Assembly: GCA_004293725.1 (NCBI GenBank)
Contig: REAW01000016.1
Span: 1-64,000 of the forward strand
From: Curvibacter sp.
GTDB taxonomy: Bacteria > Pseudomonadota > Gammaproteobacteria > Burkholderiales > Burkholderiaceae_C
Length of the DNA: 64,000 nt
Reading direction: 5' to 3'
Positions 1 through 64,000 of this stretch are shown here, one piece after another (the stretch's first letter is position 1; each line of letters opens with the position of its first letter). The notes beneath the pieces were generated by a model that was not told where the DNA came from, made no database searches, and saw only the letters and a list, made by a program, of their open reading frames with translations. Both the position numbers and the translations under genes were made by a program.

Positions 1-1877
1 GCAAGAGCCTTGCACAGTTCAGTCTTGCCCACGCCCGTGGGGCCCAGGAACAAGAAAGAACCGGTGGGACGGTTCGGGTCCGACAGGCCCGAGCGTGAAC
101 GGCGGATGGCATTCGAAATTGCGGAGATGGCTTCTTGCTGTCCGACCACACGGTCGTGCAACTTGTCCTCCATTTGCAGCAGCTTGTCGCGTTCGCCCTG
201 CAGCATCTTGCTCACCGGAATGCCGGTGGCGCGGCTCACCACTTCGGCAATTTCGTCGGCGCCCACCATGGTGCGCAGCAGCTGGGTGCGGCCGCCATCT
301 TTGGCATCCTTGGTCTTGCCGGCCTCTTGGGCTTGCGCGTCTTTCAGACGCTTCTCCAAATCGGGGAGCTTGCCGTATTGCAGCTCGCCTGCTTTGTTGA
401 AGTCGCCTTTGTCGGTCAGCTCCTTGATTTGGAAGCGCAGTTTCTCCACCTCTTGCATGATGGTTTTGGAACCTTGGGCTTGGGCCTTCTCGGCCTTCCA
501 AAGCTCGTCCAGATCGGCGATTTCTTTTTGAAGCGCGGTGATTTCTTCGTTGATCAGCTCCAGACGTTTTTGCGAAGCTTCGTCTTTCTCGCGTTTCACT
601 GCTTCGCGCTCGATCTGCAGTTGTATCAAACGGCGATCTTTCTTGTCCATGACCTCGGGCTTGGAGTCCAGCTCAATTTTGATTTTGCTGGCCGCTTCGT
701 CAATCAGGTCGATAGCCTTGTCCGGCAAAAAGCGGTCGGTGATATAGCGATGGCTTAGCTCAGCCGCAGCCACAATGGCGGGGTCCGTGATCTGCACGCC
801 GTGGTGAGTTTCGTAACGTTCTTTCAGGCCGCGCAGAATGGCAATGGTGGCTTCCACCGTAGGCTCACCCACCAGAATCTTCTGGAAGCGGCGCTCTAGC
901 GCTGCGTCTTTTTCGATGTACTTGCGGTACTCGTCCAGCGTGGTGGCGCCCACGCAATGCAATTCACCACGGGCCAGTGCGGGCTTGAGCATGTTGCCGG
1001 CGTCCATGGCACCCTCGCCCTTGCCGGCGCCCACCATGGTGTGCAGTTCATCAATGAACACGATGGTCTGACCTTCATCCTTGGCCAGGTCTTTGAGCAC
1101 ATTTTTCAGGCGCTCTTCAAACTCGCCACGGAACTTGGCACCTGCGAGCAGCGCAGCCATGTCCAAGGAGAGCACGCGTTTGCCCTTCAGGGAATCAGGC
1201 ACAGCGCCGTCCACGATGCGCTGGGCCAAGCCTTCGACAATGGCCGTTTTACCGACACCGGGTTCGCCAATCAGAACAGGGTTGTTTTTGGTGCGGCGCT
1301 GGAGCACCTGAATGGCACGGCGGATTTCGTCATCGCGGCCAATCACCGGGTCCAACTTGCCCAGGCGGGCGCGTTCGGTCAGGTCGATGCAGTATTTCTT
1401 GAGCGACTCGCGCTGTTCTTCGGCATCGGCGCTGTCCACGGCCTGGCCGCCGCGCACGGCGTCGATGGCGGCTTCCAGGCTCTTGCGGGTCAGGCCACTG
1501 GCGCGGGCCAGATTACCAGCGTCACCCTTGTGGTCGGCCAAGGCCAGTAAAAACAACTCGCCGGCCACAAACTGGTCGCCCCGTTTGATGGACTCTTTTT
1601 CGGCGGCTTGCAACAGGCTCACCATGTCGCGGCCTACCGTGACTTGCTCATGGCCTTGAACCTGGGGCAGGCGTTTGATGGCGGCCTCTGCCGAGGCCAA
1701 CAAACCAGCCACATTGACACCGGCACGGTTCATCAATGCTTTGGGACCATCGTCCACTCGGATCATCGCCGCCAGCACATGCACTGGCTCGATGTAGGCG
1801 TTGTCGTTGGTCAGGGCCAGTGTCTGGGCCTCGCCCAAAGCTTCTTGAAATTTGGTGGTGAGTTTTTCGATGCGCAT
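1..1877 (-). CDS. clpB: ClpB disaggregase (C-terminal part beyond window edge)
   Basis: Hsp100 AAA+ chaperone that extracts polypeptides from aggregates together with DnaK/DnaJ/GrpE in the cytoplasm. Translating the minus strand from the ATG at 1877 gives about 625 residues of an expected ~860. It begins [10 protein letters not shown] and holds the Clp N-terminal repeats, the first Walker A motif (GEPGVGKT, near residue 205), Walker B and [16 protein letters not shown], and the long coiled-coil middle domain rich in Glu/Lys/Gln. The second Walker A ([10 protein letters not shown]) lies close to the window edge. The gene is cut by the edge, not truncated biologically as far as can be seen. A sigma-32-like promoter lies about 35 bases upstream of the start, which fits heat-shock control. 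Identification is very secure. Confidence 0.97.
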
Positions 1878-1911
1878 TGCTGCTCCCGCGACGGTTTATG
1901 GAATGACTACC

Positions 1912-1940
1912 AGCTTGGGGCCATGGTGCCCCAATTCAAG
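1912..1940 (-). promoter_or_regulatory. sigma-32-type heat-shock promoter of clpB
   Basis: On the minus strand CTTGAA (1935-1940) is followed after 14 bases by CCCCAAGCT (1912-1920), close to the RpoH consensus CTTGAA-N13/14-CCCCATnT. The predicted start of transcription lies about 25-30 bases before the clpB ATG. Heat-shock control of clpB is established in other proteobacteria. The assignment here is by sequence match only. Confidence 0.65.
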
Positions 1941-1977
1941 CCCCGCAGGTGTGCGCCAGCGAACATTGGCAGGCTGT

Positions 1978-1991
1978 TTGATCTACATCAA
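1978..1991. promoter_or_regulatory. FNR/Anr-type palindrome
   Basis: TTGAT-CTAC-ATCAA is a perfect match to the FNR/Anr consensus TTGAT-N4-ATCAA, with one further complementary T/A pair outside. It lies about 80 bases upstream of the predicted clpB transcription start and just past the 3' end of the large fusion gene. Binding by an FNR-family regulator is inferred. A chance palindrome cannot be excluded. Confidence 0.45.
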
Positions 1992-2021
1992 ACGCATCCC
2001 CACGGTGTCCGTGCCCGCCGT

Positions 2022-5000
2022 TCAGGCCAAGGTCCACTCGGTCACCCACAGGTCGGGCCTGGCCACATCAAATCGGCGCAGGGTAAAGCTGGAGCGCAGC
2101 CGCTGGTCGCCTCTGGCCGATGGCTCCAATTCGCATTCCAGCCAGCCATCGCCATTCCAGGCCTGTGCGTCTATCTGCGCGCTCCCGCCAGCCAATGGCA
2201 CGGTCTCGTGCGCCAGCACGTCGCTGGCGGCTACGTTGGCAAAGCGCAGTGGCGCGTGCAGCGGCGGCGCAACCAGCGCGTAGGCCGTGACCGGGCTGTG
2301 GCTGAAGCGGATGGTGGCACTGGCTGCGCAGTGGTAGTCGCCCGACAGGAAAACAACATTGCGGATACGCTGATCGGCAATAAAGTTCAGCACGCGCTGG
2401 CGGTCGCGTTCTGCGAACTGCCAGTTGTCAGTGGACCGCGGAGAGGGCCAACCCAAGCCCTGCACCAACCCCGGCGCAAGCACCGATCCGGTGGCAATGA
2501 ATTTGGGATGCGTACCCAGCGCTTCCTCCTGCAGCAACCAGGCTTCCAGCACTGGCCACTGGCCGGGTTCCAGTATGTGGCGCCTCGGGCCCAAAGCGCG
2601 GTTGCGGTGCACACGGGTGTTGAGTGACAAAAATGCTGCCCCCTTGTAGGAAATCGCCGCGTCATGTCCCTGCGGCCCCAGCGGTGCGGGACCATGCGCA
2701 CGCTGGAATGCGGCATAGGCGCTCAGCGCATTGCGCGTGAGCACGGCACGCGGGGTGCCAAGGCGTTCGTCATCCCGGCTCCAGTTGTCGGCAATTTCAT
2801 GGTCGTCCATGGCCATGTATAGCGGCAAACTACGCGCCAGTTGCCGAAAGCCTGCTGAGCAAAATGCCTCGCGGTAGCGTGGCAGTAGCGATTCGATGGG
2901 TGAGCTGCTGGAGGCCAAACCCGCGCGCGCATCCGCATAAATCTGGTCGCCCAGCATCCACATGAACGAGGCTGGCACTTGGCGCTGTCGCGCCGCCAGC
3001 TGTTGCAAGGTGTGGTCACTGCGGGCGGCCTCCAGCTCGGTAATGCCGGGGTGACGACAGGTAGCCGCTACAAAGCGCAGAGCGGCCTGCGGGGTCAGCA
3101 ACTGGCCGTGCAGGCGCAGCACACAATCGCGCATCCAGCGCAGGCTTCGGCGCTGCCGCGACAGCGTACCGGGCTGCGCACGCAAGGCCACGGCGCGTTG
3201 TTCGCGCACTAGCGCGGCCAGTGGCCGCAGCAGGGCCACGGCATCTTCCAGCGTCAGGTCCAACGGCAGGGACTGCAACACCCCATGGCCCACCGCGTGG
3301 GGCACGGCTCTCGCTGTGGGCGCGTGCTCCAAGCCTGCGGCGCCCTGTCCCTGCGCCAGGGTTTGCCAGTAGTGCGCATTCGCGGCCTCAGCCGATGAAG
3401 GCACCGCCGGCACCGGGCTACGCCCAGCACTGTGGGCCACGTCCGCTACCGTAACCGGTGCGCCCCAAACCTCGGGCCAATGCAGCGCTTGGGATGCGCC
3501 ATCGGCGGGTGCATCGGCGGCAATGCGGTGCAGACTCACCATGGCTACGGTAATGGCGCCCTGCCAATCGGCCGGAACACGCAGATCAGCAACGGCATAC
3601 ACAATGCTCTGATCGGGTGCGGCATCTTGCGCCACGCCCACCAGGCCTTCAAGCGGGCTGCTGACCAAGGCCCAGGCTTGCACCCGGCGCTGGCGCCCTA
3701 CCGACAGCAGCGTCATGGCGGCCACGGCGATATCGGCCTGGGAGTTGTCGACCTCCATCCAGACCCGCAGCAACGTCTCATCACCTTCACGGCGCACCCA
3801 CCCCGCCAGCGGCCCGGTACGCGGCAGCCGTGCACGCAGGCGGTTTTGAGCCATCGGTTCGGGCAAGTTGGCAGCTTGGGCTTGGTTGAAAAAGTCCACG
3901 ACCTCAGAAAAAATGACTTCAGGCGCATGCTTACCGATAGTGCAATCGAAATGTGCATGCTCGGGCGCCACCAAAAAGCGGTCCAGCTTGGTCGCCAAGC
4001 GCTGTCCGCCAAAGGCACGGCTGAACTGGCGCTGCGTCTCGAGGAGCGACTCTTTGTCAAACAGTACGTTGTCCGCTCCATGCAACAGCATGACCGGCAT
4101 GCCCAAATAGCGCCGCACGTTTTCGTCGGTTACATAGATGTTCTGTCCGTCGGCATCCACCAAATGTTCGTACTCCACGCACTTTGCGCCGTGCAAGAAG
4201 ACACCCAAATTGGTACGGCCAAAGTATTGGTCCAGCTTGTCGTGGGTTCCAGGACGACCGGGCTGGCTTTCGATAAGCTGGTCATGGCGAAACAAGCGAC
4301 TCAGAAAGCCAGCCATACGCTTGCACGACGTGCTGTCGGGCTGGTGCACGCGCAGGTCGTGTTCGTGCGGACAGCGCTCCGCTTCGTCGTAATGAAAGCT
4401 GGCAAACAACCGGTCCATGAGCGCGTGCAGTCCATCGGCTTGGGCCGTACCAGCCGCAAAATTCACGTACTCCAAGCCCAGCGCATTCACCATGAGCGAG
4501 GCCACCTGCAGGCGCATTTGGGCGGTGGTGGAGCCAATCACATAGGGCTGAAACTGCGAGAACAACACAGCGGCGACTTTAGGCTTGCCCACTTCATGCA
4601 CCAGGTGGCCGCCCAGGAGCGCCATGGCGGTAGACGCTGACCCCACGCAATGGCTGAACACACTGAGCTGGCCCGGCAATAACTCAGGCTCGCAGCGCTC
4701 GGTCTGCAAAATGGAAAGCACGTGGTTCACCGCCGCTGGCAGGTCGCAGGCACCTATGTCATCCATGCTGGAAAGCCGCGCCGACGCACGCAAAAGGGGA
4801 CTAACCCGGTACTCCAGCAACCACACGTCCCAACCCTGCGCGTACAGCATGGCAGCCAGGGCACATTCCCCTAGCTCCTCGGCCACAAAGGGCAAAGTGT
4901 TTTGCGCAAAGCCATTGAGCAAGATGATGGATTTGAAGCGCCGCAGACCTTGCGGGGTCACGCTGGACTGCACCTGTGGCTGGGCATAGCGCACCAGGCC

Positions 5001-7955
5001 AATGCGGATGGTTTCCGTTGTCGGGTCCGCCGCATCTTTTCCCGCCCGTAGCGCAACGGTGAGGCACTCTGGTGCCTGGGGTGTCACTATCAAGCCATTG
5101 GGCAGGCGGATGGGCGGAAACTGGTCTGAGGTGAGTTCAAAGTCGCCGTTGTCGGGTGTGGTAGCCGGGTCCGTGGCAGGCAAATCAGCCTTGTAGTCCG
5201 GCAAGCGGAAGTCCAACATGCGGCTGCTCACCACATAACGCAGTACCGTGAGTGGGTAAGTGAGGAAAGCGGCCAGCGCGTTGACCGTGTCCGGCCCGGG
5301 TGTCATTTGGGGCGCAATACGACGCACCATCTCGGGCACATCCATCGTCAGGCGACCTGTTGCCAGCACACGCCCGCCTTTGGCCTGCATCAGGCTGACA
5401 TCCAGTTGGGTCAGCTCGTCCCACACACTGCGGCGCTGTGGCGCCGGCCAGCCGCCGTGCAGCCATTTCTTGCGTGCCCAGCCCCACAGTTCATGCCAGC
5501 TCATGGCCGGCTGGATCAGCTTGCTGCCTTGCATGTACCAGCTGCGCTCGCCATCACTCAGCGTGAGCCGGTAGTCAAATGTGCGTGCGGCGCTGGCATG
5601 CCACAAAAGCTTGAGACCGTCCCACACAATATTGCCGCCTGCTTTCGTGTCTTCTTCCTTCGCCTCCTTCGGGCGCGTACCGTCGGGGTACCAACGTGTA
5701 ATTCCGTAAGTCAGTCCGGCGCGCAGGGCTCGGGAAGCTCGGGAGAACAATCCATCGTGCACAGCACGAAAAAGTTGCACGGTGCCCCCCGTAACTTGCA
5801 GCACAGTAGACGCACCCAACCCTGTGTCAATGACCAAACGCGAAGCAGTGAGACTGCGCGCGGTAGCGGTCCCTGGCATAGCCTGCAAGGTGTGACTGGG
5901 GTCTTGCCATAGGCGGGTCCAGTCGGCCACATCCATCTCCAGAAACAACGCGGCGGGGCACGGAGTAGCTTCGCCGCCCCGGGGCCACCAAAGCGGCAAC
6001 ACTACGTCTGGCTTGGCCTGCAAAGGACCACGCAACACCTCGGCGAGAACTGCGCCACGCGCTGCGTTGGGCTCGGCTTTCACCATGGGAGCCACCGGCG
6101 GGTGCGGTGGCAAGACGTGTGTTGGCACAGGTTGCACTGGTATGTCTGCCAACAACAGTCGACACGCACGCTCCGCCAGAGCGGTAATGGTCAGCAAAGG
6201 ATTTACGCCCAGAGAGGTGGGAATGACCGATCCATCGACTACCACCAATCCCGTGTGTACACGTCCATCGGGCATAAAGACTTGGCCCTGGTGGTTCACT
6301 ACGCCTTGCGCTGGTGAGGCACCCATGCGGCACCCCCCGAGCGGGTGCACAGTGATCCAACTGGTTTGGGCCTTGGGGCCACTGAGCACACTCGCAATTT
6401 TGTCTGGCAACACGCCGCTGGCCGGATTGGGCAAAAATTCAGCGCCCACGTCTTCCACACTGGCGGCACGACTGCGGTGCAGCCCAGGCGCAGCGTCGAC
6501 AGCTCCACTACCCCACGACCAGGCTATCCGCGACTGGGGCTTGACCAGCTGAGCCTGCCCTGCTGCGCTGTCGTGGCCCATGCCCAGCATGACCAAGCTG
6601 CGCGCTGTGCGCTGCGGGTCTGCCACTAGCGGGTCTTGCCTGCCGGTGTGGCGCAGGCCAAAACGGGCCAGTTGGGGCAAGACTCCCAGCGTGGCGAGAG
6701 CCTCACCCACAATGGGTGCAAGCATGCCGGGAATACCACCGTCTTGCGTGACTGTGCTTTGGGTGTGGTCCAACGCGTCGTGAAATCGGATCACGGCGCT
6801 GATGGTGGGCCCAACCTTGTCGGCGGCTTCGCGTTGGGCACCACTGCCCTCGCCCAAGGCGTTAGCGGTATCCTGCATGTCATAGGCTGCGCTAAGGTCG
6901 TCACCGTTGGCAGAAATACCCTTGCCCAACCAGCTATGTGCGACGGGCAAGCCATGCATTTGGGAGCGCAAAAGGATCTCGCTAGAACCCAGGGTGCCAG
7001 CGCTAAGGACGACACGTCCGCAGCGAACCACAAACTCATACGCTCCGTTGAGTGCGCCCTCAGGGGCTCCAAACGATTGCTCCCAGGTTCCGCGCTCAGT
7101 TGTGCGTACACAGTACACCGCCCAGTCGCGCCCGGGGTGCGCAATATCGGGCTTGTGCAGCACATAGAGGACGCTCACCCCCGTATACATGCGCGCCCCG
7201 GCTTGTGCGGCCCGTGGCAGGTAGGTTTTGTCGAGGCTGAGCTTGGCGTTGTGGTTGCACCCCGAACAACAGTCGCCACAGCCTACGCAGGCGTCACGCG
7301 GGCCTAGTGACAGAGGTGCGTCCGCCCTAAACTCAATAGCGAGTGGTACGTCTTCAGTGGTGACTTTGATGCGGGCATTGGCAAACCGGTCGGACGCGGC
7401 TTGGCCAATCTCTTGCATTCGCTGGTACTTGGCAGTGTCTTGCGGCACGCAGGCGGGGGAGTCTCGTTGCGCCTGAGACGACTGCACTTCCAGCCCCTGC
7501 GCTGCCTTTTCGAAGTCGGCATCGAGTGAAGCGTTGCGCACCGCTGCGGGCCATGCTTCCTGCTGGAAAACGCGCGAATCCGGACGCAGCGCAACGGCGG
7601 CATTGATCAAGCTTCCGCCACCGAGACCATTCCCCACTAGTGCACTGGCCCGTGTGCCCACGCGAAAGTCAAACAAGGCGTCTTCGTAGCCAATGGCAGT
7701 TGGCCCTTGCCCACGTTCAAGGTTGCCGCCTACTTCTGCTCTCACAAAACCGCCGAACTGCCCGAGGTCGGTGGGAAACTCCCCCGCAAGGTACTCTGCG
7801 CCGCGCTCCAGCACGGCCACGCTTTGGCCATGCTCTGCAAAGCGCAACGCGGCTACAGAGCCGCCATATCCCGAACCCACCACCAGCACTTCAGGCGCGT
7901 AGCCTTGTTGGGTATTGCCAATGAGTTGCTCCACACCGTGTGACAGCCAGTGCAT
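2022..7955 (-). CDS. GMC oxidoreductase / alpha-beta hydrolase / PhoD-like phosphatase fusion (1977 aa)
   Basis: A single uninterrupted frame joins three enzymes. Residues ~1-610 are a cholesterol-oxidase-type GMC flavoprotein: FAD-binding GxGxxG at G27-G29-G32, a Cys cluster (CVGCGDCCSGC) around residue 240, and the C-terminal VHPLGGCRMG and GVNPLLTITA motifs near 537-600. Residues ~610-1010 are a linker domain without an obvious enzyme motif. Residues ~1010-1390 form an alpha/beta hydrolase whose nucleophile elbow is S-H-C1103-V-G, with the likely acid in LLHGADNV and the base in EHAHFDC. Residues ~1430-1977 are a PhoD/metallophosphatase-like domain with LGDQIYADA (~1668), MDDHEIADNW (~1715) and SGDYHCAA (~1872). 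The start has GGGGAGG seven bases upstream. No signal peptide is evident. It lies 30 bases after the EAL gene and is probably co-transcribed with it. The substrate is unknown; sterol or other lipid chemistry is only a guess from the GMC family. Confidence 0.88.
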   Translation of the reverse strand: MHWLSHGVEQLIGNTQQGYAPEVLVVGSGYGGSVAALRFAEHGQSVAVLERGAEYLAGEFPTDLGQFGGFVRAEVGGNLERGQGPTAIGYEDALFDFRVGTRASALVGNGLGGGSLINAAVALRPDSRVFQQEAWPAAVRNASLDADFEKAAQGLEVQSSQAQRDSPACVPQDTAKYQRMQEIGQAASDRFANARIKVTTEDVPLAIEFRADAPLSLGPRDACVGCGDCCSGCNHNAKLSLDKTYLPRAAQAGARMYTGVSVLYVLHKPDIAHPGRDWAVYCVRTTERGTWEQSFGAPEGALNGAYEFVVRCGRVVLSAGTLGSSEILLRSQMHGLPVAHSWLGKGISANGDDLSAAYDMQDTANALGEGSGAQREAADKVGPTISAVIRFHDALDHTQSTVTQDGGIPGMLAPIVGEALATLGVLPQLARFGLRHTGRQDPLVADPQRTARSLVMLGMGHDSAAGQAQLVKPQSRIAWSWGSGAVDAAPGLHRSRAASVEDVGAEFLPNPASGVLPDKIASVLSGPKAQTSWITVHPLGGCRMGASPAQGVVNHQGQVFMPDGRVHTGLVVVDGSVIPTSLGVNPLLTITALAERACRLLLADIPVQPVPTHVLPPHPPVAPMVKAEPNAARGAVLAEVLRGPLQAKPDVVLPLWWPRGGEATPCPAALFLEMDVADWTRLWQDPSHTLQAMPGTATARSLTASRLVIDTGLGASTVLQVTGGTVQLFRAVHDGLFSRASRALRAGLTYGITRWYPDGTRPKEAKEEDTKAGGNIVWDGLKLLWHASAARTFDYRLTLSDGERSWYMQGSKLIQPAMSWHELWGWARKKWLHGGWPAPQRRSVWDELTQLDVSLMQAKGGRVLATGRLTMDVPEMVRRIAPQMTPGPDTVNALAAFLTYPLTVLRYVVSSRMLDFRLPDYKADLPATDPATTPDNGDFELTSDQFPPIRLPNGLIVTPQAPECLTVALRAGKDAADPTTETIRIGLVRYAQPQVQSSVTPQGLRRFKSIILLNGFAQNTLPFVAEELGECALAAMLYAQGWDVWLLEYRVSPLLRASARLSSMDDIGACDLPAAVNHVLSILQTERCEPELLPGQLSVFSHCVGSASTAMALLGGHLVHEVGKPKVAAVLFSQFQPYVIGSTTAQMRLQVASLMVNALGLEYVNFAAGTAQADGLHALMDRLFASFHYDEAERCPHEHDLRVHQPDSTSCKRMAGFLSRLFRHDQLIESQPGRPGTHDKLDQYFGRTNLGVFLHGAKCVEYEHLVDADGQNIYVTDENVRRYLGMPVMLLHGADNVLFDKESLLETQRQFSRAFGGQRLATKLDRFLVAPEHAHFDCTIGKHAPEVIFSEVVDFFNQAQAANLPEPMAQNRLRARLPRTGPLAGWVRREGDETLLRVWMEVDNSQADIAVAAMTLLSVGRQRRVQAWALVSSPLEGLVGVAQDAAPDQSIVYAVADLRVPADWQGAITVAMVSLHRIAADAPADGASQALHWPEVWGAPVTVADVAHSAGRSPVPAVPSSAEAANAHYWQTLAQGQGAAGLEHAPTARAVPHAVGHGVLQSLPLDLTLEDAVALLRPLAALVREQRAVALRAQPGTLSRQRRSLRWMRDCVLRLHGQLLTPQAALRFVAATCRHPGITELEAARSDHTLQQLAARQRQVPASFMWMLGDQIYADARAGLASSSSPIESLLPRYREAFCSAGFRQLARSLPLYMAMDDHEIADNWSRDDERLGTPRAVLTRNALSAYAAFQRAHGPAPLGPQGHDAAISYKGAAFLSLNTRVHRNRALGPRRHILEPGQWPVLEAWLLQEEALGTHPKFIATGSVLAPGLVQGLGWPSPRSTDNWQFAERDRQRVLNFIADQRIRNVVFLSGDYHCAASATIRFSHSPVTAYALVAPPLHAPLRFANVAASDVLAHETVPLAGGSAQIDAQAWNGDGWLECELEPSARGDQRLRSSFTLRRFDVARPDLWVTEWTLA

Positions 7956-7985
7956 AGCGAATCCTCCCCTGATTAAAGAACCAAC

Positions 7986-10430
7986 TTATCTGAGAAAAGG
8001 CAGCTTTGTCGAACACCATTGCTCGAACTCCGCAACGGGCATGGGCCGGGCAGCAAACCAGCCCTGCACATAGTCGCAACCCATGGCCCTTAAAAGCGCC
8101 CATTCATCCGCGTCTTCCGCGCCTTCTGCCACCACACTAAGCCCGAGCCGGTGGCCCATCGCAACGGTAGACTCCAGTAGCGCCGCCCCATCGGTGCCAG
8201 GGCGCACATTGCGTACGAAGGAGCGGTCGATTTTCAACTCCACCACAGGCATTTTTTGCAGATAGGCCAATGAAGAATAGCCGGTGCCAAAGTCGTCAAT
8301 CGACAGGCTAAAGCCGCTACTACGCAATTCACTCATCACCTCCAGCGCGGCAACAGGGTCTTGCATGGCACCACTCTCTGTGATTTCGAGTCGGATGTCT
8401 TCAGGGTCCACCCCAACCTCTTGCGCCAACCGGGCCAAGCGTGCGGCAAAACCAGCCTCTCCCAAATCGAAGGCCGATAGGTTGACCGATATTTGCAGTG
8501 GCTGACCTTCTGCGCGACGACGCACCGCCAGACGCATGGCTTGCTCCAGCATCCAACGGGTGATGAGGGTGATGCCTCCGGTTTTTTCAGCAAATGGGAC
8601 AAAATTTACGGGCGGAATCATGCCTCTAAGCGGATGTTCCCAACGAACCAGCGCTTCTGCGCTGGAAACTGAACCATCCGCCAACCGCACCTTGGGCTGA
8701 AGGTACATGCGCAACTCGTTCTGCTCTACCGCGCGCTTAAGCTCCGACAGAAGGTCCAGATCGGCGCGCTGACTGCTTTCCATTTCTTGCTGGTAATGAA
8801 GCCAGTTTCGGTGGTGACTTCTTCCCCAATCCAGTGCAATTTCTGCGTTGCGCAGCAATTGGTCCATCGTCGTATGGTTTGCAGGTGCAAGGGCAGCGCC
8901 TACCGCCAACGCAATGTCCACCGCCTGACCTTCAACCTCTGCGGGATGGCTGAAGGCCAATTCAACACGCTCGCGCATGGAAGGTAGACTGACATCGCCG
9001 GGAAAAACAAGGCAAAACTGGTCGGCATGCATGCGCCCAACACAGGCGTAGGAATACGCGTCACACAGCACCTGTAGCCTGCGGCCTGTCTCGATCAAAA
9101 TTTGATCGCCCAGCACAGGACCCAGTGTTTCATTGATGGCGTGAAAGCGCTCCACATTGAGCATCAAAACGGCTGGCACATCATTTTTGTTGATGCGCAA
9201 CTGGCCATACTGGCGCGCCCCTTCGCGGTTCAATAGGCCGGTCAAAGCATCAAAGCGGGCCATCTTGGCAGTCTCGCGCTGCAAACCCAGGGACCGATCC
9301 GCAATGCCATAGCAAAACGCCACGGGCAACAACAAGGTGCGGGCAAAGTCAAACAAGGAACCCAGGGCCAACTCTGACGGCATGGGCTCATGCAGCACCA
9401 CGCTATAAAGCAAAAAACTAGCCCAGTAGACAGAAATCGGAGCGAGGCCAAAAAGCAAAATGCCGCAGCCCCGTTCCCCGGCACGCCAGCCTCGCCAATT
9501 GCCGACCAATAGGGCCAAAAAATGCAGTGGCACGACCACATAAATCAACACATTGGCAACTTCTGGCAACCAATAGTGCAAGGGAATGAGCAATACAAAA
9601 GCAACGGCGACACCATAGGCCAACCATGCCGCCTTGGGACTGTGCTTTCGAAAACGCCCAAAACGCACACTGAGCAATACGGACAACACGCCTACCAAGT
9701 AGTTGAAGATCCAGGCGTTTAACCACAAAGGGGAATGCACATCCAGAACAAAGGGCAGACCACTCTTGGTGAAAATGGTCACCGATTGCAGTCCTGCATA
9801 TACGGCATAGATCGCATAATTCCATTCCCGCAGTGCCGCGCCAAAAAACAAGGCGACCAAGGCCGTCGTCAACAGGAAAACGGCGCCGCTGTGGTTGAGC
9901 AGATCGACACCCTGCTCATCACGCAAGCTGGTCTCCGCAATTACAGATTCCACGACCAGCTCTTGGGCCAACCCTGGAAAGGGCAACACATAGGGAGGCG
10001 AAGCGAATTGGGCATAGAGCGGGAAAACGGCCTGCGTATTGGGGGTAAAAATGGCCCGCAAACCTGTGATCAGTGCACCGCGACTCTGCCCCAGGCGCAA
10101 CGCTTGACCCAACAACTCCCCTTTGGAATCGAACAAACTGATGTCCACGCGCTGCACATTGAGGTCTGCAAATGAAAGCCAGTTGGCAGCTCCCATGGAT
10201 TTCCCCTCGGGAAGGCTCTCTACGCGAATCCAGCAAGGGCTTCCATCCGGGCTGACAGGCACTTTTCCGTCCGGTGCATGCGTCCAGCCAGCGCTGGATT
10301 CCATGGCTTGCTGGAGGGACACAGGGTCGCAGCGATAGTCCACAGCCAAAGGAGCAGCATGGGTCGCGATGCCCCAGAGCGATAGCGCAACCAGCAGAAA
10401 AACACGCAGCCCGATGTGCCCGAATTTCAT
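7986..10430 (-). CDS. membrane 7TMR-DISM sensor with degenerate GGDEF and intact EAL domains
   Basis: Predicted inner-membrane c-di-GMP phosphodiesterase. It has an N-terminal signal sequence, a periplasmic DISMED2-like domain to about residue 175, seven hydrophobic helices to about residue 390, then GGDEF and EAL domains. The GGDEF signature is replaced by R-M-H-A-D-Q-F near residue 463, so cyclase activity is unlikely. The EAL domain keeps the expected catalytic motifs: AEALVRW (~591), SVNLSA, LEITE, DDFGTGYSS (~707), ELKIDRSFV and AEGAED. I take the ATG at 10430 as start (AAAGG five bases before it); a GTG six bases further upstream is possible. The GMC fusion gene follows 30 bases downstream on the same strand. 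The ligand sensed by the periplasmic domain cannot be inferred. Confidence 0.9.
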   Translation of the reverse strand: MKFGHIGLRVFLLVALSLWGIATHAAPLAVDYRCDPVSLQQAMESSAGWTHAPDGKVPVSPDGSPCWIRVESLPEGKSMGAANWLSFADLNVQRVDISLFDSKGELLGQALRLGQSRGALITGLRAIFTPNTQAVFPLYAQFASPPYVLPFPGLAQELVVESVIAETSLRDEQGVDLLNHSGAVFLLTTALVALFFGAALREWNYAIYAVYAGLQSVTIFTKSGLPFVLDVHSPLWLNAWIFNYLVGVLSVLLSVRFGRFRKHSPKAAWLAYGVAVAFVLLIPLHYWLPEVANVLIYVVVPLHFLALLVGNWRGWRAGERGCGILLFGLAPISVYWASFLLYSVVLHEPMPSELALGSLFDFARTLLLPVAFCYGIADRSLGLQRETAKMARFDALTGLLNREGARQYGQLRINKNDVPAVLMLNVERFHAINETLGPVLGDQILIETGRRLQVLCDAYSYACVGRMHADQFCLVFPGDVSLPSMRERVELAFSHPAEVEGQAVDIALAVGAALAPANHTTMDQLLRNAEIALDWGRSHHRNWLHYQQEMESSQRADLDLLSELKRAVEQNELRMYLQPKVRLADGSVSSAEALVRWEHPLRGMIPPVNFVPFAEKTGGITLITRWMLEQAMRLAVRRRAEGQPLQISVNLSAFDLGEAGFAARLARLAQEVGVDPEDIRLEITESGAMQDPVAALEVMSELRSSGFSLSIDDFGTGYSSLAYLQKMPVVELKIDRSFVRNVRPGTDGAALLESTVAMGHRLGLSVVAEGAEDADEWALLRAMGCDYVQGWFAARPMPVAEFEQWCSTKLPFLR

Positions 10431-10526
10431 GACCACCTTTGTTGGGAATGTGGTTTACCTACTTAAGAGGCAACACCGCTCCAGCAGCAAGTTCCGAGCC
10501 ATTGTAGGGGCCGGGACCGACAAAAC

Positions 10527-11027
10527 TCAAGCGTTCCGGACTTCGATTCCCCAACGGGCCAAGGCTACATCATCGCTGACACGGGCGTCCACCCAATGCG
10601 CACCGGCGAGCGTCTGCTCCTTCTTCCAGAACGGGGCCTGGGTCTTGAGGTAATCCATCAAAAACTCGCAGGCCTGAAAGCTCTGGCCACGGTGCGCCGA
10701 AGTAACGGCCACCAGCACCACGCCATCGGTGGGGTGCAATAGCCCCACGCGGTGCACCACACGGGCGCCCAAAATGTCGAAACGGGCAAACGCGACGTCC
10801 ACCATGGCTTCAATAGATTTTTCGGTCATGCCGGGGTAGTGCTCCAGCTCCAGGGTCTGCACCGAGCCTGCCGCGCCTGGGGTGTTGCGGTCTCGCACGG
10901 TGCCCACAAAGCTGCACACCGCGCCTACGCGGGGGTCACCGGCCTGCAGGGCGGCAATTTCTTTTGCGACATCAAAGGGCTGTTGTTGGATGCGGACACG
11001 GGCGGAAGAAATGGCGTCAGAAGGCAT
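10527..11027 (-). CDS. moaE: molybdopterin synthase large subunit MoaE
   Basis: Large subunit of molybdopterin synthase, which with MoaD converts precursor Z (cPMP) to molybdopterin in the cytoplasm. The 166-residue product has the family signatures AVCSFVGTVRDRN, LELEHYPGMTEK, HRVGLL and TSAHRGQSFQACEF. PFWKKEQ near the C-terminus carries the conserved active-site lysines. The ATG at 11027 is chosen because the family begins shortly before the strand starting ARVRIQQQPFD; a longer in-frame extension to 11165 has no family similarity. MoaD and MoeA lie further upstream on the same strand, but a plus-strand dapA-like gene separates them from moaE, so moaE probably has its own promoter. Confidence 0.96.
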   Translation of the reverse strand: MPSDAISSARVRIQQQPFDVAKEIAALQAGDPRVGAVCSFVGTVRDRNTPGAAGSVQTLELEHYPGMTEKSIEAMVDVAFARFDILGARVVHRVGLLHPTDGVVLVAVTSAHRGQSFQACEFLMDYLKTQAPFWKKEQTLAGAHWVDARVSDDVALARWGIEVRNA

Positions 11028-11052
11028 GGTCGAATTGTGGCACCGTGCTAGC

Positions 11053-11169
11053 ATGAAGCCCATGTTCGCACTCACTGCACTCACTGCACTCATCGCCACG
11101 GCCACTCTGGCCCTGGCTGGCGCGCGCATGGTGGCTGCGAACAAATACAAAAAAACCAAGCTCATTTGA
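11053..11169 (+). CDS. possible 38-aa single-helix membrane peptide
   Basis: A short frame encodes a peptide starting MKPMFALTALTAL. Its hydrophobic Ala/Leu/Thr-rich stretch of about 20 residues is followed by a basic tail (NKYKKTKLI). This is the layout of small bacterial membrane proteins. It fills the gap between divergent moaE and the dapA-like gene. The coding DNA contains short direct repeats (cactcactg), so the hydrophobic run could be a by-product of repeat sequence. There is no clear Shine-Dalgarno and I recognise no family. Weakly supported. Confidence 0.25.
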   Translation: MKPMFALTALTALIATATLALAGARMVAANKYKKTKLI

Positions 11170-11298
11170 CCGGAGCTGCGGTTCCGTCCTCAGATGAGCG
11201 ATGGAACTGCGAACAACACCCTCCCCCGTTTACCGCAACCCGCCGCCCAGCTGACGATGGTTATTTCCATCGGTCTTGTTTTTGCAAAGGACGTTCGC

Positions 11299-12183
11299 GT
11301 GCACGCTACTGATACTTTCTCCGGCCTCTGGATTCCACTGGTCACACCCTTTCACAACGATGCTGTTGACCACCTGGCGCTGCGCAAACTGGTGCAGCAC
11401 CTGGTGCCGCAGGGCATTGCCGGCATCGTGGTCTGCGGCTCCACCGGCGAAGCCGCCGCGCTAAGCGCAGACGAACAACTGGCCGTGCTGGACACCGTGG
11501 CAAACGCTGCACCGGACCTGCCACTGGTGATGGGCCTGTCGGGCTACCACCTGCCCGACACCTTGGACTGGGTGCACACCCTGAACTCCCGGAAGCTGGC
11601 CGGGCTGCTGGTGCCCGCGCCGCATTACATCCGCCCCCCACAGGCCGGGCTGCTGCAGTGGTTCACCGCGATAGCCGATGCCAGCACCCAGCCCGTGTTG
11701 ATTTACGACATTCCAGCACGCACCGGTGTAGCGCTAGCGCTGGCCACATTGCGCACGCTGGCGTTACACCCCAACATCACGGCTATCAAGGACTGTGGCG
11801 GCGACCAAGCCAAGACCCATGCGCTGATTGCGGATGAACAGTTGCAGGTGCTGGCGGGGGATGACGCGAACATTTTCACCACCCTGGCGCTGGGCGGCAC
11901 GGGGGCCATTGCAGCCAGTGGTCATGTACACACGGCGCGCCTGGTGACGCTGATGCAGCACGTGGTGCGTGGCGAGCTGGCAGCAGCACAGGCGTTATGG
12001 CGGCCGCTGCTGCCTTTGATCGAGGCGCTATTTGTAGAACCCAACCCCGGGCCGCTCAAGGCGCTATTGGCGCAACAGGATTGGATGCGCAACGAATTGC
12101 GCGCCCCCATGACTTCTGCCTCCGACGAGCTGACCGCGAGACTGGCGGCGATCAGCGCGAGCGTGGAGGCTATCCCCCGGTAA
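11299..12183 (+). CDS. dihydrodipicolinate synthase family (DapA-like) aldolase
   Basis: A 294-residue class I aldolase of the DapA/NanA superfamily. It has the substrate-loop motif C-G-S-T-G-E-A, where E. coli DapA has GTTGE, the conserved Tyr in LIYDIPARTG, and the Schiff-base Lys in AIKDCGGD. A typical DapA condenses pyruvate with aspartate semialdehyde for lysine and diaminopimelate synthesis. The GTG at 11299 is preceded by AAAGGA at a suitable distance and sits a few residues before FSGLWIPLVTPF, the usual family N-terminus; an in-frame extension upstream to 11194 is not family-like. It lies antisense between moaE and moaD and overlaps the moaD 3' end by 14 bases. It may be a paralogue acting on another 2-keto substrate; a biosynthetic dapA elsewhere cannot be checked here. 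Confidence 0.82.
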   Translation: MHATDTFSGLWIPLVTPFHNDAVDHLALRKLVQHLVPQGIAGIVVCGSTGEAAALSADEQLAVLDTVANAAPDLPLVMGLSGYHLPDTLDWVHTLNSRKLAGLLVPAPHYIRPPQAGLLQWFTAIADASTQPVLIYDIPARTGVALALATLRTLALHPNITAIKDCGGDQAKTHALIADEQLQVLAGDDANIFTTLALGGTGAIAASGHVHTARLVTLMQHVVRGELAAAQALWRPLLPLIEALFVEPNPGPLKALLAQQDWMRNELRAPMTSASDELTARLAAISASVEAIPR

Positions 12184-12421
12184 CGGGAGGAAAAAAGGCG
12201 ACTTCGCAACCCGCGGTAAGCAACGTGGATTCGGGGCACATGACCTGGTCCAGCGCCATGCGCACCGCGCGTCCTGGTGCCAGGGCATCCGCCCCGGCGC
12301 CACCGCGTGCTACCAGTTCAGCACGCAAGGCAGCCAGCGTGGTGGCCTGGGTATCCAGCAGCTCGGTGCCCGTACCCATGGCCTCGCGCATCGAGGCGAA
12401 GTAGCGCACGGTCACCTTCAT
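12170..12421 (-). CDS. moaD: molybdopterin synthase sulfur carrier subunit MoaD
   Basis: Small ubiquitin-like subunit of molybdopterin synthase. The 83-residue product begins MKVTVRYFASMRE and ends in the obligatory Gly-Gly (FFPPVTGG) that is adenylated and thiocarboxylated before sulfur is passed to cPMP on MoaE. Length and fold signature are standard. Its ATG overlaps the moeA stop (ATGA, 12418-12421), so the two are translationally coupled. Its 3' end overlaps the convergent dapA-like gene by 14 bases. Confidence 0.95.
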   Translation of the reverse strand: MKVTVRYFASMREAMGTGTELLDTQATTLAALRAELVARGGAGADALAPGRAVRMALDQVMCPESTLLTAGCEVAFFPPVTGG

Positions 12422-13665
12422 GCCAGCAGCTCGCTGAACGGGATGTAGCGCACCGTGGCGCCGTACTGGATGGCTTCGCCCGGTGGCGTGTCGATCAGGC
12501 CGTCACCCCACACAGCGGACGTCAGCACGCCGGAACTCTGGTTGGTAAAGAGGTCCAGCCCACCTTGGTCGTTGCGGCGCACACGCAGGAATTCACGGCG
12601 TTTTTCGGCCCTGGGCCAATCAAAATCTGCGCGAGAAGCTATGCTTTTCATAGCAACATCTTGCACTCCCTGCAGCCTCAGCAGGAAGGGCCGCACCAGC
12701 AAAACAAAGGTCACAAAGCTGGACACGGGGTTGCCCGGCAGCCCAATGAAATGCGCAGCACCCACACGGCCATGTGCAAACGGTTTGCCGGGTTTGATGG
12801 CAATTTGCCAAAGATCGAGCTGCCCCAGGGACTGCACGGCGGGCTTGATGTGGTCTTCTTCACCCACCGAAACCCCGCCACTGGTCAGCACCAGGTCGTG
12901 GCTGGCTGCGGCATGCTGCAGGGCCTGCACGGTGGCGTCGAGCCGGTCGGGCACGATGCCCAGGTCGGTCACCTCGCACCCCAGACGGCGCAACATGGCA
13001 CTCAGGAAAAAACGGTTGGAGTTGTAAATGGCACCCGGCGGCATCTGCTCTGGCGGAACGGTGCCCGGCAAGACCAGCTCGTCGCCCGTGGAAAACAGCG
13101 CAACACGCGGCTTGCGCACCACCTGCAGCTGGGCCATGCCCACGCTGGCGGCGAGGCCCAGCGCGGCAGGCCCCAGGCGTGTGCCGGCGGCCAGCACCAC
13201 ATCACCACGGGACACATCCTCGCCCGAGCGGCGGATGTTTTGGCCGGGCAACGGAGTGCTGTTGATCTGAACACTGGGCACGGCCGCATCGGGTGCCTCC
13301 ACCACCGCGCACTCTTCCTGCATCACCACCGCGTCGGCCCCCGGGGGCACAGGCGCGCCGGTAAAAATGCGGGCCACAGTCCCGGGCTGCAAGGCAGTGC
13401 CCACGCTGCCGGCCGCAATGCGCTGTGACACCGGCAAAGCGCCCTGCGCAGCCAGCACATCGTCCACGCACACCGCATACCCATCCATGGCGCTGTTGTC
13501 GCACGGCGGCACCTGCAGGCCCGAGACAATGACCTGCGCCAGCACGCGGCCATCCGCATCGGTGGTGGACACAGACTCCGTCTGGCCCAAGGGCTGCACG
13601 CTGGCCAGCAGTTGGGCCAGCGCGTCGTCCAGCGGCAGCAGGGGTTTGCGGGGGGCGGTAGACAT
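12418..13665 (-). CDS. moeA: molybdopterin molybdenumtransferase MoeA
   Basis: Inserts molybdate into adenylylated molybdopterin, the last step of Moco synthesis, in the cytoplasm. The 415-residue product carries the family motifs PPCDNSAMDGYAV, the GTVARIFTGAPVPPGAD segment, LFSTGDELV and LTSGGVSVGEED, followed by the C-terminal domain IV. Between the catalytic core and domain IV it contains a peptide (core S-I-A-S-R-A) encoded by a copy of the dispersed palindrome at 12621-12660. This insertion keeps the frame open and lies at a domain junction, so the enzyme is probably functional. moaD follows with a 4-base overlap. Confidence 0.95.
   Translation of the reverse strand: MSTAPRKPLLPLDDALAQLLASVQPLGQTESVSTTDADGRVLAQVIVSGLQVPPCDNSAMDGYAVCVDDVLAAQGALPVSQRIAAGSVGTALQPGTVARIFTGAPVPPGADAVVMQEECAVVEAPDAAVPSVQINSTPLPGQNIRRSGEDVSRGDVVLAAGTRLGPAALGLAASVGMAQLQVVRKPRVALFSTGDELVLPGTVPPEQMPPGAIYNSNRFFLSAMLRRLGCEVTDLGIVPDRLDATVQALQHAAASHDLVLTSGGVSVGEEDHIKPAVQSLGQLDLWQIAIKPGKPFAHGRVGAAHFIGLPGNPVSSFVTFVLLVRPFLLRLQGVQDVAMKSIASRADFDWPRAEKRREFLRVRRNDQGGLDLFTNQSSGVLTSAVWGDGLIDTPPGEAIQYGATVRYIPFSELLA
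12621..12660 (-). repeat. dispersed palindromic repeat copy inside moeA
   Basis: On the minus strand the copy has the palindromic arm GCTATG-AAAAG-CATAGC followed by TTCTCGCGCA, the core shared with the other copies in this window. It is read in frame as part of MoeA (V-A-M-K-S-I-A-S-R-A). Confidence 0.75.
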
Positions 13666-13673
13666 GCAGTAAT

Positions 13674-13726
13674 TTGCTATGTTTTGTATAGCTTCTGGCG
13701 CATATCCTATGCGGTCCAGGAAGCTA
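13674..13726 (+). repeat. dispersed palindromic repeat, between moeA and thrC
   Basis: The plus strand has GCTATG-TTTTG-TATAGC then TTCTGGCGCA and a partly palindromic tail ending in CCAGGAAGC. It occupies most of the 78-base gap between thrC and moeA, two genes of the same orientation. Confidence 0.7.
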
Positions 13727-13743
13727 TTTCTTTCCTATGCTGC

Positions 13744-15186
13744 TCAGTAGCCGCACTCGGCTGCCACCAGCGCCTTGATGGCGTCCACATCGGCATCCAT
13801 CACCTTGACGCGCTTGGGCAGGGCTTCAATGCCTTCGAACTTGGCGGGCCGCTCGGGCTCGCGCCCCAGGGCTTCGACGATGGTGGCGGCAAACTTGATG
13901 GGCTGCGCGGTTTCCAGCACCACCATGGGCACACCGGCGGTGCGCTGCTCCAGCCCCACCTTCAAGCCATCGGCCGTGTGGGTGTCGATCACCATGCCAT
14001 GGCGGCTCCAGGTGTCCTGGATGGTTTGCAGGCGGTTGGCATGTGTGCTCTTGCCGCTGACAAAGCCATACAGGGTGGCCGCTTGGGCAAACGCCGGGTC
14101 GGCGCTCAGGTCAAACTGGCCGGTCTTGGACAGACCTTCGCCAAAAAGCGCCTTCACACGCGCGCCGTCGCGTCCCAGCAGGTCGAACACAAAACGCTCG
14201 AAGTTGCTGGCCTTGGAAATGTCCATGGACGGGCTGGAGGTTTCGTGGGTGTCGGCCGTGCCGCGCACGCGGTACACGCCGGTGCGGAAGAACTCGTCGA
14301 GCACATCGTTTTCGTTGGTGGCCACCACCAGCTTGTCAATGGGCAGACCCATCTGGCGCGCCACATGGCCGGCGCAGACGTTGCCGAAGTTACCGCTGGG
14401 CACTGCAAAACTCACCTTTTGCGAATTCTTCTCTGTGGCTTGGATGTAGCCCGCAAAGTAGTACACCACCTGCGCCAACAAGCGTGCCCAGTTGATGGAG
14501 TTGACGGTGCCGATCTTGTACTTGCGCTTGAAAGCCAGGTCGTTGGAGACGGCTTTGACGATGTCCTGGCAGTCGTCGAACACGCCATTGATGGCTATGT
14601 TGTGGATGTTGGCGTCTTGCAGGCTGAACATTTGCGCCTGCTGGAAGGGGCTCATGCGGCCGTGTGGGCTGGTCATGAAGACGCGCACCCCCTTTTTGCC
14701 GCGCATGGCGTATTCAGCCGCGCTGCCGGTGTCGCCGCTGGTAGCGCCCAAGATATTCAGCTCTTCGCCACGGCGGCCCAATTCATATTCGAACAGGTTG
14801 CCCAGCAGCTGCATCGCCATGTCTTTGAAGGCCAGCGTGGGTCCGTTGGACAGGGCTTCGATCCAGACCCCCTCTTCCAGATGGCGCAGGGGCACGATTT
14901 CACCAGTGCCGAATACTTCGGCGGTGTAGGTTTTGGCGCACAGTGCGCGCAGATCGTCCGCAGGAATGTCGTCCACATAGAGCGACAGGATCTCAAACGC
15001 CAGGGCTGCATAACCTTGCTCGTGGTACACCTTGCGCCATTGCTGCAAGGTGGCGTCGCTGACCTGCGGATAGGTCTCGGGCAGGTAAAGGCCGCCATCG
15101 GGCGCCAGACCCTCAAGCAAAATTTCGCAGAAGCGTTTGCGGTCCGGCGAACTGGTCGTTGCAGCGCGGGTGGAGAGGTAACGCAT
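13744..15186 (-). CDS. thrC: threonine synthase
   Basis: PLP enzyme that converts O-phosphohomoserine to threonine. The 480-residue length matches the long ThrC class of gamma- and betaproteobacteria. The N-terminus MRYLSTRAATTSSPDRKRF, the PLP lysine segment GPTLAFKDMA (near residue 110), LGATSGDTGSAAEYA and VPSGNFGNV are all diagnostic. Its start overlaps the hom stop by one base (TGATG at 15184-15188), so hom and thrC form a coupled two-gene threonine unit. The moeA gene follows after a gap filled by a dispersed repeat. Confidence 0.97.
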   Translation of the reverse strand: MRYLSTRAATTSSPDRKRFCEILLEGLAPDGGLYLPETYPQVSDATLQQWRKVYHEQGYAALAFEILSLYVDDIPADDLRALCAKTYTAEVFGTGEIVPLRHLEEGVWIEALSNGPTLAFKDMAMQLLGNLFEYELGRRGEELNILGATSGDTGSAAEYAMRGKKGVRVFMTSPHGRMSPFQQAQMFSLQDANIHNIAINGVFDDCQDIVKAVSNDLAFKRKYKIGTVNSINWARLLAQVVYYFAGYIQATEKNSQKVSFAVPSGNFGNVCAGHVARQMGLPIDKLVVATNENDVLDEFFRTGVYRVRGTADTHETSSPSMDISKASNFERFVFDLLGRDGARVKALFGEGLSKTGQFDLSADPAFAQAATLYGFVSGKSTHANRLQTIQDTWSRHGMVIDTHTADGLKVGLEQRTAGVPMVVLETAQPIKFAATIVEALGREPERPAKFEGIEALPKRVKVMDADVDAIKALVAAECGY

Positions 15187-16508
15187 CAGTTCAGCTCCTC
15201 TTTGCGGATGCGGGTGATGGGTGCCAGCACCGTGGGCAGGGCTTGCATGTGGGCAATGGCACCGTTCATCTTGGCCTCGGCACAGTCGTGGGTGAGGATG
15301 ATGACGTCGGTCTGGGTACCCGCTTCGCCACTGATTTCATCGGCTTCACGCTGCAACACTGCGTCGATGCTGATGTTGGCCTCAGCCAGGATGCCGGTGA
15401 CCTTGGCCAGCACGCCAGCCTCATCCGCCACGCGAAGGCGCAGGTAATAGCTGGTCACCACATCACCCATGGGCAAAATGGGCGTATCGCTCATGCTATG
15501 AGGCTGGAAGGCGAGGTGCGGCACACGCTGGGCCACCTCTGCCGTATGCAGGCGGGTGATATCCACCAAATCGGCAATCACGGCGCTGGCGGTAGGCTCG
15601 GAGCCTGCGCCTTTGCCGTAGTACAGCGTAGTGCCGACTGCATCGCCATTCACGACCACAGCATTCATGGCACCTTCCACATTGGCAACCAAGCGCTTGG
15701 ACGGTATCAGCGTGGGATGCACACGCAACTCAATGCCGTTGCCCATGCGTTTGGTGATACCCAGCAGCTTGATGCGGTAGCCCAATTGTTCGGCGTATTT
15801 GATGTCGGCAGAGCCCAACTTGGTAATGCCCTCTATATAGGCCTTGTCAAACTGCACAGGTATGCCAAATGCAATGGCACTCATCAGCGTAAGCTTGTGT
15901 GCGGCGTCCACGCCTTCGATGTCGAAGGTCGGGTCAGCCTCAGCGTAACCCAAGCGTTGCGCCTCTTTCAGCACTACATCAAAGTCCAAGCCCTTGTCAC
16001 GCATTTCGGACAGGATGAAATTGGTGGTGCCATTGATGATGCCTGCGATCCACTGCACACGGTTCGCAGTCAGGCCTTCGCGCAGCGCCTTGATGATGGG
16101 AATACCACCAGCGACCGCCGCTTCAAAGGCCACCATGACCCCTTTGGCGGAAGCGGCAGCAAAAATCTCGGTGCCGTGCACCGCCAAAAGTGCCTTATTG
16201 GCGGTCACCACATGCTTGCCCGCGGCAATAGCTTCCAGCACCAGTTCTTTGGCCAAGGTGTAGCCGCCAATCAATTCGACCACGATATCGATGTCAGGAT
16301 TGCGAATGATGTCCCGTGCGTCGGCCACTACCTGGGCCTTGTCACCCACGACTTCCTGCGCCAGCGCAGTGTTGCGGCGTGACACCATGGTCACCTCGAT
16401 GCCGCGACCGGCACGCCCCTTGATTTCTTCCTGGTTGCGCTGCAGAACGTTGAAGACACCACTGCCCACGGTTCCCAGGCCCATCACGCCCACTTGTATC
16501 GGTTTCAT
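15186..16508 (-). CDS. hom: homoserine dehydrogenase
   Basis: NAD(P)-dependent reduction of aspartate semialdehyde to homoserine, the branch point to threonine and methionine. The 440-residue protein has the N-terminal Rossmann motif GLGTVGSGV, the catalytic-domain segments ANKALLAVHG, GGIPIIKALREGL and GIINGTTNFIL, and a C-terminal ACT domain (from about residue 350, DEAGVLAKVTGIL) that usually confers threonine feedback inhibition. No aspartokinase is fused to it. It is coupled to thrC downstream. The start ATG at 16508 gives the standard N-terminus MKPIQVGVMG. Confidence 0.97.
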   Translation of the reverse strand: MKPIQVGVMGLGTVGSGVFNVLQRNQEEIKGRAGRGIEVTMVSRRNTALAQEVVGDKAQVVADARDIIRNPDIDIVVELIGGYTLAKELVLEAIAAGKHVVTANKALLAVHGTEIFAAASAKGVMVAFEAAVAGGIPIIKALREGLTANRVQWIAGIINGTTNFILSEMRDKGLDFDVVLKEAQRLGYAEADPTFDIEGVDAAHKLTLMSAIAFGIPVQFDKAYIEGITKLGSADIKYAEQLGYRIKLLGITKRMGNGIELRVHPTLIPSKRLVANVEGAMNAVVVNGDAVGTTLYYGKGAGSEPTASAVIADLVDITRLHTAEVAQRVPHLAFQPHSMSDTPILPMGDVVTSYYLRLRVADEAGVLAKVTGILAEANISIDAVLQREADEISGEAGTQTDVIILTHDCAEAKMNGAIAHMQALPTVLAPITRIRKEELN

Positions 16509-16526
16509 ATGCTTTTTAAGTAAAAA

Positions 16527-16574
16527 TATGTTCAGTCCACATGTATATTGCGCAGACAGCTATCAAATTCAGAG
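16527..16574 (-). repeat. dispersed palindromic repeat, between alaA and hom
   Basis: The minus strand has GAATTTGATAGCTG-TCTGCGCAATAT followed by a short AT-rich tail. It fills most of the 70-base gap between the AlaA-type gene and hom. It matches the core ATAGCT-nnn-nGCGCA of the other copies. Confidence 0.75.
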
Positions 16575-16578
16575 CGAA

Positions 16579-17805
16579 TCAGGTTCCGTTGCGTTTGCGG
16601 TAGCCCGCCAGGAACTTGGCAATGCGGCCAATCGCTTCACGCAAATCGTCCTCGTGCGGCAAAAACACAATGCGGAAATGATCCGGCTGCTGCCAGTTGA
16701 ACCCAGTGCCTTGCACCAGCATCACACGGGTCTCGCGCAGTAGCTCCAGAAAAAACTGGCGATCATCGGTAATGGGATAAACGGCTGGGTCCAGCTTGGG
16801 AAACATATAGAGCGCGGCCTGCGGTTTCACACAGCTTACGCCGGGGATGGCGGTGATCAGCTCATAGGCCAGGTCGCGCTGGCGGCGCAAGCGCCCGCCT
16901 TCGCCAACCAAATCGTTAATGCTCTGGTAGCCACCCAAAGCAGTCTGAATGGCCCATTGCCCGGGTACGTTGGAACACAGCTTCATGTTCGAGAGCATGT
17001 TCAGGCCCTCGATATAGTCTTTCGCACTTTTTTTGTCACCCGACACCACCAGCCAACCCGCACGGTATCCGCAGGAGCGATAACTTTTCGACAGGGAATT
17101 GAAGGTCAGGGTAAGCACATCGGTGGACATGCTGGCGAGGGCGGTGTGGTGAACTCCGTCGTACAACACTTTGTCATAGACCTCGTCGGCAAGGATCACC
17201 AAACCGTACTCACGCGCAATCTCGACGATACCCTGCAACAACACGTTGGAATACAAAACGCCGGTGGGATTGTTTGGGTTAATGACCACGATGCCTTTGG
17301 TGCGTGGCGTTACCTTGGCGCGAATATCGTCCAGATCAGGCATCCATCCGCTGGCTTCGTCACACATATAGTGCACAGGGGTGCCCCCGGAAAGGCTGGT
17401 AGCGGCCGTCCACAGCGGGTAATCGGGCATGGGCAGAAGCAGTTCGTCTCCATCGTCCAGCAATGCGTTGGTGGCCATGGTGATGAGCTCACTGGCGCCA
17501 TTGCCCAAGTAAATGTCGTCGAGCGTAACGCCGGCAATGCCCTGCTTTTGGGTTTCATGCATCACTGCCTTGCGCGCTGCAAAAATGCCCTTGCTGTCCG
17601 AGTAGCCTGCTGAATTGGGCAGATTGCGGATCATGTCTTGCTGAATTTCTTCAGGCGCATCAAAACCAAACACCGCCAAGTTGCCCAGATTGAGCTTGAT
17701 TATTTTTTGGCCTTCATCTTCCATCTGACGCGCCGCGTCCATGATGGGCCCACGGATGTCATAGAGAACATTGGCCAGCTTGGCAGATTTCAGAATGGTT
17801 TTCAA
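16579..17805 (-). CDS. alaA: AlaA-type pyridoxal-phosphate aminotransferase
   Basis: Class I/II aminotransferase closely resembling E. coli AlaA (glutamate-pyruvate transaminase). It shares YDIRGPIMDAA, GNGASELI, PDYPLWTA, NPNNPTG, ADEVYDK, the PLP-lysine region LSKSYRSCGYRAGW and the C-terminal DHFRIVFLP. It probably makes alanine from pyruvate and glutamate. The TTG at 17805 is preferred: GGAGG lies just before it and it gives the same N-terminal length as E. coli AlaA. An ATG at 17826 would add seven residues but has no Shine-Dalgarno. The gene lies upstream of hom and thrC on the same strand, separated by a dispersed repeat. Confidence 0.88.
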   Translation of the reverse strand: MKTILKSAKLANVLYDIRGPIMDAARQMEDEGQKIIKLNLGNLAVFGFDAPEEIQQDMIRNLPNSAGYSDSKGIFAARKAVMHETQKQGIAGVTLDDIYLGNGASELITMATNALLDDGDELLLPMPDYPLWTAATSLSGGTPVHYMCDEASGWMPDLDDIRAKVTPRTKGIVVINPNNPTGVLYSNVLLQGIVEIAREYGLVILADEVYDKVLYDGVHHTALASMSTDVLTLTFNSLSKSYRSCGYRAGWLVVSGDKKSAKDYIEGLNMLSNMKLCSNVPGQWAIQTALGGYQSINDLVGEGGRLRRQRDLAYELITAIPGVSCVKPQAALYMFPKLDPAVYPITDDRQFFLELLRETRVMLVQGTGFNWQQPDHFRIVFLPHEDDLREAIGRIAKFLAGYRKRNGT

Positions 17806-17924
17806 AGTCCCTCCGGGAGGTGTCATCACAGTGCGAAACCTATAATTTGACCACAGATCCATTGGCGCCAAGCCTGTGTGCGCCCAATGGAATCAGCCCC
17901 ACCCCTTACCGGTACCCACTCACC

Positions 17925-18290
17925 ATGAAATTCATCCCCGATGCTGCCCAAGGCCCGACCATCACTGGCTATGGCGTGGATTGGGTGGCTGTAAATGGTG
18001 AGCAACACAACAACAGCATTCTGGTGAGCAGCCAAGGCCTTTGTCGCCCATGGGGGAGTGCCAGCTTTGCCGAGTTGCAAGCAGCCCATTTCGACGAATT
18101 GGTGACACTGGAGCCGGAACTGGTGTTGTTTGGCAGTGGAGCACGCATACAGTTTCCGCCACCCCAATGGCTTGTGAGCCTGTTCGGGCGGCGTATTGGG
18201 GTAGAGACTATGGACACCCAAGCAGCCTGCCGCACCTATAACTTTCTTGCCGGAGAAGGCCGCAAGGTGGTCGCGGCGCTCCTCATCTAG
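17925..18290 (+). CDS. Mth938-like (DUF498/NDUFAF3-type) domain protein
   Basis: A 121-residue cytoplasmic protein of the Mth938-like fold, related to the C-terminal region of the mitochondrial complex I assembly factor NDUFAF3. Family features are the GYGVDWVAVNGEQ strand, ELVLFGSGARIQFPPP, and IGVETMDTQAACRTYNFLAGEGR near the end. The molecular function is not established. Start at ATG 17925, since the upstream in-frame extension is not family-like. It is divergent from alaA; a TATAAT-like element at 17841-17846 on the plus strand may be its -10, although I see no good -35. Confidence 0.85.
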   Translation: MKFIPDAAQGPTITGYGVDWVAVNGEQHNNSILVSSQGLCRPWGSASFAELQAAHFDELVTLEPELVLFGSGARIQFPPPQWLVSLFGRRIGVETMDTQAACRTYNFLAGEGRKVVAALLI

Positions 18291-18431
18291 GGAATTCACT
18301 AGGGACCCGAGACAGGGCGATAGCCAATTCAGAGTAAAATAGCGGGTTGCGGTCTGGGGCGACAAATTTCTGTCACGTTTGACGCCCCGCACTACGACTG
18401 ACACATCAAGCACGCGAGACTGAAATACCCT

Positions 18432-18908
18432 ATGGCGATCGTTGTCAACAAACCACTCCCCGAATTTGAAGCCAATGCCACCGGTGGCATCAGGGTAACC
18501 AATACCACCCATGTCGGGAAAACCATGGTTTTGTACTTCTACCCCAAGGACAATACCCCCGGCTGCACCACCGAGGCCATGCAATTCCGGGACAAGTACA
18601 AAGATTTTGTGAAAGCAGGGGCCGAGGTTTTCGGCGTTTCCCGCGACAACATGAAGTCCCACGACGAATTCAAGACCAAACTGGAATTGCCGTTTGAGCT
18701 GATTGCCGACACAGAAGAAAAAATGTGCCATATGTTTGGCGTTGTCAAGAACAAGATCATGTATGGCAAGAAAGTAAAGGGCATCGAACGCAGCACGTTC
18801 TTGGTTGGCGCCGATGGCATGCTGAAAGAAGAGTGGCGTGGCCTCAAAGTCCCTGGACATGTTGACGACGTACTGAAGGCAGTCAAGGCACTCAAAAAAG
18901 CAGCGTAA
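18432..18908 (+). CDS. bcp: BCP-type peroxiredoxin (thiol peroxidase)
   Basis: Cytoplasmic thioredoxin-dependent peroxidase of the BCP/PrxQ group, 158 residues. The peroxidatic Cys45 sits in FYPKDNTPGCTTEA. The usual E. coli BCP partner at position 50 is Met here, so the classical Cys45-Cys50 disulfide cannot form. Cys99 (EKMCHMFGV) is at the place used as the resolving Cys in other PrxQ-type enzymes. Other conserved parts are FGVSRDNMKSH and ERSTFLVGADG. It is followed by a strong hairpin terminator at 19006-19043. Confidence 0.93.
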   Translation: MAIVVNKPLPEFEANATGGIRVTNTTHVGKTMVLYFYPKDNTPGCTTEAMQFRDKYKDFVKAGAEVFGVSRDNMKSHDEFKTKLELPFELIADTEEKMCHMFGVVKNKIMYGKKVKGIERSTFLVGADGMLKEEWRGLKVPGHVDDVLKAVKALKKAA

Positions 18909-19005
18909 TTACTCACTGTTGTTTTGGTGCACCACCAAAATAACAGTGCCATGGTGCTCATGCATAATGGTTTCATGCCGTTGAACGTCGCAACCGCGCT
19001 CTCAC

Positions 19006-19043
19006 AAAAAGCCGCCTTGGCTCAAGGCGGCTTTTTCGTTTTT
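19006..19043 (+). terminator. intrinsic terminator after bcp
   Basis: The nine-base stem GCCGCCTTG/CAAGGCGGC has a three-base loop, an A-run before it and a T-run after it. It ends the bcp transcript and may also act on the other strand. Confidence 0.85.
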
Positions 19044-19086
19044 CCGGCTACTGTTTTTTACCTCCCATCCTCTACGAGCCCATTCC

Positions 19087-20766
19087 ATGCCATTGCCAAC
19101 CGCCCCGTCCAAGCGCGCCGATCGCCTGACCGCCAAAGACTTTGACGCAACTGCACGAGCCCGCCAGCGCCCGGTGCGCAGAACAACCCAGCCAGAAATC
19201 CAGATCGCTTCGGCAGTTCACACGCCAGCTACCGCCCCAGTAGCGCAAAAAAAATCCCAACCCTCTGCGTTGACCCATGCACGAGGGAACGCCCCAGTCA
19301 GCCTAACCGTACCTTCCGTGGCCGTACCCAAACCTATTGCGTCTCCCGTACGCCGCACAAAGAAGGCGGTGAGCTCCGGCCCCACCAAGCTTTTTGTCCT
19401 TGACACCAACGTGCTCCTGCACGACCCCATGTGCCTGTTCCGCTTTGAAGAGCACGACATCTACTTGCCGATGATTGTGTTGGAAGAGCTGGACGGACAT
19501 AAAAAAGGCATGACCGAAGTGGCACGCAATGCACGGCAAACCAGCCGCACATTGGATGCCCTTGCCGGCACGCCCGGCGCGGACATCACAGCAGGATTCC
19601 AACTCGACAGCACGGGTCATAAGGATGCCTGCGGAAAGCTGCTGTTCCAGACACAGCCGCTTAACTACACCCTGCCGACCAGCCTCCCCCAGGGCAAAGC
19701 GGACAACCAGATCCTGGGCGTTGTGGAGGCATTGCGCCAGCACTATGCGCCCCGTGAAGTGGTACTGGTTTCCAAAGACATCAACATGCGCGTCAAGGCA
19801 CGTGCTTTGGGACTGGCTACCGACGACTACCAAAACGACAAAACGCTGGAAGATGGTGACTTGCTGTATTCCGGCTCGCTCGCCCTGCCCTCAGATTTTT
19901 GGGCTACCCATGGCCAAAGCGTAGAAAGCTGGCAACAAGGTCCCCACACCTTCTACAAGGTAGATGGCCCGACGGTTCCCAGCATGATGATCAACCAGTT
20001 TGTTTACTTCGAATCACCAGGGGAGCCCAGCCTGTACGCACGTGTGACCGAGATTCGTGGAACGACGGCAGTCCTGAAAACGCTGAAAGACTACAACCAC
20101 CTGAAAAACGCAGTCTGGGGCGTCACGACCCGCAACCGTGAGCAGAACTTCGCCATGAACCTGCTCACCGACCCTGAAGTGGACTTCGTCACGCTGACCG
20201 GCACGGCCGGCACTGGCAAGACACTGATGGCCTTGGCCGCCGGACTCACCCAGGTACTGGACGACCGCCGGTACACCGAAATCATCGTCACGCGCGCTAC
20301 CGTGAGCGTTGGCGAAGACATTGGTTTTTTGCCAGGCACAGAAGAAGAAAAAATGGGCCCTTGGATGGGCGCCCTGGACGATAACCTTGAAGTTCTGGGC
20401 AAGACTGACACCAACGCCGGTGAGTGGGGTCGCGCAGCGACCAACGAATTGATCCGCAGCCGCATCAAAATCAAAAGCATGAATTTCATGCGCGGACGTA
20501 CTTTTCTCAACAAGTACGTGATCATCGACGAGGCACAAAATCTGACGCCCAAGCAAATGAAAACGCTAATCACCCGTGCAGGGCCCGGCACCAAGATCAT
20601 TTGCATGGGCAATTTGGCCCAAATCGACACGCCCTACCTGACCGAAGGCTCTTCGGGATTGACATTTGCAGTCGACAAGTTCAAGGGCTGGCCGCACGGT
20701 GGGCACATTACGCTTGCACGCGGAGAGCGCTCGCGTCTGGCCGATTTTGCAAGCGAAGTACTCTAG
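19087..20766 (+). CDS. PIN-PhoH fusion ATPase (PhoH2/YlaK type)
   Basis: A 559-residue protein pairing a PIN RNase domain with a PhoH helicase-like ATPase. After a low-complexity N-terminus (~1-95) the PIN domain shows KLFVLDTNVLLHD and VLEELDGHKKG, with the acidic residues expected of a metal-dependent nuclease. The PhoH part has Walker A TGTAGTGKT (about residue 371), the TRATVSVGEDIGFLPGT loop, Walker B YVIIDEAQNLTP, and GNLAQIDTPYLTEGSSGL. Fusions of this kind are reported as sequence-specific RNA helicase/RNases derived from toxin-antitoxin modules (PhoH2). No antitoxin gene is seen next to it. It stands alone between two terminators. Confidence 0.93.
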   Translation: MPLPTAPSKRADRLTAKDFDATARARQRPVRRTTQPEIQIASAVHTPATAPVAQKKSQPSALTHARGNAPVSLTVPSVAVPKPIASPVRRTKKAVSSGPTKLFVLDTNVLLHDPMCLFRFEEHDIYLPMIVLEELDGHKKGMTEVARNARQTSRTLDALAGTPGADITAGFQLDSTGHKDACGKLLFQTQPLNYTLPTSLPQGKADNQILGVVEALRQHYAPREVVLVSKDINMRVKARALGLATDDYQNDKTLEDGDLLYSGSLALPSDFWATHGQSVESWQQGPHTFYKVDGPTVPSMMINQFVYFESPGEPSLYARVTEIRGTTAVLKTLKDYNHLKNAVWGVTTRNREQNFAMNLLTDPEVDFVTLTGTAGTGKTLMALAAGLTQVLDDRRYTEIIVTRATVSVGEDIGFLPGTEEEKMGPWMGALDDNLEVLGKTDTNAGEWGRAATNELIRSRIKIKSMNFMRGRTFLNKYVIIDEAQNLTPKQMKTLITRAGPGTKIICMGNLAQIDTPYLTEGSSGLTFAVDKFKGWPHGGHITLARGERSRLADFASEVL

Positions 20767-20788
20767 ACTATCAGAGTCACTCGCTTCA

Positions 20789-20866
20789 TTTAGCTATCGA
20801 TTCGATAGCTGCTCGCGCAATAGGAGAAAGGGCTGGAAGCCAGTTTGGCATCCAGCCCTTATCTTT
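20789..20866 (+). repeat. dispersed palindromic repeat acting as terminator between phoH and dnaB
   Basis: Tandem features: AGCTATCGATTCGATAGCT palindrome, the shared GCTCGCGCAAT core, then an inverted repeat AAGGGCTGGA (20829-20838) / TCCAGCCCTT (20851-20860) followed by a T-rich stretch. It lies between the convergent phoH-like and dnaB genes. The second hairpin could terminate transcription from the phoH side. Confidence 0.7.
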
Positions 20867-20882
20867 TGGCGTCAAAGCAGGT

Positions 20883-22286
20883 TTAGTAGTCGCCGCCACC
20901 GCCGTGTGCCAAGTTTTCAAACTTGGTAAACCGATTCATAAATGCCAACTTCACAGTGCCGGTGGGTCCGTTACGCTGCTTGGCAATGATGACTTCAGCG
21001 ACGCCGGGTTCTTTGCACTGGTCCTTGGTGTAGTACTCGTCGCGGTAGATGAACATGATGATGTCTGCATCCTGCTCAATGGCACCCGATTCGCGCAAGT
21101 CACTCATCATGGGACGTTTGTCGGGGCGTTGCTCTACCGAGCGGTTGAGCTGCGAAAGCGCAATCACCGGGCACTTGAGTTCACGGGCCAGCATCTTCAG
21201 GCCTCGGGATATCTCACCCAACTCGGTGGCGCGGTTCTCACCGTCGCTGCTGCTACCGCTCATGAGCTGCAAATAATCCACCACGATCAAACCCAATTGG
21301 CCGCATTGGCGGGCCAGTCGGCGCGCATTGGCGCGAACCTCGCTGGAATTCAAGCCTGCGCTTTCGTCAATGTGCAGTGAAATAGTTCGAAGCTTCTCAA
21401 TGGCCTCAGACAGGCGCGGCCATTCGTCATCGCTGAGTTTGCCCGTGCGCAGGTGGCCCTGGTCAATACGACCGATGGAACCGACGATACGCACAGCCAA
21501 CTGGGCTGCGCCCATTTCCATCGAAAAAATAGCTACCGGTAAACCTTCGTTAAGGGCCACGTGTTCTGCAATGTTGATGGCCAACGCCGTCTTTCCCATG
21601 GAAGGGCGTGCGGCCAACACAATCAAGTCCCCCGCCTGCAGACCCGCCGTCATGCGGTCGAAGTCAATAAATCCAGTCGGAACCCCAGTGACGTCGTTGG
21701 GGTTATCAGCCATCTCTTGGACACGGTCCAGCAGATTAACCACCAACGTATCCATGCCCTGAAAACCTTGCTTGTTCCGCTTACCGGCTTCACCAATGTT
21801 GAAAATTTTCTGCTCTGACTCATCAACAATCTCTGACACCGGACGCCCTTTGGGATTGAAGGCGTTGGTGGCAATTTCGTCGCTGGCGCTGACCAGTTTG
21901 CGCAGGATGGAGCGGTCCCGCACAATCTCCGCATAGCGACGGATATTGCTGGCACTGGGCACGTATTGGGCCAATGAGTTCAGATAGATCAGGCCCCCGA
22001 TCTCTTCGGCCTTGCCCTGGCTCTGCAGGTGTTCAAACACAGTGATTACATCGGCCGGTTTGTTGCCGTTGATCAGCGTACCAATAGAGGCGTAAATCAG
22101 GCGGTGCTCATAGCGGTAGAAATCCGTGTCCACCACCACATCCCCCACGCGGTCCCACGCTTCATTGTCAAGCAGCAGGCCGCCTAACACGCTGGACTCA
22201 CCCTCAATCGAGTGTGGTGGAACGCGCAGTTGCGCTATTTGGCGGTCGGGCTCAAAGGCGTCGCTGGGAGACAAAACGGCAGACAT
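20883..22286 (-). CDS. dnaB: replicative DNA helicase DnaB
   Basis: Hexameric 5'-3' helicase of the replication fork, 467 residues. The N-terminal DnaB domain (PPHSIEGESSVLGGLLLDNEAWD) is followed by the RecA-type motor with Walker A ARPSMGKTALA, MEMGAAQLAVR, IVVDYLQLM and ALSQLNRSVEQRPDKRP. The ATG at 22286 has AGGA eight bases upstream; a TTG two codons earlier overlaps the ribosome binding site and is rejected. No intein is present. The gene follows the rpsF-priB-rpsR-rplI operon on the same strand, but a terminator at 22403-22442 separates them. Confidence 0.97.
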   Translation of the reverse strand: MSAVLSPSDAFEPDRQIAQLRVPPHSIEGESSVLGGLLLDNEAWDRVGDVVVDTDFYRYEHRLIYASIGTLINGNKPADVITVFEHLQSQGKAEEIGGLIYLNSLAQYVPSASNIRRYAEIVRDRSILRKLVSASDEIATNAFNPKGRPVSEIVDESEQKIFNIGEAGKRNKQGFQGMDTLVVNLLDRVQEMADNPNDVTGVPTGFIDFDRMTAGLQAGDLIVLAARPSMGKTALAINIAEHVALNEGLPVAIFSMEMGAAQLAVRIVGSIGRIDQGHLRTGKLSDDEWPRLSEAIEKLRTISLHIDESAGLNSSEVRANARRLARQCGQLGLIVVDYLQLMSGSSSDGENRATELGEISRGLKMLARELKCPVIALSQLNRSVEQRPDKRPMMSDLRESGAIEQDADIIMFIYRDEYYTKDQCKEPGVAEVIIAKQRNGPTGTVKLAFMNRFTKFENLAHGGGGDY

Positions 22287-22402
22287 GGTCAATTTCCTTG
22301 GAACCTTGCATACTACGGCGCCAAACCGGTAGCGTCGATGGCAATAGCTGGGGGCAAGCTGTGGGCAAACTGTGCAAATAACGGGAAAAAAGGCACACCC
22401 AG

Positions 22403-22442
22403 AAACAAAAAAGCCGCAAGGAACCAGTCCCGGCGGCTTTGT
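22403..22442 (-). terminator. intrinsic terminator after rplI
   Basis: Read on the minus strand, AAAGCCGC pairs with GCGGCTTT across a 15-base loop and is followed by a T-run. It lies between rplI and dnaB. Confidence 0.7.
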
Positions 22443-22483
22443 GTGAGGGCTGCCCCACCGCGGGGGCCGCCTTCAAAGTGCTA

Positions 22484-22936
22484 TCAGGCTGTTTCGCCGT
22501 ACACAGAGACGGTGATGTCAACCACCACATCAGTGTGCAGAGCAACGCTCACCGTACTGTCGCTCACAATTTTGATAGGACCATTGGGCATACGCACTTG
22601 GGACTTGGCAACCTTGTAGCCACCCTTGACCAGCTCTTCAGCGATGTCATAGTTGGTCACGGAACCAAACAAACGGCCATCCACACCAGCCTTTTGGGTC
22701 AGCTTGATGGTTGTGCCACCGAGCTTGGCGCCAAGAGCCTGGCATTCAGCCAGCTTGGCAGCTGCGATCTTTTCCAGTTCAGCGCGCTTGGCTTCGAACT
22801 CTGCCTTGGCAGATTCAGTAGCACGGCGAGCACGGCCAGAAGGGATCAGGAAGTTACGGGCATAGCCATCTTTAACCTTGACGATTTCGCCCAGGTTGCC
22901 GAGGTTCACGACCTTGTCGAGCAGAATAATTTGCAT
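22484..22936 (-). CDS. rplI: 50S ribosomal protein L9
   Basis: Large-subunit protein with an N-terminal domain that binds 23S rRNA and a long helix. The 150-residue product starts [29 protein letters not shown], the L9 signature. AAGGAG lies ahead of the start. It is the last gene of the S6 operon here and is closed by a terminator. Confidence 0.98.
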
Positions 22937-22948
22937 GGTCGGGGCTCC

Positions 22949-23230
22949 TTAGATCTTGTGCTGGTCGCTGTAAGGCAGCATCGCCAGGAAGCGAGCGCGC
23001 TTGATAGCGGTGTTCAGTTGGCGCTGGAAAATAGCGCGGGTACCGGTCAGGCGTGCGGGAATGATCTTGCCATTTTCGGCAATGAAATCGCGCAACGTGT
23101 CGATGTCTTTGTAGTCAATCTCTTCGACGCCAGTCACGGTGAAGCGGCAGAAGCGCTTGCGCTTGAACAGCAGCGATTGGGTATTGCGCTTGGGGCGCTT
23201 GTCTTTATTGAAACGTTTTGGTCCGGGCAT
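22949..23230 (-). CDS. rpsR: 30S ribosomal protein S18
   Basis: Small-subunit protein that pairs with S6. The 93-residue product contains the signature [32 protein letters not shown] and [24 protein letters not shown] precedes the ATG. It lies between priB and rplI in the canonical betaproteobacterial order. Confidence 0.98.
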
Positions 23231-23246
23231 GATGGACTCCTAAAAA

Positions 23247-23543
23247 TTAGTCTTGCAAAAAATCTTGAATGTGAAAAACGACTGATTTGCCTTGGCGTGC
23301 ATTGGCAAGAAAACCATTGAACTTCCAGACACTGCCGATCGCCTGCTTTGCAAGCCGCTCTGCCAATGTACCGAAAGCCGCTGCTTTCACCACCACCTTC
23401 ACGGTTCGTAGGCCTCCCGCTTCAGCTACTTGTGACTCGTGTTCGAGTCGCAAATTCAGAGCGGGGAGCCCTGCGGGCGTGTAACGCATAGATTCAACCT
23501 CTGCGATACAGGCACTTAAAACCAGTGTGTTGGTGGCTTGCAC
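23247..23543 (-). CDS. priB: primosomal replication protein N (PriB)
   Basis: Single-stranded-DNA-binding OB-fold protein that helps PriA restart stalled forks and load DnaB. The 98-residue product has MRYTPAGLPALNLRLEHES, aligning with the neisserial PriB core. The GTG at 23543 is the only workable start: an in-frame TGA sits nine bases upstream and the next ATG would remove the first strand. The GAAGGA motif directly abuts this GTG, an abnormal spacing, so coupling to the rpsF stop 22 bases away may drive initiation. Confidence 0.92.
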   Translation of the reverse strand: MQATNTLVLSACIAEVESMRYTPAGLPALNLRLEHESQVAEAGGLRTVKVVVKAAAFGTLAERLAKQAIGSVWKFNGFLANARQGKSVVFHIQDFLQD

Positions 23544-23565
23544 TCCTTCTCAGGCAAAAGCGTGT

Positions 23566-23931
23566 TTACGCTTGGTACTCGGCCTGTTGGGCCTTGCGCG
23601 CGTCTTCACGTTCCACTGTCTTCATCATGGAAGAAGGACCGGTATCGGCTTTTTTCTTCAACACGGTGAGGTGGCGCAACACAGCGTCGTTGAACTTGAA
23701 CGCATGCTCGAGTTCAGACATCACGGCCTGGTCGGCCTCAATGTTGACGCACAGGTAGTGGGCCTTGGCCAACTTGTTGATCATGTAGACCATCTGACGA
23801 CGGCCCCAATCTTCAACACGGTGCACCTTGCCACCGCCAGCGGTGATCATGCCCTTGTAACGCTCCAACATGGCTGGAACTTGTTCGCTCTGATCCGGAT
23901 GGATCATGAGGATGATTTCGTAATGACGCAT
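23566..23931 (-). CDS. rpsF: 30S ribosomal protein S6
   Basis: Small-subunit protein that binds 16S rRNA with S18. The 121-residue product begins [14 protein letters not shown] and has [18 protein letters not shown], both typical. The ATG at 23931 is preceded by AAGGAG. A further in-frame extension to 23958 is rejected because it lies in the leader. First gene of the operon rpsF-priB-rpsR-rplI. Confidence 0.98.
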
Positions 23932-23950
23932 TGATACTCCTTGTGGATTT

Positions 23951-23981
23951 CCCAGCATCTGGGTCCCGGTATTTCCATACC
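23951..23981 (-). promoter_or_regulatory. rpsF leader hairpins, candidate S6:S18 autoregulatory element
   Basis: Two adjacent short hairpins lie in the rpsF leader on the minus strand: GGTAT-GGAA-ATACC (23968-23981) and CCCAG-ATG-CTGGG (23951-23963), with a CCGGG junction between. S6:S18 binding to a CCG-containing leader hairpin is established in many bacteria. Whether this leader has the exact motif is not certain. Confidence 0.35.
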
Positions 23982-24038
23982 AGTCAAAATAAAGCTGCCC
24001 CCGGCGTCTAAACAGGGTGCAGCAAGGCGAAGCCCAAG

Positions 24039-24067
24039 ATTATAGCTCAGCCAAGGTGGGGGGCCAA
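24039..24067 (-). promoter_or_regulatory. sigma-70-type promoter for the rpsF operon
   Basis: On the minus strand a perfect TATAAT (24039-24044) lies 17 bases downstream of TTGGCC, a 4/6 match to TTGACA. This gives a leader of about 100 bases to rpsF. The -35 overlaps the last codons of the upstream symporter gene. Confidence 0.5.
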
Positions 24068-26353
24068 ATCTCGCTCAGGTACCGGGTCTGGACGGCCCAG
24101 CCACGTACACAGCAAACAGGCCGCAAAACCTGCTGAAACCCCGAATACCCCGGCCGAAACGGGTTGGATTCCCCACCACAAACCAGAACCTTGCAAACCC
24201 AAGCTCTGGCGCACTATCGGCAGATTGATGGCCATGTAATACAGCGTGACTCCCAAACCAGTCAACATACCGCCAACAGCACCAAATCGGGTCATTCCAG
24301 GCCAAAAAATACCCAACACCATCGCTGGAACAAACGCCGCACCGGCCAACGAAAAGGATGCCGCCACCAAAGACAAAATCCCAGCCGGGCGCTGCGCAGC
24401 GGCATAGGCCGCCACCAGAGCCACCACAAGCAAGGCAAACTTGGACCACATGACGCGGCGCATCGCTTGGGCTTTGTTGCTGTTGCCCTCAAAGTACACA
24501 TCATGGGCCAGTGCATTGCCTATCGTGAGCAAAAGACCATCGGCAGTAGACAAGGCTGCAGCCAAACCACCCGCAGCCACCAGCACCGACACCACATACG
24601 GGAGTCCGCCAATCTCAGGAGACGCCAGCATTACCAAGTCTGGACCTATTTTGAGTTCGGCAAACTGCAATATCTGATCGCCATTGACATCAACAGCCGA
24701 GAGCAAGGAGGGATCGCGCGCCCACTGGGACATCCACATCGGCAAAGCATCCATGGGTTGCCCAACCAAATGGGCCATCACTTCGTACTTGACCAGTACG
24801 GCGAGCGCCGGAGCTGAAAGGTAAAGCAATGCAATAAAGACCAAGGACCAAGCCACCGAGCGGCGCGCATCAGCTACCGACGGCGTGGTGTAGTAGCGGG
24901 TAAGCAAATGCGGCAAACCCGCCGTACCCACCATAAGGCAAAAGATAAGCGCAAGGAAGTTGGCCCGGGAACTTCCAAAGTCCGCTTGCTCTTGCGCCGT
25001 GCCATCCGGTTTGCCAGTGAAAGGCTGCGTGTGGGGAGGCATACCCCCCAAAGGTTTAGCGCGCTCCAGGTTGTCGCTCAATGCAAGAGCCCAGCGTTCG
25101 CGCGCAGCAGTCGCGTCCTTGGGTAAAGCCGCCAGTTCACGGCGCAATACCTGCGCGTGGGCTTCGCCGCCTTTCTGCACCTCTGCGGCGCGCAGTTGGC
25201 GGCGCAAGTCTTGGCGCTCTTGCTGCAAAGCCTCTTCAACGTTTTGCAGCTTTTTCTCCAGCTCCAGGGCGCGCTGGGCATAAATGCCAGTGACCTCTTG
25301 TTCGACTGGAGATGCAATGAACTGCCGCTCCAACTCAGCAATTTTTCCCAACTGCTGGCCGTATGCCAACGGCGCCAGAGGATTCCCGGTTTGTTTGTAG
25401 GACAGCCAAGAAACAGGAATCAGGAACGCCAAAATAATGATCACGTACTGCGCCACCTGTGTCCAAGTAACAGCCCGCATGCCGCCCAGAAAGGAGCACA
25501 CCAGCACACCGCCCAAACCCAACAAAACACCAATCTCAAAATGCACTCCGGTCAGGCGCGAAGTGATCAAACCGACCCCATAAATTTGCGCAACCACGTA
25601 AGTGAACGAACACAGTACTGCTGCCAATGCAGCCAGCAATCGCGGCCAACGCCCTCCAAACCGAACAGCAAAGTAGTCGGGCACGGTGTACAGGTTCATA
25701 CGGCGCAAGTAGGGAGCCACCAACAAGGCCACCAGGCAAAACCCCCCTGTCCAGCCCAAAACATAGGCCAGTCCACCCGGCTGTCCGCCAGCACCCGAAA
25801 AACCCTGCAGGTACAACCCCCCAGCCATACTAATGAAGGAAGCAGCACTCATCCAGTCGGCAGCGCTGGCCATACCGTTATATATTGCAGGTACTCGGCG
25901 CCCTGCCACATAGTATTCGTTGGCATCGGCGGTACGCACGACCACGCCAATGACTGCATACAGGACCAAGCTGGTAGACAAAAATATGCCCGCTACCCAT
26001 GGCTTCGGCAGGCCCATCTCCTCCGCCACGGCCAATGTGACGATGAACGCTACCACCAGCATGAGATAGAGGCCAAAGCGGCGGTGCAGACTCCGCTCGT
26101 AGTTGCGGTACGCAACGAGGTCAAAGTCAAGGATTTCGGTGGTGCGCTGGTTTGTCCGCCAGGCAAACACCACCACGATGGCGATGAATGCCAGCACAGC
26201 GCCCTGCGCCGCAAACCAGAAGCCCACAGGCCAGGATAAAACCTCCTGCTGCAAGTCGTAGGCGAAGAAGACTACGCCAAATGAGACGGCAAACCACAAC
26301 GACAACAGCCCTGCATGCAGGTGCCACCGGCGTGGGCTTGCCACTACCGTCAT
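24047..26353 (-). CDS. fused sodium:solute symporter (DUF4212 + SSS) with a long soluble insertion
   Basis: A 768-residue inner-membrane transporter. The first ~100 residues ([19 protein letters not shown] onward, two helices) resemble the DUF4212 small subunit normally encoded separately. The rest is a large SSS-family subunit with [38 protein letters not shown] and [13 protein letters not shown]. Residues ~326-456 form a hydrophilic insertion between helices, rich in Glu/Gln/Arg/Lys heptads ([17 protein letters not shown]) and probably coiled coil. Relatives carry acetate, pyruvate or similar monocarboxylates. Its start overlaps the ppsA stop (ATGA, 26350-26353), so it is coupled to phosphoenolpyruvate synthase, which suggests uptake of a gluconeogenic substrate (inference). 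Confidence 0.88.
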
Positions 26354-28743
26354 TTGCGGGCGAGTTGCTGCCAGGTGGCGACCACCGAATCAGGGTTCAA
26401 TGAGATGGACGAAATGCCCTGATCCTCCAGCCACTGCGCAAAGTCCGGGTGGTCGCTAGGTCCCTGACCACAGATGCCGATGTACTTGCCATGGCGCTTG
26501 CAGGCTGCAATGGCCAAGCTGATCAACGCCTTGACTGCAGGATCACGCTCGTCAAAGTCCGCCGCCAACAATTCAAGACCAGAATCACGATCCAGACCCA
26601 ACGTAAGCTGGGTCAGGTCATTCGATCCGATGGAAAAGCCGTCAAAGAACTCCAGGAACTGGTCCGCCAGAATGGCGTTGCTTGGAATCTCGCACATCAT
26701 CACTAGCTTGAGATCATTCTCTCCTCGGCGCAGCCCGTGGCGACCCAATAGCTCGGTCACTTTTTTGGCTTGGCCCAACGTGCGCACAAAAGGCACCATC
26801 ACCTGCACATTGGTCAGACCCATCTCGTTGCGCACCCGGTTCAGTGCTTCACACTCCATGGCAAAAGCCTCGCCAAACTCAGTGCTCGTGTAGCGCACCG
26901 CACCACGGAACCCCAACATGGGGTTCTCCTCCTCAGGCTCGTAACGGCTGCCGCCGATCAACTTGCGGTATTCGTTACTTTTGAAATCTGACAGACGCAC
27001 GATCACGGGCTTGGGCCAAAAGGCCGCAGCAATGGTGGCTACACCTTCGGCAACGCGGTCCACATAAAAAGCACGCGGAGAAGCATGGCCGCGGGCCACG
27101 GACTCGACAGCCTTCTTTAGGTCACTATCGATGTTGGGATAGTCCAAGATGGCCTTGGGATGCACACCAATGTTGTTGTTAATAATGAATTCCAACCGTG
27201 CCAGCCCCACACCTTGGTTGGGCAATTGGCAGAAATCAAACGCCAACTGGGGATTGCCCACGTTCATCATGATCTTGACTGGAATCTCGGGCATCTCGCC
27301 CCGCTGCACTTCGGTCACTTCCGTTTCCAGCAAGCCGTCATACACAAATCCGGTGTCGCCTTCCGCGCAGCTCACGGTCACGAGCATGCCATCTTTGAGT
27401 AAATCAGTCGCATCGCCGCAGCCCACCACGGCAGGGATACCGAGTTCGCGTGCAATGATGGCCGCATGGCAGGTGCGGCCACCCCGGTTCGTCACGATAG
27501 CGCTGGCGCGCTTCATCACAGGCTCCCAGTTAGGGTCGGTCATATCGGTCACCAGAATGTCGCCCGCTTGCACCTGGTCCATCTCGTTGATGTTGTGCAC
27601 AATGCGCACGGGACCGGTACCAATCTTCTGGCCAATCGCGCGACCTTCCACCAACACCGCGCCTTTGCCTTTGAGCTTGTAACGGTACTCAGCCTGGTTA
27701 CCAGATTGGCTCTTTACTGTCTCGGGCCTGGCTTGCAGGATGTAAAGCTCGCCGTCAATGCCATCCTTACCCCATTCAATGTCCATAGGGCGACCGTAAT
27801 GCGCTTCGATCACCAAGGCGTAGCGGGCGAGTTGCTCCACATCAACATCGGTCAATGAATAGCGATTGCGCAACTCAGTGGGCACATCAGTGGTCTTGAC
27901 CAGCTTGCCACTTGCCGCCTTTTCTTCGGGCGAAGTAAACACCATTTGCAGCAGCTTGGAGCCCAGATTGCGGCGAATCAGCGCGCGCTTGCCGGCTTTC
28001 AGCATGGGCTTGTGTACGTAGAACTCGTCCGGGTTCACAGCGCCTTGCACCACCGTTTCGCCCAAACCGTAGCTGCTGGTGATGAACACTACCTGGTCAA
28101 AGCCCGATTCGGTGTCGATGGTGAACATCACACCAGCAGCGCCCAGGTCGGAGCGCACCATGCGCTGCACGCCCGCAGAGAGCGCCACCACATCATGGGC
28201 AAACCCCTTGTGCACCCGATAGCTGATGGCGCGGTCGTTGTAGAGGCTTGCAAACACCTCTTTCATCTTGTGCAGCACGTCCTCAATGCCCACCACGTTC
28301 AAGAAGGTTTCTTGCTGGCCGGCAAACGAGGCATCGGGTAAATCTTCGGCTGTCGCCGATGAGCGAACGGCAAAGCTTGCTTGTAGATTGCCCGCACTCA
28401 GAGCGACAAACGCTTCGCGTATTGCTTTTTCCAGACTCGCGGGAAAGGGTTGCGCCTCGACCATGGCGCGTATTTCGGCACCCACCACTGCAAGGGCGCG
28501 GACATCATCGGTATCCAAGCCCTTGAGCTTCTTGCTGATTTTGTCGGCCAAGCCCTCAAAGGCCAAAAACTCACGGAAGGCATGGGCCGTTGTGGCGAAG
28601 CCGGTGGGCACCTTTACACCTTGCGGCAACTGCGAAATCATCTCCCCCAGGCTGGCATTTTTGCCACCCACGGATTCCACATCGGCCATGCGCAACAGCT
28701 CGAAGGGGACGACCAAGTCAGTCGGGTTAAAAAGTTTAGACAT
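26350..28743 (-). CDS. ppsA: phosphoenolpyruvate synthase
   Basis: Converts pyruvate and ATP to PEP, AMP and phosphate for gluconeogenesis. The 797-residue product has the N-terminal ATP-grasp-like domain ([36 protein letters not shown]), the phosphohistidine segment [21 protein letters not shown] (His near residue 425) and the C-terminal PEP/pyruvate barrel ending with [16 protein letters not shown] and [12 protein letters not shown]. Its regulator gene ppsR is divergent across a 220-base gap. The symporter gene downstream overlaps by four bases. Confidence 0.97.
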
Positions 28744-28963
28744 AGGAAGCTCCAGAAGTTAAAACCTTTACGCGGCCCCAGGGGTGACTGTCCACCTGCC
28801 GCAAGCGCACGACCATTCTTTTTCCTGTTGTTGCTGTTGTGGAATAACGAAACGGTTACCAAATGCGCTAAATTTCACGCATTGTAGGTGGCAGGCGCCC
28901 CCAGCCGAACACCTGAAAACCCGACTGCGCTTGCAAATCACTGACACCTAGAACCTCAACACC

Positions 28964-29785
28964 ATGCCCCAACGCACCGTTTTTTTCATATCCGACGGCA
29001 CTGGCATCACCGCCGAAACCTTTGGCAACGCCATCTTGGCCCAGTTTGAGATGAAGGCGCGCCACGTGCGACTGCCTTTTGTGGACACTGCAGACAAGGC
29101 ACACCAAGCGGTTCGCCAGATCAACCACACAGGGGTCGCTGACGGCAACAAACCCATCGTCTTCACCACGCTGGTGAACATGGAAGTGCTCAAAGTAATC
29201 CAGGAAGGCTGCCAAGGCATGCTACTGGATATGTTTGGGATGTTCGTGAACCCGCTTGAAGCCGAACTGGGCATCAAGTCCAACCACCGGATTGGGCGTT
29301 TCAGCGATGCGAGCAAAAGCCAGGAATACCAGGACCGCATTGAGGCCATTAACTTCTCACTGGCGCACGATGACGGCCAAAGCAATCGCGATCTGGAACA
29401 AAGCGACGTGATTCTCGTGGGAGTGAGCCGAAGCGGCAAAACCCCCACGTCACTCTACCTGGCCATGCAATACGGGCTGAAAGCATCCAACTACCCCCTG
29501 ATCCCCGAAGACTTTGAACGACGTCACTTGCCTCCGGCACTGATGCCCCACAAAGCAAAAATTTTTGGCCTGACGATTCAACCCGAACGTCTGAGCGAAA
29601 TTCGCAATGAACGGCGCCCCAATTCAAAGTACGCAGCGCTGGAAAACTGTCGCATGGAAGTGGCAGAGGCCGAAACCATGATGCGGCGTGCCGGTATCCG
29701 ATGGCTTTCAACCACAACCAAGTCAATCGAAGAGATCGCTACCACCATCTTGCAGGAGATTCACCCAGAGCGCCTTGTGTATTGA
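28964..29785 (+). CDS. ppsR: PEP synthetase regulatory protein (bifunctional kinase/pyrophosphorylase)
   Basis: DUF299 protein that inactivates PEP synthase by ADP-dependent phosphorylation of a threonine beside the catalytic histidine and reactivates it by phosphorolysis. The 273-residue product starts [18 protein letters not shown] and has the P-loop GVSRSGKT (about residues 153-160) and [14 protein letters not shown], all characteristic. It is divergent from its target gene ppsA, the common arrangement, so the intergenic region likely holds both promoters. Confidence 0.96.
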
Positions 29786-29814
29786 AGACGATAACCACAA
29801 GGAGTGATCAGAAC

Positions 29815-29863
29815 ACTATAGTTTCGATAGCTGCTTGCGCAATGAATATAAAGCCCGTAGCCT
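29815..29863 (+). repeat. dispersed palindromic repeat, between ppsR and sulP
   Basis: CTATAGTTTCGATAGCTG-CTTGCGCAATG followed by AATATAAAGCCCGTAGCC. It is the clearest intergenic copy and matches the in-gene copy in earP through the core and the following TATA and CCCG blocks. Confidence 0.8.
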
Positions 29864-29902
29864 CAATTGACCTAAAGTTGAACCACACGATGTCAACCCA
29901 CC

Positions 29903-31675
29903 GTGACGCCGCAGTCACTATTACCCGCCGTGACCACTAACGAGGTGACGCCGTCATACCGGCTATGGCTGAACCGCTGGGCTCCGGGTCTGGCAACACT
30001 ACTGAGCTACCGGCGCGCCTGGTTTGTCCACGACGTTATGGCCGGACTGGCCCTCTCCGCGATTTTGCTGCCGGTTGGTATGGGCTATGCCGAGGCAGCG
30101 GGTGTTCCGGCTATCCATGGGTTGTACGCCACCATCGTGCCACTGCTCGTCTATGCCATTTTTGGCCCCAGCCGGATCATGGTGCTGGGCCCAGACTCCA
30201 CGATGGCGGCTGTCATTGCCGCCTTGATTCTGCCGCTCTCCGGGGGAAGCGCCACGCACGCCATAGCTTTGGCCGGCATGCTGGCGTTGTTGTCAGGTGC
30301 GTTTGCATTGCTTATTGGTTTTGCTCGGCTGGGCCTGGTTGCAGACCTGCTATCCAAGCCGATTCGCATCGGCTTTCTCAACGCGATTGCCATCACCGTC
30401 ATCATCGGGCAATTGCCCAAAGTACTAGGCTTCAGCACTGTGACGGACAGTTTGCCCGCAACAACATGGCACATCGTCCAAGGCATTGCAGATGGGCAAG
30501 CGAAAGTAGTCGCATGCGTGCTGGGGGTTGGTTGCCTCGCTCTTGTACTGGTGCTCAAACACTACCGACCCCGGTGGCCTGGGATTCTCCTGGCGGTAGC
30601 GCTTGCCACAATCGCATCTGGCCTGCTGAACTTGGGAACTTCAGCCAACATTGCTTTGCTAGGCACGCTGCCACAAGGCTTGCCCAGCTTTGATATACCC
30701 CATGTCACGCTCAACGAGATCATCCAGTTGATTCCCGGCGCGGCGATCATTGCCTTGTTGTCATTTGCTGATACCAGCGTACTCTCACGTGCGCTCGCGC
30801 AACGCAGTGGCGTCGACGTGAACCAAAATCAGGAAATGATTGCCATTGGCGCAGCCAATATCGCAACCGGGCTGTTTCAGGGTTTTTCGGTGAGCAGCAG
30901 TACCTCACGCACACCGGTCGCAGAAGCGGCCGGTGCCATTACGCAAGTGGCGGGCTTGGTTGGCGCGTCAGCCATTGCACTGTTGCTGTTGTTGGCCCCC
31001 AACCTGATGGAGAATTTACCCAGCGCAACACTGGGGGCCATCGTAATAGCGGCCTGCCTTTCCTTTGCCGATTTCAAGAGCATGGCCCAGCTCTACCGAT
31101 TACGCAAGGCTGAATTTTCCTTGTCGATTGCCAGTTTCCTCGGCGTCGCATTTGTGGGGGTTATTGAGGGCATTTGCATTGCCATCGTGCTTTCACTCAT
31201 GGTGTTGGTCTGGAATACTTGGCACCCCTACTCCGCCATCTTGGTGCGCGTCGACGGCAGCAAGGGCTACCACGACAGCCGGCGCCACCCAGAGGGCCGG
31301 TCGATACCGGGGCTCGTTTTGTTTCGCTGGGATGCGCCGCTATTCTTTGCCAACGCAGAACTCTTCAAGCAGCAAGTACTTCAGGCCGTGAACAGTTCAA
31401 CCGAGCCCGTGCTTCGCGTCGTGGTGGCGGCAGATGCCATCACCGATGTGGACATTACAGCCGCCGAAGTGCTGGTTACTTTGCATAGTGAACTGAATGC
31501 GCAAGGCATAGCGCTTCGGTTTGCGGGCCTCAAAGGCCCCGCCAAAGATCACCTTCAACGCTACGGAACCTTGGACGTGATTGGCAGCGCCATCTTCAGC
31601 CCCACGGTCGGCAGCGCAGCCAACCAGTACCGGGCTGAACACCCGGTGGACTGGAAAGACTGGGACGAAGTGTGA
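29903..31675 (+). CDS. SulP family anion transporter with STAS domain
   Basis: A 590-residue inner-membrane SLC26/SulP transporter. Its membrane part carries the signatures LLPVGMGYAEAAGVPAIHGLYATIVPLLVYAIFG (start of the domain), the VLGPDSTMAAV segment and SFADTSVLSRALAQRSG. A C-terminal STAS domain (about residues 470-590, LVLFRWDAPLFFANAELFKQQV) follows. Substrates of the family include sulfate, bicarbonate and dicarboxylates; nothing here decides. The GTG at 29903 gives the longest plausible N-terminus, but there is no good Shine-Dalgarno and GTGs at 29930 or 29945 are alternatives. A dispersed repeat lies just upstream. Confidence 0.92.
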   Translation: MTPQSLLPAVTTNEVTPSYRLWLNRWAPGLATLLSYRRAWFVHDVMAGLALSAILLPVGMGYAEAAGVPAIHGLYATIVPLLVYAIFGPSRIMVLGPDSTMAAVIAALILPLSGGSATHAIALAGMLALLSGAFALLIGFARLGLVADLLSKPIRIGFLNAIAITVIIGQLPKVLGFSTVTDSLPATTWHIVQGIADGQAKVVACVLGVGCLALVLVLKHYRPRWPGILLAVALATIASGLLNLGTSANIALLGTLPQGLPSFDIPHVTLNEIIQLIPGAAIIALLSFADTSVLSRALAQRSGVDVNQNQEMIAIGAANIATGLFQGFSVSSSTSRTPVAEAAGAITQVAGLVGASAIALLLLLAPNLMENLPSATLGAIVIAACLSFADFKSMAQLYRLRKAEFSLSIASFLGVAFVGVIEGICIAIVLSLMVLVWNTWHPYSAILVRVDGSKGYHDSRRHPEGRSIPGLVLFRWDAPLFFANAELFKQQVLQAVNSSTEPVLRVVVAADAITDVDITAAEVLVTLHSELNAQGIALRFAGLKGPAKDHLQRYGTLDVIGSAIFSPTVGSAANQYRAEHPVDWKDWDEV

Positions 31676-31722
31676 GCAATAAGGCGTCGGACGAAGAATC
31701 CACGCCCCACATGAAGAAATCC

Positions 31723-32760
31723 TCAGGGCTGGATCAACAAGTCTGCAATAACCGGTTTGTGTTCAGACGCTCTGCTAGCGCCCACCACTGTTTTCTGTGG
31801 CGTAATTCCCTGACTCACCAAAACGTGGTCGATGCGGTAGAGGTCCAACTCTTGGCTCAAGGAGTGGCCATGGGTGTAACCCCAGCCAGTGCCGCTAAGT
31901 TCGAAAGCATCCTGCAGGCCGCCAAGCTTCAAGGTAGCCATGACAGGAGACTGGCCCGAAGCATTGAAGTCACCCAAAACAATTTGGGGAGTCTTGACCT
32001 GGCTTAGATCAACCAGCAGCGCCTGAGACTGCGCCAGTCGTTCGGAAAAATTATTTTTCCAAAGGTGGATGCCGCTGCGGAAATTGTCTTTGGTTGCCAG
32101 CAGAGCCCCTCTTGGCGACACAAAATGCACGCTGACCAAGTGCACCAATTTACCCGCAATTGTCGCGCTGCAATGCAAGTACGGTGCTGGTGTTTCACTT
32201 GCATCCAACTTGCCGGCTTTGCAGTTGTCTAGTGGGTAGCGGCTCGCCAACACGTACTGATCAAATGCCACTACATAAGGCAACCCAAACGCGGGCGGCG
32301 CCTCCGAGGGCGCAGAATTACTGCCTTCAGCAAGCCACTTTTGTGCATCTTGTAGTGCAACGATGTCGGGAGCATATTTTTCGATCTCAAGTTCGATCGC
32401 TTTGAAGCCCCCCTCCCTTTGCCGTGCAGACAGCGCTTTGATGTTGTAGCTCACTACCCGCACCTGCGTGCCCAGCAAAGTGGAGTCTGGCTTGGGATTC
32501 CAATGAAACTCCATCGTGAATGCGGCAAACAAGACCACATTGGCAAGGGATACAACCATCCACACAGGCCGGGTGAAGAATGAGACGACGGTAGCCACGC
32601 ACAAAGGCAGTAGCACCCAATAGAAGGGAACGAACCGCACCAGTTCCCCTAACCACAAGGGAGTAAGGACCTCACTTCGGACGATCAATAGGCCACCATG
32701 CAAAGCAAGAGCAGCCCAGACCACGAACACCACGCATGTTTTACGGAAAGCTATGTTCAA
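31723..32760 (-). CDS. membrane-anchored endonuclease/exonuclease/phosphatase family protein
   Basis: A 345-residue protein with three N-terminal hydrophobic helices (to about residue 85) and an EEP-superfamily domain. Motifs are VVSYNIK (metal/phosphate site), VALQDAQ where many relatives have LQE, VLGDFNA, YRIDHVLVS and SEHKPVIADL, where SDH is commoner. The catalytic geometry seems kept with conservative changes. Such proteins may cleave nucleic acid or phospholipid or inositol phosphates; the substrate is not predictable. It is convergent with sulP and lies downstream of the isomerase-like gene on the same strand. Confidence 0.85.
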   Translation of the reverse strand: MNIAFRKTCVVFVVWAALALHGGLLIVRSEVLTPLWLGELVRFVPFYWVLLPLCVATVVSFFTRPVWMVVSLANVVLFAAFTMEFHWNPKPDSTLLGTQVRVVSYNIKALSARQREGGFKAIELEIEKYAPDIVALQDAQKWLAEGSNSAPSEAPPAFGLPYVVAFDQYVLASRYPLDNCKAGKLDASETPAPYLHCSATIAGKLVHLVSVHFVSPRGALLATKDNFRSGIHLWKNNFSERLAQSQALLVDLSQVKTPQIVLGDFNASGQSPVMATLKLGGLQDAFELSGTGWGYTHGHSLSQELDLYRIDHVLVSQGITPQKTVVGASRASEHKPVIADLLIQP

Positions 32761-32797
32761 TTTAACAGCTCCAAACTACCCTAAAGCCGGATGGTGG

Positions 32798-33613
32798 TTA
32801 AGCTAACCGCTCCCTCAGAAGGCCCAGCATGGCGACATTGAGTTCCCACGCATCAGACACCGGTGCTTGACTGTACGGGACGGTGGGCGTGTAAGGAATA
32901 GGACCAAACTCCGGTGTCAGCGTCATGGTTTTGGCGCCGACCGCACGGCGCAAATCGACAATGCGTTGCCACCAAGCCAGGTGGCTTTCCAACGCACTGG
33001 CCGACTCCGGCGCGCGGAAGTCTCCCACCTGCGGACCCTGTGCGTGGCCCACCCTGGCGTGGATGTGGCGTACATGCGGAAAAGTGGCCTCCAGGTTTTC
33101 CGGCTGGTCTTCCAGCAGGGTTTCGCACACACAACACCAATGCGACAAATCTGCCGTGAGTTCCAACTCCGGCAACTCACGCAAATACGGCAGTAGCAAC
33201 ATGGGATGCGCGGTGAACCGGCTGCGGTGAATTTCATGAAAAATAGGAACCCCATGGGCACGCGAGATGCTTTGGGCGAGTGCGATGAGTTGGCGGTTTT
33301 GGGCGGGCGTGTAAATGTCCCGGCCTGTGTGCGAGTTCACAAACAAAGGCTTTGCAGCGCAAGCGTTGTTGAGATACGTGCCCAACGCGGCGCGGTGCAT
33401 CTCAAACTTGGGATGCATCACTGTTTCCCATTGCTGGGCGATCAATGCCAAACCAGCCTTGGCAATGCGGTCCAACCAATCAGCACGCTGGGCGTTGTCA
33501 AGTGGCAAAGACATTTCGATGCCATCAAAGCCGGCCGCTTTCACCTTGTCGACAAACACCTGAGGTGCCAAGTCGCTGCTGCCCCAATGCGGGGCAAATA
33601 TCAAAATATCCAT
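32798..33613 (-). CDS. sugar phosphate isomerase/epimerase family (xylose-isomerase-like TIM barrel)
   Basis: A 271-residue cytoplasmic TIM-barrel protein. The barrel starts MDILIFAPHWGS and AAGFDGIEMSL. Likely metal ligands sit in PIFHEIHRSR, LTADLSHWCC, RHIHARVGHAQGP and LTPEFGPIPY. The fold is shared by xylose isomerases, hydroxypyruvate isomerases, inosose dehydratases and endonuclease IV, so the substrate is open. The four putative ligand segments are complete, which argues for an active enzyme. No sugar operon accompanies it. Confidence 0.85.
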   Translation of the reverse strand: MDILIFAPHWGSSDLAPQVFVDKVKAAGFDGIEMSLPLDNAQRADWLDRIAKAGLALIAQQWETVMHPKFEMHRAALGTYLNNACAAKPLFVNSHTGRDIYTPAQNRQLIALAQSISRAHGVPIFHEIHRSRFTAHPMLLLPYLRELPELELTADLSHWCCVCETLLEDQPENLEATFPHVRHIHARVGHAQGPQVGDFRAPESASALESHLAWWQRIVDLRRAVGAKTMTLTPEFGPIPYTPTVPYSQAPVSDAWELNVAMLGLLRERLA

Positions 33614-33781
33614 GGTCGGGCCCTTCTAAATCGCCAAGCGATGGCTTGCATTGTGTACGCGAAGCAAACCAAAAAGATGCTCAACTGTATTGAATCAACG
33701 CCCGTGTTCACCTAGCGTGCAAAGAAATTTCAACAACACTCAGCGGTGAGCCCGGGTTCGCGGGCGGCCAGATGCCGCGCT

Positions 33782-35026
33782 TCATAGCGAACAGTCTGGC
33801 ATCAACACATCGGGCGCAGGTTTGGGGATGGCGATTTGGGCCAGGCCACGCTCCAACGATGATGCGCTGGGGTTTTCCACAAACACACAGCGTTTGCCGG
33901 TGCGCTTGCAAAAGTCTTTAACGCGCCAGTAGGCGTTGTGGCTGATGCAACCCGTCTGGCAAATCACCAGGTCGGCCGCGGCCAAGTTGGCATCCAGCAC
34001 CGAGGCGTTGTCCTCTATGCCGCCGTCGTGGTGCGCAAATTTTCCGCCCACGCGCTCCACCACATCGCGGTAGTTGGCAATGTTGCCGCTGCGTCCGCCC
34101 ACACACAACACCACCTTTTGGTGGAGCTGCACAACCACCGCCGGAACGTCTTGCAAGGCCGTAGGCTCGGTAACGGAACGCTCCATAACCACACGCTCGG
34201 CCAACGCGCGCTCCGCCACGGCCAGACGGCGCCGCAGATCCCCGTTTTGGGTTTCCAGCTCTTGCTGGCGCTGGGCCATTTGGTCCACCCGCTTTTGCAG
34301 GCGCTGCTTGTCTTCCAGCTGCGGAATGGAGGCTTCCAAGGCCTCCAGATCCTGCGCCATGAAGGCCAAGCGGCTGTCCTTGGCAATGCTTTCCGCACGG
34401 GCCTGCAACAAGTCGGCGTTGAGTCGGTCAACGTCCGCAGTTTTTTGCGCCATCACGCGGGTAATGCGCTCCTGGACTTTGCCAAGCTCACGCCCCAGCA
34501 CGGCATTTTCTTCGGACAATTCGTTAAATCGGGCCATCTCCAAGCGCACACCGGCACCCGCTTGGTGCTGGAACATGTGCAGGTCTTTGCAAATGGCCTC
34601 CTGCAGCGGAACATCACAACGCGAATGGCTCAGCGCCGCCCAAAAGGCACCCGCCACATCACCCGCCTTCAGGTACTTGATCCACAACTCCGCCACGGCC
34701 AGGCTGCTCTTGGCTGCTTTGAAGATTTGGATCTCGCGGGCATACCGCGCATTCAGCTCGGCCTGCATCAGCTCCGATAGCTTGCAGCGGCGCGCCGCCT
34801 CGGACACGGCACCGGCATGCACTTCGTAGTCGTTGGCAACTACATTTCCGCCAAGCGCCTTGTTGACCATGCGGCGCAAGGTATCCAGGGGCAAACTCAC
34901 CCCCACCAAGGGGCAATGGCAATGGTGGTCCAGGTCCCAAATGCGCCGGCGGCGCGAGCCGGCCGCAGCAGGCGCCGCATGCTCGCGGTGGCAATGGATG
35001 TCTGGACTAGGCAGGTTTTTCAGCAT
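33782..35026 (-). CDS. DUF2325 domain protein with central coiled coil
   Basis: A 414-residue protein of unknown function. The N-terminus is His/Cys-rich (DIHCHREH; DHHCHCPLVGV), a likely metal-binding site. Residues ~150-290 are strongly coiled coil (Glu/Gln/Arg/Leu heptads). The C-terminal ~110 residues form the DUF2325 domain: VVLCVGGRSGNIANYRDVVERVGGKFAHHDGG, then DLVICQTGCISHNAYWRVKDFCKRTGKRCVF. The ATG at 35026 has GGAGG seven bases upstream; the longer frame to 35092 is encoded by a dispersed repeat and is rejected. It is the last gene of a minus-strand trio starting at a Fur-like palindrome, facing away from bacterioferritin, so an iron-linked role is inferred. Confidence 0.85.
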   Translation of the reverse strand: MLKNLPSPDIHCHREHAAPAAAGSRRRRIWDLDHHCHCPLVGVSLPLDTLRRMVNKALGGNVVANDYEVHAGAVSEAARRCKLSELMQAELNARYAREIQIFKAAKSSLAVAELWIKYLKAGDVAGAFWAALSHSRCDVPLQEAICKDLHMFQHQAGAGVRLEMARFNELSEENAVLGRELGKVQERITRVMAQKTADVDRLNADLLQARAESIAKDSRLAFMAQDLEALEASIPQLEDKQRLQKRVDQMAQRQQELETQNGDLRRRLAVAERALAERVVMERSVTEPTALQDVPAVVVQLHQKVVLCVGGRSGNIANYRDVVERVGGKFAHHDGGIEDNASVLDANLAAADLVICQTGCISHNAYWRVKDFCKRTGKRCVFVENPSASSLERGLAQIAIPKPAPDVLMPDCSL

Positions 35027-35040
35027 GGGTTGACCTCCAA

Positions 35041-35092
35041 ATGCTATAGTTTCAATAGCTTTTTGCGCAGTATCTGTAAGGGCTAGTGGCAC
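35041..35092 (+). repeat. dispersed palindromic repeat upstream of the DUF2325 gene
   Basis: GCTATAGTTTCAATAGCT-TTTTGCGCAG then TATCTGTAAGGGCTAG. It lies in the 75-base gap between the 73-residue gene and the DUF2325 gene and would be transcribed in the 5' region of the latter. Confidence 0.8.
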
Positions 35093-35101
35093 TTTTGACC
35101 C

Positions 35102-35323
35102 TTAATTGGCGGATTCGCCCGAAGTCCCGTCCAGCATCTGCTGCTGGGCCAGGCGGGACCGCCACGCCAACACCAGACGCTTACCGCTCAGGCGCTGCGG
35201 TTTGCCTTCTCGGACTTCTGGCTCGGGTGCACAGCACGCACACATGGAACGGTAGGCGCTGCGTTTGCCATGGCGTACCGCCGGCTTGTGTCCGTCTAGC
35301 AAGGCCTCTACCGCTGACGTCAT
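35102..35323 (-). CDS. small uncharacterised protein, 73 aa
   Basis: Not recognised. The predicted product is basic and begins MTSAVEALLDGHKPAVRHG, with a Cys cluster C-A-C-C near residue 28 and an Arg/Lys/Gln-rich second half (LVLAWRSRLAQQQM). Its ATG overlaps the stop of the 104-residue gene by four bases (35320-35323), strong evidence that both are translated and coupled. A Shine-Dalgarno is not obvious, as expected for coupling. It lies in the minus-strand trio 104 aa / 73 aa / DUF2325 behind the Fur-like palindrome. The Cys cluster may bind a metal, but this is speculation. Confidence 0.6.
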   Translation of the reverse strand: MTSAVEALLDGHKPAVRHGKRSAYRSMCACCAPEPEVREGKPQRLSGKRLVLAWRSRLAQQQMLDGTSGESAN

Positions 35324-35634
35324 TGCACGGCCTCCGGGCTGCCGTGCCACAGGCTGCGCTCGGTGGCGGGAAGCTGAGCCAGCGCGGCGCCCTGCCCCTG
35401 GTTTTGCCAGCGCTGGCGCAACGCCCAAAGCAAGGTCTTGAAACCGGGGGATAGCAGCGGGTCTTCGGCTAACGCCGTCAGGTTGGACACAATCTTGCTC
35501 GCCATGGCCTCACGGTGCGCGCCGCAACAGGCCTGTACGTGTCCTGTCATCAGCGCCATGGTGCCGGCCAACAGGGCTTCGGCACAGGGTAGGGTGTACT
35601 CCTCGTTCGGGTGGGCTTGCGGGGTGCTTTGCAT
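35320..35634 (-). CDS. small uncharacterised protein, 104 aa
   Basis: Not recognised. The start has AAGGAGA at ideal spacing. The product begins MQSTPQAHPNEEYTLPCAEALLAGT and contains VQACCGAHREAMASKI, with a Cys pair next to His, and a mostly helical remainder (NLTALAEDP, LLWALRQRWQ). No signal peptide or membrane helix is clear. It is the first gene of the trio, about 54 bases downstream of the 17-base Fur-like palindrome, and is coupled to the next gene by a four-base overlap. The context suggests expression under iron limitation. Confidence 0.7.
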   Translation of the reverse strand: MQSTPQAHPNEEYTLPCAEALLAGTMALMTGHVQACCGAHREAMASKIVSNLTALAEDPLLSPGFKTLLWALRQRWQNQGQGAALAQLPATERSLWHGSPEAVQ

Positions 35635-35687
35635 GGTCTCTCCTTGGCTTATCTGTACATCTGATTCGGTGCAGACGAATTTAGTAT

Positions 35688-35704
35688 ATGCGAATCATTC
35701 GCAT
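35688..35704. promoter_or_regulatory. Fur-box-like palindrome between the DUF2325 trio and bfr
   Basis: ATGCGAAT-C-ATTCGCAT is a perfect 8-1-8 inverted repeat, in the format of proteobacterial Fur sites (AATGATAATCATT-like, here GCGAATCATTCGC). It sits in the 177-base divergent region and could control both the 104-aa gene and bfr. Fur binding is inferred. Confidence 0.6.
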
Positions 35705-35811
35705 TTACAAAATCATTTCAACTTCAAGGATTAGTTAAAAATACGGCTGACGACAGTATTTACAAGCCCAGTGGCTGGCCATAATGCGGTTTTGACCACA
35801 AGGAGTTCCCC

Positions 35812-36288
35812 ATGAAAGGTGACGCACAAGTCATTGGCCATTTGCAGGCCCAACTCAAGAATGAGCTGACCGCCATCAACCAGTACTTCCTGCACTACCG
35901 CATGTACAAGCACTGGGGCCTGGAGAAGCTGGCGAAGAAAGAATATTCCGAGTCGATTGGTGAAATGAAGCACGCCGATATGCTGATGGACCGCATCTTC
36001 ATGCTCGACGGCCTGCCGAACCTGCAGGACTTGTCCAAAATACTGGTGGGCGAAAATGTGCCTGAGGCGCTGGAATGCGACCTGAAAGCCGAAGTTGGCT
36101 CCCAGGCCACCATCAAGAATGGCATTGCCCACTGCGAATCGGTGCGCGACTATGTGTCTCGCGACCTATTGCAAAAAATCCTCGACGACACCGAGGAACA
36201 CATTGACTTTCTGGAAACCCAGATCGACTTGATAGGCAAAGTGGGATTGCAGAACTATCTGCAGAGCCAGATGGGCGAGTTGTCGTAA
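35812..36288 (+). CDS. bfr: bacterioferritin
   Basis: Haem-containing 24-mer ferritin that oxidises Fe(II) and stores it as a ferric mineral. The 158-residue product has all key residues at E. coli Bfr numbering: Glu18, Glu51 and His54 (EMKH), the haem ligand Met52, Glu94 (CDLKAE), and Glu127 and His130 (EEHIDF). It ends GLQNYLQSQMGELS. ATG at 35812 with AAGGAG upstream. Bacterioferritin-associated ferredoxin lies 6.5 kb downstream. The stop codon is followed directly by a run of 12 C and then a terminator. Confidence 0.97.
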   Translation: MKGDAQVIGHLQAQLKNELTAINQYFLHYRMYKHWGLEKLAKKEYSESIGEMKHADMLMDRIFMLDGLPNLQDLSKILVGENVPEALECDLKAEVGSQATIKNGIAHCESVRDYVSRDLLQKILDDTEEHIDFLETQIDLIGKVGLQNYLQSQMGELS

Positions 36289-36300
36289 CCCCCCCCCCCC
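36289..36300 (+). repeat. 12-base poly-C tract after bfr
   Basis: A run of 12 cytosines starts at the base after the bfr TAA stop. It does not alter the frame of any gene. Such tracts slip during replication and sequencing, so the length may be variable or inaccurate. Confidence 0.9.
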
Positions 36301-36317
36301 TTGCGCTCTTTGCATTT

Positions 36318-36345
36318 GCGCCAGATCAATCTGGCGCTTTCTTCG
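36318..36345 (+). terminator. intrinsic terminator after bfr
   Basis: GCGCCAGA-TCAA-TCTGGCGC hairpin followed by TTTCTTC. It ends the bfr transcript before the imelysin operon. Confidence 0.85.
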
Positions 36346-36350
36346 ATTTA

Positions 36351-36380
36351 CAAATGAGAATGATTTGTATTAATATACAA
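36351..36380 (+). promoter_or_regulatory. Fur-box-like site upstream of the imelysin operon
   Basis: AAATGAGAATGATTTGTATT resembles overlapping Fur hexamers (GAATGATT core) and is about 65 bases before the imelysin start. Known imelysin operons are iron-regulated. The match is imperfect, and the assignment rests on context. Confidence 0.5.
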
Positions 36381-36441
36381 ACCATTCCTGCCATGCAGCC
36401 TTCTGCCCAGCAGCTCATTTGTACCTCCCAGAAAGACGTTC

Positions 36442-37599
36442 ATGCAAAAGCGACACTTCCTCTCCGCCACACTGCTCGGCGCAGCCCTGCTTGCAGGACT
36501 TCCGGCCCAGGCTCAATCTGTCGATGCCAAAGCGGTGGTCCTGCACTACAGCACGCTGGTGCACGCCAACTACAGCGATGTGCTGACCAGCGCCCAAACC
36601 CTGCAAAAGGCCATCACCGCTTTCACCGCCGCACCTTCTGCCCAAGGTCTGGAAGATGCAAAGAAAGCCTGGTTGGCAGCACGGGAGTTTTATGGCCAGA
36701 CCGAAGCCTTCCGCTTCTACAGCGGCCCGATAGATGATGACAGCGGCCCCGAAGGCCGCCTTAACGCCTGGCCACTGGACGAGTCTTACATCGACAGCGT
36801 AGCGGGCAAGCCCCAAGCCGGCTTGGTGAACAACCCCAAAATCAAAATTACCAAAGCCAGCCTGTCCAAGTTGAACGAGCGTGGCGGTGAAGAAAACATT
36901 GCGGCGGGTTGGCACGCCATCGAGTTCTCGCTGTGGGGCCAAGACCAGAGCGAAACCGGCCCCGGCAACCGTTCGTTTGAAGATTTTGTGGACGGCAAGG
37001 CCCCCAATGCCGACCGCCGCCGCGCCTACCTGGTCACCGCTACCGCGCTACTGATTGACGACCTGGGCTTCCTGGTGAAAGCCTGGACACCCGGTGCCAA
37101 CAACTACCGTGCCAAGTTTGAGCAAGGCGGCATCCAGTCGGTGCGCAAAATGATTGTGGGCATGGGCTCGCTATCGCGCGGTGAACTGGCCGGAGAACGC
37201 CTGGAAGTGGCCATGAACACACAAGACAAGGAAGACGAGCAGTCCTGCTTTTCCGACAACACCCACCGCGATGTGGTGACCAATGCCCAGGGCATTGCCA
37301 ACGTCTGGTGGGGCAGCTACAAGCGCCTGGACGGCAGCACACTGCAAGGCGCATCGCTCAAAGACTTGGTAGCCGCCAAGAACACCGCCCTGGCCGACAA
37401 GGTGAGCCAACAGATCGCCCAGAGCGTGACCTATGCCACCGCCATACAGGCCCCGTTTGACCGCGAAATTGTCGGCGCCAAAGACGCCCCCGGCCGTATC
37501 CGGGTGCAAAAAACCATCGACAGCCTGGTGCAACAGTCCAAGGACATCACCGAGGCCGCTGGTGTCTTGGGTATCACCAAGCTGGCCCAGGCCAAATGA
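36442..37599 (+). CDS. imelysin family iron-regulated periplasmic protein (M75), first copy
   Basis: A 385-residue exported protein with a Sec signal peptide (MQKRHFLSATLLG, cleavage near AQAQ). It has the imelysin GxHxxE signature at Gly156-His158-Glu161 (GWHAIEF) and the second conserved stretch VRKMIVGMGSLSRGELAGERL. The family was first named for an insulin-cleaving protease of Pseudomonas; most members are now thought to bind iron or assist iron uptake. It leads an operon with overlapping genes (ATGA into the di-haem cytochrome), followed by a second imelysin and a DUF1513 protein, with a Fur-like site ahead. Confidence 0.93.
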   Translation: MQKRHFLSATLLGAALLAGLPAQAQSVDAKAVVLHYSTLVHANYSDVLTSAQTLQKAITAFTAAPSAQGLEDAKKAWLAAREFYGQTEAFRFYSGPIDDDSGPEGRLNAWPLDESYIDSVAGKPQAGLVNNPKIKITKASLSKLNERGGEENIAAGWHAIEFSLWGQDQSETGPGNRSFEDFVDGKAPNADRRRAYLVTATALLIDDLGFLVKAWTPGANNYRAKFEQGGIQSVRKMIVGMGSLSRGELAGERLEVAMNTQDKEDEQSCFSDNTHRDVVTNAQGIANVWWGSYKRLDGSTLQGASLKDLVAAKNTALADKVSQQIAQSVTYATAIQAPFDREIVGAKDAPGRIRVQKTIDSLVQQSKDITEAAGVLGITKLAQAK

Positions 37600-39044
37600 A
37601 GTTGCGCACCCGTCAAAAAATCGGCCTGGTGCTGACAGCGGCGGGCGCCGTGGCCGGATTGCTGTGGCCCTTGTGGGGCCACGGTGAGGCAGACCTCTCC
37701 GGTGCCGTGCAAGGTGAGCTCACCGCTGGCGAGGCTACTGCCTTTGCCACCGGGCGCAACGCCTTCTCCATGCCCTTCCCCACTTTGGACGACGAGGAGC
37801 GCACGCGCTTTGCCGTGGGCAACTCCTTCTTCCGCCGCAACTGGGTGGAAGCGCCCGCCTCCACCACCGCGCGCGATGGCCTGGGCCCGCATTTCATCGC
37901 CCGCTCCTGCGCCGGCTGCCATGTGCAAGACGGCCGCGGCGCGCCACCCGATTTCCGCAAAGGTCTGAGCGAGCCGCCGGTGGCACTCCTCATGCGCCTG
38001 TCGGTGCCCGGCACTGGTGCCCACGGCGGCGTGGTGCCTGACCCGGTCTATGGCGACCAGCTCAACAACGCCGCCATCCAGGGCGTGCAGCCGGAGGGCC
38101 AGGTGCGCATTCGCTACCAGACATTGCGCGGCCAGTTTGCCGACGGCACGCCCTACACCTTGCGCAAGCCCCTCTACAGCCTGACGAACCTGGCCTACGG
38201 CCCGCTGGCGCCCGGCGCCATGATCAGCCCGCGCATTGCGCCACAAATGGCCGGCGTGGGCCTGCTGGAAGCGATTCCCGTGTCTGACATTCTGGCCAAT
38301 GCCGCGATGCAGGCCGCCAGTGCGGGCCCCATCAAGGGCCAACCCAATTACGTGTGGGATGACTTTGCCCAGGCCCAGCGGGTAGGCCGTTTTGGCTGGA
38401 AGGCGAACCAGGCCAGCATCGCCAGCCAGACCGCTGGCGCCTTCCTTGGCGACATCGGCATCACCTCCACCCAGCACCCGGATGAGGCCTGCACGCCCGC
38501 ACAGAAAGACTGCCTGGCCGCCCCCCGTGGCGCGCAGGGCAAGGCGCCGGAGATCGATGACCGCACCCTGTCCGACGTGATCTTCTACCAAGCCGTACTG
38601 GCCCCGGCGGCGCGGCGCAATGTAAACGACGCCAAGGTGCTGCGCGGCCAGGCCCTGTTTGCCCAAGCCCAATGCAGCGTCTGCCACCGGCCCAGCTACA
38701 CCACCGGAGCAGCGCCCTTCCCGCATCTGTCCAGCGCCAAAGTGCAGGGCCTGAAAATCTGGCCCTACACCGACCTGTTGTTGCACGACATGGGCCCCAA
38801 CCTGGCCGATGGCCGCCCTGACTTTGCGGCAAATGGCCACCAATGGAAAACGCCGCCGCTCTGGGGCGTGGGTCTGGTCCATGACGTCAACGGCCATCGC
38901 CGCCTGCTGCACGATGGCCGGGCCAATGGCGTGCTAGAAGCGATTCTGTGGCACGGTGGCGAGGCGCAAGGCGCCAAGAATCAAGTGTTGCAACTCAATG
39001 CCCGCGACCGGCAAGCGCTGGTGGCTTTTGTGGAGTCTTTGTGA
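37596..39044 (+). CDS. di-haem c-type cytochrome, DUF1111/DHOR family
   Basis: A 482-residue periplasmic oxidoreductase with an N-terminal signal or anchor helix (LVLTAAGAVAGLLWPL) and two haem-binding motifs, C105-AG-C108-H109 and C360-SV-C363-H364. Its length and the segments RDGLGPHFIARSC and DLLLHDMGPNLADG are typical of DUF1111 (di-haem oxidoreductase, sometimes called thiol oxidoreductase). The reaction is unproven; electron transfer linked to periplasmic iron oxidation or reduction is plausible. It overlaps both neighbours by four bases, so three proteins are made from coupled reading frames. Confidence 0.93.
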   Translation: MKLRTRQKIGLVLTAAGAVAGLLWPLWGHGEADLSGAVQGELTAGEATAFATGRNAFSMPFPTLDDEERTRFAVGNSFFRRNWVEAPASTTARDGLGPHFIARSCAGCHVQDGRGAPPDFRKGLSEPPVALLMRLSVPGTGAHGGVVPDPVYGDQLNNAAIQGVQPEGQVRIRYQTLRGQFADGTPYTLRKPLYSLTNLAYGPLAPGAMISPRIAPQMAGVGLLEAIPVSDILANAAMQAASAGPIKGQPNYVWDDFAQAQRVGRFGWKANQASIASQTAGAFLGDIGITSTQHPDEACTPAQKDCLAAPRGAQGKAPEIDDRTLSDVIFYQAVLAPAARRNVNDAKVLRGQALFAQAQCSVCHRPSYTTGAAPFPHLSSAKVQGLKIWPYTDLLLHDMGPNLADGRPDFAANGHQWKTPPLWGVGLVHDVNGHRRLLHDGRANGVLEAILWHGGEAQGAKNQVLQLNARDRQALVAFVESL

Positions 39045-40093
39045 AACGACGCACCCTTCTGACTTATATGCATTTTGGGGCTCTAGCGCTTATGGAAACT
39101 GCGCAAGCAGCTACCAAAATCATAGCTACTCCACAGGTGGCGGCACCATTCATCTCGTCTGGCCAAATGGTGCAGGGTCTGCTGACCCGGCACCTGCAAC
39201 CCGGTGCGGCCGCCCTGCAGCTTGCAGCGCAGGCGCTGGTGCAGTCCTTGGCGCAAGGCAAGGCACCTTGGGCCCAGCACCGCCCGCTGTGGGTGGCCAC
39301 CATGCTGGCCTGGGAGCGGCTGGCGGCAGTAGCCGTGGGGCCACTGCTGGAGCGGCGCTCGGCTCGCGCCATTGATTTTTGGCCCACCCGCCCGGCCCAA
39401 ATCCAGCGCCTGCTGGAGAGTGGCAGCGTCACCAGTGTGCAGCAGCTCGAGACCGTTGGCGCCACTGCACGGGGCCTGCCCGCACTGGAGTGGCTGCTCT
39501 GGAAGACCGATGGCAATAGCCATACGCAGCTCTACGCCAGCGTGCTGGCACAGCAAGTGCTGGCCGAGAGCCAAGTCCTGCAAGCGGGCTACCAGAACCT
39601 GGCCAGCACCGAGCGTGAAGAGGAAGACGCCTGGGCCTTGTACGGCGATTGGTTTGGCCAAGCCGTGGGCGGGCTGGACCAGTTGCGTATCAAAAAGATG
39701 GTGCCTGACACACGGGGCAAAGACAGTACGCCCTGGGTGCGCGGCGTGAGCGGCCAGACGGCAGCCGCCTGGCTGGCACAGGCCCAGGGGCTGCAGGCCT
39801 TTTTGGTGGGCTCGCCAGCCGCACAGGCGGCCACCCAAGCCGCCACGCCGGGCTGGCCGGTGGCCGGCAGCCTCAACAGCCTGCTGCAGGGGCGCGGCCA
39901 TTTGCGCCACAGCCTGACCCTGCAGGCACGCACCGCCACGATGCTGCGGACGGTTCAGATGGCACGTCCCGGCAACGCCGCTTCGGTACGCGCGGCGCAA
40001 GTGGCGCTGGCCCAGCTCTCGGCGCAAGCCAATGCCTTGGCGGGCGATGTGCTGGCAATCACCATGGGGTTTACCGATGCCGATGGCGATTGA
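39041..40093 (+). CDS. imelysin family protein, second copy
   Basis: A 350-residue imelysin-like periplasmic protein. The GTG at 39041 overlaps the stop of the cytochrome gene (GTGA). Sequences matching the family are LPALEWLLWKTDG (in place of GxHxxE) and LRIKKMVPDTRGKD. The N-terminus (MKRRTLLTYMHFGALALMETA) works as a signal peptide but is largely encoded by a reversed copy of the dispersed palindrome at 39069-39131, reading T-A-Q-A-A-T-K. The motif change suggests a different metal site from the first imelysin. The DUF1513 gene overlaps its 3' end by 17 bases. Confidence 0.9.
   Translation: MKRRTLLTYMHFGALALMETAQAATKIIATPQVAAPFISSGQMVQGLLTRHLQPGAAALQLAAQALVQSLAQGKAPWAQHRPLWVATMLAWERLAAVAVGPLLERRSARAIDFWPTRPAQIQRLLESGSVTSVQQLETVGATARGLPALEWLLWKTDGNSHTQLYASVLAQQVLAESQVLQAGYQNLASTEREEEDAWALYGDWFGQAVGGLDQLRIKKMVPDTRGKDSTPWVRGVSGQTAAAWLAQAQGLQAFLVGSPAAQAATQAATPGWPVAGSLNSLLQGRGHLRHSLTLQARTATMLRTVQMARPGNAASVRAAQVALAQLSAQANALAGDVLAITMGFTDADGD
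39069..39131 (-). repeat. dispersed palindromic repeat inside the second imelysin gene
   Basis: The minus strand reads GTAGCTATGATTTTGGTAGCTG-CTTGCGCAG, then CATAAGCGCTAGAGCC. It overlaps the signal-peptide codons of the imelysin gene and lies antisense to it. Confidence 0.75.
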
Positions 40094-41189
40094 CGCACGC
40101 GAAAAGGCGGGCAATTCCCGCCGCGCCTTTCTGGGCCACGCCGTTGCTCTGGGCCTGGCTGGCGCGGGCTTGCAAGCGGACGCCGCCGCCCCTCGCAGCA
40201 CGGATACCCCCAAAGTGCTGACTGCGTGGATGCAAGGCGAACAGTCCTGGGCTGGAATATGGACGCCAGGGCAAACGCCGCGCGGCGTCGCCCTGCCCGC
40301 ACGCGCGCACCAGTTGCTGGTGCTGACCGGCGCGCCGCAAGCGCTGGTGCTGGCGCGCCGGCCCGGTGAGTACCTTCTGCGCATGGACCCGCTGCGTGGC
40401 AAAGCCCTGCAATGGCGCACCATGGAAGACGACCGCTACCTGGGTGGCCATGCGGCCTTGGCGAGCAACGGCCGCACTTTTTTCACCACCGAAACCGATG
40501 GCGACACCGGCCAGGGCCTGATTGCCGAGCGGGACCTGCGCACGCTGGAAAAGCTGCGCGAGTTTCCCAGCGGCGGCATTGGCCCCCACGCGCTGCTGCT
40601 GGAGCCCGCGGGCACCCTTATGGTGGCCAATGGCGGCATCTTGAATCTGCCCGAAACCGGGCGACGCAAGCTCAATATTGGCCGCATGGATTCCAACCTA
40701 ACCCGGCTAGACCTGTCCAGTGGCCAGATGCTGGCGCAATACCGCCTGGACGACTCGAACCTGAGCCTGCGCCACCTGGCATTTGCGCCGGATGGCACGC
40801 TGGGTATTGCGCTACAGGCCGAGCACCCGCAGCCCCAAGACCGCCAGGCAGCGCCAGCGCTGGCCCTGCTCTTGGGCAACAGCCTGCTTGCAGTGGGCTG
40901 GGCACCCGGACAAGCCCCAGCGACGTGGGATGGCTACGCCGGCGACGTGTGCTGTGCAGACAACCGCTTCTGGGTCAGCGCACCGCATGCGGGCTGGTTG
41001 GCGTCATGGTCTGTCGAGGGAGAGGGCCTGCAAACCCAGGCCCTTGCCGGCGCCGGTGCGTTGGCCGCCAGCGGTGAGCGCTGGATGGTGGGTGGCGACA
41101 CTGCCGCCCTGCACTACCGCAGCCACGTCCCGCAGCCGCAGCGCTATGGCATGTCACTGCCGTGGGATAACCACGCGACTTTGATTTAG
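40077..41189 (+). CDS. Tat-exported DUF1513 beta-propeller-like protein
   Basis: A 370-residue protein. The N-terminus has a twin-arginine motif S-R-R-A-F-L-G followed by a hydrophobic stretch and A-D-A-A, so it is probably exported folded. The rest is the DUF1513 domain: repeats of the form LLVLTGAPQALVLARRPGEYLLRMDP, GHAALASNGRTFFTTETD, GIGPHALLLEPAGTLMVANGG, LSLRHLAFAPDG and HNHATLI-like end (PWDNHATLI). Function unknown. The same order imelysin / DUF1111 / imelysin / DUF1513 occurs, from memory, in Pseudomonas iron-regulated loci. ATG 40077 is chosen because GGGG lies seven bases upstream; 40083 is an alternative. Overlaps the second imelysin by 17 bases. Confidence 0.88.
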   Translation: MPMAIDAREKAGNSRRAFLGHAVALGLAGAGLQADAAAPRSTDTPKVLTAWMQGEQSWAGIWTPGQTPRGVALPARAHQLLVLTGAPQALVLARRPGEYLLRMDPLRGKALQWRTMEDDRYLGGHAALASNGRTFFTTETDGDTGQGLIAERDLRTLEKLREFPSGGIGPHALLLEPAGTLMVANGGILNLPETGRRKLNIGRMDSNLTRLDLSSGQMLAQYRLDDSNLSLRHLAFAPDGTLGIALQAEHPQPQDRQAAPALALLLGNSLLAVGWAPGQAPATWDGYAGDVCCADNRFWVSAPHAGWLASWSVEGEGLQTQALAGAGALAASGERWMVGGDTAALHYRSHVPQPQRYGMSLPWDNHATLI

Positions 41190-41208
41190 GACATCGTGCA
41201 GCCACTAA

Positions 41209-41718
41209 TCAATAGGCACCCATGTAATCACGCTTGCCAATATCCAGACCGTTATGTCGCAAGATGGCGTAGGCCGTGGTGACATGAAAGAAGAATTGTG
41301 GCAAACCATAGTTCGACAGATAGACTTGGCCACTCAGCTTTTTCTCTTTCGGGGTACCGGGTCGCAACACTATTTCTTTGGACTCACTGCCGCTGAAGGA
41401 TGTGCTGTCCAGCCCATCGAGAAACGCCAGCGACTTTTCGAGTAGCCGGTCCAGATCGGCAATCGTTTGCTCGTTGCCGTCAAACACAGGAACATCAACG
41501 CCGGCAAGCCGCGCAGATACGCCGCGCGCAAAGTCGGCCGCGATCTGCACTTGCTTGACCAGCGGGAACATGTCCAGATAAAGGCGGGCCTGCAGCAACG
41601 CGGCCGGATCTATCGACTTGCCGGCGAGGTGTGTATCGGCCTTGCCAAGAATCGTTCTCAGGGCAATGAGCATTTGCTTGAAGACAGGTACGCTGTTGGA
41701 ATACATCGGGCTGGTCAT
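41209..41718 (-). CDS. DUF1993 family protein
   Basis: A 169-residue cytoplasmic protein matching DUF1993, a DinB-like helical-bundle family of unknown function. Recognisable parts are VFKQMLIALRTILGKADTHL, LYLDMFPLVKQVQIAADFARG and LPQFFFHVTTAYAILRHNG. The ATG at 41718 follows GAAAGAG; the frame extends 19 codons upstream without similarity. It is convergent with the DUF1513 gene and probably not part of the iron operon. Confidence 0.82.
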   Translation of the reverse strand: MTSPMYSNSVPVFKQMLIALRTILGKADTHLAGKSIDPAALLQARLYLDMFPLVKQVQIAADFARGVSARLAGVDVPVFDGNEQTIADLDRLLEKSLAFLDGLDSTSFSGSESKEIVLRPGTPKEKKLSGQVYLSNYGLPQFFFHVTTAYAILRHNGLDIGKRDYMGAY

Positions 41719-41918
41719 AGAAACTCTTTCAAATAGGGGCTGTGTAGGATAGTCGAAAGCCGTAACACCGCACACCCAAGTTCACTGCGTGCCACAGAAG
41801 GTCCCCTGCGATGGCGGGACGTCACCCGCTTCGATGGGCACTTGCTAAGGTCGAATCGATCCAAGGGGATATGCTTGTCACACCACGATCCTGAACGTAA
41901 CGCAGCAGAGACCAACCC

Positions 41919-42476
41919 ATGGCAACCAACATTTACTCACGCTGGGAACCCGGCATTGGCGACCCCACCGTTACCGGTTGGATCACAGTCATCGCCTATG
42001 GTGTGGCACTGATCCTGTGCTATCGCAGCTACGGCAAGATGCCAGTGGGGCGAAGCCGGCAGTTCTGGCTGGCCATGATGCTGATCATGGGCCTATTGGG
42101 TATCAATAAACAATTGGATTTGCAGAGTTGGTTTACCCAAACTGGCAGAGACCTTGCCTTTGAATACGGCTGGTACGAGCGACGCAGGGTTGTACAGGCA
42201 TTGTTCATCGCATGGCTCGTGGTTGCTGCGTTGACGCTGCGGGGTTGGCTGACCAGTTGGCTCCGCGATTTGGACCACTATGCGCGACAGGCTGCCTGGG
42301 GTTTAACCCTGCTCCTGGTGTTTGTGTTGGTCAGAGCCGTATCGTTTCACAAGGTCGACAAGCTTTTGGGAGTGTCACTGGATGGCTTGAAGGTGAATGT
42401 CCTGTTGGAGTTAAGCAGTATTGCCCTGATCGCACATGCAGCTTGGGCGTGCTACAGAAAGGCACCCAAGCGCTAG
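41919..42476 (+). CDS. uncharacterised integral membrane protein
   Basis: A 185-residue protein with about four hydrophobic helices (VTGWITVIAYGVALILC; FWLAMMLIMGLLG; VVQALFIAWLVVAALTL; AWGLTLLLVFVLVRAVSF; a fifth near the C-terminus). It has conserved-looking charged or polar parts between helices, GINKQLDLQSWFT and FHKVDKLLG. I do not recognise a characterised family. It stands alone on the plus strand between DUF1993 and the bfd gene. A membrane role is clear; the function is not. Confidence 0.75.
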   Translation: MATNIYSRWEPGIGDPTVTGWITVIAYGVALILCYRSYGKMPVGRSRQFWLAMMLIMGLLGINKQLDLQSWFTQTGRDLAFEYGWYERRRVVQALFIAWLVVAALTLRGWLTSWLRDLDHYARQAAWGLTLLLVFVLVRAVSFHKVDKLLGVSLDGLKVNVLLELSSIALIAHAAWACYRKAPKR

Positions 42477-42779
42477 CGCGTGCATAGACGTTCGGCGTTA
42501 GTGCTAACCACGAACCGCCTGCATGGCATGCATGGACTCCAAGTCTGAGTTGTAGGAGTTTTCGCTATGCTTTTCATTGCCACCCGCTGGCATTGATATG
42601 GCTACTTTTCCGGACTGCAGTGACAGAGACCGACACTGGCTGCCGGGTAGCCGCGTCGTTCGACAACCGCCCAATTCAGCTCGTCAATGACTAATTTGCA
42701 AGTATTTCACGAATTATTGCAAATACGACCAATTCGCATTTAGAATCACGACATTCATTCATTTCAACCCTCCTTTCCA
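42477..42779. other. gene-free 303-base region before bfd
   Basis: It holds a degenerate relative of the dispersed repeat at about 42553-42605 (CGCTATGCTTTTCAT, then GCTGGCATTGATATGGCT). Near 42717-42742 is a stretch (TTGCAAATACGACCAATTCGCATTT, split here as TTGCAAATACG and CCAATTCGCATTT) whose half-site ATGCGAAT (on the minus strand) matches the Fur-like palindrome at 35688. No open frame of note. Confidence 0.5.
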
Positions 42780-42995
42780 ATGATTGTTTGCGTTTGTCAT
42801 CGCGTGTCGGATAAAGCGATTGCTCTGCTCGCCAGCGAGGGCAAAAGTTTTGACGAGGTCCAGTTTGAGCTTGGCGTAGCGACGCAGTGCGGCAAATGCG
42901 AGGACTGCGCACGCCACGTCATCGACAAGTGCCACGCGCAAGCCAGCATGGCCCAGCAAGGCTGGATGCCGATTGCTCTATCCATGGCGCGGTAG
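42780..42995 (+). CDS. bfd: bacterioferritin-associated ferredoxin
   Basis: A 71-residue [2Fe-2S] protein that reduces the ferric core of bacterioferritin and so releases Fe(II). The four expected ligands are Cys4, Cys6, Cys37 and Cys40 (VCVCHRVS; TQCGKC). The product begins MIVCVCHRVSDKAI. A Fur-like half-site lies about 40-60 bases upstream, in line with expression when iron is low. bfr is 6.5 kb away within the same iron island, so the pair is complete in this window. Confidence 0.95.
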   Translation: MIVCVCHRVSDKAIALLASEGKSFDEVQFELGVATQCGKCEDCARHVIDKCHAQASMAQQGWMPIALSMAR

Positions 42996-43133
42996 CCCAG
43001 TCGTTTTTTTGTACCAAAACAGGAATGCTTCTTGTTTACCTAATTTCTTTCAACCCCGTAGCAAGCCACACCTGGTTGCCCCACAGCAGCCATGACATAG
43101 CCAGCCAGCCCTTTACCCAGAAGACTCAGCGCT

Positions 43134-45401
43134 ATGCCACCACTTGTTCTTGCCTCTCACTCCATTCACTCTGGCACCACATTGCTGCCTTTAGGCGCCA
43201 TGCTGCTTGCCGGTTCGCTGAATGCCGTGGCTCAAAATTCCAATGACACCGATGTGAAATCCCTCAAACCGGTCACGATCATCGAAAAAGCAGAAGAGAC
43301 ACAAGGCAAGGACGCGCTGAGGGCGACCACCACCTCGATCGGAAAAGGCCAACAAGCGCTGCGCGATATTCCGCAGTCCATCACGGTGGTGACTGAGAAG
43401 CTCATGGATGACCGCAATCTCGACACCCTGAAGGATGTGTTGCACAGCACGGCAGGAGTGACCTTCCTTGCAGCGGAGGGCGGAGAGGAAGACATCCGCT
43501 TGCGCGGATTTTCATTGGCGGGAACGGGCGATATCTTCGTCGACGGCATGCGCGATCCCGCGTTTTACGATCGCGACACTTTTGGCAACGACCGTATCGA
43601 ACTGCTACGTGGCTCGGCATCCATGCTGTTTGGCCGTGGCTCCACCGGCGGTGCCGTCAACCAAGTGTCCAAAAAACCGTATGCGATGGACGCAAACGAA
43701 ATTAGCACCACCCTGGGCAGCTACAACTTTCGACGGGTTACAGGCGACTTCAATATCCGTACAGATGAAGACGCGGCATTGCGTATCAATGCCATGGCGA
43801 CCACAGCAGACAACAACGGTGCTGGCAGCAGCCTCAACAAGAAAGGGCTTGCCGCAGCGTATCGATTGGGCATTGGAACGGCGAATGAATTCGGGGTGGA
43901 GCTCTACTCATTGAAAAACAACAACGGCATGAACTACGGCATGCCCTGGATCAAACCAACCTCGAACGCAGCGACATCGACGTCCACTATGCTGCCAATC
44001 AACCCCAATAGCTACTACGGATTGGCCAGCGACTACAACAAAAGTAGCGCCGACACGTTCGCATTGAGCCATATCCATCGTTTTGAAAACGCAGGGGAAC
44101 TCAAGACCCAAGTCAAACGCGGAACCTATGACCGTGACCAGCGTGCCGGCACTGTTCGGCTGGCAGCAGGGACAGGACTGAACAACTTTGGGCCCGGCAC
44201 TTCCATCACCCGCGGGACACAAATCAAGATGCAAGACTTGGACAACCTGGTTGTCCAGTCGGACTACAGCAACAAGTTTGACGCGCTTGGTTTTAAACAC
44301 GAACTGTTAACAGGTATCGACCTCCAAAGTGAACGCAAGCGGGTTTATTCGTACAACCCCGGTGTGACAGGCGCGCAGTCTGCGGGCTATTTGGCCGCCA
44401 TTGGATTGACAAAACCAACCACCACGATTGGTGCGGAAAACGATGGCGCATCGATCAATGAAGCATCGCGTCGCCGCTTTCTTGCCAACGAATACGACGC
44501 TTCCGGCTATGGCATCTACGTTCAGGACATGGTCCAAGTCGCGCCGCACTGGAAGCTTCTCGGTGGGCTGCGCTACGACAACCTGACTGGCAACTACTAC
44601 ACCCACAACTACACCTATGCAGGTGCGGGTGGATACAGTGGCCTCAGCAATACCGGCATCTCTTCGTACCAGATGACGGTGGCGGGTTGGAGCCAGCGCT
44701 TGGGGGTTCTCTATCAACCCACCGATCTGGCCTCGTACCACATCTCGCTCGGCAGCTCCTTTAATACCTCTGCCGACGCCTACTCTCTGTCTGCCAGCAA
44801 CACCAACACGCCTCCAGAACAAAGCTACAACCTCGAGGTGGGCGCAAAGCTCGACTCGGCGGACAAACGCGTTACCACGCGCTGGGCGGCGTTTTACTCT
44901 GTCAAGCTGCACGAGCGAAATACTGATCCCCTACAACCCGACGTAACCGTGCTTTCAGGCCGCCGGCACGCTTCTGGACTGGAGGTGGACATTACCGGTC
45001 GCATCAGCCCGAAATGGGAGGTTTACGGCTCCTATATGTGGATGCCTGATGCGCTGATTGATATCGGCGGCCAGGGCGCTGAAGCTGCGGGGGCCCGTCC
45101 ATCACTCACCCCTGTCCACAGCGGCACCGTCTGGAATACCTATCAGGCCACACCCCAATGGCGCGTGGGCGCAGGTGTGAACTTCCGCAGTGAGCAAACG
45201 CCCAACCGAAACCCCGGTTTTTCCGCCCCCGGCTACGCCACACTGGACTTGATGGGTGAATACCAATTCAACGAGCGGTATGTACTCAAGGTCAACCTGA
45301 ACAATGCACTGGACAAGCTGTATGCAGACGCGTTGTACAGCGGTCACTACATCCCGGGTGCCGGCCGCAATTTGCAGGCCACGCTCAACATCAAGTTCTA
45401 A
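43134..45401 (+). CDS. TonB-dependent siderophore receptor
   Basis: A 755-residue outer-membrane receptor of the Fiu/FhuE/FpvA class. A signal peptide (cleavage near NAVAQ) is followed by a TonB box region ([10 protein letters not shown]), the plug domain ([59 protein letters not shown]) and a 22-strand barrel ending LQATLNIKF with terminal Phe. Catecholate siderophores are the most common ligands of Fiu-like receptors, but the ligand is not predictable. The piuC gene follows 24 bases downstream, and tonB-exbB-exbD come next, so import machinery and receptor are one block. Confidence 0.94.
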
Positions 45402-45424
45402 CCCTCCCTGAGACGCTTGCGGCC

Positions 45425-46108
45425 ATGCTCCTTCACTTGCCCGACATCTTGACATCTGACGAGATCATCCAAGCCCGTACCCTGCTGGCGACCGCGCCGT
45501 GGGCGGATGGACGCACGGGAACCGGGGAGCTGGCCCGGCAGGTGAAGAACAATGAGCAGTTGGACCACGACTGCGAATCAGCGCGCACCATCCGCGCCAT
45601 GGTGCTGCGTGGGCTGGATCGCAGCCCCACTTTTTTTTCAGCGGCCTTGCCAAAGAAGGTGTTTCCTCCGCGCCTGAACCGTTATGGCGGTCACAGCAAC
45701 TTCTACGGCAACCACATCGACGGTGCGGTGCGCTACCTGCCGGATGGCAGCGGACGCCTGCGTACCGATGTGTCGTGCACCATTTTTCTGTCGGAACCTG
45801 AAGACTATGAAGGCGGCGAACTTTGCATTGCAGACACCTATGGTGAGCAATCGGTCAAGTTGCCCGCCGGCCACGCGGTGCTATACCCCGGCACCAGCTT
45901 GCACCAAGTCAAACCCGTCACGCGCGGCTACCGTTTGGCCTGTTTTTTTTGGATCGAGAGCCTGGTGCGCAGCGACGAGAAGCGCCGCATGCTGTACGAG
46001 TTGGACATGAACCTGCTGGCCCTGCGCCAGCAGCATGGCGACAATGCCCACACCACTGCGCTGACTGGCGTGTACCACAACATGCTGCGCATGTGGGCCG
46101 ACACCTGA
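45425..46108 (+). CDS. piuC: Fe(II)-dependent PKHD-type oxygenase PiuC
   Basis: A 227-residue cytoplasmic 2-oxoglutarate-type dioxygenase. The metal ligands are in GNHIDGAVR (His-x-Asp) and [22 protein letters not shown], where the second His and the 2-oxoglutarate Arg lie. The product begins [14 protein letters not shown]. PiuC genes are commonly adjacent to catecholate siderophore receptor genes (PiuA) in proteobacteria; the reaction is not established. ATG 45425 lacks a strong Shine-Dalgarno, in line with coupling to the receptor gene upstream. Confidence 0.93.
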
Positions 46109-46145
46109 ACCCGCGCGTTCCCCATAGAGCTGTCTTTCCTCCACA

Positions 46146-46871
46146 ATGTCCACTTCCGCTTTGCCCCGCCCTAACGCCCTGCCCGCCATGAGCCGCAATA
46201 CCACCATCGTTATCAGCGTGATTGCCCTGCACGTGGCAGTGCTGTGGGCCATGCAAGTGGGCTTGCTGCGTCGGGTGGCCGAGGCCGTCGTGCCGGCCGA
46301 AATATTGGTGGAAATCATGGCGCCGCAATCGCCACCCACTCCGCAACCCAAGCCGGCTACTCCACCCAAGTTGCAGGCCAAGGCGCCAACACCCTCCCCC
46401 CAAGCGCCGCCCCCTACACCGGCTGTGGCTCAGCAGCCTGCACCAACGCCACAGGCGATTGCCCCTTCGGCCAATGCCCCTGCACCCTCTTCCGCTGCCC
46501 CGACCCCAGTAGCAGCCACAACCGCCAGCGCCAATGCCAATGCAGGCAGTACCGCAAATGCACCAGCAGCGCAGGCCGCGCCGCTCAAAGTAGAGCTACC
46601 CTCCAGCGACGCAGACTATCTCAACAACCCCAGGCCCCAATACCCCGCCCTGAGTAAGCGCCTGAATGAGCAAGGCAAGGTCATAGTGCGGGCGCTCATC
46701 GGCACCGACGGCCAAGCGTCGCAAGCCTCTGTCAAAACCTCCAGCGGCTTTGATCGCCTGGACCAGGCCTCCGTCAACACGGTTCTGAAATGGCGCTACG
46801 TACCCGGCAAACGTGGTGGCGTGCCCGAGGCCATGTGGTTTGACGTGCCGGTGAACTGGGTCCTGCAGTAA
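46146..46871 (+). CDS. tonB: energy transducer TonB
   Basis: A 241-residue periplasmic-spanning protein with a single N-terminal helix (TTIVISVIALHVAVLWA), a Pro/Ala-rich spacer of about 100 residues and a C-terminal TonB domain (NPRPQYPALSKRLNEQGKVIVRALIG, then KTSSGFDRLDQASVNTVLKWRY). It transmits the ExbB-ExbD proton motive force to outer-membrane receptors. The ATG at 46146 is preceded by no good Shine-Dalgarno; an ATG at 46188 would still leave the helix intact. First of the tonB-exbB-exbD genes. Confidence 0.95.
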   Translation: MSTSALPRPNALPAMSRNTTIVISVIALHVAVLWAMQVGLLRRVAEAVVPAEILVEIMAPQSPPTPQPKPATPPKLQAKAPTPSPQAPPPTPAVAQQPAPTPQAIAPSANAPAPSSAAPTPVAATTASANANAGSTANAPAAQAAPLKVELPSSDADYLNNPRPQYPALSKRLNEQGKVIVRALIGTDGQASQASVKTSSGFDRLDQASVNTVLKWRYVPGKRGGVPEAMWFDVPVNWVLQ

Positions 46872-46909
46872 TTCTTTTTTTCTGAATCAATTTTTTAGTG
46901 GAGTAGTAC

Positions 46910-47626
46910 ATGGAATCGCAACTCGGACTCGTCACCCTCTGGACCCAAGGTGACTGGGTTACCAAATCTGTCGCTGTGTTGTTGCTGGTCATGTCCCTGG
47001 CTTCATGGATCGTGATCCTCAACAAGGCGCTGGACATTTTCAAATTCAAATCGCTGAGCCAGCGCACCGAAACGTTTTGGCACAGGGAAGACTTTTCTGC
47101 CGGCCTGAAAGCCCTGGGCCCCCAACAAGACAACCCATTTGTGCAGCTGGCCCAGGCCGGGCAAGAAGCGACTGCCCACCACCGCAACACCCAAACCCAG
47201 CTGCATGACGCGCTGGACATCAGCGACTGGATCAGCCGCTCCCTGCGCAACAGCATTGACGACAGCACGGCGCGCTTTCAAAGCGGGCTGGCCATTCTGG
47301 CCTCAGTGGGCTCCACAGCGCCCTTTGTAGGTCTGTTTGGCACCGTCTGGGGCATCTACCATGCACTGATTGGCATTGGCGCTGCGGGCTCCGCCACCAT
47401 CGACAAAGTGGCCGGCCCCATCGGCGAGGCGTTGATCATGACGGCACTGGGTCTGGCTGTCGCCATTCCCGCGGTGCTGGGCTACAACGCGCTGGTACGC
47501 GGCAACAAGTCCATCCTGACCAAACTGAACCGCTTTGCCCATGACCTACACGCCTACTTTGTGACCGGAGCTCGCGTCGGTAACCGGCATGCAGACGGCA
47601 AGGTCATTTCCATGAAGAAAGCATAA
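46910..47626 (+). CDS. exbB: biopolymer transport protein ExbB
   Basis: A 238-residue inner-membrane proton channel subunit with three transmembrane segments: near residues 20-40, and two in the second half (VGSTAPFVGLFGTVWGIYHAL, then EALIMTALGLAVAIPAVLGYNAL). The LFGTVWGI and GEALIMTALGLAVAIPAV motifs are diagnostic of ExbB rather than TolQ, as is the tonB and exbD context. It forms the complex with ExbD and TonB that energises the siderophore receptor. Confidence 0.95.
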   Translation: MESQLGLVTLWTQGDWVTKSVAVLLLVMSLASWIVILNKALDIFKFKSLSQRTETFWHREDFSAGLKALGPQQDNPFVQLAQAGQEATAHHRNTQTQLHDALDISDWISRSLRNSIDDSTARFQSGLAILASVGSTAPFVGLFGTVWGIYHALIGIGAAGSATIDKVAGPIGEALIMTALGLAVAIPAVLGYNALVRGNKSILTKLNRFAHDLHAYFVTGARVGNRHADGKVISMKKA

Positions 47627-47628
47627 CC

Positions 47629-48051
47629 ATGGCATTTGGATTGCAAGACGCGACCTCGGACGGCGATACCGAGGTGATGAACGAGATCAACATGACGCCT
47701 TTGGTGGATGTGATGTTGGTGTTGCTGATCATTTTCATCATCACGGTGCCGGTGATGAAACATGCGGTGAATGTGGAGCTCCCCACCGCCACCAGCCAGC
47801 CCCAAAGCGCCAAACCGGAGACTATTCAGCTTAGCGTGGATGCCCAGGGCGGCTACTTTCTGAATCAAAACGCGGTGGCTGCCAACGACCTACCATCTGT
47901 CTTGCTGGCCGAGGCCACCAAAGACCCACAACCCGAGCTGCACATCCGTGGGGACAAGGCTGTCCGCTACGAATATGTTGCACAAGCCATGGGCGCGGCT
48001 CAACAAGCAGGGTTGCGCAAGATCGGGTTCATCACCGAACCCAAGCCGTAA
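47629..48051 (+). CDS. exbD: biopolymer transport protein ExbD
   Basis: A 140-residue inner-membrane protein with one N-terminal helix (NMTPLVDVMLVLLIIFIITVPVM; proton-carrying Asp27) and a periplasmic domain (LHIRGDKAVRYEYVAQAM, IGFITEPKP). It lies two bases after exbB and its stop overlaps the hemP start (TAATG), making one coupled unit. Confidence 0.95.
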   Translation: MAFGLQDATSDGDTEVMNEINMTPLVDVMLVLLIIFIITVPVMKHAVNVELPTATSQPQSAKPETIQLSVDAQGGYFLNQNAVAANDLPSVLLAEATKDPQPELHIRGDKAVRYEYVAQAMGAAQQAGLRKIGFITEPKP

Positions 48052-48281
48052 TGCGCAACACCATGACAGACCCACACCATGGTGCATTCATTTCACCCGA
48101 TCGCACCGCCCATCCTGAAGTGAACGGGTTCGCGGAACCGCCGACGTTTGTGCCGGGCTGGAAGGGGGTGGTGCCCTCCAGCGCACTGCTGGGCATTCGC
48201 CAGGCCATAGAAATAGAGCACAACGGCCAGCGCTACCGGCTTCAAAGTACCAAATCGGGCAAGCTGATCCTTACCAAATAG
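48051..48281 (+). CDS. hemP: hemin uptake protein HemP
   Basis: A 76-residue protein whose C-terminal half (IEIEHNGQRYRLQSTKSGKLILTK) is the HemP family signature. HemP/HmuP family members act in hemin or iron uptake, in some bacteria as an activator of the hemin receptor gene. No haem receptor gene is in the window. The ATG at 48051 overlaps the exbD stop (TAATG); a second ATG at 48063 is possible. Confidence 0.92.
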   Translation: MRNTMTDPHHGAFISPDRTAHPEVNGFAEPPTFVPGWKGVVPSSALLGIRQAIEIEHNGQRYRLQSTKSGKLILTK

Positions 48282-48287
48282 GCACAA

Positions 48288-48345
48288 AACAGCTGCCAGC
48301 GCATATCTGTATTGCGCGAACAGCTATGTTTTCTATAGCGTTTTA
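48288..48345 (-). repeat. dispersed palindromic repeat, between hemP and the GlcG-like gene
   Basis: The minus strand reads ACGCTATAGAAAACATAGCTG-TTCGCGCAATAC then AGATATGCGCTGGC. It lies between convergent genes hemP and the GlcG-like gene and may influence termination. Confidence 0.75.
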
Positions 48346-48361
48346 TTCTGGCTTGCTGAGT

Positions 48362-48769
48362 TTACAAGCCAAGGGCAGCGATGCCTGCCTTGGCAATCTG
48401 GGCGTCCTCATTGGACTTCACACCGCTCACGCCCACCGCTCCCAGACACAGACCGTCTTTGAGAATAGGCACGCCACCCTCCAACATACCCTCGAGGTTG
48501 GGTGCGCTCAAAAAAGACACACGCCCACCATTGATCATGTCCTCATAGACCTTGCTTTCACGGCGACCCATGGCGGCCGTTCGGGCTTTGCCGGGGGCGA
48601 TGTAAGAAGAAATAGGTGCCGCGCCGTCCAGCCGCTGAAAGGACAGCAGATGTCCGCCATCGTCCACGATGGCGATGCTCACTGCCCAATTGTTTTTAAG
48701 CGCTTCCGCTTCGGCGGCCGCGGCAATGGCCTTGACATCGGAGAATTCGAGAAAAGCTTTGGTTTTCAT
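48362..48769 (-). CDS. HbpS/GlcG-type haem-binding domain protein
   Basis: A 135-residue protein of the GlcG/HbpS fold. It has WAVSIAIVDDGGHLLSFQRLDGA, AKAGIAAL and EDMINGGRVSFL-type family segments, and no signal peptide. Members of the family bind haem (HbpS of Streptomyces) or have unclear roles beside glycolate oxidase (GlcG). The hemP/tonB neighbourhood favours haem or iron binding, but the gene is convergent and has its own promoter. The ATG at 48769 is chosen because the longer frame upstream is not family-like. Confidence 0.85.
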   Translation of the reverse strand: MKTKAFLEFSDVKAIAAAAEAEALKNNWAVSIAIVDDGGHLLSFQRLDGAAPISSYIAPGKARTAAMGRRESKVYEDMINGGRVSFLSAPNLEGMLEGGVPILKDGLCLGAVGVSGVKSNEDAQIAKAGIAALGL

Positions 48770-48962
48770 GGGGTGGCCTTGTAAAAGTATCTGGATCGAG
48801 ATAAACCATGAGCATACCGTCGGATACCGCCAATTTTGTATACCGAACTGAAGAACAGCCCTGCACAAAACCCGGCCAATCACAGGGACAAATCCAGGGT
48901 ACCCCTTGTTTTTCCCTAGAATGGCGCTTATCTGCAGATTGCAGTAACAAGGAGCTAAGACT

Positions 48963-49658
48963 ATGACTGATCGCACAACTACCATGGGCCAGAGCCTGGG
49001 CTATGGCGCATCTTCCGAACAGCGCAACAAAGTGCTGCGCAACACCTATTGGCTGCTGTCGCTGAGCCTGGTTCCTACCGTGCTTGGGGCCTGGGTGGGT
49101 GTTGCCACTGGCATTACCCAGTCGCTGGGCGGCATCATGGGAATGGTGGTGTTTTTGGCCGGTGCATTCGGCTTTATCTACGCTATCGAAAAGACAAAAA
49201 ACTCAGCCGCTGGTGTGCCAGTGCTGTTGGGCTTCACCTTCTTCATGGGTCTGATGCTGTCGCGATTGATCGGCCAAGTATTGGGTTTCCGCAACGGCTC
49301 CGAGCTGGTACTCACCGCCTTTGGTGGCACAGCAGGCGTGTTTTTTGTAATGGCCTCGCTCGCCAGTGTCATCAAGCGTGACCTGTCTGGCATGGGTAAG
49401 TGGCTATTTGTTGGCGTGATCGTGTTGTTGGTGGGCGGCGTGATTAACGCTTTCGTAGGCTCTACGGCCGGCATGATGGCCTTGTCCTTTGCGGCCATCG
49501 GCATCTTCAGCGCATACATGTTGTATGACATCAAGCGGATTATTGACGGCGGCGAGACCAACTACATCAGTGCCACCCTGGCCTTGTACTTGAGCATCAT
49601 CAACGTGTTCCAGAGCCTGTTGGCCCTGCTGGGCATCTTTGGTGGCGAACGCGAGTAA
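48963..49658 (+). CDS. Bax inhibitor-1/YccA family inner-membrane protein
   Basis: A 231-residue integral membrane protein with seven hydrophobic helices (LLSLSLVPTVLGAWVGV to the C-terminal YLSIINVFQSLLALLGIFGG) and the family segments FGFIYAIEKT, MLYDIKRIIDGGETNYISATLALYLSIIN. E. coli YccA is a substrate and modulator of FtsH and the family includes calcium-leak channels. AAGGAG lies ahead of the ATG. A terminator follows at 49682. Confidence 0.92.
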   Translation: MTDRTTTMGQSLGYGASSEQRNKVLRNTYWLLSLSLVPTVLGAWVGVATGITQSLGGIMGMVVFLAGAFGFIYAIEKTKNSAAGVPVLLGFTFFMGLMLSRLIGQVLGFRNGSELVLTAFGGTAGVFFVMASLASVIKRDLSGMGKWLFVGVIVLLVGGVINAFVGSTAGMMALSFAAIGIFSAYMLYDIKRIIDGGETNYISATLALYLSIINVFQSLLALLGIFGGERE

Positions 49659-49681
49659 TCGCTGCTTCTCCCTTTCAAATC

Positions 49682-49703
49682 AAGGCCCTTCGGGGCCTTT
49701 TCT
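49682..49703 (+). terminator. intrinsic terminator after the BI-1 family gene
   Basis: AAGGCCC-TTCG-GGGCCTT with a stable UUCG tetraloop and TTTTCTC after it. Confidence 0.8.
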
Positions 49704-49765
49704 CATGCAGTACTCAATTGCGCGCAAAATCAGCCGATAAATGACCTAGAACACTTACTGCATCC

Positions 49766-50116
49766 ATGTACTTGCGCCTACTCCCTCTCGCTTTCACTCT
49801 GCTACTGGCAGGCTGCGATCTGCAAGCCTTGCTGGCAGACCCGCGCGTTGCGCAGCGCGAGGCCGATGCAAAAGCCATTGGCAGCGCCTGCCGCCATGGC
49901 CTGCGCAGTATTGAAGACTGCTACGTGCTGAATGAAAAGGCGTCTAAAGCGTCCGTTTTTGCAGGCTGGAAAGAAATGGACCAGTACATGCGTGACAACA
50001 AAATTGAAGGAATTGCTCCTTTGGGTGTAAAACCACCGCCACCCATGGAAGAAATCGTCACCGAAACCAAGGACGAAAAGGCAAAACCAGCCGCGAAGCC
50101 CAGCGGCAAGTCCTGA
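49766..50116 (+). CDS. small lipoprotein of unknown function
   Basis: A 116-residue predicted lipoprotein. The signal peptide ends in the lipobox L-A-G-C (Cys17). The mature part has paired Cys (SACRHGLRSIEDCYVL), a WKEMDQYMRDNKIEG helix and a C-terminal tail rich in Pro, Lys and Glu (KPPPPMEEIV). No known family is recognised. It is convergent with rlmD, with a gap of 18 bases. Confidence 0.8.
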   Translation: MYLRLLPLAFTLLLAGCDLQALLADPRVAQREADAKAIGSACRHGLRSIEDCYVLNEKASKASVFAGWKEMDQYMRDNKIEGIAPLGVKPPPPMEEIVTETKDEKAKPAAKPSGKS

Positions 50117-50134
50117 TTTCTTGGAGACCCGGGC

Positions 50135-51649
50135 TCAGTCCTGCAGCTCAAACACCGCAATACTTTCTACGTGCGCTGTGTGGGGGAACATGTTGACTAC
50201 CCCCCCCTTGCTACAACGGTAACCTGCCTCTTGCACCAGCACACCCGCATCGCGTGCGAGCGTCGCGGGGTTGCAACTGACGTAAACAATGCGCTTGGGT
50301 GGAGTCCACCCGTTGCGTAGCGCGGGTTGCTGGTGCAGGGCGGCGAGGGCTTGCACCAGAGAGAAGGCACCTTCACGGGGCGGATCGACCAACCACTTGT
50401 CGGCTGCACCATCGCCAATCAACAACTCGGGAGTCATCTCAAACAGGTTGCGCGCTACAAAATGAGTAGCTGCTAGCGCAGACTTTACATGGGAAAGGGT
50501 CGTTTTTCCTTCGGAATTCGCAGCCATGTTCAGTGCCAAGTTCTCGCGCGAACGAGCTACCAACACTTCGGCCCCTTCCACACCCAGCACTTCACGTGCT
50601 TGGGTGGCCAGCGGCAGCGTAAAGTTGCCCAAACCGCAAAACCAGTCAATCACACGCTCAGTCTTCTGCACGGCCAACAGGCCCAATGCGCGTGACACCA
50701 GCACGCGGTTGATATGGGGGTTGACCTGCGTGAAGTCGGTCGGACGAAACGGCATGGTGATGCCAAAGTCGGGCAACTGGTAGGCCAATTGCCCCGTGGT
50801 GTGGCCTGGCAACTCGTCCAAGCGATGCACGGTATCCAGCCCTTTGGGCTGCAGCCACCATTGCAAACCGGGGTTACTGGCCGCAAACTGGCGCAGGCGG
50901 TTCAAGTCTGCATCAGACAAGGGCTCCAAATGGCGCAGCACCATGGCAATTACTTCGCCCGCACCACCATTGGCGCCAGCTGTCGGCGCCATATCCCCCA
51001 TGGCCAGCTCGATCTGGGCCAGCGTCTCCACAGCGTCCATGGACTCAATCAAACGGCGCAGGGGGACCAGCATGGCACTCACATGGGGCGCCAGCACATG
51101 GCATTCCTTCATATCTGCCACGTAGCGGCTTTTGCGCTCATGGAATCCAATGAGTACTTGGCCCTTTTTTCGCACGTGTCGCACCGACAGGCGTGCGCGG
51201 TAGCGATAGCCCCAAGCCGGCCCCTCGATGGGGCGCAGGATGTTGTCAGGTTTGACCTTGCCTATGTGCCAAAGGTTGTCCTCCAGCACGCGCTGCTTCA
51301 CCGCTACCTGGGCACTTACATGCAAGTGCTGCATCTTGCAGCCGCCACAGGCGCCTTCATGCAGGCCAAAGTGCGGGCAGGCAGGGCGTACGCGTTGGGA
51401 AGACTCTTGGTGAATTGCGGTCAGGGTGCCTTTTTCAAAGCTGCTTTTGCTGCGGTGGATTTGGGCGCTCACCACCTCAAACGGCAATGCGCCATCAATA
51501 AACACCACCTTGCCATCGGGCCGGTGGGCAACCCCTTGGGCTTCAAGGTCCAGGGATTTAACGCGTAGCCATCCGTCAGGCAGTGCAGCTTCGGCAGGAA
51601 TACAGAGAACAGTGGGGGAAATCTTTTTAGGGGAAATAGCGTCACTCAT
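50135..51649 (-). CDS. rlmD: 23S rRNA (uracil-1939-C5)-methyltransferase RlmD
   Basis: SAM-dependent methyltransferase with an iron-sulfur cluster. The 504-residue product has a TRAM domain, the cluster cysteines in [15 protein letters not shown], the SAM motifs ([17 protein letters not shown]), VDPPREG and the catalytic-Cys motif [15 protein letters not shown]. The methylated base is in the peptidyl-transferase region of 23S rRNA. Within the Rossmann domain a segment S-A-L-A-A-T-H is encoded by a reversed copy of the dispersed repeat (50454-50495). The gene follows rpoS on the same strand with a 47-base gap. Confidence 0.95.
50454..50495 (+). repeat. dispersed palindromic repeat inside rlmD
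   Basis: The plus strand reads CGCTACAAAATGAGTAGCTG-CTAGCGCAGAC, then TTTACATGGG. It is antisense to rlmD and is read on the coding strand as [10 protein letters not shown]. Confidence 0.65.
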
Positions 51650-51696
51650 GCCTCAATTGTCTCAGGTACGCACGCCAGACCCTGGGGGAGCCGCCC

Positions 51697-52731
51697 TTAC
51701 ATCAAAAATTCGCGCTTGATACCCCGACGGGCGAGATACCTCTTGAGCTTGAACAAGGCTTCGTTCTGCACCTGGCGCACACGTTCACGGGTTAGACCCA
51801 GCCGGTTGCTGAGTACATCCAGCGTTTCCGGCTCACAGTCGTGCAATCCAAAACGACTTTCCAGAATCTCTCGCTCACGTGGCGATAGGGTCGCAATCCA
51901 CTCTTCCAGCAAAACGTCGACCTCATGGGCCTGCGCCTGCGCCTGAGGGTCCAGCGCCAACTCGTCCACCAAACTGTCCCCCAGCGTATGCTCTTCCCCA
52001 CCAGGGTCCAGCGTAGCATCGAGCGAGCGCGGTGCCTCGGACATGGCCAACAGGTCGGCCACATCGGGCGCATCGCGCCCCAGCAACGCCGCAATGTCTT
52101 CCACGCGAATCCCCTCCGGGCGCTGGGCAACCAGCGCGGCATCGTTCTCCAGTGCCCTGCGGGCACGCAGCACGTGCTGCACGTCGCGCACCACGTTCAC
52201 GGGCAGGCGCACGGCCCGCCCCTGGTACATCAGCGCGCGGTCCACCGACTGGCGAATCCACCAGGTGGCATAGGTGGAGAAACGGAAACCGCGCTCGGGT
52301 TCGAACTTGTCTATCGCGTGCATCAGACCCAAGTTGCCCTCTTCAATCAGGTCAGACATGGGCACGCCTCGCCCGTTGTAGCCTTTGGCAATGCTGACCA
52401 CCAAGCGCAGGTTGTGCTCAATCATGCTTTGCCGTGCGGCAAAGTCGCCCGCGCGGGCCCGCGTGGCCATCGCAAATTCCTCTTCAGGCGTAAACAGGTT
52501 GGTGCGGCGCACACCGCGCAGGTACACCGCCAGCGCGTCGGCCACGTCCTCGCCGATGGCAGGCGGAAGAGCCTCAGAAGACCAACCGTCAGGGGCGGTA
52601 GATGCTATGCTTTCAGGAGCTTGTTGCGCATACTGGACTGGGTCCGCAGCCATATTTTGTGCCCAATCGCCTTCCGCAGGGCTGAGACGTTTGGAAGCGT
52701 CATCCGGTGCGGGTGGGCGGGGCTTTTTCAC
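51697..52731 (-). CDS. rpoS: RNA polymerase sigma factor RpoS
   Basis: Stationary-phase/general-stress sigma factor, 344 residues. Regions 1.2-4.2 are evident: [25 protein letters not shown], the 2.4/2.3 segment [18 protein letters not shown], and the 4.2 helix-turn-helix [27 protein letters not shown] at 52731 starts the gene, eight bases after the nlpD stop, with AGG before it. The variable N-terminal tail (residues ~25-50, [12 protein letters not shown]) is partly encoded by a dispersed repeat at 52604-52645. Classic order surE-pcm-nlpD-rpoS. Confidence 0.96.
52604..52645 (+). repeat. dispersed palindromic repeat inside rpoS
   Basis: The plus strand reads GATGCTATGCTTTCAGGAGC then TTGTTGCGCATAC. 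It is antisense to rpoS and read on the coding strand as [10 protein letters not shown]. This is the most degenerate in-gene copy. Confidence 0.55.
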
Positions 52732-52739
52732 GGTGCCTG

Positions 52740-53624
52740 CTATCTGGGCGGAAGGTACTTGACCGGGTCTACGGGTTTGCCTTGTCGGCGCACCTCGAAG
52801 TGCAACTTCACGCGATCTGCATCGCTATTGCCCATCTCGGCAATTTTTTGCCCCTTTTTCACCGTCTGGTCTTCTTTGACCAGCAAGGTCTGGTTGTGTG
52901 CGTAGGCGGTAAGGTAGGTGTTGTTGTGCTTGAGGATGATCAAGTTGCCATAGCCCCGAAGGCCCGCACCCGCGTACACCACTTTGCCTTCGCCTGCAGC
53001 CAGCACGGGATCGCCAGCATTGCCACCAATGTCCAGGCCCTTGTTCTTGACCTCGTCAAAGCCCGCCACGATCGGACCGTTTCCAGGCCAAATCCAAGCC
53101 AACTCATCCTCTCCAGACCCGGCAACGGCCGCAGTGGCAGGGGGCGCCGACGCGGCCTTGGCGGGTGCAGGTGCCGATGCCGCAGAAGAGGCAGCACCTG
53201 CAGCGGGCAAGGCCGTCGTAGTGGCGGAAGAAGTTGCCACTGGTTTGGCTACCGCAACGGTGTCTGCCGCAGGCGGAACCACCCGCAAAACCTGACCCAC
53301 TTCGATCAAGTTAGGGTTGTCAATCGCGTTCCAACGGGCCAGATCCTTGGGCCCTTGGCCAGTTTCCAGGCCAATGCGCGTAAGCGTGTCACCGGGCTTG
53401 ACGGTGTAGTAGCCAGCCTTGCCTGCATTCTCAAAGCCCTGTGGCTGCTTTACCGCCTGCGTGCGGGGGTCCTGCACCGTGGTTGGCTTACTTACGGAGC
53501 TGCCGCGATCTTCCACAGGCGCACGGTTGACAGGCGTCGAGCCACAACCCGCCAAGACCAATAAAGCCACACAAGCTCCAGCCAACTCCACGCGACGCGC
53601 ACCAAACATATGTTTCTTTCCCAT
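52740..53624 (-). CDS. nlpD: NlpD-type lipoprotein (LysM + LytM)
   Basis: Outer-membrane lipoprotein that activates an N-acetylmuramoyl-L-alanine amidase (AmiC) during cell separation. The 294-residue product has a lipobox L-A-G-C, a LysM domain ([14 protein letters not shown]) and a C-terminal LytM fold ([24 protein letters not shown] to [21 protein letters not shown]). The first zinc-ligand motif reads K-G-L-D-I, without the catalytic His, as in E. coli NlpD. The ATG at 53624 overlaps the pcm stop (TAATG); an ATG at 53609 with GGGAAAG ahead is an alternative. Confidence 0.94.
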
Positions 53625-54394
53625 TAGCCAATGCCTGATTTTAGGGGGACAAAATGCACGGCCTCCAAAAGCGACTGGCGCACCCCTTGTGGAGTTTTGT
53701 CTAGCACCAACAGTGCTTGCGTGCCGCCGCCCGTGACCACGGGTGCCACCAACCGCCCCCCCTCGGCCAATTGGTCTACCCATGCTTGGGGCACAGCCTC
53801 ACCCCCTGCTGCAGCAATGATGCCGGCATAGGGGGCCCCTTTGACAAATCCTTCCATGCCATCCCCAAACAGCAGGTGCACATTGGGCAAGCGCAAGTGG
53901 CGCAGGTTCTCCCGTGCTTTGTCATGCAGGCCGCGCAAGCGCTCAATGCTGTAGACCTCGTCGGCCACCAGACTCAGGACTGCGGCTTGATAGCCGCAAC
54001 CAGTTCCAATCTCTAGCACCCGTCCCAGCCGACCCGCAGTGCCATTGCGCAGCAGCTCTATCATGCGAGACACCACACCGGGTTTGGAAATGGTTTGACC
54101 CAGCCCGATCGGCAGGCTGGTGTCTTCGTACGCTTGATTGACCAGCGCGCTATCTACGAAACGGTGCCGCTCTATCGCCCCCATGGCGCCCAGCACTATC
54201 GGGTCTGAAACGCCCTGCCCCGCCAGCTTTTGCACCATGCGCAGGCGAACGGCGTGAGAGTCCATACCAAGACCTGTGGGCACTTGCTGAACGACATGCA
54301 AAGGAACCTTGCCAGACACAACAGCAAATGCGCTGGGCCGTGCAGTTGCCAACGTGCTACCCAGCCGGGCAGGAAATGAAGGCCGTTGCTTCAT
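53624..54394 (-). CDS. pcm: protein-L-isoaspartate O-methyltransferase
   Basis: SAM-dependent repair enzyme that methylates isoaspartyl residues of aged proteins. The 257-residue product has the SAM motifs [19 protein letters not shown] and [17 protein letters not shown], plus [22 protein letters not shown] and [12 protein letters not shown]. The first ~35 residues are a non-conserved extension. The ATG at 54394 overlaps the surE stop by four bases; the 3' end overlaps nlpD. Second gene of the surE operon. Confidence 0.95.
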
Positions 54395-55167
54395 GCAAAA
54401 GCAGGCGGATGGGCGGCTAGACGAGATGCAGTTTGCGCCCAATAACCGAGGTTGTCATGGTCGGTCAAGTCAACCTTCAAAGGTGTCATGGCCACATGGC
54501 CTTGAGCGGTAGCGTGAAAGTCCGTGCCTTCGGCGTCATCTTTTACGGGGCCCGCTGCACCAATCCAGTACATGGTCTCCCCACGCGGGCTCTGCTGCTG
54601 AATGACCTTCTCCGCAGCATGGCGTTTGCCCAAGCGGCAGAGTTTGACGCTGCGAATTTCCTCAAACGGAAGGTTAGGAATGTTGACGTTGAGCAGCCAA
54701 GGCTTGAATGTGATCAGTTGCTGCTGTTGCATGGAGAGCACCAGTTCACGCGCCTTCTGCGCGGCCGAAGCCAATTGCACCCAGTCTTTGTCGACCTGCG
54801 AAAAGGCGATGGCTGGTACACCAAACAAAAACCCTTCCATTGCAGCACCAACGGTCCCCGAATAGATCGTGTCGTCACCCATATTTGCGCCGTTGTTGAT
54901 GCCAGATACGACCAGGTCAGGCCGATAGTCCAGCAACCCGCTAAGTGCAATGTGCACACAATCAGCAGGTGTGCCGTTTACATAGCGAAAACCGTTGGCA
55001 GCCCGTTGCACATAAAGCGGGGAATGAAGCGTCAAGGCATTCGACTTCGCGCTGTTATTTTGCTCGGGGGCGATTACTTCAAGCTCAGCGATGTCTTTGA
55101 GTGCCTCATAGAGCGCCACGATGCCTGGAGCTTGGAAACCGTCGTCGTTGGAGATCAGTATTTTCAT
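54391..55167 (-). CDS. surE: 5'/3'-nucleotidase SurE
   Basis: Metal-dependent phosphatase of nucleoside monophosphates and short polyphosphates. The 258-residue product begins [15 protein letters not shown], with the metal-binding DD and the [13 protein letters not shown] and [25 protein letters not shown] motifs. The ATG at 55167 is the conserved family start; upstream in-frame sequence is non-homologous. Head of the surE-pcm-nlpD-rpoS-rlmD series; the gap to the divergent quinone oxidoreductase gene (115 bases) should hold both promoters. Confidence 0.96.
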
Positions 55168-55282
55168 AGGAGTGCAGAGTGTGGTGGCATTGTAGGTGGG
55201 GGGTATGAAACTTGGTCGCACGAGAGACATTTTTTGCAGGCCCGCCCACCTATGATTTGCCTACTTTTTTGGAGAAACGCCC

Positions 55283-56257
55283 ATGCACGCTTGGTTATGC
55301 GAGAACCCCACCGGCATCGACGCCCTGACCTGGAAAGAGCTGCCAATGCCGCAGCCTAAGGCTGGAGAAGTGCTTTTGGAAATCAAGGCCGCCAGCCTGA
55401 ATTTCCCCGACATCCTGATCGTGCAAAACAAGTACCAGATGAAGCCTCCCTTGCCCTTTGTACCCGGCTCTGAATATGCAGGCATTGTGCAAGCGGTAGG
55501 AGAAGGCGTGACCCACTTAAAGGTGGGGCAAGCGGTGGCCTGCCTGAGCGGCACCGGCGGCTTTGGCACGCACACCATTGCCCCAGCCGTGTTGTGCATG
55601 CCCCTGCCGCCGGTCTTCCCAATGGTGGATGCTGCAGCTTTCATCATGATTTATGCAACGTCCCACCACGCGCTCGTAGACCGCGCGCAGCTCAAGGCAG
55701 GAGAGACGGTGCTGGTACTAGGCGCAGCGGGTGGAGTTGGAACATCCGCAATCCAAATCGCCAAGGCCATGGGCGCGCGTGTAATTGCCGCCGCTTCTAC
55801 GCAAGAAAAATGTGAACTCTGCACATCAATTGGAGCAGACGCCACCATCAACTACACCAAAGAGAACTTGCGTGAAGCGATCAAGACGCTGACCGATGGC
55901 AAAGGCCCGGATGTGATTTACGACCCCGTAGGTGGGGACTTTGCAGAACCTGCATTCCGTTCCATTGCCTGGCGTGGCCGATACCTCGTGGTGGGCTTTG
56001 CCTCTGGCCCGATTCCCGCATTGCCATTTAATCTGGCGCTGCTCAAGGGCGCGTCCATTGTCGGTGTGTTCTGGGGAGATTTTGCCAAGAAAGAGCCGAA
56101 GGCCAATGCCGCCATGATGGGCGAATTGGCACAGTGGTATGGCCAAGGCAAGATCAAGCCCGTAATTGACCGAACCATGCCCATGGCCGAATTGAAAGCA
56201 GCATATGCCCACATGGGTTCGCGCGGCGTAATGGGCAAGCTGGTGATGGTGAACTAG
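55283..56257 (+). CDS. NADPH:quinone oxidoreductase family (zinc-independent MDR)
   Basis: A 324-residue cytoplasmic oxidoreductase of the quinone oxidoreductase/MDR superfamily. It has the GroES-like N-terminus (MHAWLCENPTGIDALTWKELP, VPGSEYAGIVQAVGEGV), the nucleotide motif LGAAGGVGTSAIQIAKAMGARVIAAAS and NYTKENL. No zinc-ligand cysteines of alcohol dehydrogenases are seen. GGAGAAA precedes the ATG. The substrate may be a quinone or an enoyl compound. It is alone on the plus strand, and is followed by a terminator shared with tRNA-His. Confidence 0.92.
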   Translation: MHAWLCENPTGIDALTWKELPMPQPKAGEVLLEIKAASLNFPDILIVQNKYQMKPPLPFVPGSEYAGIVQAVGEGVTHLKVGQAVACLSGTGGFGTHTIAPAVLCMPLPPVFPMVDAAAFIMIYATSHHALVDRAQLKAGETVLVLGAAGGVGTSAIQIAKAMGARVIAAASTQEKCELCTSIGADATINYTKENLREAIKTLTDGKGPDVIYDPVGGDFAEPAFRSIAWRGRYLVVGFASGPIPALPFNLALLKGASIVGVFWGDFAKKEPKANAAMMGELAQWYGQGKIKPVIDRTMPMAELKAAYAHMGSRGVMGKLVMVN

Positions 56258-56340
56258 GTAGTTCAGCTCGTGCGGCTTGGGGGATGCCTCGCCCTCAATT
56301 GCAAAAAAATGGCCCAGCTCATACGCGGGGCCCCAATGAA

Positions 56341-56375
56341 AAAACCCTGCTATCTATTCAATAGCAGGGTTTTCT
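56341..56375. terminator. bidirectional terminator between quinone oxidoreductase gene and tRNA-His
   Basis: ACCCTGCTAT / ATAGCAGGGT stem of ten base pairs with a seven-base loop, with A-rich sequence before and TTTTCTT after. It suits both the plus-strand gene and the minus-strand tRNA. Confidence 0.85.
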
Positions 56376-56384
56376 TAATTTACT

Positions 56385-56460
56385 TGGGGTGGCTGATGGG
56401 GCTCGAACCCACGACAACAGGAATCACAATCCTGGACTCTACCAACTGAGCTACAGCCAC
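56385..56460 (-). tRNA. tRNA-His (GTG)
   Basis: The minus-strand cloverleaf has the acceptor GTGGCTG/CAGCCAC, GTTCGAG in the T-loop arm and an anticodon stem CAGGA/TCCTG around TTGTGAT, so the anticodon is GTG. A discriminator C precedes an encoded CCA. The base before position 1 is G on the tRNA strand (56461), in line with the G-1 needed by histidyl-tRNA synthetase. Confidence 0.95.
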
Positions 56461-56492
56461 CGCAGAGGAAAAATTATAACCGGAAAAGCAGC

Positions 56493-58418
56493 CTATTGCG
56501 CTTCATTGAGGGCAGAACTTGCGGGCGCAGGCACTTTGATTTTTACCTTAAAGCGTTCTTTGAGTGCCGCATAGTACGCAAGGCTTTCTGCGTTGGCAGA
56601 CCACTGCGCGTACTGATTCCGCTCCTGTCGCGCAATATCCTCGGCCACAGGTGTGCGCGGCAAAACTTTGTTGACTTTCACAATCGCGTAGCCTTGGCGA
56701 CCCAAGTCCACGCCCACCGTAGCTGGCAGCTGGGCAGGGTCGGCTCGCATCGCAGCATCTAACAAGAGGCCCTGAACGGGCTGGTTGGCTTCGCGTGACA
56801 CCGTTATAGGGGCTGGAAAGCTGGCCGATGCGGGCGAAGTCTTCCAAGCTTCAAGCTTGGAAGCGCCCTCTTTCTTGGCCAACTCCTGGGCACGACTGGC
56901 GACCAACTGCTCGCGCACCTGTGCACGCACAAGCGACAAGGATAAAGCCGCAGCAGGACTATAAGAAACTACGCGTGCAGCACTGAGTTGACTAGGGCCT
57001 GTTTCAACCGCTTCCGTATTGCGTTTTTTCTCCAAGGAATCAGCGCTAAACACCGCCTCAAGCAGCTTGGTATTGGCTAGCACGCCTTTTGTCTCAGCTG
57101 TGGGTTGGCGCTGCACATTGTTTGCCTGCTTGACCTCTAGCTTGAGGCGTTCGGCCACCGGCTTCAGACTGTCCGACTGCTCGTACACTCCGTTGGTGAA
57201 GGCCTCCGCAACCTCGGCAAATTTGCGCTGTGCTTGCTGCACGCGGAGCTCGGCTTCGATTCCACCACGCACTTCATCAAAAACGGGGGGCTTGGGTGTT
57301 TTCACGTCGGTGAGCTTAATGATGTGGTACCCGAAATCGGACTCCACCACATCGCTGATATCGCCCTTCTTCATCGCAAAAGCCGCATCCTCAAACGGTT
57401 TGACCATGGCGCCGCGCGCAAAAAAATCCAGGTCACCACCATTGGGAGCAGAACCGGTATCCTGGGAATTTTTCTTCGCCAGATCAGCGAATGTATTGGG
57501 CGCTTTACGCGCCTGATCCAAAATCGCTTGGGCTTTGTCTTTCGCCTTTTGGCGGTCAGCAATTGCCATATCCTTGGGCGCATTAATCAAAATGTGACTC
57601 GCACGGCGCTCTTCTTTGGCACTTACTCGGCTGGCATTTTGCTCAAAATAAGATTTGAGGTCGGCCTCACTCACGGACACCGTCTTTTTGACAGCCTCCA
57701 AATCCAGTACCACGTATTCCAGATTTACGGACTCCGGCGACTGGAACTGCGCAATGTTGGCTTGGTAAAAGGCTTCGATTTCAGCGTCAGAGGGATTAAC
57801 TTTGCTCGCAAACTCGGCGGGGCCGAAGCGAGCAATTTGAACTTCACGGCGCTCGAAAAAAGCCTTGAGCGCAATGTCAGCCAAACCTTTGGAGGCAAAC
57901 GCCGTGGACGTCATACCGGATTCAATTTGCATCAATGACAAATCACTGCGCACACGGGCTTCAAAACCTTCCGGGGTCAGCCCTTGGCTGGCAGCCAGCT
58001 GGCGGTACCGATCCATGTCGAGAGTTCCATCAGGTTTGCGCAGACTGGCAATCGTGGGGTTTTGTTGCAATTCGCGAGCCAAGCGAGCATCTGATGTGGT
58101 GAAGTGGGCATCACGGACTGCAGCAGCCATGACGCGCTCACGCACCAAGCGCTCTAGCGTCGCATAGCGAGCCTCAGGGGAGTCCAGCAGTTTGGCATCC
58201 AGGTTGGGCACCGAAGCGCGCAGGCGGTCAACCTCATTTCTATGCGCAAAGTCCCATTCGTCTTGGGTGATGTTCACATTACCCACTTGGGCTACGGTGG
58301 CACCAGAAGAAGCAACACCCTTGTAGCCATCAACGCCCACCAATACAAAAGCGGCAATGATCAGCAAGAACAATGGCGCCGCGATGAACTTGGTGTTCCT
58401 GCGGACAAATTCAAACAT
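56493..58418 (-). CDS. ppiD: PpiD-type periplasmic peptidyl-prolyl isomerase (SurA_N + parvulin)
   Basis: A 641-residue membrane-anchored folding factor. It has a single N-terminal helix (KFIAAPLFLLIIAAFVLVGV), a SurA-like N-domain, a parvulin domain (ERRASHILINAPKDM; SAPNGGDLDFFARGAMVKPFEDAAFAMKKGDISDVVESDFGYHIIKL) and a C-terminal domain. PpiD assists periplasmic and outer-membrane protein folding near the Sec translocon. It lies between tRNA-Val and tRNA-His, all on the minus strand, after hupB. The ATG at 58418 starts MFEFVRRN. Confidence 0.93.
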   Translation of the reverse strand: MFEFVRRNTKFIAAPLFLLIIAAFVLVGVDGYKGVASSGATVAQVGNVNITQDEWDFAHRNEVDRLRASVPNLDAKLLDSPEARYATLERLVRERVMAAAVRDAHFTTSDARLARELQQNPTIASLRKPDGTLDMDRYRQLAASQGLTPEGFEARVRSDLSLMQIESGMTSTAFASKGLADIALKAFFERREVQIARFGPAEFASKVNPSDAEIEAFYQANIAQFQSPESVNLEYVVLDLEAVKKTVSVSEADLKSYFEQNASRVSAKEERRASHILINAPKDMAIADRQKAKDKAQAILDQARKAPNTFADLAKKNSQDTGSAPNGGDLDFFARGAMVKPFEDAAFAMKKGDISDVVESDFGYHIIKLTDVKTPKPPVFDEVRGGIEAELRVQQAQRKFAEVAEAFTNGVYEQSDSLKPVAERLKLEVKQANNVQRQPTAETKGVLANTKLLEAVFSADSLEKKRNTEAVETGPSQLSAARVVSYSPAAALSLSLVRAQVREQLVASRAQELAKKEGASKLEAWKTSPASASFPAPITVSREANQPVQGLLLDAAMRADPAQLPATVGVDLGRQGYAIVKVNKVLPRTPVAEDIARQERNQYAQWSANAESLAYYAALKERFKVKIKVPAPASSALNEAQ

Positions 58419-58442
58419 GCACTAACTCTCCATGTGAACAAG

Positions 58443-58470
58443 AAAAAAGGCGAACACACTGTTCGCCTTT
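58443..58470 (-). terminator. intrinsic terminator after tRNA-Val
   Basis: AAAGGCGAAC / GTTCGCCTTT stem of ten base pairs with a five-base loop. Read on the minus strand it is followed by a T-run. It separates tRNA-Val from ppiD. Confidence 0.85.
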
Positions 58471-58480
58471 GCTGGGTGGG

Positions 58481-58556
58481 TGGTGGGTGATGACGGGCTC
58501 GAACCGCCGACATTCTGCGTGTAAGGCAGACGCTCTACCAACTGAGCTAATCACCC
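58481..58556 (-). tRNA. tRNA-Val (TAC)
   Basis: The minus-strand cloverleaf has acceptor GGGTGAT/ATCACCC, D-arm AGCTCAGTTGGTAGAGC, and an anticodon loop CTTACAC between CTGC and GCAG, so the anticodon is TAC. T-arm GGTTCGAGCC. CCA is encoded. It follows hupB by 16 bases. Confidence 0.95.
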
Positions 58557-58572
58557 AAACCGAAACAGAATT

Positions 58573-58845
58573 TTAGTTCAAAGCGTCTTTCAATGCTTTG
58601 CCTGGACGGAATTTTGGAACTTTTGCAGCCTTGATTTTAATCGCATCGCCGGTGCGGGGGTTGCGGCCAGTGCGAGCAGCACGTTTGCCCACAGCAAAAG
58701 TACCAAAACCAACCAAAGAAACAGTGCCGCCTTTTTTGAGGGTCGTTTTTACTGCACCAATGGTGGATTCCAAAGCGCGCGTTGCAGCGGCCTTGGAAAT
58801 ATCGGCGTGTTTTGCAATGTGCTCAATCAGTTCTGTTTTATTCAC
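58573..58845 (-). CDS. hupB: DNA-binding protein HU
   Basis: A 90-residue nucleoid protein that binds and bends DNA. The product begins [23 protein letters not shown] and has the HU flexible arm signature [21 protein letters not shown] and the C-terminal [12 protein letters not shown]. The GTG at 58845 has AAGGGG about six bases upstream. Co-directional with tRNA-Val and ppiD downstream. Confidence 0.97.
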
Positions 58846-59183
58846 AAAGACCCCTTGTACGGAAGCGAATTAATGGATTGTCTCTTCAAAATAATTTATG
58901 CCGCTTTGCTTCTGAGAAGTAACCCAACGGCACACAACACAGACACAAAACGATTCGGCGGATGCAGTCAATGCCAATGTATTGCATTAAAGGCCACGGC
59001 TCAATTGCGTGTCAATATGCGCTACAACATTGCAACAGCGCGGAGGCGAATTCTAGACGCAATTCTGACCAAAAAAAGTCGATGGGCAGAAGTTTTTTCG
59101 ATGGCCTTGCGCGTTAAAAAATGCTACCACGCGTAGGCTGCAAGCGATGTGCACCGATTCGGGGCAACCGCATTTTGAGTCAT
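58846..59183. other. gene-free 338-base region upstream of hupB
   Basis: It should hold the hupB promoter on the minus strand: an AT-rich stretch with TAAATTATTTT (about 58885-58900) is a possible -10 region. I see no further open frame, tRNA or repeat copy. Confidence 0.4.
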
Positions 59184-59759
59184 TTACTTGGCGCGCGCAC
59201 GAATTTCCGGCAACGCTTTTTGCAGGTAGTACACCATGGACCACACGGTGAGCACAGCAGCTGCCCAGATCAGCCAAACGCCCCACAAGTGGGTATCGAT
59301 AACACCAAACACCACGCCGTCAAACAAGAGAAAGGGGATGGCCACCATTTGCACCACAGTTTTGACCTTGCCAATCATGTGCACGGCCACACTGCGAGAT
59401 GCGCCAATTTGCGCCATCCATTCGCGCAAGGCCGAGATAGCGATTTCTCGGCCAATGATGATCAGAGCAACGAATACATCGGCACGTTGTAAGTGAACCA
59501 GAACCAGAACACAGGCACAAACCAGAAATTTATCAGCTACCGGGTCCAGAAAAGCACCAAAAGAAGATGTTTGGTTTAGCTTGCGGGCAAGGTACCCATC
59601 CAACCAGTCCGTCAAAGCAAACACTACGAACATGATGGTTGCCACCAGATTCTTTTCATAGGCCGAGGCCATCGACTCTGGCAGATAGAAGACACCCAAA
59701 ATGAGAGGGATCGCGAAAATTCGCGTCCAGGTCATAAGTGTCGGGATAGTCATAAACAT
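59184..59759 (-). CDS. pgsA: CDP-diacylglycerol-glycerol-3-phosphate 3-phosphatidyltransferase
   Basis: Inner-membrane enzyme that makes phosphatidylglycerophosphate, the precursor of phosphatidylglycerol and cardiolipin. The 191-residue product carries the CDP-alcohol phosphotransferase signature D-x2-D-G-x2-A-R-x8-G-x3-D-x3-D (LTDWLDGYLARKLNQTSS... FGAFLDPVADKFL) and four to five hydrophobic helices. The ATG at 59759 or the one two codons later (59753) may serve as start; neither has a strong Shine-Dalgarno. It lies 18 bases after uvrC. Confidence 0.95.
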   Translation of the reverse strand: MFMTIPTLMTWTRIFAIPLILGVFYLPESMASAYEKNLVATIMFVVFALTDWLDGYLARKLNQTSSFGAFLDPVADKFLVCACVLVLVHLQRADVFVALIIIGREIAISALREWMAQIGASRSVAVHMIGKVKTVVQMVAIPFLLFDGVVFGVIDTHLWGVWLIWAAAVLTVWSMVYYLQKALPEIRARAK

Positions 59760-59777
59760 GGCAGGATTGTGGCACGC

Positions 59778-61763
59778 CTAATGCAATGCCCGGTAGATTT
59801 CGTCTGCCAATTCGCGCGAAATTCCTTCTACGGAGGCAATGTCTTGTGCACTGGCCAGCGCGACACCACGCACGCCGCCAAAACGCTGCAACAACTTGGC
59901 TCGGCGCTTGGGGCCAATGCCCGGAATTTCTTCCAGCTTGCCCCCCCCGATACGCACCTTCGCACGCGCGGCGCGCATGCCGGTGATCGCAAATCGGTGG
60001 GCCTCGTCACGAATGTACGCCACCAGCATCAGCGCCGCCGAGTCGGCGCCCAAATAAACTTTGTCGCGACCATCAGCAAACACCAGTTCTTCCAACCCCA
60101 CCTTGCGGCCCTCGCCCTTTTCCACACCCACGATGAGCGACAAGTCCAGCCCCAAGCTCTCAAACACCTCCCGCGCCATTGCCACCTGCCCTTTGCCTCC
60201 GTCCACCAATACCAAATCAGGCATGCGCGCCGTGCCGCTAGGAGCAATGCCTAGGTGCTTGGCTTCTCGAAGTGCTTCGGCCAATTTGCTGTAGCGGCGC
60301 GTTAACACCTGTCGCATTGCCGCGTAGTCGTCGCCTCCAGTGATGCCTTCGATATTGAAGCGGCGGTACTCGCTGTTCTGCATTTTGTGGTTCTGATACA
60401 CGACGCAGGACGCCTGCGTGGCCTCACCAGCGGTATGCGATATGTCGAAACACTCGATGCGCAAAGCGTCCAAATCCTCTAGTACCAGGTCCAAAACTTC
60501 CACCAGCGCGCGCGTGCGCGCCTGCTGCGAACCTTCTTCCGCAAGCAGGCGGGCCAGTTGCAGCGCGGCATTGGTCTGCGCCATGTCCAGCCAAGCACGG
60601 CGCTGTTCGCGAGGTTGGTGCACGGCGGTGACCTTGATGCCGGTTTGTTCAGACAGCGCCTGCAGCAGACCCTTGCTCACTGGCTCGCTGACCACCAAGA
60701 CGCCTGGCATAGGTACGTCTATGTAGTGTTGCGACAGGAAAGCCTCCAGCACCTGAGCTTCTACCGACTTCTTCGCCTCGCTGTCGTCGGCCCCACCCAT
60801 CAGCGTGGCGTCTTCCACATGCACCGGAAAATAAGGGCGGTCGCCCAGATGACGGCCACCGCGCACCATGGCCAGGTTCACGCAGGCCTTGCCGCCCTGC
60901 ACCTTCACTGCCAAGATATCCACATCACGATCCGACACGTTGTCGACCGACTGCTGGTGCAACACATTGGACAGCGCGGCCACTTGGTTACGCAGCTCTG
61001 CGGCCTGCTCAAACTCCAACCGCTCGGCGTGCGCCATCATGCGGGCCTCAAGGCCGCGCATGACATCCTGCGCCTCCCCGCGCAAAAAACGCTCAGCATT
61101 TGCCACGTCCTGCGCATAGTCCAGCGCATTGATGTGGCCCACGCAAGGCGCGGAGCAGCGCTTGATCTGGAAAAGCAAGCAGGGTCGCGTGCGATTACTG
61201 AACACGGAGTCTTCGCAGGTGCGCAGGCGAAACACCTTTTGCATCAGCAAAATCGCTTCTTTCACCGCCCAAGCGCTCGGGTAAGGCCCAAAGTAGCGGT
61301 GCTTCTTTTCCACCCCACCCCGGTAATAAGACACCCGGGCAAATTCCACCGGCTGCGGCAACCGAGAGGGGGTTGCTGGCTCTGCTGGCACAGCATGCTT
61401 AGGCACCGACGGTGTACCCGTCATCTTTAGATAGGGGTAGCTCTTGTCGTCTCGAAACAGGATGTTGTATTTCGGACTCAGCGTCTTGATGAGGTTGTTT
61501 TCCAACAGCAGCGCCTCGGCCTCAGAACGCACTACGGTGGTCTCCATACGCACAATTTTGCTTACCATGTGGCCAATGCGCGTGCCACCATGGTCTTTTT
61601 GGAAATAGCTGCTGACCCGCTTCTTCAGGCTGATGGCTTTGCCCACGTACAGCAACTGGTTGTCTGCATCAAAGTAGCGATAGACCCCGGGCAAGGTCGG
61701 CAAGGCTGCTACTTCACGAAGCAGTGCATCGGAATGGGTTGCGGCAGATTGGTCATCAGACAT
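59778..61763 (-). CDS. uvrC: excinuclease ABC subunit C
   Basis: Endonuclease making the 3' and 5' incisions of nucleotide excision repair with UvrA/UvrB. The 661-residue product has the N-terminal GIY-YIG domain ([34 protein letters not shown]), the UvrBC coiled coil ([17 protein letters not shown]), the RNase H-like 5' nuclease ([31 protein letters not shown]) and a C-terminal tandem helix-hairpin-helix. Downstream pgsA is co-directional; earP is divergent across 57 bases. Confidence 0.97.
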
Positions 61764-61820
61764 GGGACGCTATTGTGCTTGCTCCTTGAGCGAGCCAGTA
61801 CCGCATGGACAATAGCCGCC

Positions 61821-62960
61821 ATGCAATGGGATATTTTCTGCAAAGTCATCGACAACTTTGGCGATATTGGTGTGTGCTGGCGCTTATGTGCCGACTTGGC
61901 GAGGCGCGGCCATGCGGTACGCCTGTGGGTCGACGACACCAGCGCCCTTGCCTGGATGGCGCCCGGTGCGGTGAACGGCCACTGGCCCGGCGTGCAGGTG
62001 CACGACTGGGCGGACGCGCACAACCCCAGTGTGCTGAAAGAACTGCCTCCCGCCGACGTGTGGATCGAAGGCTTTGGCTGCGAGATCGATCCTGAATTTA
62101 TAGCTGCTCGCGCAATGGATATGGCGCCCGGTGGCCAAAATGGTCTCAAACCTCCTGTGTGGATCAATCTGGAGTACCTGTCGGCAGAGGCCTATGTGGA
62201 ACGCTGCCATGGCCTGCCCTCGCCCGTGATGCAAGGCCCGGCTCAGGGCTGGACCAAACACTTCTACTACCCCGGCTTCACAGCACGCAGCGGCGGGCTG
62301 CTGCGCGAGGCGAATTACCAATTGCGCAGGGCCTCGTTTGATGACAGCGCACGCAGCATCTGGCTTGCACGGCATGGCATCGTTTGGCAGGGTCAGCGCC
62401 TGGTCTCACTGTTTTGCTACGAACCTCCTGAGTTGGTAGCCCTGCTGCAAGGGCTGATGAAGGGCGCAGCACCCACGCTGCTGCTTGTCACACCTGGCCG
62501 GTCCCAGCGCGCTGTGCAGACGGTCCTGGCGCAGTTGAAGCTGCCAAACACAGGTAGTGGCGCACTCGCGCTGCACTGGCTGGAGCCGCTGCCCCAGACA
62601 GACTTTGACGAGCTCCTGTGGGCCTGCGATCTGAATCTGGTGCGCGGGGAGGATTCCCTGGTGCGCGCAATTTGGGCAGGAAAGCCATGGTTATGGCAAA
62701 TCTACCCGCAGGACGATGGTGCGCACGCCACCAAGCTCATTGCCTTGCTGGACCAGATGCAGGCGCCTCCGTCGTTGCGCGAGGCGCACTTGGCGTGGAA
62801 CGGCCTGATCGATACAACCCACCAGGGGCACCCAACGCCAGACTGGAGTGCGATGCCACTTGCTGAGTGGTCGCTTGCGGCCCATCGTTGGCGTGAAAGT
62901 CTGCTGCAGATAGAAGATTTGGGAAGCCAGCTCATCGGCTTTGTCCAGAAAAAAAGATAA
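61821..62960 (+). CDS. earP: EF-P arginine rhamnosyltransferase EarP
   Basis: Inverting glycosyltransferase that transfers rhamnose from dTDP-rhamnose to Arg32 of EF-P. The 379-residue product has the family N-terminus WDIFCKVIDNFGDIGVCWRL and YYPGFTARSGGLLRE, then FCYEPPELVALLQGL and HWLEPLPQTDFDELLWACDLNLVRGEDSLVRAIWAGKPWLWQIYPQDDGAH. ATG 61821 is the family start; upstream in-frame codons lack similarity. It contains a short insertion (F-I-A-A-R-A-M-D-M-A) encoded by a dispersed repeat. efp follows 106 bases downstream. Confidence 0.95.
   Translation: MQWDIFCKVIDNFGDIGVCWRLCADLARRGHAVRLWVDDTSALAWMAPGAVNGHWPGVQVHDWADAHNPSVLKELPPADVWIEGFGCEIDPEFIAARAMDMAPGGQNGLKPPVWINLEYLSAEAYVERCHGLPSPVMQGPAQGWTKHFYYPGFTARSGGLLREANYQLRRASFDDSARSIWLARHGIVWQGQRLVSLFCYEPPELVALLQGLMKGAAPTLLLVTPGRSQRAVQTVLAQLKLPNTGSGALALHWLEPLPQTDFDELLWACDLNLVRGEDSLVRAIWAGKPWLWQIYPQDDGAHATKLIALLDQMQAPPSLREAHLAWNGLIDTTHQGHPTPDWSAMPLAEWSLAAHRWRESLLQIEDLGSQLIGFVQKKR
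62097..62136 (+). repeat. dispersed palindromic repeat inside earP
   Basis: TTTATAGCTG-CTCGCGCAATG followed by GATATGGCGCCCGG. It is in the sense direction and read as F-I-A-A-R-A-M-D-M-A. Beyond the core it also shares the TATA and CCCG blocks of the intergenic copy at 29815. Confidence 0.75.
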
Positions 62961-63066
62961 AATCCGAGGCTTTGCTGAATTTGCCGCCTGATTTTTGGGG
63001 CAAGTCATGCCCCGCCGCAGACTGCGGCCTACAGTCGCACCACGCGACATTCGTTCCTGCAACCCT

Positions 63067-63621
63067 ATGAAAATCGCTCAAGAAATCCGCGCTGGCAATG
63101 TGATCATGCACGGCAAAGACCCCATGGTCGTCCTGAAAACCGAATACAGCCGCGGCGGTCGTAACTCTGCCACCGTGCGCATGAAACTCAAAAGTCTGAT
63201 CGCCAACTTCGGAACCGAAGTGGTATTCAAGGCAGACGACAAAATTGACCAGATCATTCTGGACAAGAAAGATTGCACCTATTCCTACTTTGCCGACCCT
63301 CTGTATGTCTGGATGGATGCAGACTACAACCAGTACGAAGTCGAATCCGAAAACATGGGCGATTCGCTGAACTACCTGGAGGACGGCATGACCGCCGAAG
63401 TGGTGTTCTATGAAGGCAAGGCGATCTCGGTGGAACTTCCCACCAGCGTGGAGCGCGAAATCACCTGGACCGAGCCGGCCGTCAAGGGCGACACATCAGG
63501 CAAGGTTCTGAAGCCAGCCAAGATCGCCACCGGTTTCGAGATCGGTGTACCGATTTTTGTTGCCCAAGGTGACAAGGTCGAAATCGACACCCGGACCGGC
63601 GAATACCGCAAACGCGTCTAA
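63067..63621 (+). CDS. efp: elongation factor P
   Basis: Translation factor that binds between P and E sites and relieves stalling at polyproline. The 184-residue product begins [17 protein letters not shown]; the modification-loop tip is Arg32 (SRGGR32NSA), the substrate of EarP, not the Lys of EpmA/B systems. A family OB-fold end ([17 protein letters not shown]) closes it. Start ATG 63067 is the conserved one; the in-frame extension to 62995 is not. No strong Shine-Dalgarno. A terminator follows. Confidence 0.97.
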
Positions 63622-63636
63622 CTTGCTGCGCTGACC

Positions 63637-63665
63637 AAAAAAGGCTCCTTCAGGAGCCTTTTTGC
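63637..63665 (+). terminator. intrinsic terminator after efp
   Basis: AAGGCTCC-TTCA-GGAGCCTT hairpin with flanking A- and T-runs. Confidence 0.85.
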
Positions 63666-63693
63666 TGACTTCCATTTGCCGCACAATGCGCAC

Positions 63694-64000
63694 ATGGAAA
63701 ACACGCAAAACCTTAACGAAGCCCGCTTGGCCAATGCCTGGGCCGATCTACAAGCCCATGCCGACCTTGGCAACATGCTGGAGGCGGATGCCTACCGCTT
63801 GGCGTTTGCCGACCCTGAATTTCTGCTGCGCCGCGAGACCCGTGGCATGCGTATGCAGATGGAAATGCTTAAACCGGATATGGACCAAACGGCCCAAGGG
63901 GTGGAAAACACGGTAGTGGTCTTCGGGAGCGCGCGCTTTCCGTCCCCGGAAGACGCCAACGCGGCCCTGAAGGCTGCCAAAGCCAGTGGTGACGCAGCCC
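63694..64000 (+). CDS. LOG-family protein (TIGR00730 type), partial at window edge
   Basis: The window ends inside this gene. The first ~100 residues begin MENTQNLNEARLANAWADL, with a helical N-terminal extension (EADAYRLAFADPEFLLRRETRG) and then the start of the Rossmann-like domain NTVVVFGSARF. This layout is that of long LOG/lysine-decarboxylase-like proteins, which act as nucleoside-5'-monophosphate phosphoribohydrolases in cytokinin-type chemistry or have unknown roles in bacteria. The conserved PGGxGTxxE motif lies outside the window, so the subgroup is open. Confidence 0.75.
   Translation, partial: MENTQNLNEARLANAWADLQAHADLGNMLEADAYRLAFADPEFLLRRETRGMRMQMEMLKPDMDQTAQGVENTVVVFGSARFPSPEDANAALKAAKASGDAA

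What the first reader, a model, noticed from the sequence alone, without database searches (positions are those of the whole stretch)
12621..62136. Dispersed palindromic repeat family with at least eleven copies in 64 kb
Copies at about 12621, 13674, 16527, 20789, 29815, 35041, 39069, 48288, 50454, 52604 and 62097 share a core: an imperfect GCTAT-n5/6-ATAGC palindrome followed by nnn-nGCGCA and, in the best copies, a TATA(A)GGGC-type tail forming a second hairpin. They occur on both strands, between co-directional and convergent genes, and within genes. No transposase is near any copy. I recall such sequences from Comamonadaceae genomes, but I know of no named description of the family or its mobilising enzyme.
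Basis: partly seen in the sequence, partly recalled or inferred. Interest (0 to 1): 0.78.

Follow-up and report, generated by a model that had tools for sequence, protein, structure and literature searches.

The report
Long self-recognition DNA motif, genome-wide
Near-copies of one 67-letter DNA pattern, written into genes and gaps by point changes rather than by jumping DNA, mark the chromosomes of some Comamonadaceae bacteria, most likely as a signature by which they recognise and take up DNA of their own kind.

Summary
The copies are real. All eleven places hold the pattern: seven strongly, two moderately, two weakly but backed by orthologous copies in relatives. A profile finds 161 distinct matches in 870 kb of this genome and none in the same DNA reversed. 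It is not a mobile palindromic repeat. 147 copies align without gaps as a sharply bounded 67-bp motif (about 57 bits). No two are more than 78% identical, the main variable arm pair lacks compensatory changes, and in MutL, alanine racemase and LpxB the motif-coded peptide aligns to solved homologues with no inserted residue. In mutL of 25 genomes, motif-bearing relatives mostly use codons that spell the motif, while the nine motif-free ones encode almost the same peptide with GC-rich codons. Lineages have dialects: position +11 is C here, T in most copies of one relative, A in another genus with 551 dialect matches. Of 200 genomes drawn from the order, only two match, both of this family. RAYT-type genes do not track copy number. 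These are hallmarks of DNA uptake sequences, which the papers I saw place in two other families; this motif is several times longer. Uptake and the receptor are inferred. One motif-bearing, 99% complete genome shows no ComEC.

The parts
12604..12656 (-). Copy inside a moeA-like gene (12418-13665 -); same segment length in all 9 species aligned, with or without the motif
   Evidence: R1 13.2 bits; alignment of 9 species, length difference 0 in each; Pfam MoeA domains
13673..13737 (+). Weak copy between the moeA-like gene and a threonine synthase-like gene
   Evidence: R1 8.1 bits, E 0.14; orthologous copies of 16.5-29.3 bits in 4 relatives; Pfam
16509..16578 (-). Copy in the 70-bp gap between an aminotransferase gene and a homoserine dehydrogenase gene
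   Evidence: R1 44.6 bits; copies of 40 bits or more in G001, G007, G020, G030; Pfam
20790..20856 (+). Copy between convergent PhoH-like and DnaB-like genes; right half forms a terminator-like hairpin here
   Evidence: R1 46.7 bits; absent with a shorter gap in G004, G012, G018, G028; Pfam
29813..29879 (+). Copy in the gap before a sulfate permease-like gene, at the edge of a segment missing from relatives
   Evidence: R1 44.7 bits; synteny break 29785-33849 in G001, G007, G020; Pfam
35041..35109 (+). Copy before the start of a DUF2325 gene on the other strand
   Evidence: R1 45.4 bits, not among the seeds; Pfam
39063..39128 (-). Copy just after the gene 37596-39044 and before 39167-40093 (both +, own gene calls)
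   Evidence: R1 41.9 bits, not among the seeds; orthologous copy of 25.7 bits in G015 and 12.9 in G001
48278..48341 (-). Copy in the gap before the stop of gene 48362-48769 (-); orthologous copies in G001 and G007 look like terminator hairpins
   Evidence: R1 43.7 bits; alignment; 17.1 bits in G001 and 29.5 bits in G007
50453..50518 (+). Copy inside, and antiparallel to, an RNA uracil-5-methyltransferase-like gene (50135-51649 -)
   Evidence: R1 16.8 bits; orthologous copy of 35.3 bits in G029 and 17.6 in G007; G000 is 12 bp longer there than G001, G007 and G029; Pfam
52604..52669 (+). Weak copy inside, and antiparallel to, a sigma-70-family gene (51697-52731 -), upstream of its Pfam domains
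   Evidence: R1 5.3 bits, E 1.1; orthologous copy of 11.5 bits in G007 only; Pfam
62086..62153 (+). Copy in frame inside an EarP gene (61821-62960 +)
   Evidence: R1 43.9 bits; peptide 8 residues longer than in solved EarP 5nv8, not 22

Best explanation
The repeats are sites of a 67-bp double-stranded DNA recognition motif (consensus roughly AAATTTGCTATnAAWTTnATAGCTGCTTGCGCAATATCCACGAGGGCTAGAGGCCnAWTTTGACTCnAAA) that accumulates in place by substitution under molecular drive, as the DNA uptake sequences of Neisseriaceae and Pasteurellaceae do. SHOWN here: fixed length, origin in place inside conserved genes, lineage dialects, restriction to one family in the genomes sampled, avoidance of coding sequence, turnover between relatives. 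INFERRED: the cells import DNA through a type IV pilus/Com pathway whose surface receptor binds this motif; fragments with better matches are imported and recombined more often, so motif-improving mutations spread; the motif builds up wherever proteins and RNAs tolerate it and marks DNA as self. The receptor is unknown. The dyad GCTATnRAWTYnATAGC and the A-tracts suggest that several subunits read the site over about six helical turns.
For: 147 ungapped copies with sharp edges, about 57 bits, two-base alternatives at fixed positions, no pair above 56 of 72 identical. Arm pair -9/+1: 83 A-T, 29 C-T, 22 A-G, no C-G, so no compensation. In-gene copies in MutL, alanine racemase and LpxB align to solved homologues without inserted residues; moeA site same length in 9 species. 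mutL of 25 genomes: 23 without indel at site 1, codon choice follows the motif; all nine copy-free genomes score at most 2.7 (site 1) and -22 (site 2), 14 of 15 and 15 of 15 genomes with seven or more copies score at least 27 and 18.9. Dialects: +11 A in 20 of 20 copies of G065 against 0 of 147, 551 dialect matches in G065 against 0-7 in 16 other genomes, +11 T in 35 of 46 copies of G026. Only 54 of 147 copies inside genes against 81% expected; 25 of 113 against 79% in G065. Even spread on the G007 chromosome. 57 bits is far above the 14-15 bits needed to find the sites. Uptake sequences evolve by point mutation, are not inserted and avoid constrained coding sequence (PMC7811141, section 8); they are conserved in permissive parts of the core genome and double as terminators (PMC2397512 passages); they have dialects (PMC3630211 passages).
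Against: No uptake or transformation data. A 67-bp uptake signal has no precedent known to me. G026, 99% complete with 15 strong copies and its own dialect, has no ComEC match; G012 and G020 (88% complete) lack one too. The ComP_DUS-family pilin is found in 21 of 25 genomes, with and without the motif, and is missing from motif-bearing G012, G013 and G030. Some intergenic sites differ by indels. One pair of G065 copies agrees at 62 of 67 positions with alike flanks, so local duplication happens. Arm pairs -11/+3 and -10/+2 are slightly more often paired than in shuffles (17 and 23 of 1000 reach the observed value). G171 has 26 copies but no motif at mutL site 1.
Confidence: 0.62

Rival explanations
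1. Sites of a nucleoid- or chromosome-organising protein (working like matS, Noc or KOPS sites; recalled), kept by selection for a function inside the cell. The protein reads the 67-bp duplex and its specificity drifts between lineages, giving the dialects.
For: Duplex-type readout: dyad, A-tracts avoiding TpA, no compensatory arm changes at -9/+1 and -8/0. Presence in G026 without a ComEC match. Dialects would fit a co-evolving binder too.
Against: Spread over the G007 chromosome is what chance gives (CV 0.99, KS p 0.29) and strand polarity is not clear (13 of 200 random sets reach it). Sites turn over between relatives. Information far exceeds what location needs. Half of the genus sample does without it.
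Confidence: 0.22
2. A mobile or once-mobile small repeat (REP/MITE/RPE-like) moved by a transposase such as a RAYT, later fitted to its host genes.
For: Dispersed, on both strands, contains a palindrome, enriched in gaps. At site 20790 four relatives without it have a shorter gap. A Y1_Tnp gene is present in G000. One near-duplicate pair in G065.
Against: No insertion in MutL, alanine racemase, LpxB or moeA. No recent duplicates among 147 copies. No match to a near-full consensus in 84,980 species genomes, records near the window possibly left out. Y1_Tnp in 24 of 25 genomes including copy-free ones and absent from G171 with 26 copies.
Confidence: 0.08
3. Copying of an abundant fixed template (for example a reverse-transcribed or excised single strand) over partly matching places, by recombination, without change of length.
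For: Explains fixed length and in-place origin. Repeated identical 31-base cores in G065.
Against: Free positions (-7, -1, +37) and two-base positions inside the unit and a best consensus match of 56 of 72 show no master copy.
Confidence: 0.05
4. A structured RNA, riboswitch or terminator family.
For: At 20790, and in relatives at 48278, the copy carries a terminator-like hairpin.
Against: Rfam at gathering thresholds finds only two tRNAs in the window; a permissive search of 251 bases around 20790 finds only two sub-threshold miRNA matches; no compensation at -9/+1 and -8/0; copies lie inside genes on either strand.
Confidence: 0.02

Closest known systems
DNA uptake sequence (DUS) of Neisseriaceae, with dialects and the receptor ComP
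   Same: Hundreds of copies, both strands, evolves in place, prefers permissive places of the core genome, doubles as terminator, lineage dialects (PMC2397512 and PMC3630211, passages seen).
   Different: DUS is 10-12 bp; this motif is 67 bp with about 57-68 bits and lower density. Uptake and receptor not shown. Other bacterial family.
Uptake signal sequence (USS) of Pasteurellaceae
   Same: Not inserted, evolves by point mutation, under-represented in constrained coding sequence (PMC7811141, section 8 read).
   Different: The USS is much shorter (9-bp core per PMC3630211 passage; AT-rich flanking tracts recalled); no shared core sequence as far as I can see by eye.
REP/BIME elements with RAYT (Y1_Tnp) transposases
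   Same: Short, palindrome-containing, dispersed, many intergenic.
   Different: Not inserted in genes, arms do not compensate, copy number does not follow Y1_Tnp genes.
Rickettsia palindromic elements (recalled; search listing only)
   Same: In-frame occurrence inside genes.
   Different: Those are insertions that lengthen the protein (recalled); here the peptide stands in place of native residues.
Chromosome-organising sites (matS, Noc sites, KOPS; recalled)
   Same: Chromosome-wide DNA motif read as duplex.
   Different: Even spread, no clear polarity, strong turnover, far more information.

Membership tests
DNA uptake sequence (DUS/USS) | Over-represented motif genome-wide, both strands | tested here: met
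   34 against 0; 161 distinct against 0; 551 against 0 in G065
DNA uptake sequence (DUS/USS) | Arises in place by substitution, not by insertion | tested here: met
   mutL, alr, lpxB, moeA; not excluded that some intergenic copies involve indels
DNA uptake sequence (DUS/USS) | Under-represented in coding sequence | tested here: met
   54 of 147 inside genes against 4029 of 5000 random places; 25 of 113 against 3969 of 5000 in G065; own simple gene caller
DNA uptake sequence (DUS/USS) | Lineage dialects | tested here: met
   +11 C/A/T in G000/G065/G026
DNA uptake sequence (DUS/USS) | Rare in newly acquired DNA | tested here: inconclusive
   BLAST of a consensus: 4 of 72,556 plasmid records, all Comamonadaceae, and 1 of 50,697 phage-collection records at E 0.01; number of Comamonadaceae plasmids or phages held is unknown
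DNA uptake sequence (DUS/USS) | Competence machinery present | tested here: inconclusive
   ComEC in 23 of 26 genomes, but not in motif-bearing G026, G012, G020; ComP_DUS pilin in 21 of 25 regardless of motif
DNA uptake sequence (DUS/USS) | Motif raises DNA uptake; cognate receptor | not testable with these tools
   needs an uptake assay
DNA uptake sequence (DUS/USS) | Short motif (about 9-12 bp core) | tested here: not met
   67 bp, about 57 bits; hence 'works like', not filed as a DUS or USS
REP/RAYT element | Imperfect palindrome kept by compensatory changes | tested here: not met
   -9/+1, -8/0, -7/-1 and -5/-3 paired less than or as shuffles; -11/+3 and -10/+2 slightly above
REP/RAYT element | Inserted unit with near-identical copies | tested here: not met
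   one near-duplicate pair in G065
REP/RAYT element | Copy number linked to a Y1_Tnp gene | tested here: not met
   24 of 25 genomes have one, copy-free ones included; G171 with 26 copies has none
Chromosome-organising site (matS/KOPS type) | Regional or strand-polar distribution | tested here: inconclusive
   150 best copies of G007: KS p 0.29; best strand switch reached by 13 of 200 random sets; origin not located

The most novel reading that the evidence does not exclude
A third bacterial family has a self-recognition system for transforming DNA, built on an uptake signal about five times longer than those known, with dialects that switch at defined bases between lineages, which implies a receptor assembly that reads about six turns of the double helix.
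Probability: 0.55. Interest if true: 0.92.

Novelty: new variant of a known kind. Interest (0 to 1): 0.86.

Why it matters
The passage of PMC7811141 that I saw places strong sequence preference in DNA uptake in two families. A third, in environmental bacteria, would suggest that such systems are missed because searches look for 9-12-bp words, the range used in PMC3630211. It would open dialects, receptor coevolution and molecular drive to tests in free-living bacteria and predicts that gene flow follows dialects. Even if the function proves different, a 67-bp motif of about 57 bits at 150 or more sites, spelled into mutL by synonymous codon choice, needs an explanation. Annotating such copies as repeats or MITEs would mislead.

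Tried and rejected
Mobile REP/MITE: rejected for in-gene copies. RNA family: nothing convincing. Ancient insertion with decay: rejected for conserved enzymes; possible for some intergenic sites. Master template: a near-full consensus pattern found 0 stretches in genome contigs (records near the window may be left out), a shorter one 5 stretches: four in three Rhodoferax genomes, one in an unclassified Comamonadaceae genome. ComP_DUS pilin as receptor: uninformative. Replichore polarity: not clear. Unseen dialect in a copy-free genome: none in 400 kb of G028 by two models; dialect-free dyad 0 against 1 in the reversed control; the other copy-free genomes were not tested so. Literature: 'DNA uptake sequence' with Comamonadaceae, 0 papers; uptake sequence with Burkholderiales, natural transformation and overrepresented, 0; uptake sequences with Betaproteobacteria, Acidovorax and transformation, 0; six literal 15-mers, 0; miniature inverted-repeat with three genus names, 0; listings show nothing on this motif in titles and abstract openings. 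The library holds open-licence papers only. The Rhodoferax ferrireducens genome paper (PMC2755013, passages found for 'repeat' and 'CRISPR') speaks of CRISPR repeats only. The synonymous-recoding test (54 of 54 in-gene copies beat all 1000 recodings) is biased, because copies were chosen for their score; I rely on mutL across genomes. NadD spans 32 residues more than its generic Pfam domain and is no evidence for origin in place. Copy numbers per genome are capped (150 scored candidates, or 24-32 in large searches) and come from a model trained on G000, so dialect genomes are undercounted.
Full report
WHAT WAS CLAIMED AND WHAT IS THERE. All eleven places hold it. A profile built from 33 genome copies, five of them from the window, scores seven at 41.9-46.7 bits, two at 13-17 bits and two at 8.1 and 5.3 bits; the weak two have orthologous copies at the same places in four relatives and one relative. 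In 869,750 bases of own DNA, chosen for holding copies, 162 matches (161 distinct) reach 10 bits; none does in the same DNA reversed. The organism is probably a Rhodoferax: a contig of Rhodoferax sp. TS-BS-61-7 matches 6.7 kb of this genome at 85% (the genus is my inference).

ANATOMY. 147 distinct copies of 15 bits or more align with no gap over positions -16 to +50 around ATAGCTG, with information falling to about zero within two or three bases on both sides. Total information is about 57 bits, and equally so in the 113 copies that do not match the pattern used to pick the seeds. Many positions allow two bases (W at -4 and +39/+40, R at 0, Y at -8 and +22, S at +26); some are free (-7, -1, +37). 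No two copies agree at more than 56 of 72 positions, and none agrees with the consensus at more than 56 of 72. The left part is a 17-bp dyad, GCTATnRAWTYnATAGC. A hairpin or cruciform should show compensating changes. At -9/+1 there are 83 A-T, 29 C-T and 22 A-G and no C-G, and all 1000 shuffles have as many Watson-Crick pairs or more; -8/0 is similar (980 of 1000). Pairs -11/+3 and -10/+2, almost invariant, are slightly above shuffles (17 and 23 of 1000 reach them). The eight strongest dependencies are all between neighbouring bases, and the A-tracts avoid TpA (+39/+40: TT 93, AA 36, TA 3). I read this as recognition of a double helix by protein (inference).

NOT INSERTED. Of the 147 copies 54 lie wholly inside genes (81% of random places do), 53 overlap a gene end and 40 lie in gaps. 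Inside genes, same-strand copies use one reading frame in 19 of 22 cases and opposite-strand copies one in 26 of 32; stop codons in the motif close most other frames, so this shows mainly that the genes are intact. The peptides fall in recognisable proteins. Against PDB chains, MutL, alanine racemase and LpxB align across the motif without an inserted residue, mannose-1-phosphate guanylyltransferase has two or three extra and EarP eight, where a 67-bp insertion would give 22. Pfam domains that contain the copy are longer than their profile by 3 (TruB), 6 (Maf), 7 (GcvP), 10 (a DNA polymerase III alpha-like protein), 15 (CobD), 4 (TilS) and 12 residues (ThiL), but by 32 in NadD, whose profile is generic; in two further proteins of that call the copy lies outside or at the edge of the domain. 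In the window, the copy in a moeA-like gene has the same length in all nine species aligned, with and without the motif.

SYNONYMOUS CONVERGENCE IN mutL. In 25 genomes the MutL segment GEALAAINSIADCAILSRASG is nearly constant (G171 differs most) and 23 of 25 have no indel at site 1 (G005 lacks one codon, G143 has four more). G000 spells it GCT-ATT-AAT-TCC-ATA-GCT-GAT-TGC-GCA-ATA, which is the motif; copy-free G014, one residue different, spells it GCC-ATC-AAC-GCC-ATT-GCC-GAC-TGC-GCC-ATC. Scored with a matrix that leaves this stretch out, the 15 genomes with seven or more copies score 27-62 at site 1 (exception G171, -35) and 18.9-70 at site 2; G023, with one copy, scores -29.8 and -31.9; the nine without copies score at most 2.7 and -22. 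Spearman correlation with copy number is 0.69 and 0.89 (n = 25). Species are not independent, site 2 is the best place in the linker, and copy counts come from two searches with different caps, so p-values should not be taken at face value.

TURNOVER. In the region syntenic with the window, sites come and go. Site 16513 scores 40 bits or more in G000, G001, G007, G020 and G030, 12-25 in four others, and is replaced by unrelated sequence of similar length (2 to 13 bp shorter) in G004, G018 and G028. Site 20790 lies about 30 bp elsewhere in six relatives and is absent, with a shorter gap, in G004, G012, G018 and G028. Intergenic copies may thus involve indels; insertion is not excluded there.

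DIALECTS AND RANGE. In another genus of the family (G065) the core reads TTGAGCA..ATGGGCTG: position +11 is A in 20 of 20 copies against 0 of 147 here, although those copies were found with the C-type model. That dialect occurs 551 times (up to 3 mismatches) in the 4.6 Mb of G065, 0-7 times in 16 other genomes and 0 times reversed. In 400 kb of G065 chosen for holding matches there are 113 copies (0 reversed) with 67.7 bits, and the commonest 12-mers are pieces of it; 25 of 113 lie in genes, 17 of 17 opposite-strand ones in one phase and 6 of 8 same-strand ones. One G065 pair agrees at 62 of 67 with alike flanks. In G026 position +11 is T in 35 of 46 copies. In the genus sample 15 of 31 genomes, own included, match at E 1e-9 or better; G028 has none in 400 kb by two models. 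In the family sample 33 of 150 genomes match. Of 200 genomes drawn from the order two match, the own and one of the same family. These searches score only the best candidates per genome and would miss distant dialects.

MECHANISM. About 57 bits is far more than the 14-15 bits needed to find 150-350 sites in this genome. Uptake sequences behave so: not inserted, evolving by point mutation, scarce in constrained coding sequence, explained by molecular drive from biased uptake (PMC7811141, section 8 read); conserved, in permissive parts of the core genome, doubling as terminators (PMC2397512, passages; that paper also argues that many DUS appear by recombination rather than point mutation); with dialects (PMC3630211, passages). 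I therefore take the motif as an uptake signal (0.62). Against it: no uptake is shown; the length has no precedent known to me; G026, 99% complete, has no ComEC match, nor have the less complete G012 and G020; the ComP_DUS-family minor pilin occurs in 21 of 25 genomes with and without the motif; in G000 it follows what looks like a pilY1 gene (protein seen, name recalled). The main rival is an intracellular chromosome-organising protein (0.22); even spread, turnover and excess information speak against it.

A RAYT origin fails as far as tested: Y1_Tnp genes occur in 24 of 25 genomes, copy-free ones included, and not in G171, which has 26 copies.

LIMITS. Gene calls are from my own codon-usage caller. 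Own DNA sampled is 29% of the genome and enriched for copies.

Noticed in passing
L016, L019, L023 (around 1500); L093 62-2320: Some same-strand copies at gene starts encode what looks like a signal peptide (for example ...FALVFIAACAISTGAMAQ...); the motif may supply secretion signals by accident.
   Followed up: no
L108 10962-14117: Three copies inside one DNA polymerase III alpha-like gene (probably dnaE2, recalled), and two in mutL (L106): possibly the bias to genome-maintenance genes reported for DUS (recalled). Not tested statistically.
   Followed up: partly
window 48278-48341 and the orthologous gap in G001/G007: At a convergent gene end relatives rebuild the motif as a terminator-like hairpin (ATAGCTGCTCGCGCAC..GTGCGCTGGCAGCTAT).
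   Followed up: partly
G026 (unnamed relative): Motif-bearing, 99% complete genome with no ComEC candidate and its own dialect (T at +11): recent loss, a gap in the assembly, or evidence against uptake.
   Followed up: partly
window 29785-33849: A segment with a sulfate permease-like gene is missing at this place in G001, G007 and G020; the window copies 29813 and 35041 lie at or beyond its edges, none inside.
   Followed up: no
G000:C51:11424-11747: A single Y1_Tnp-like gene (286-aa open frame), with similar single genes in most relatives, with or without the motif.
   Followed up: partly
G007:C1:627882-631566: Four copies on one strand within 4 kb.
   Followed up: no
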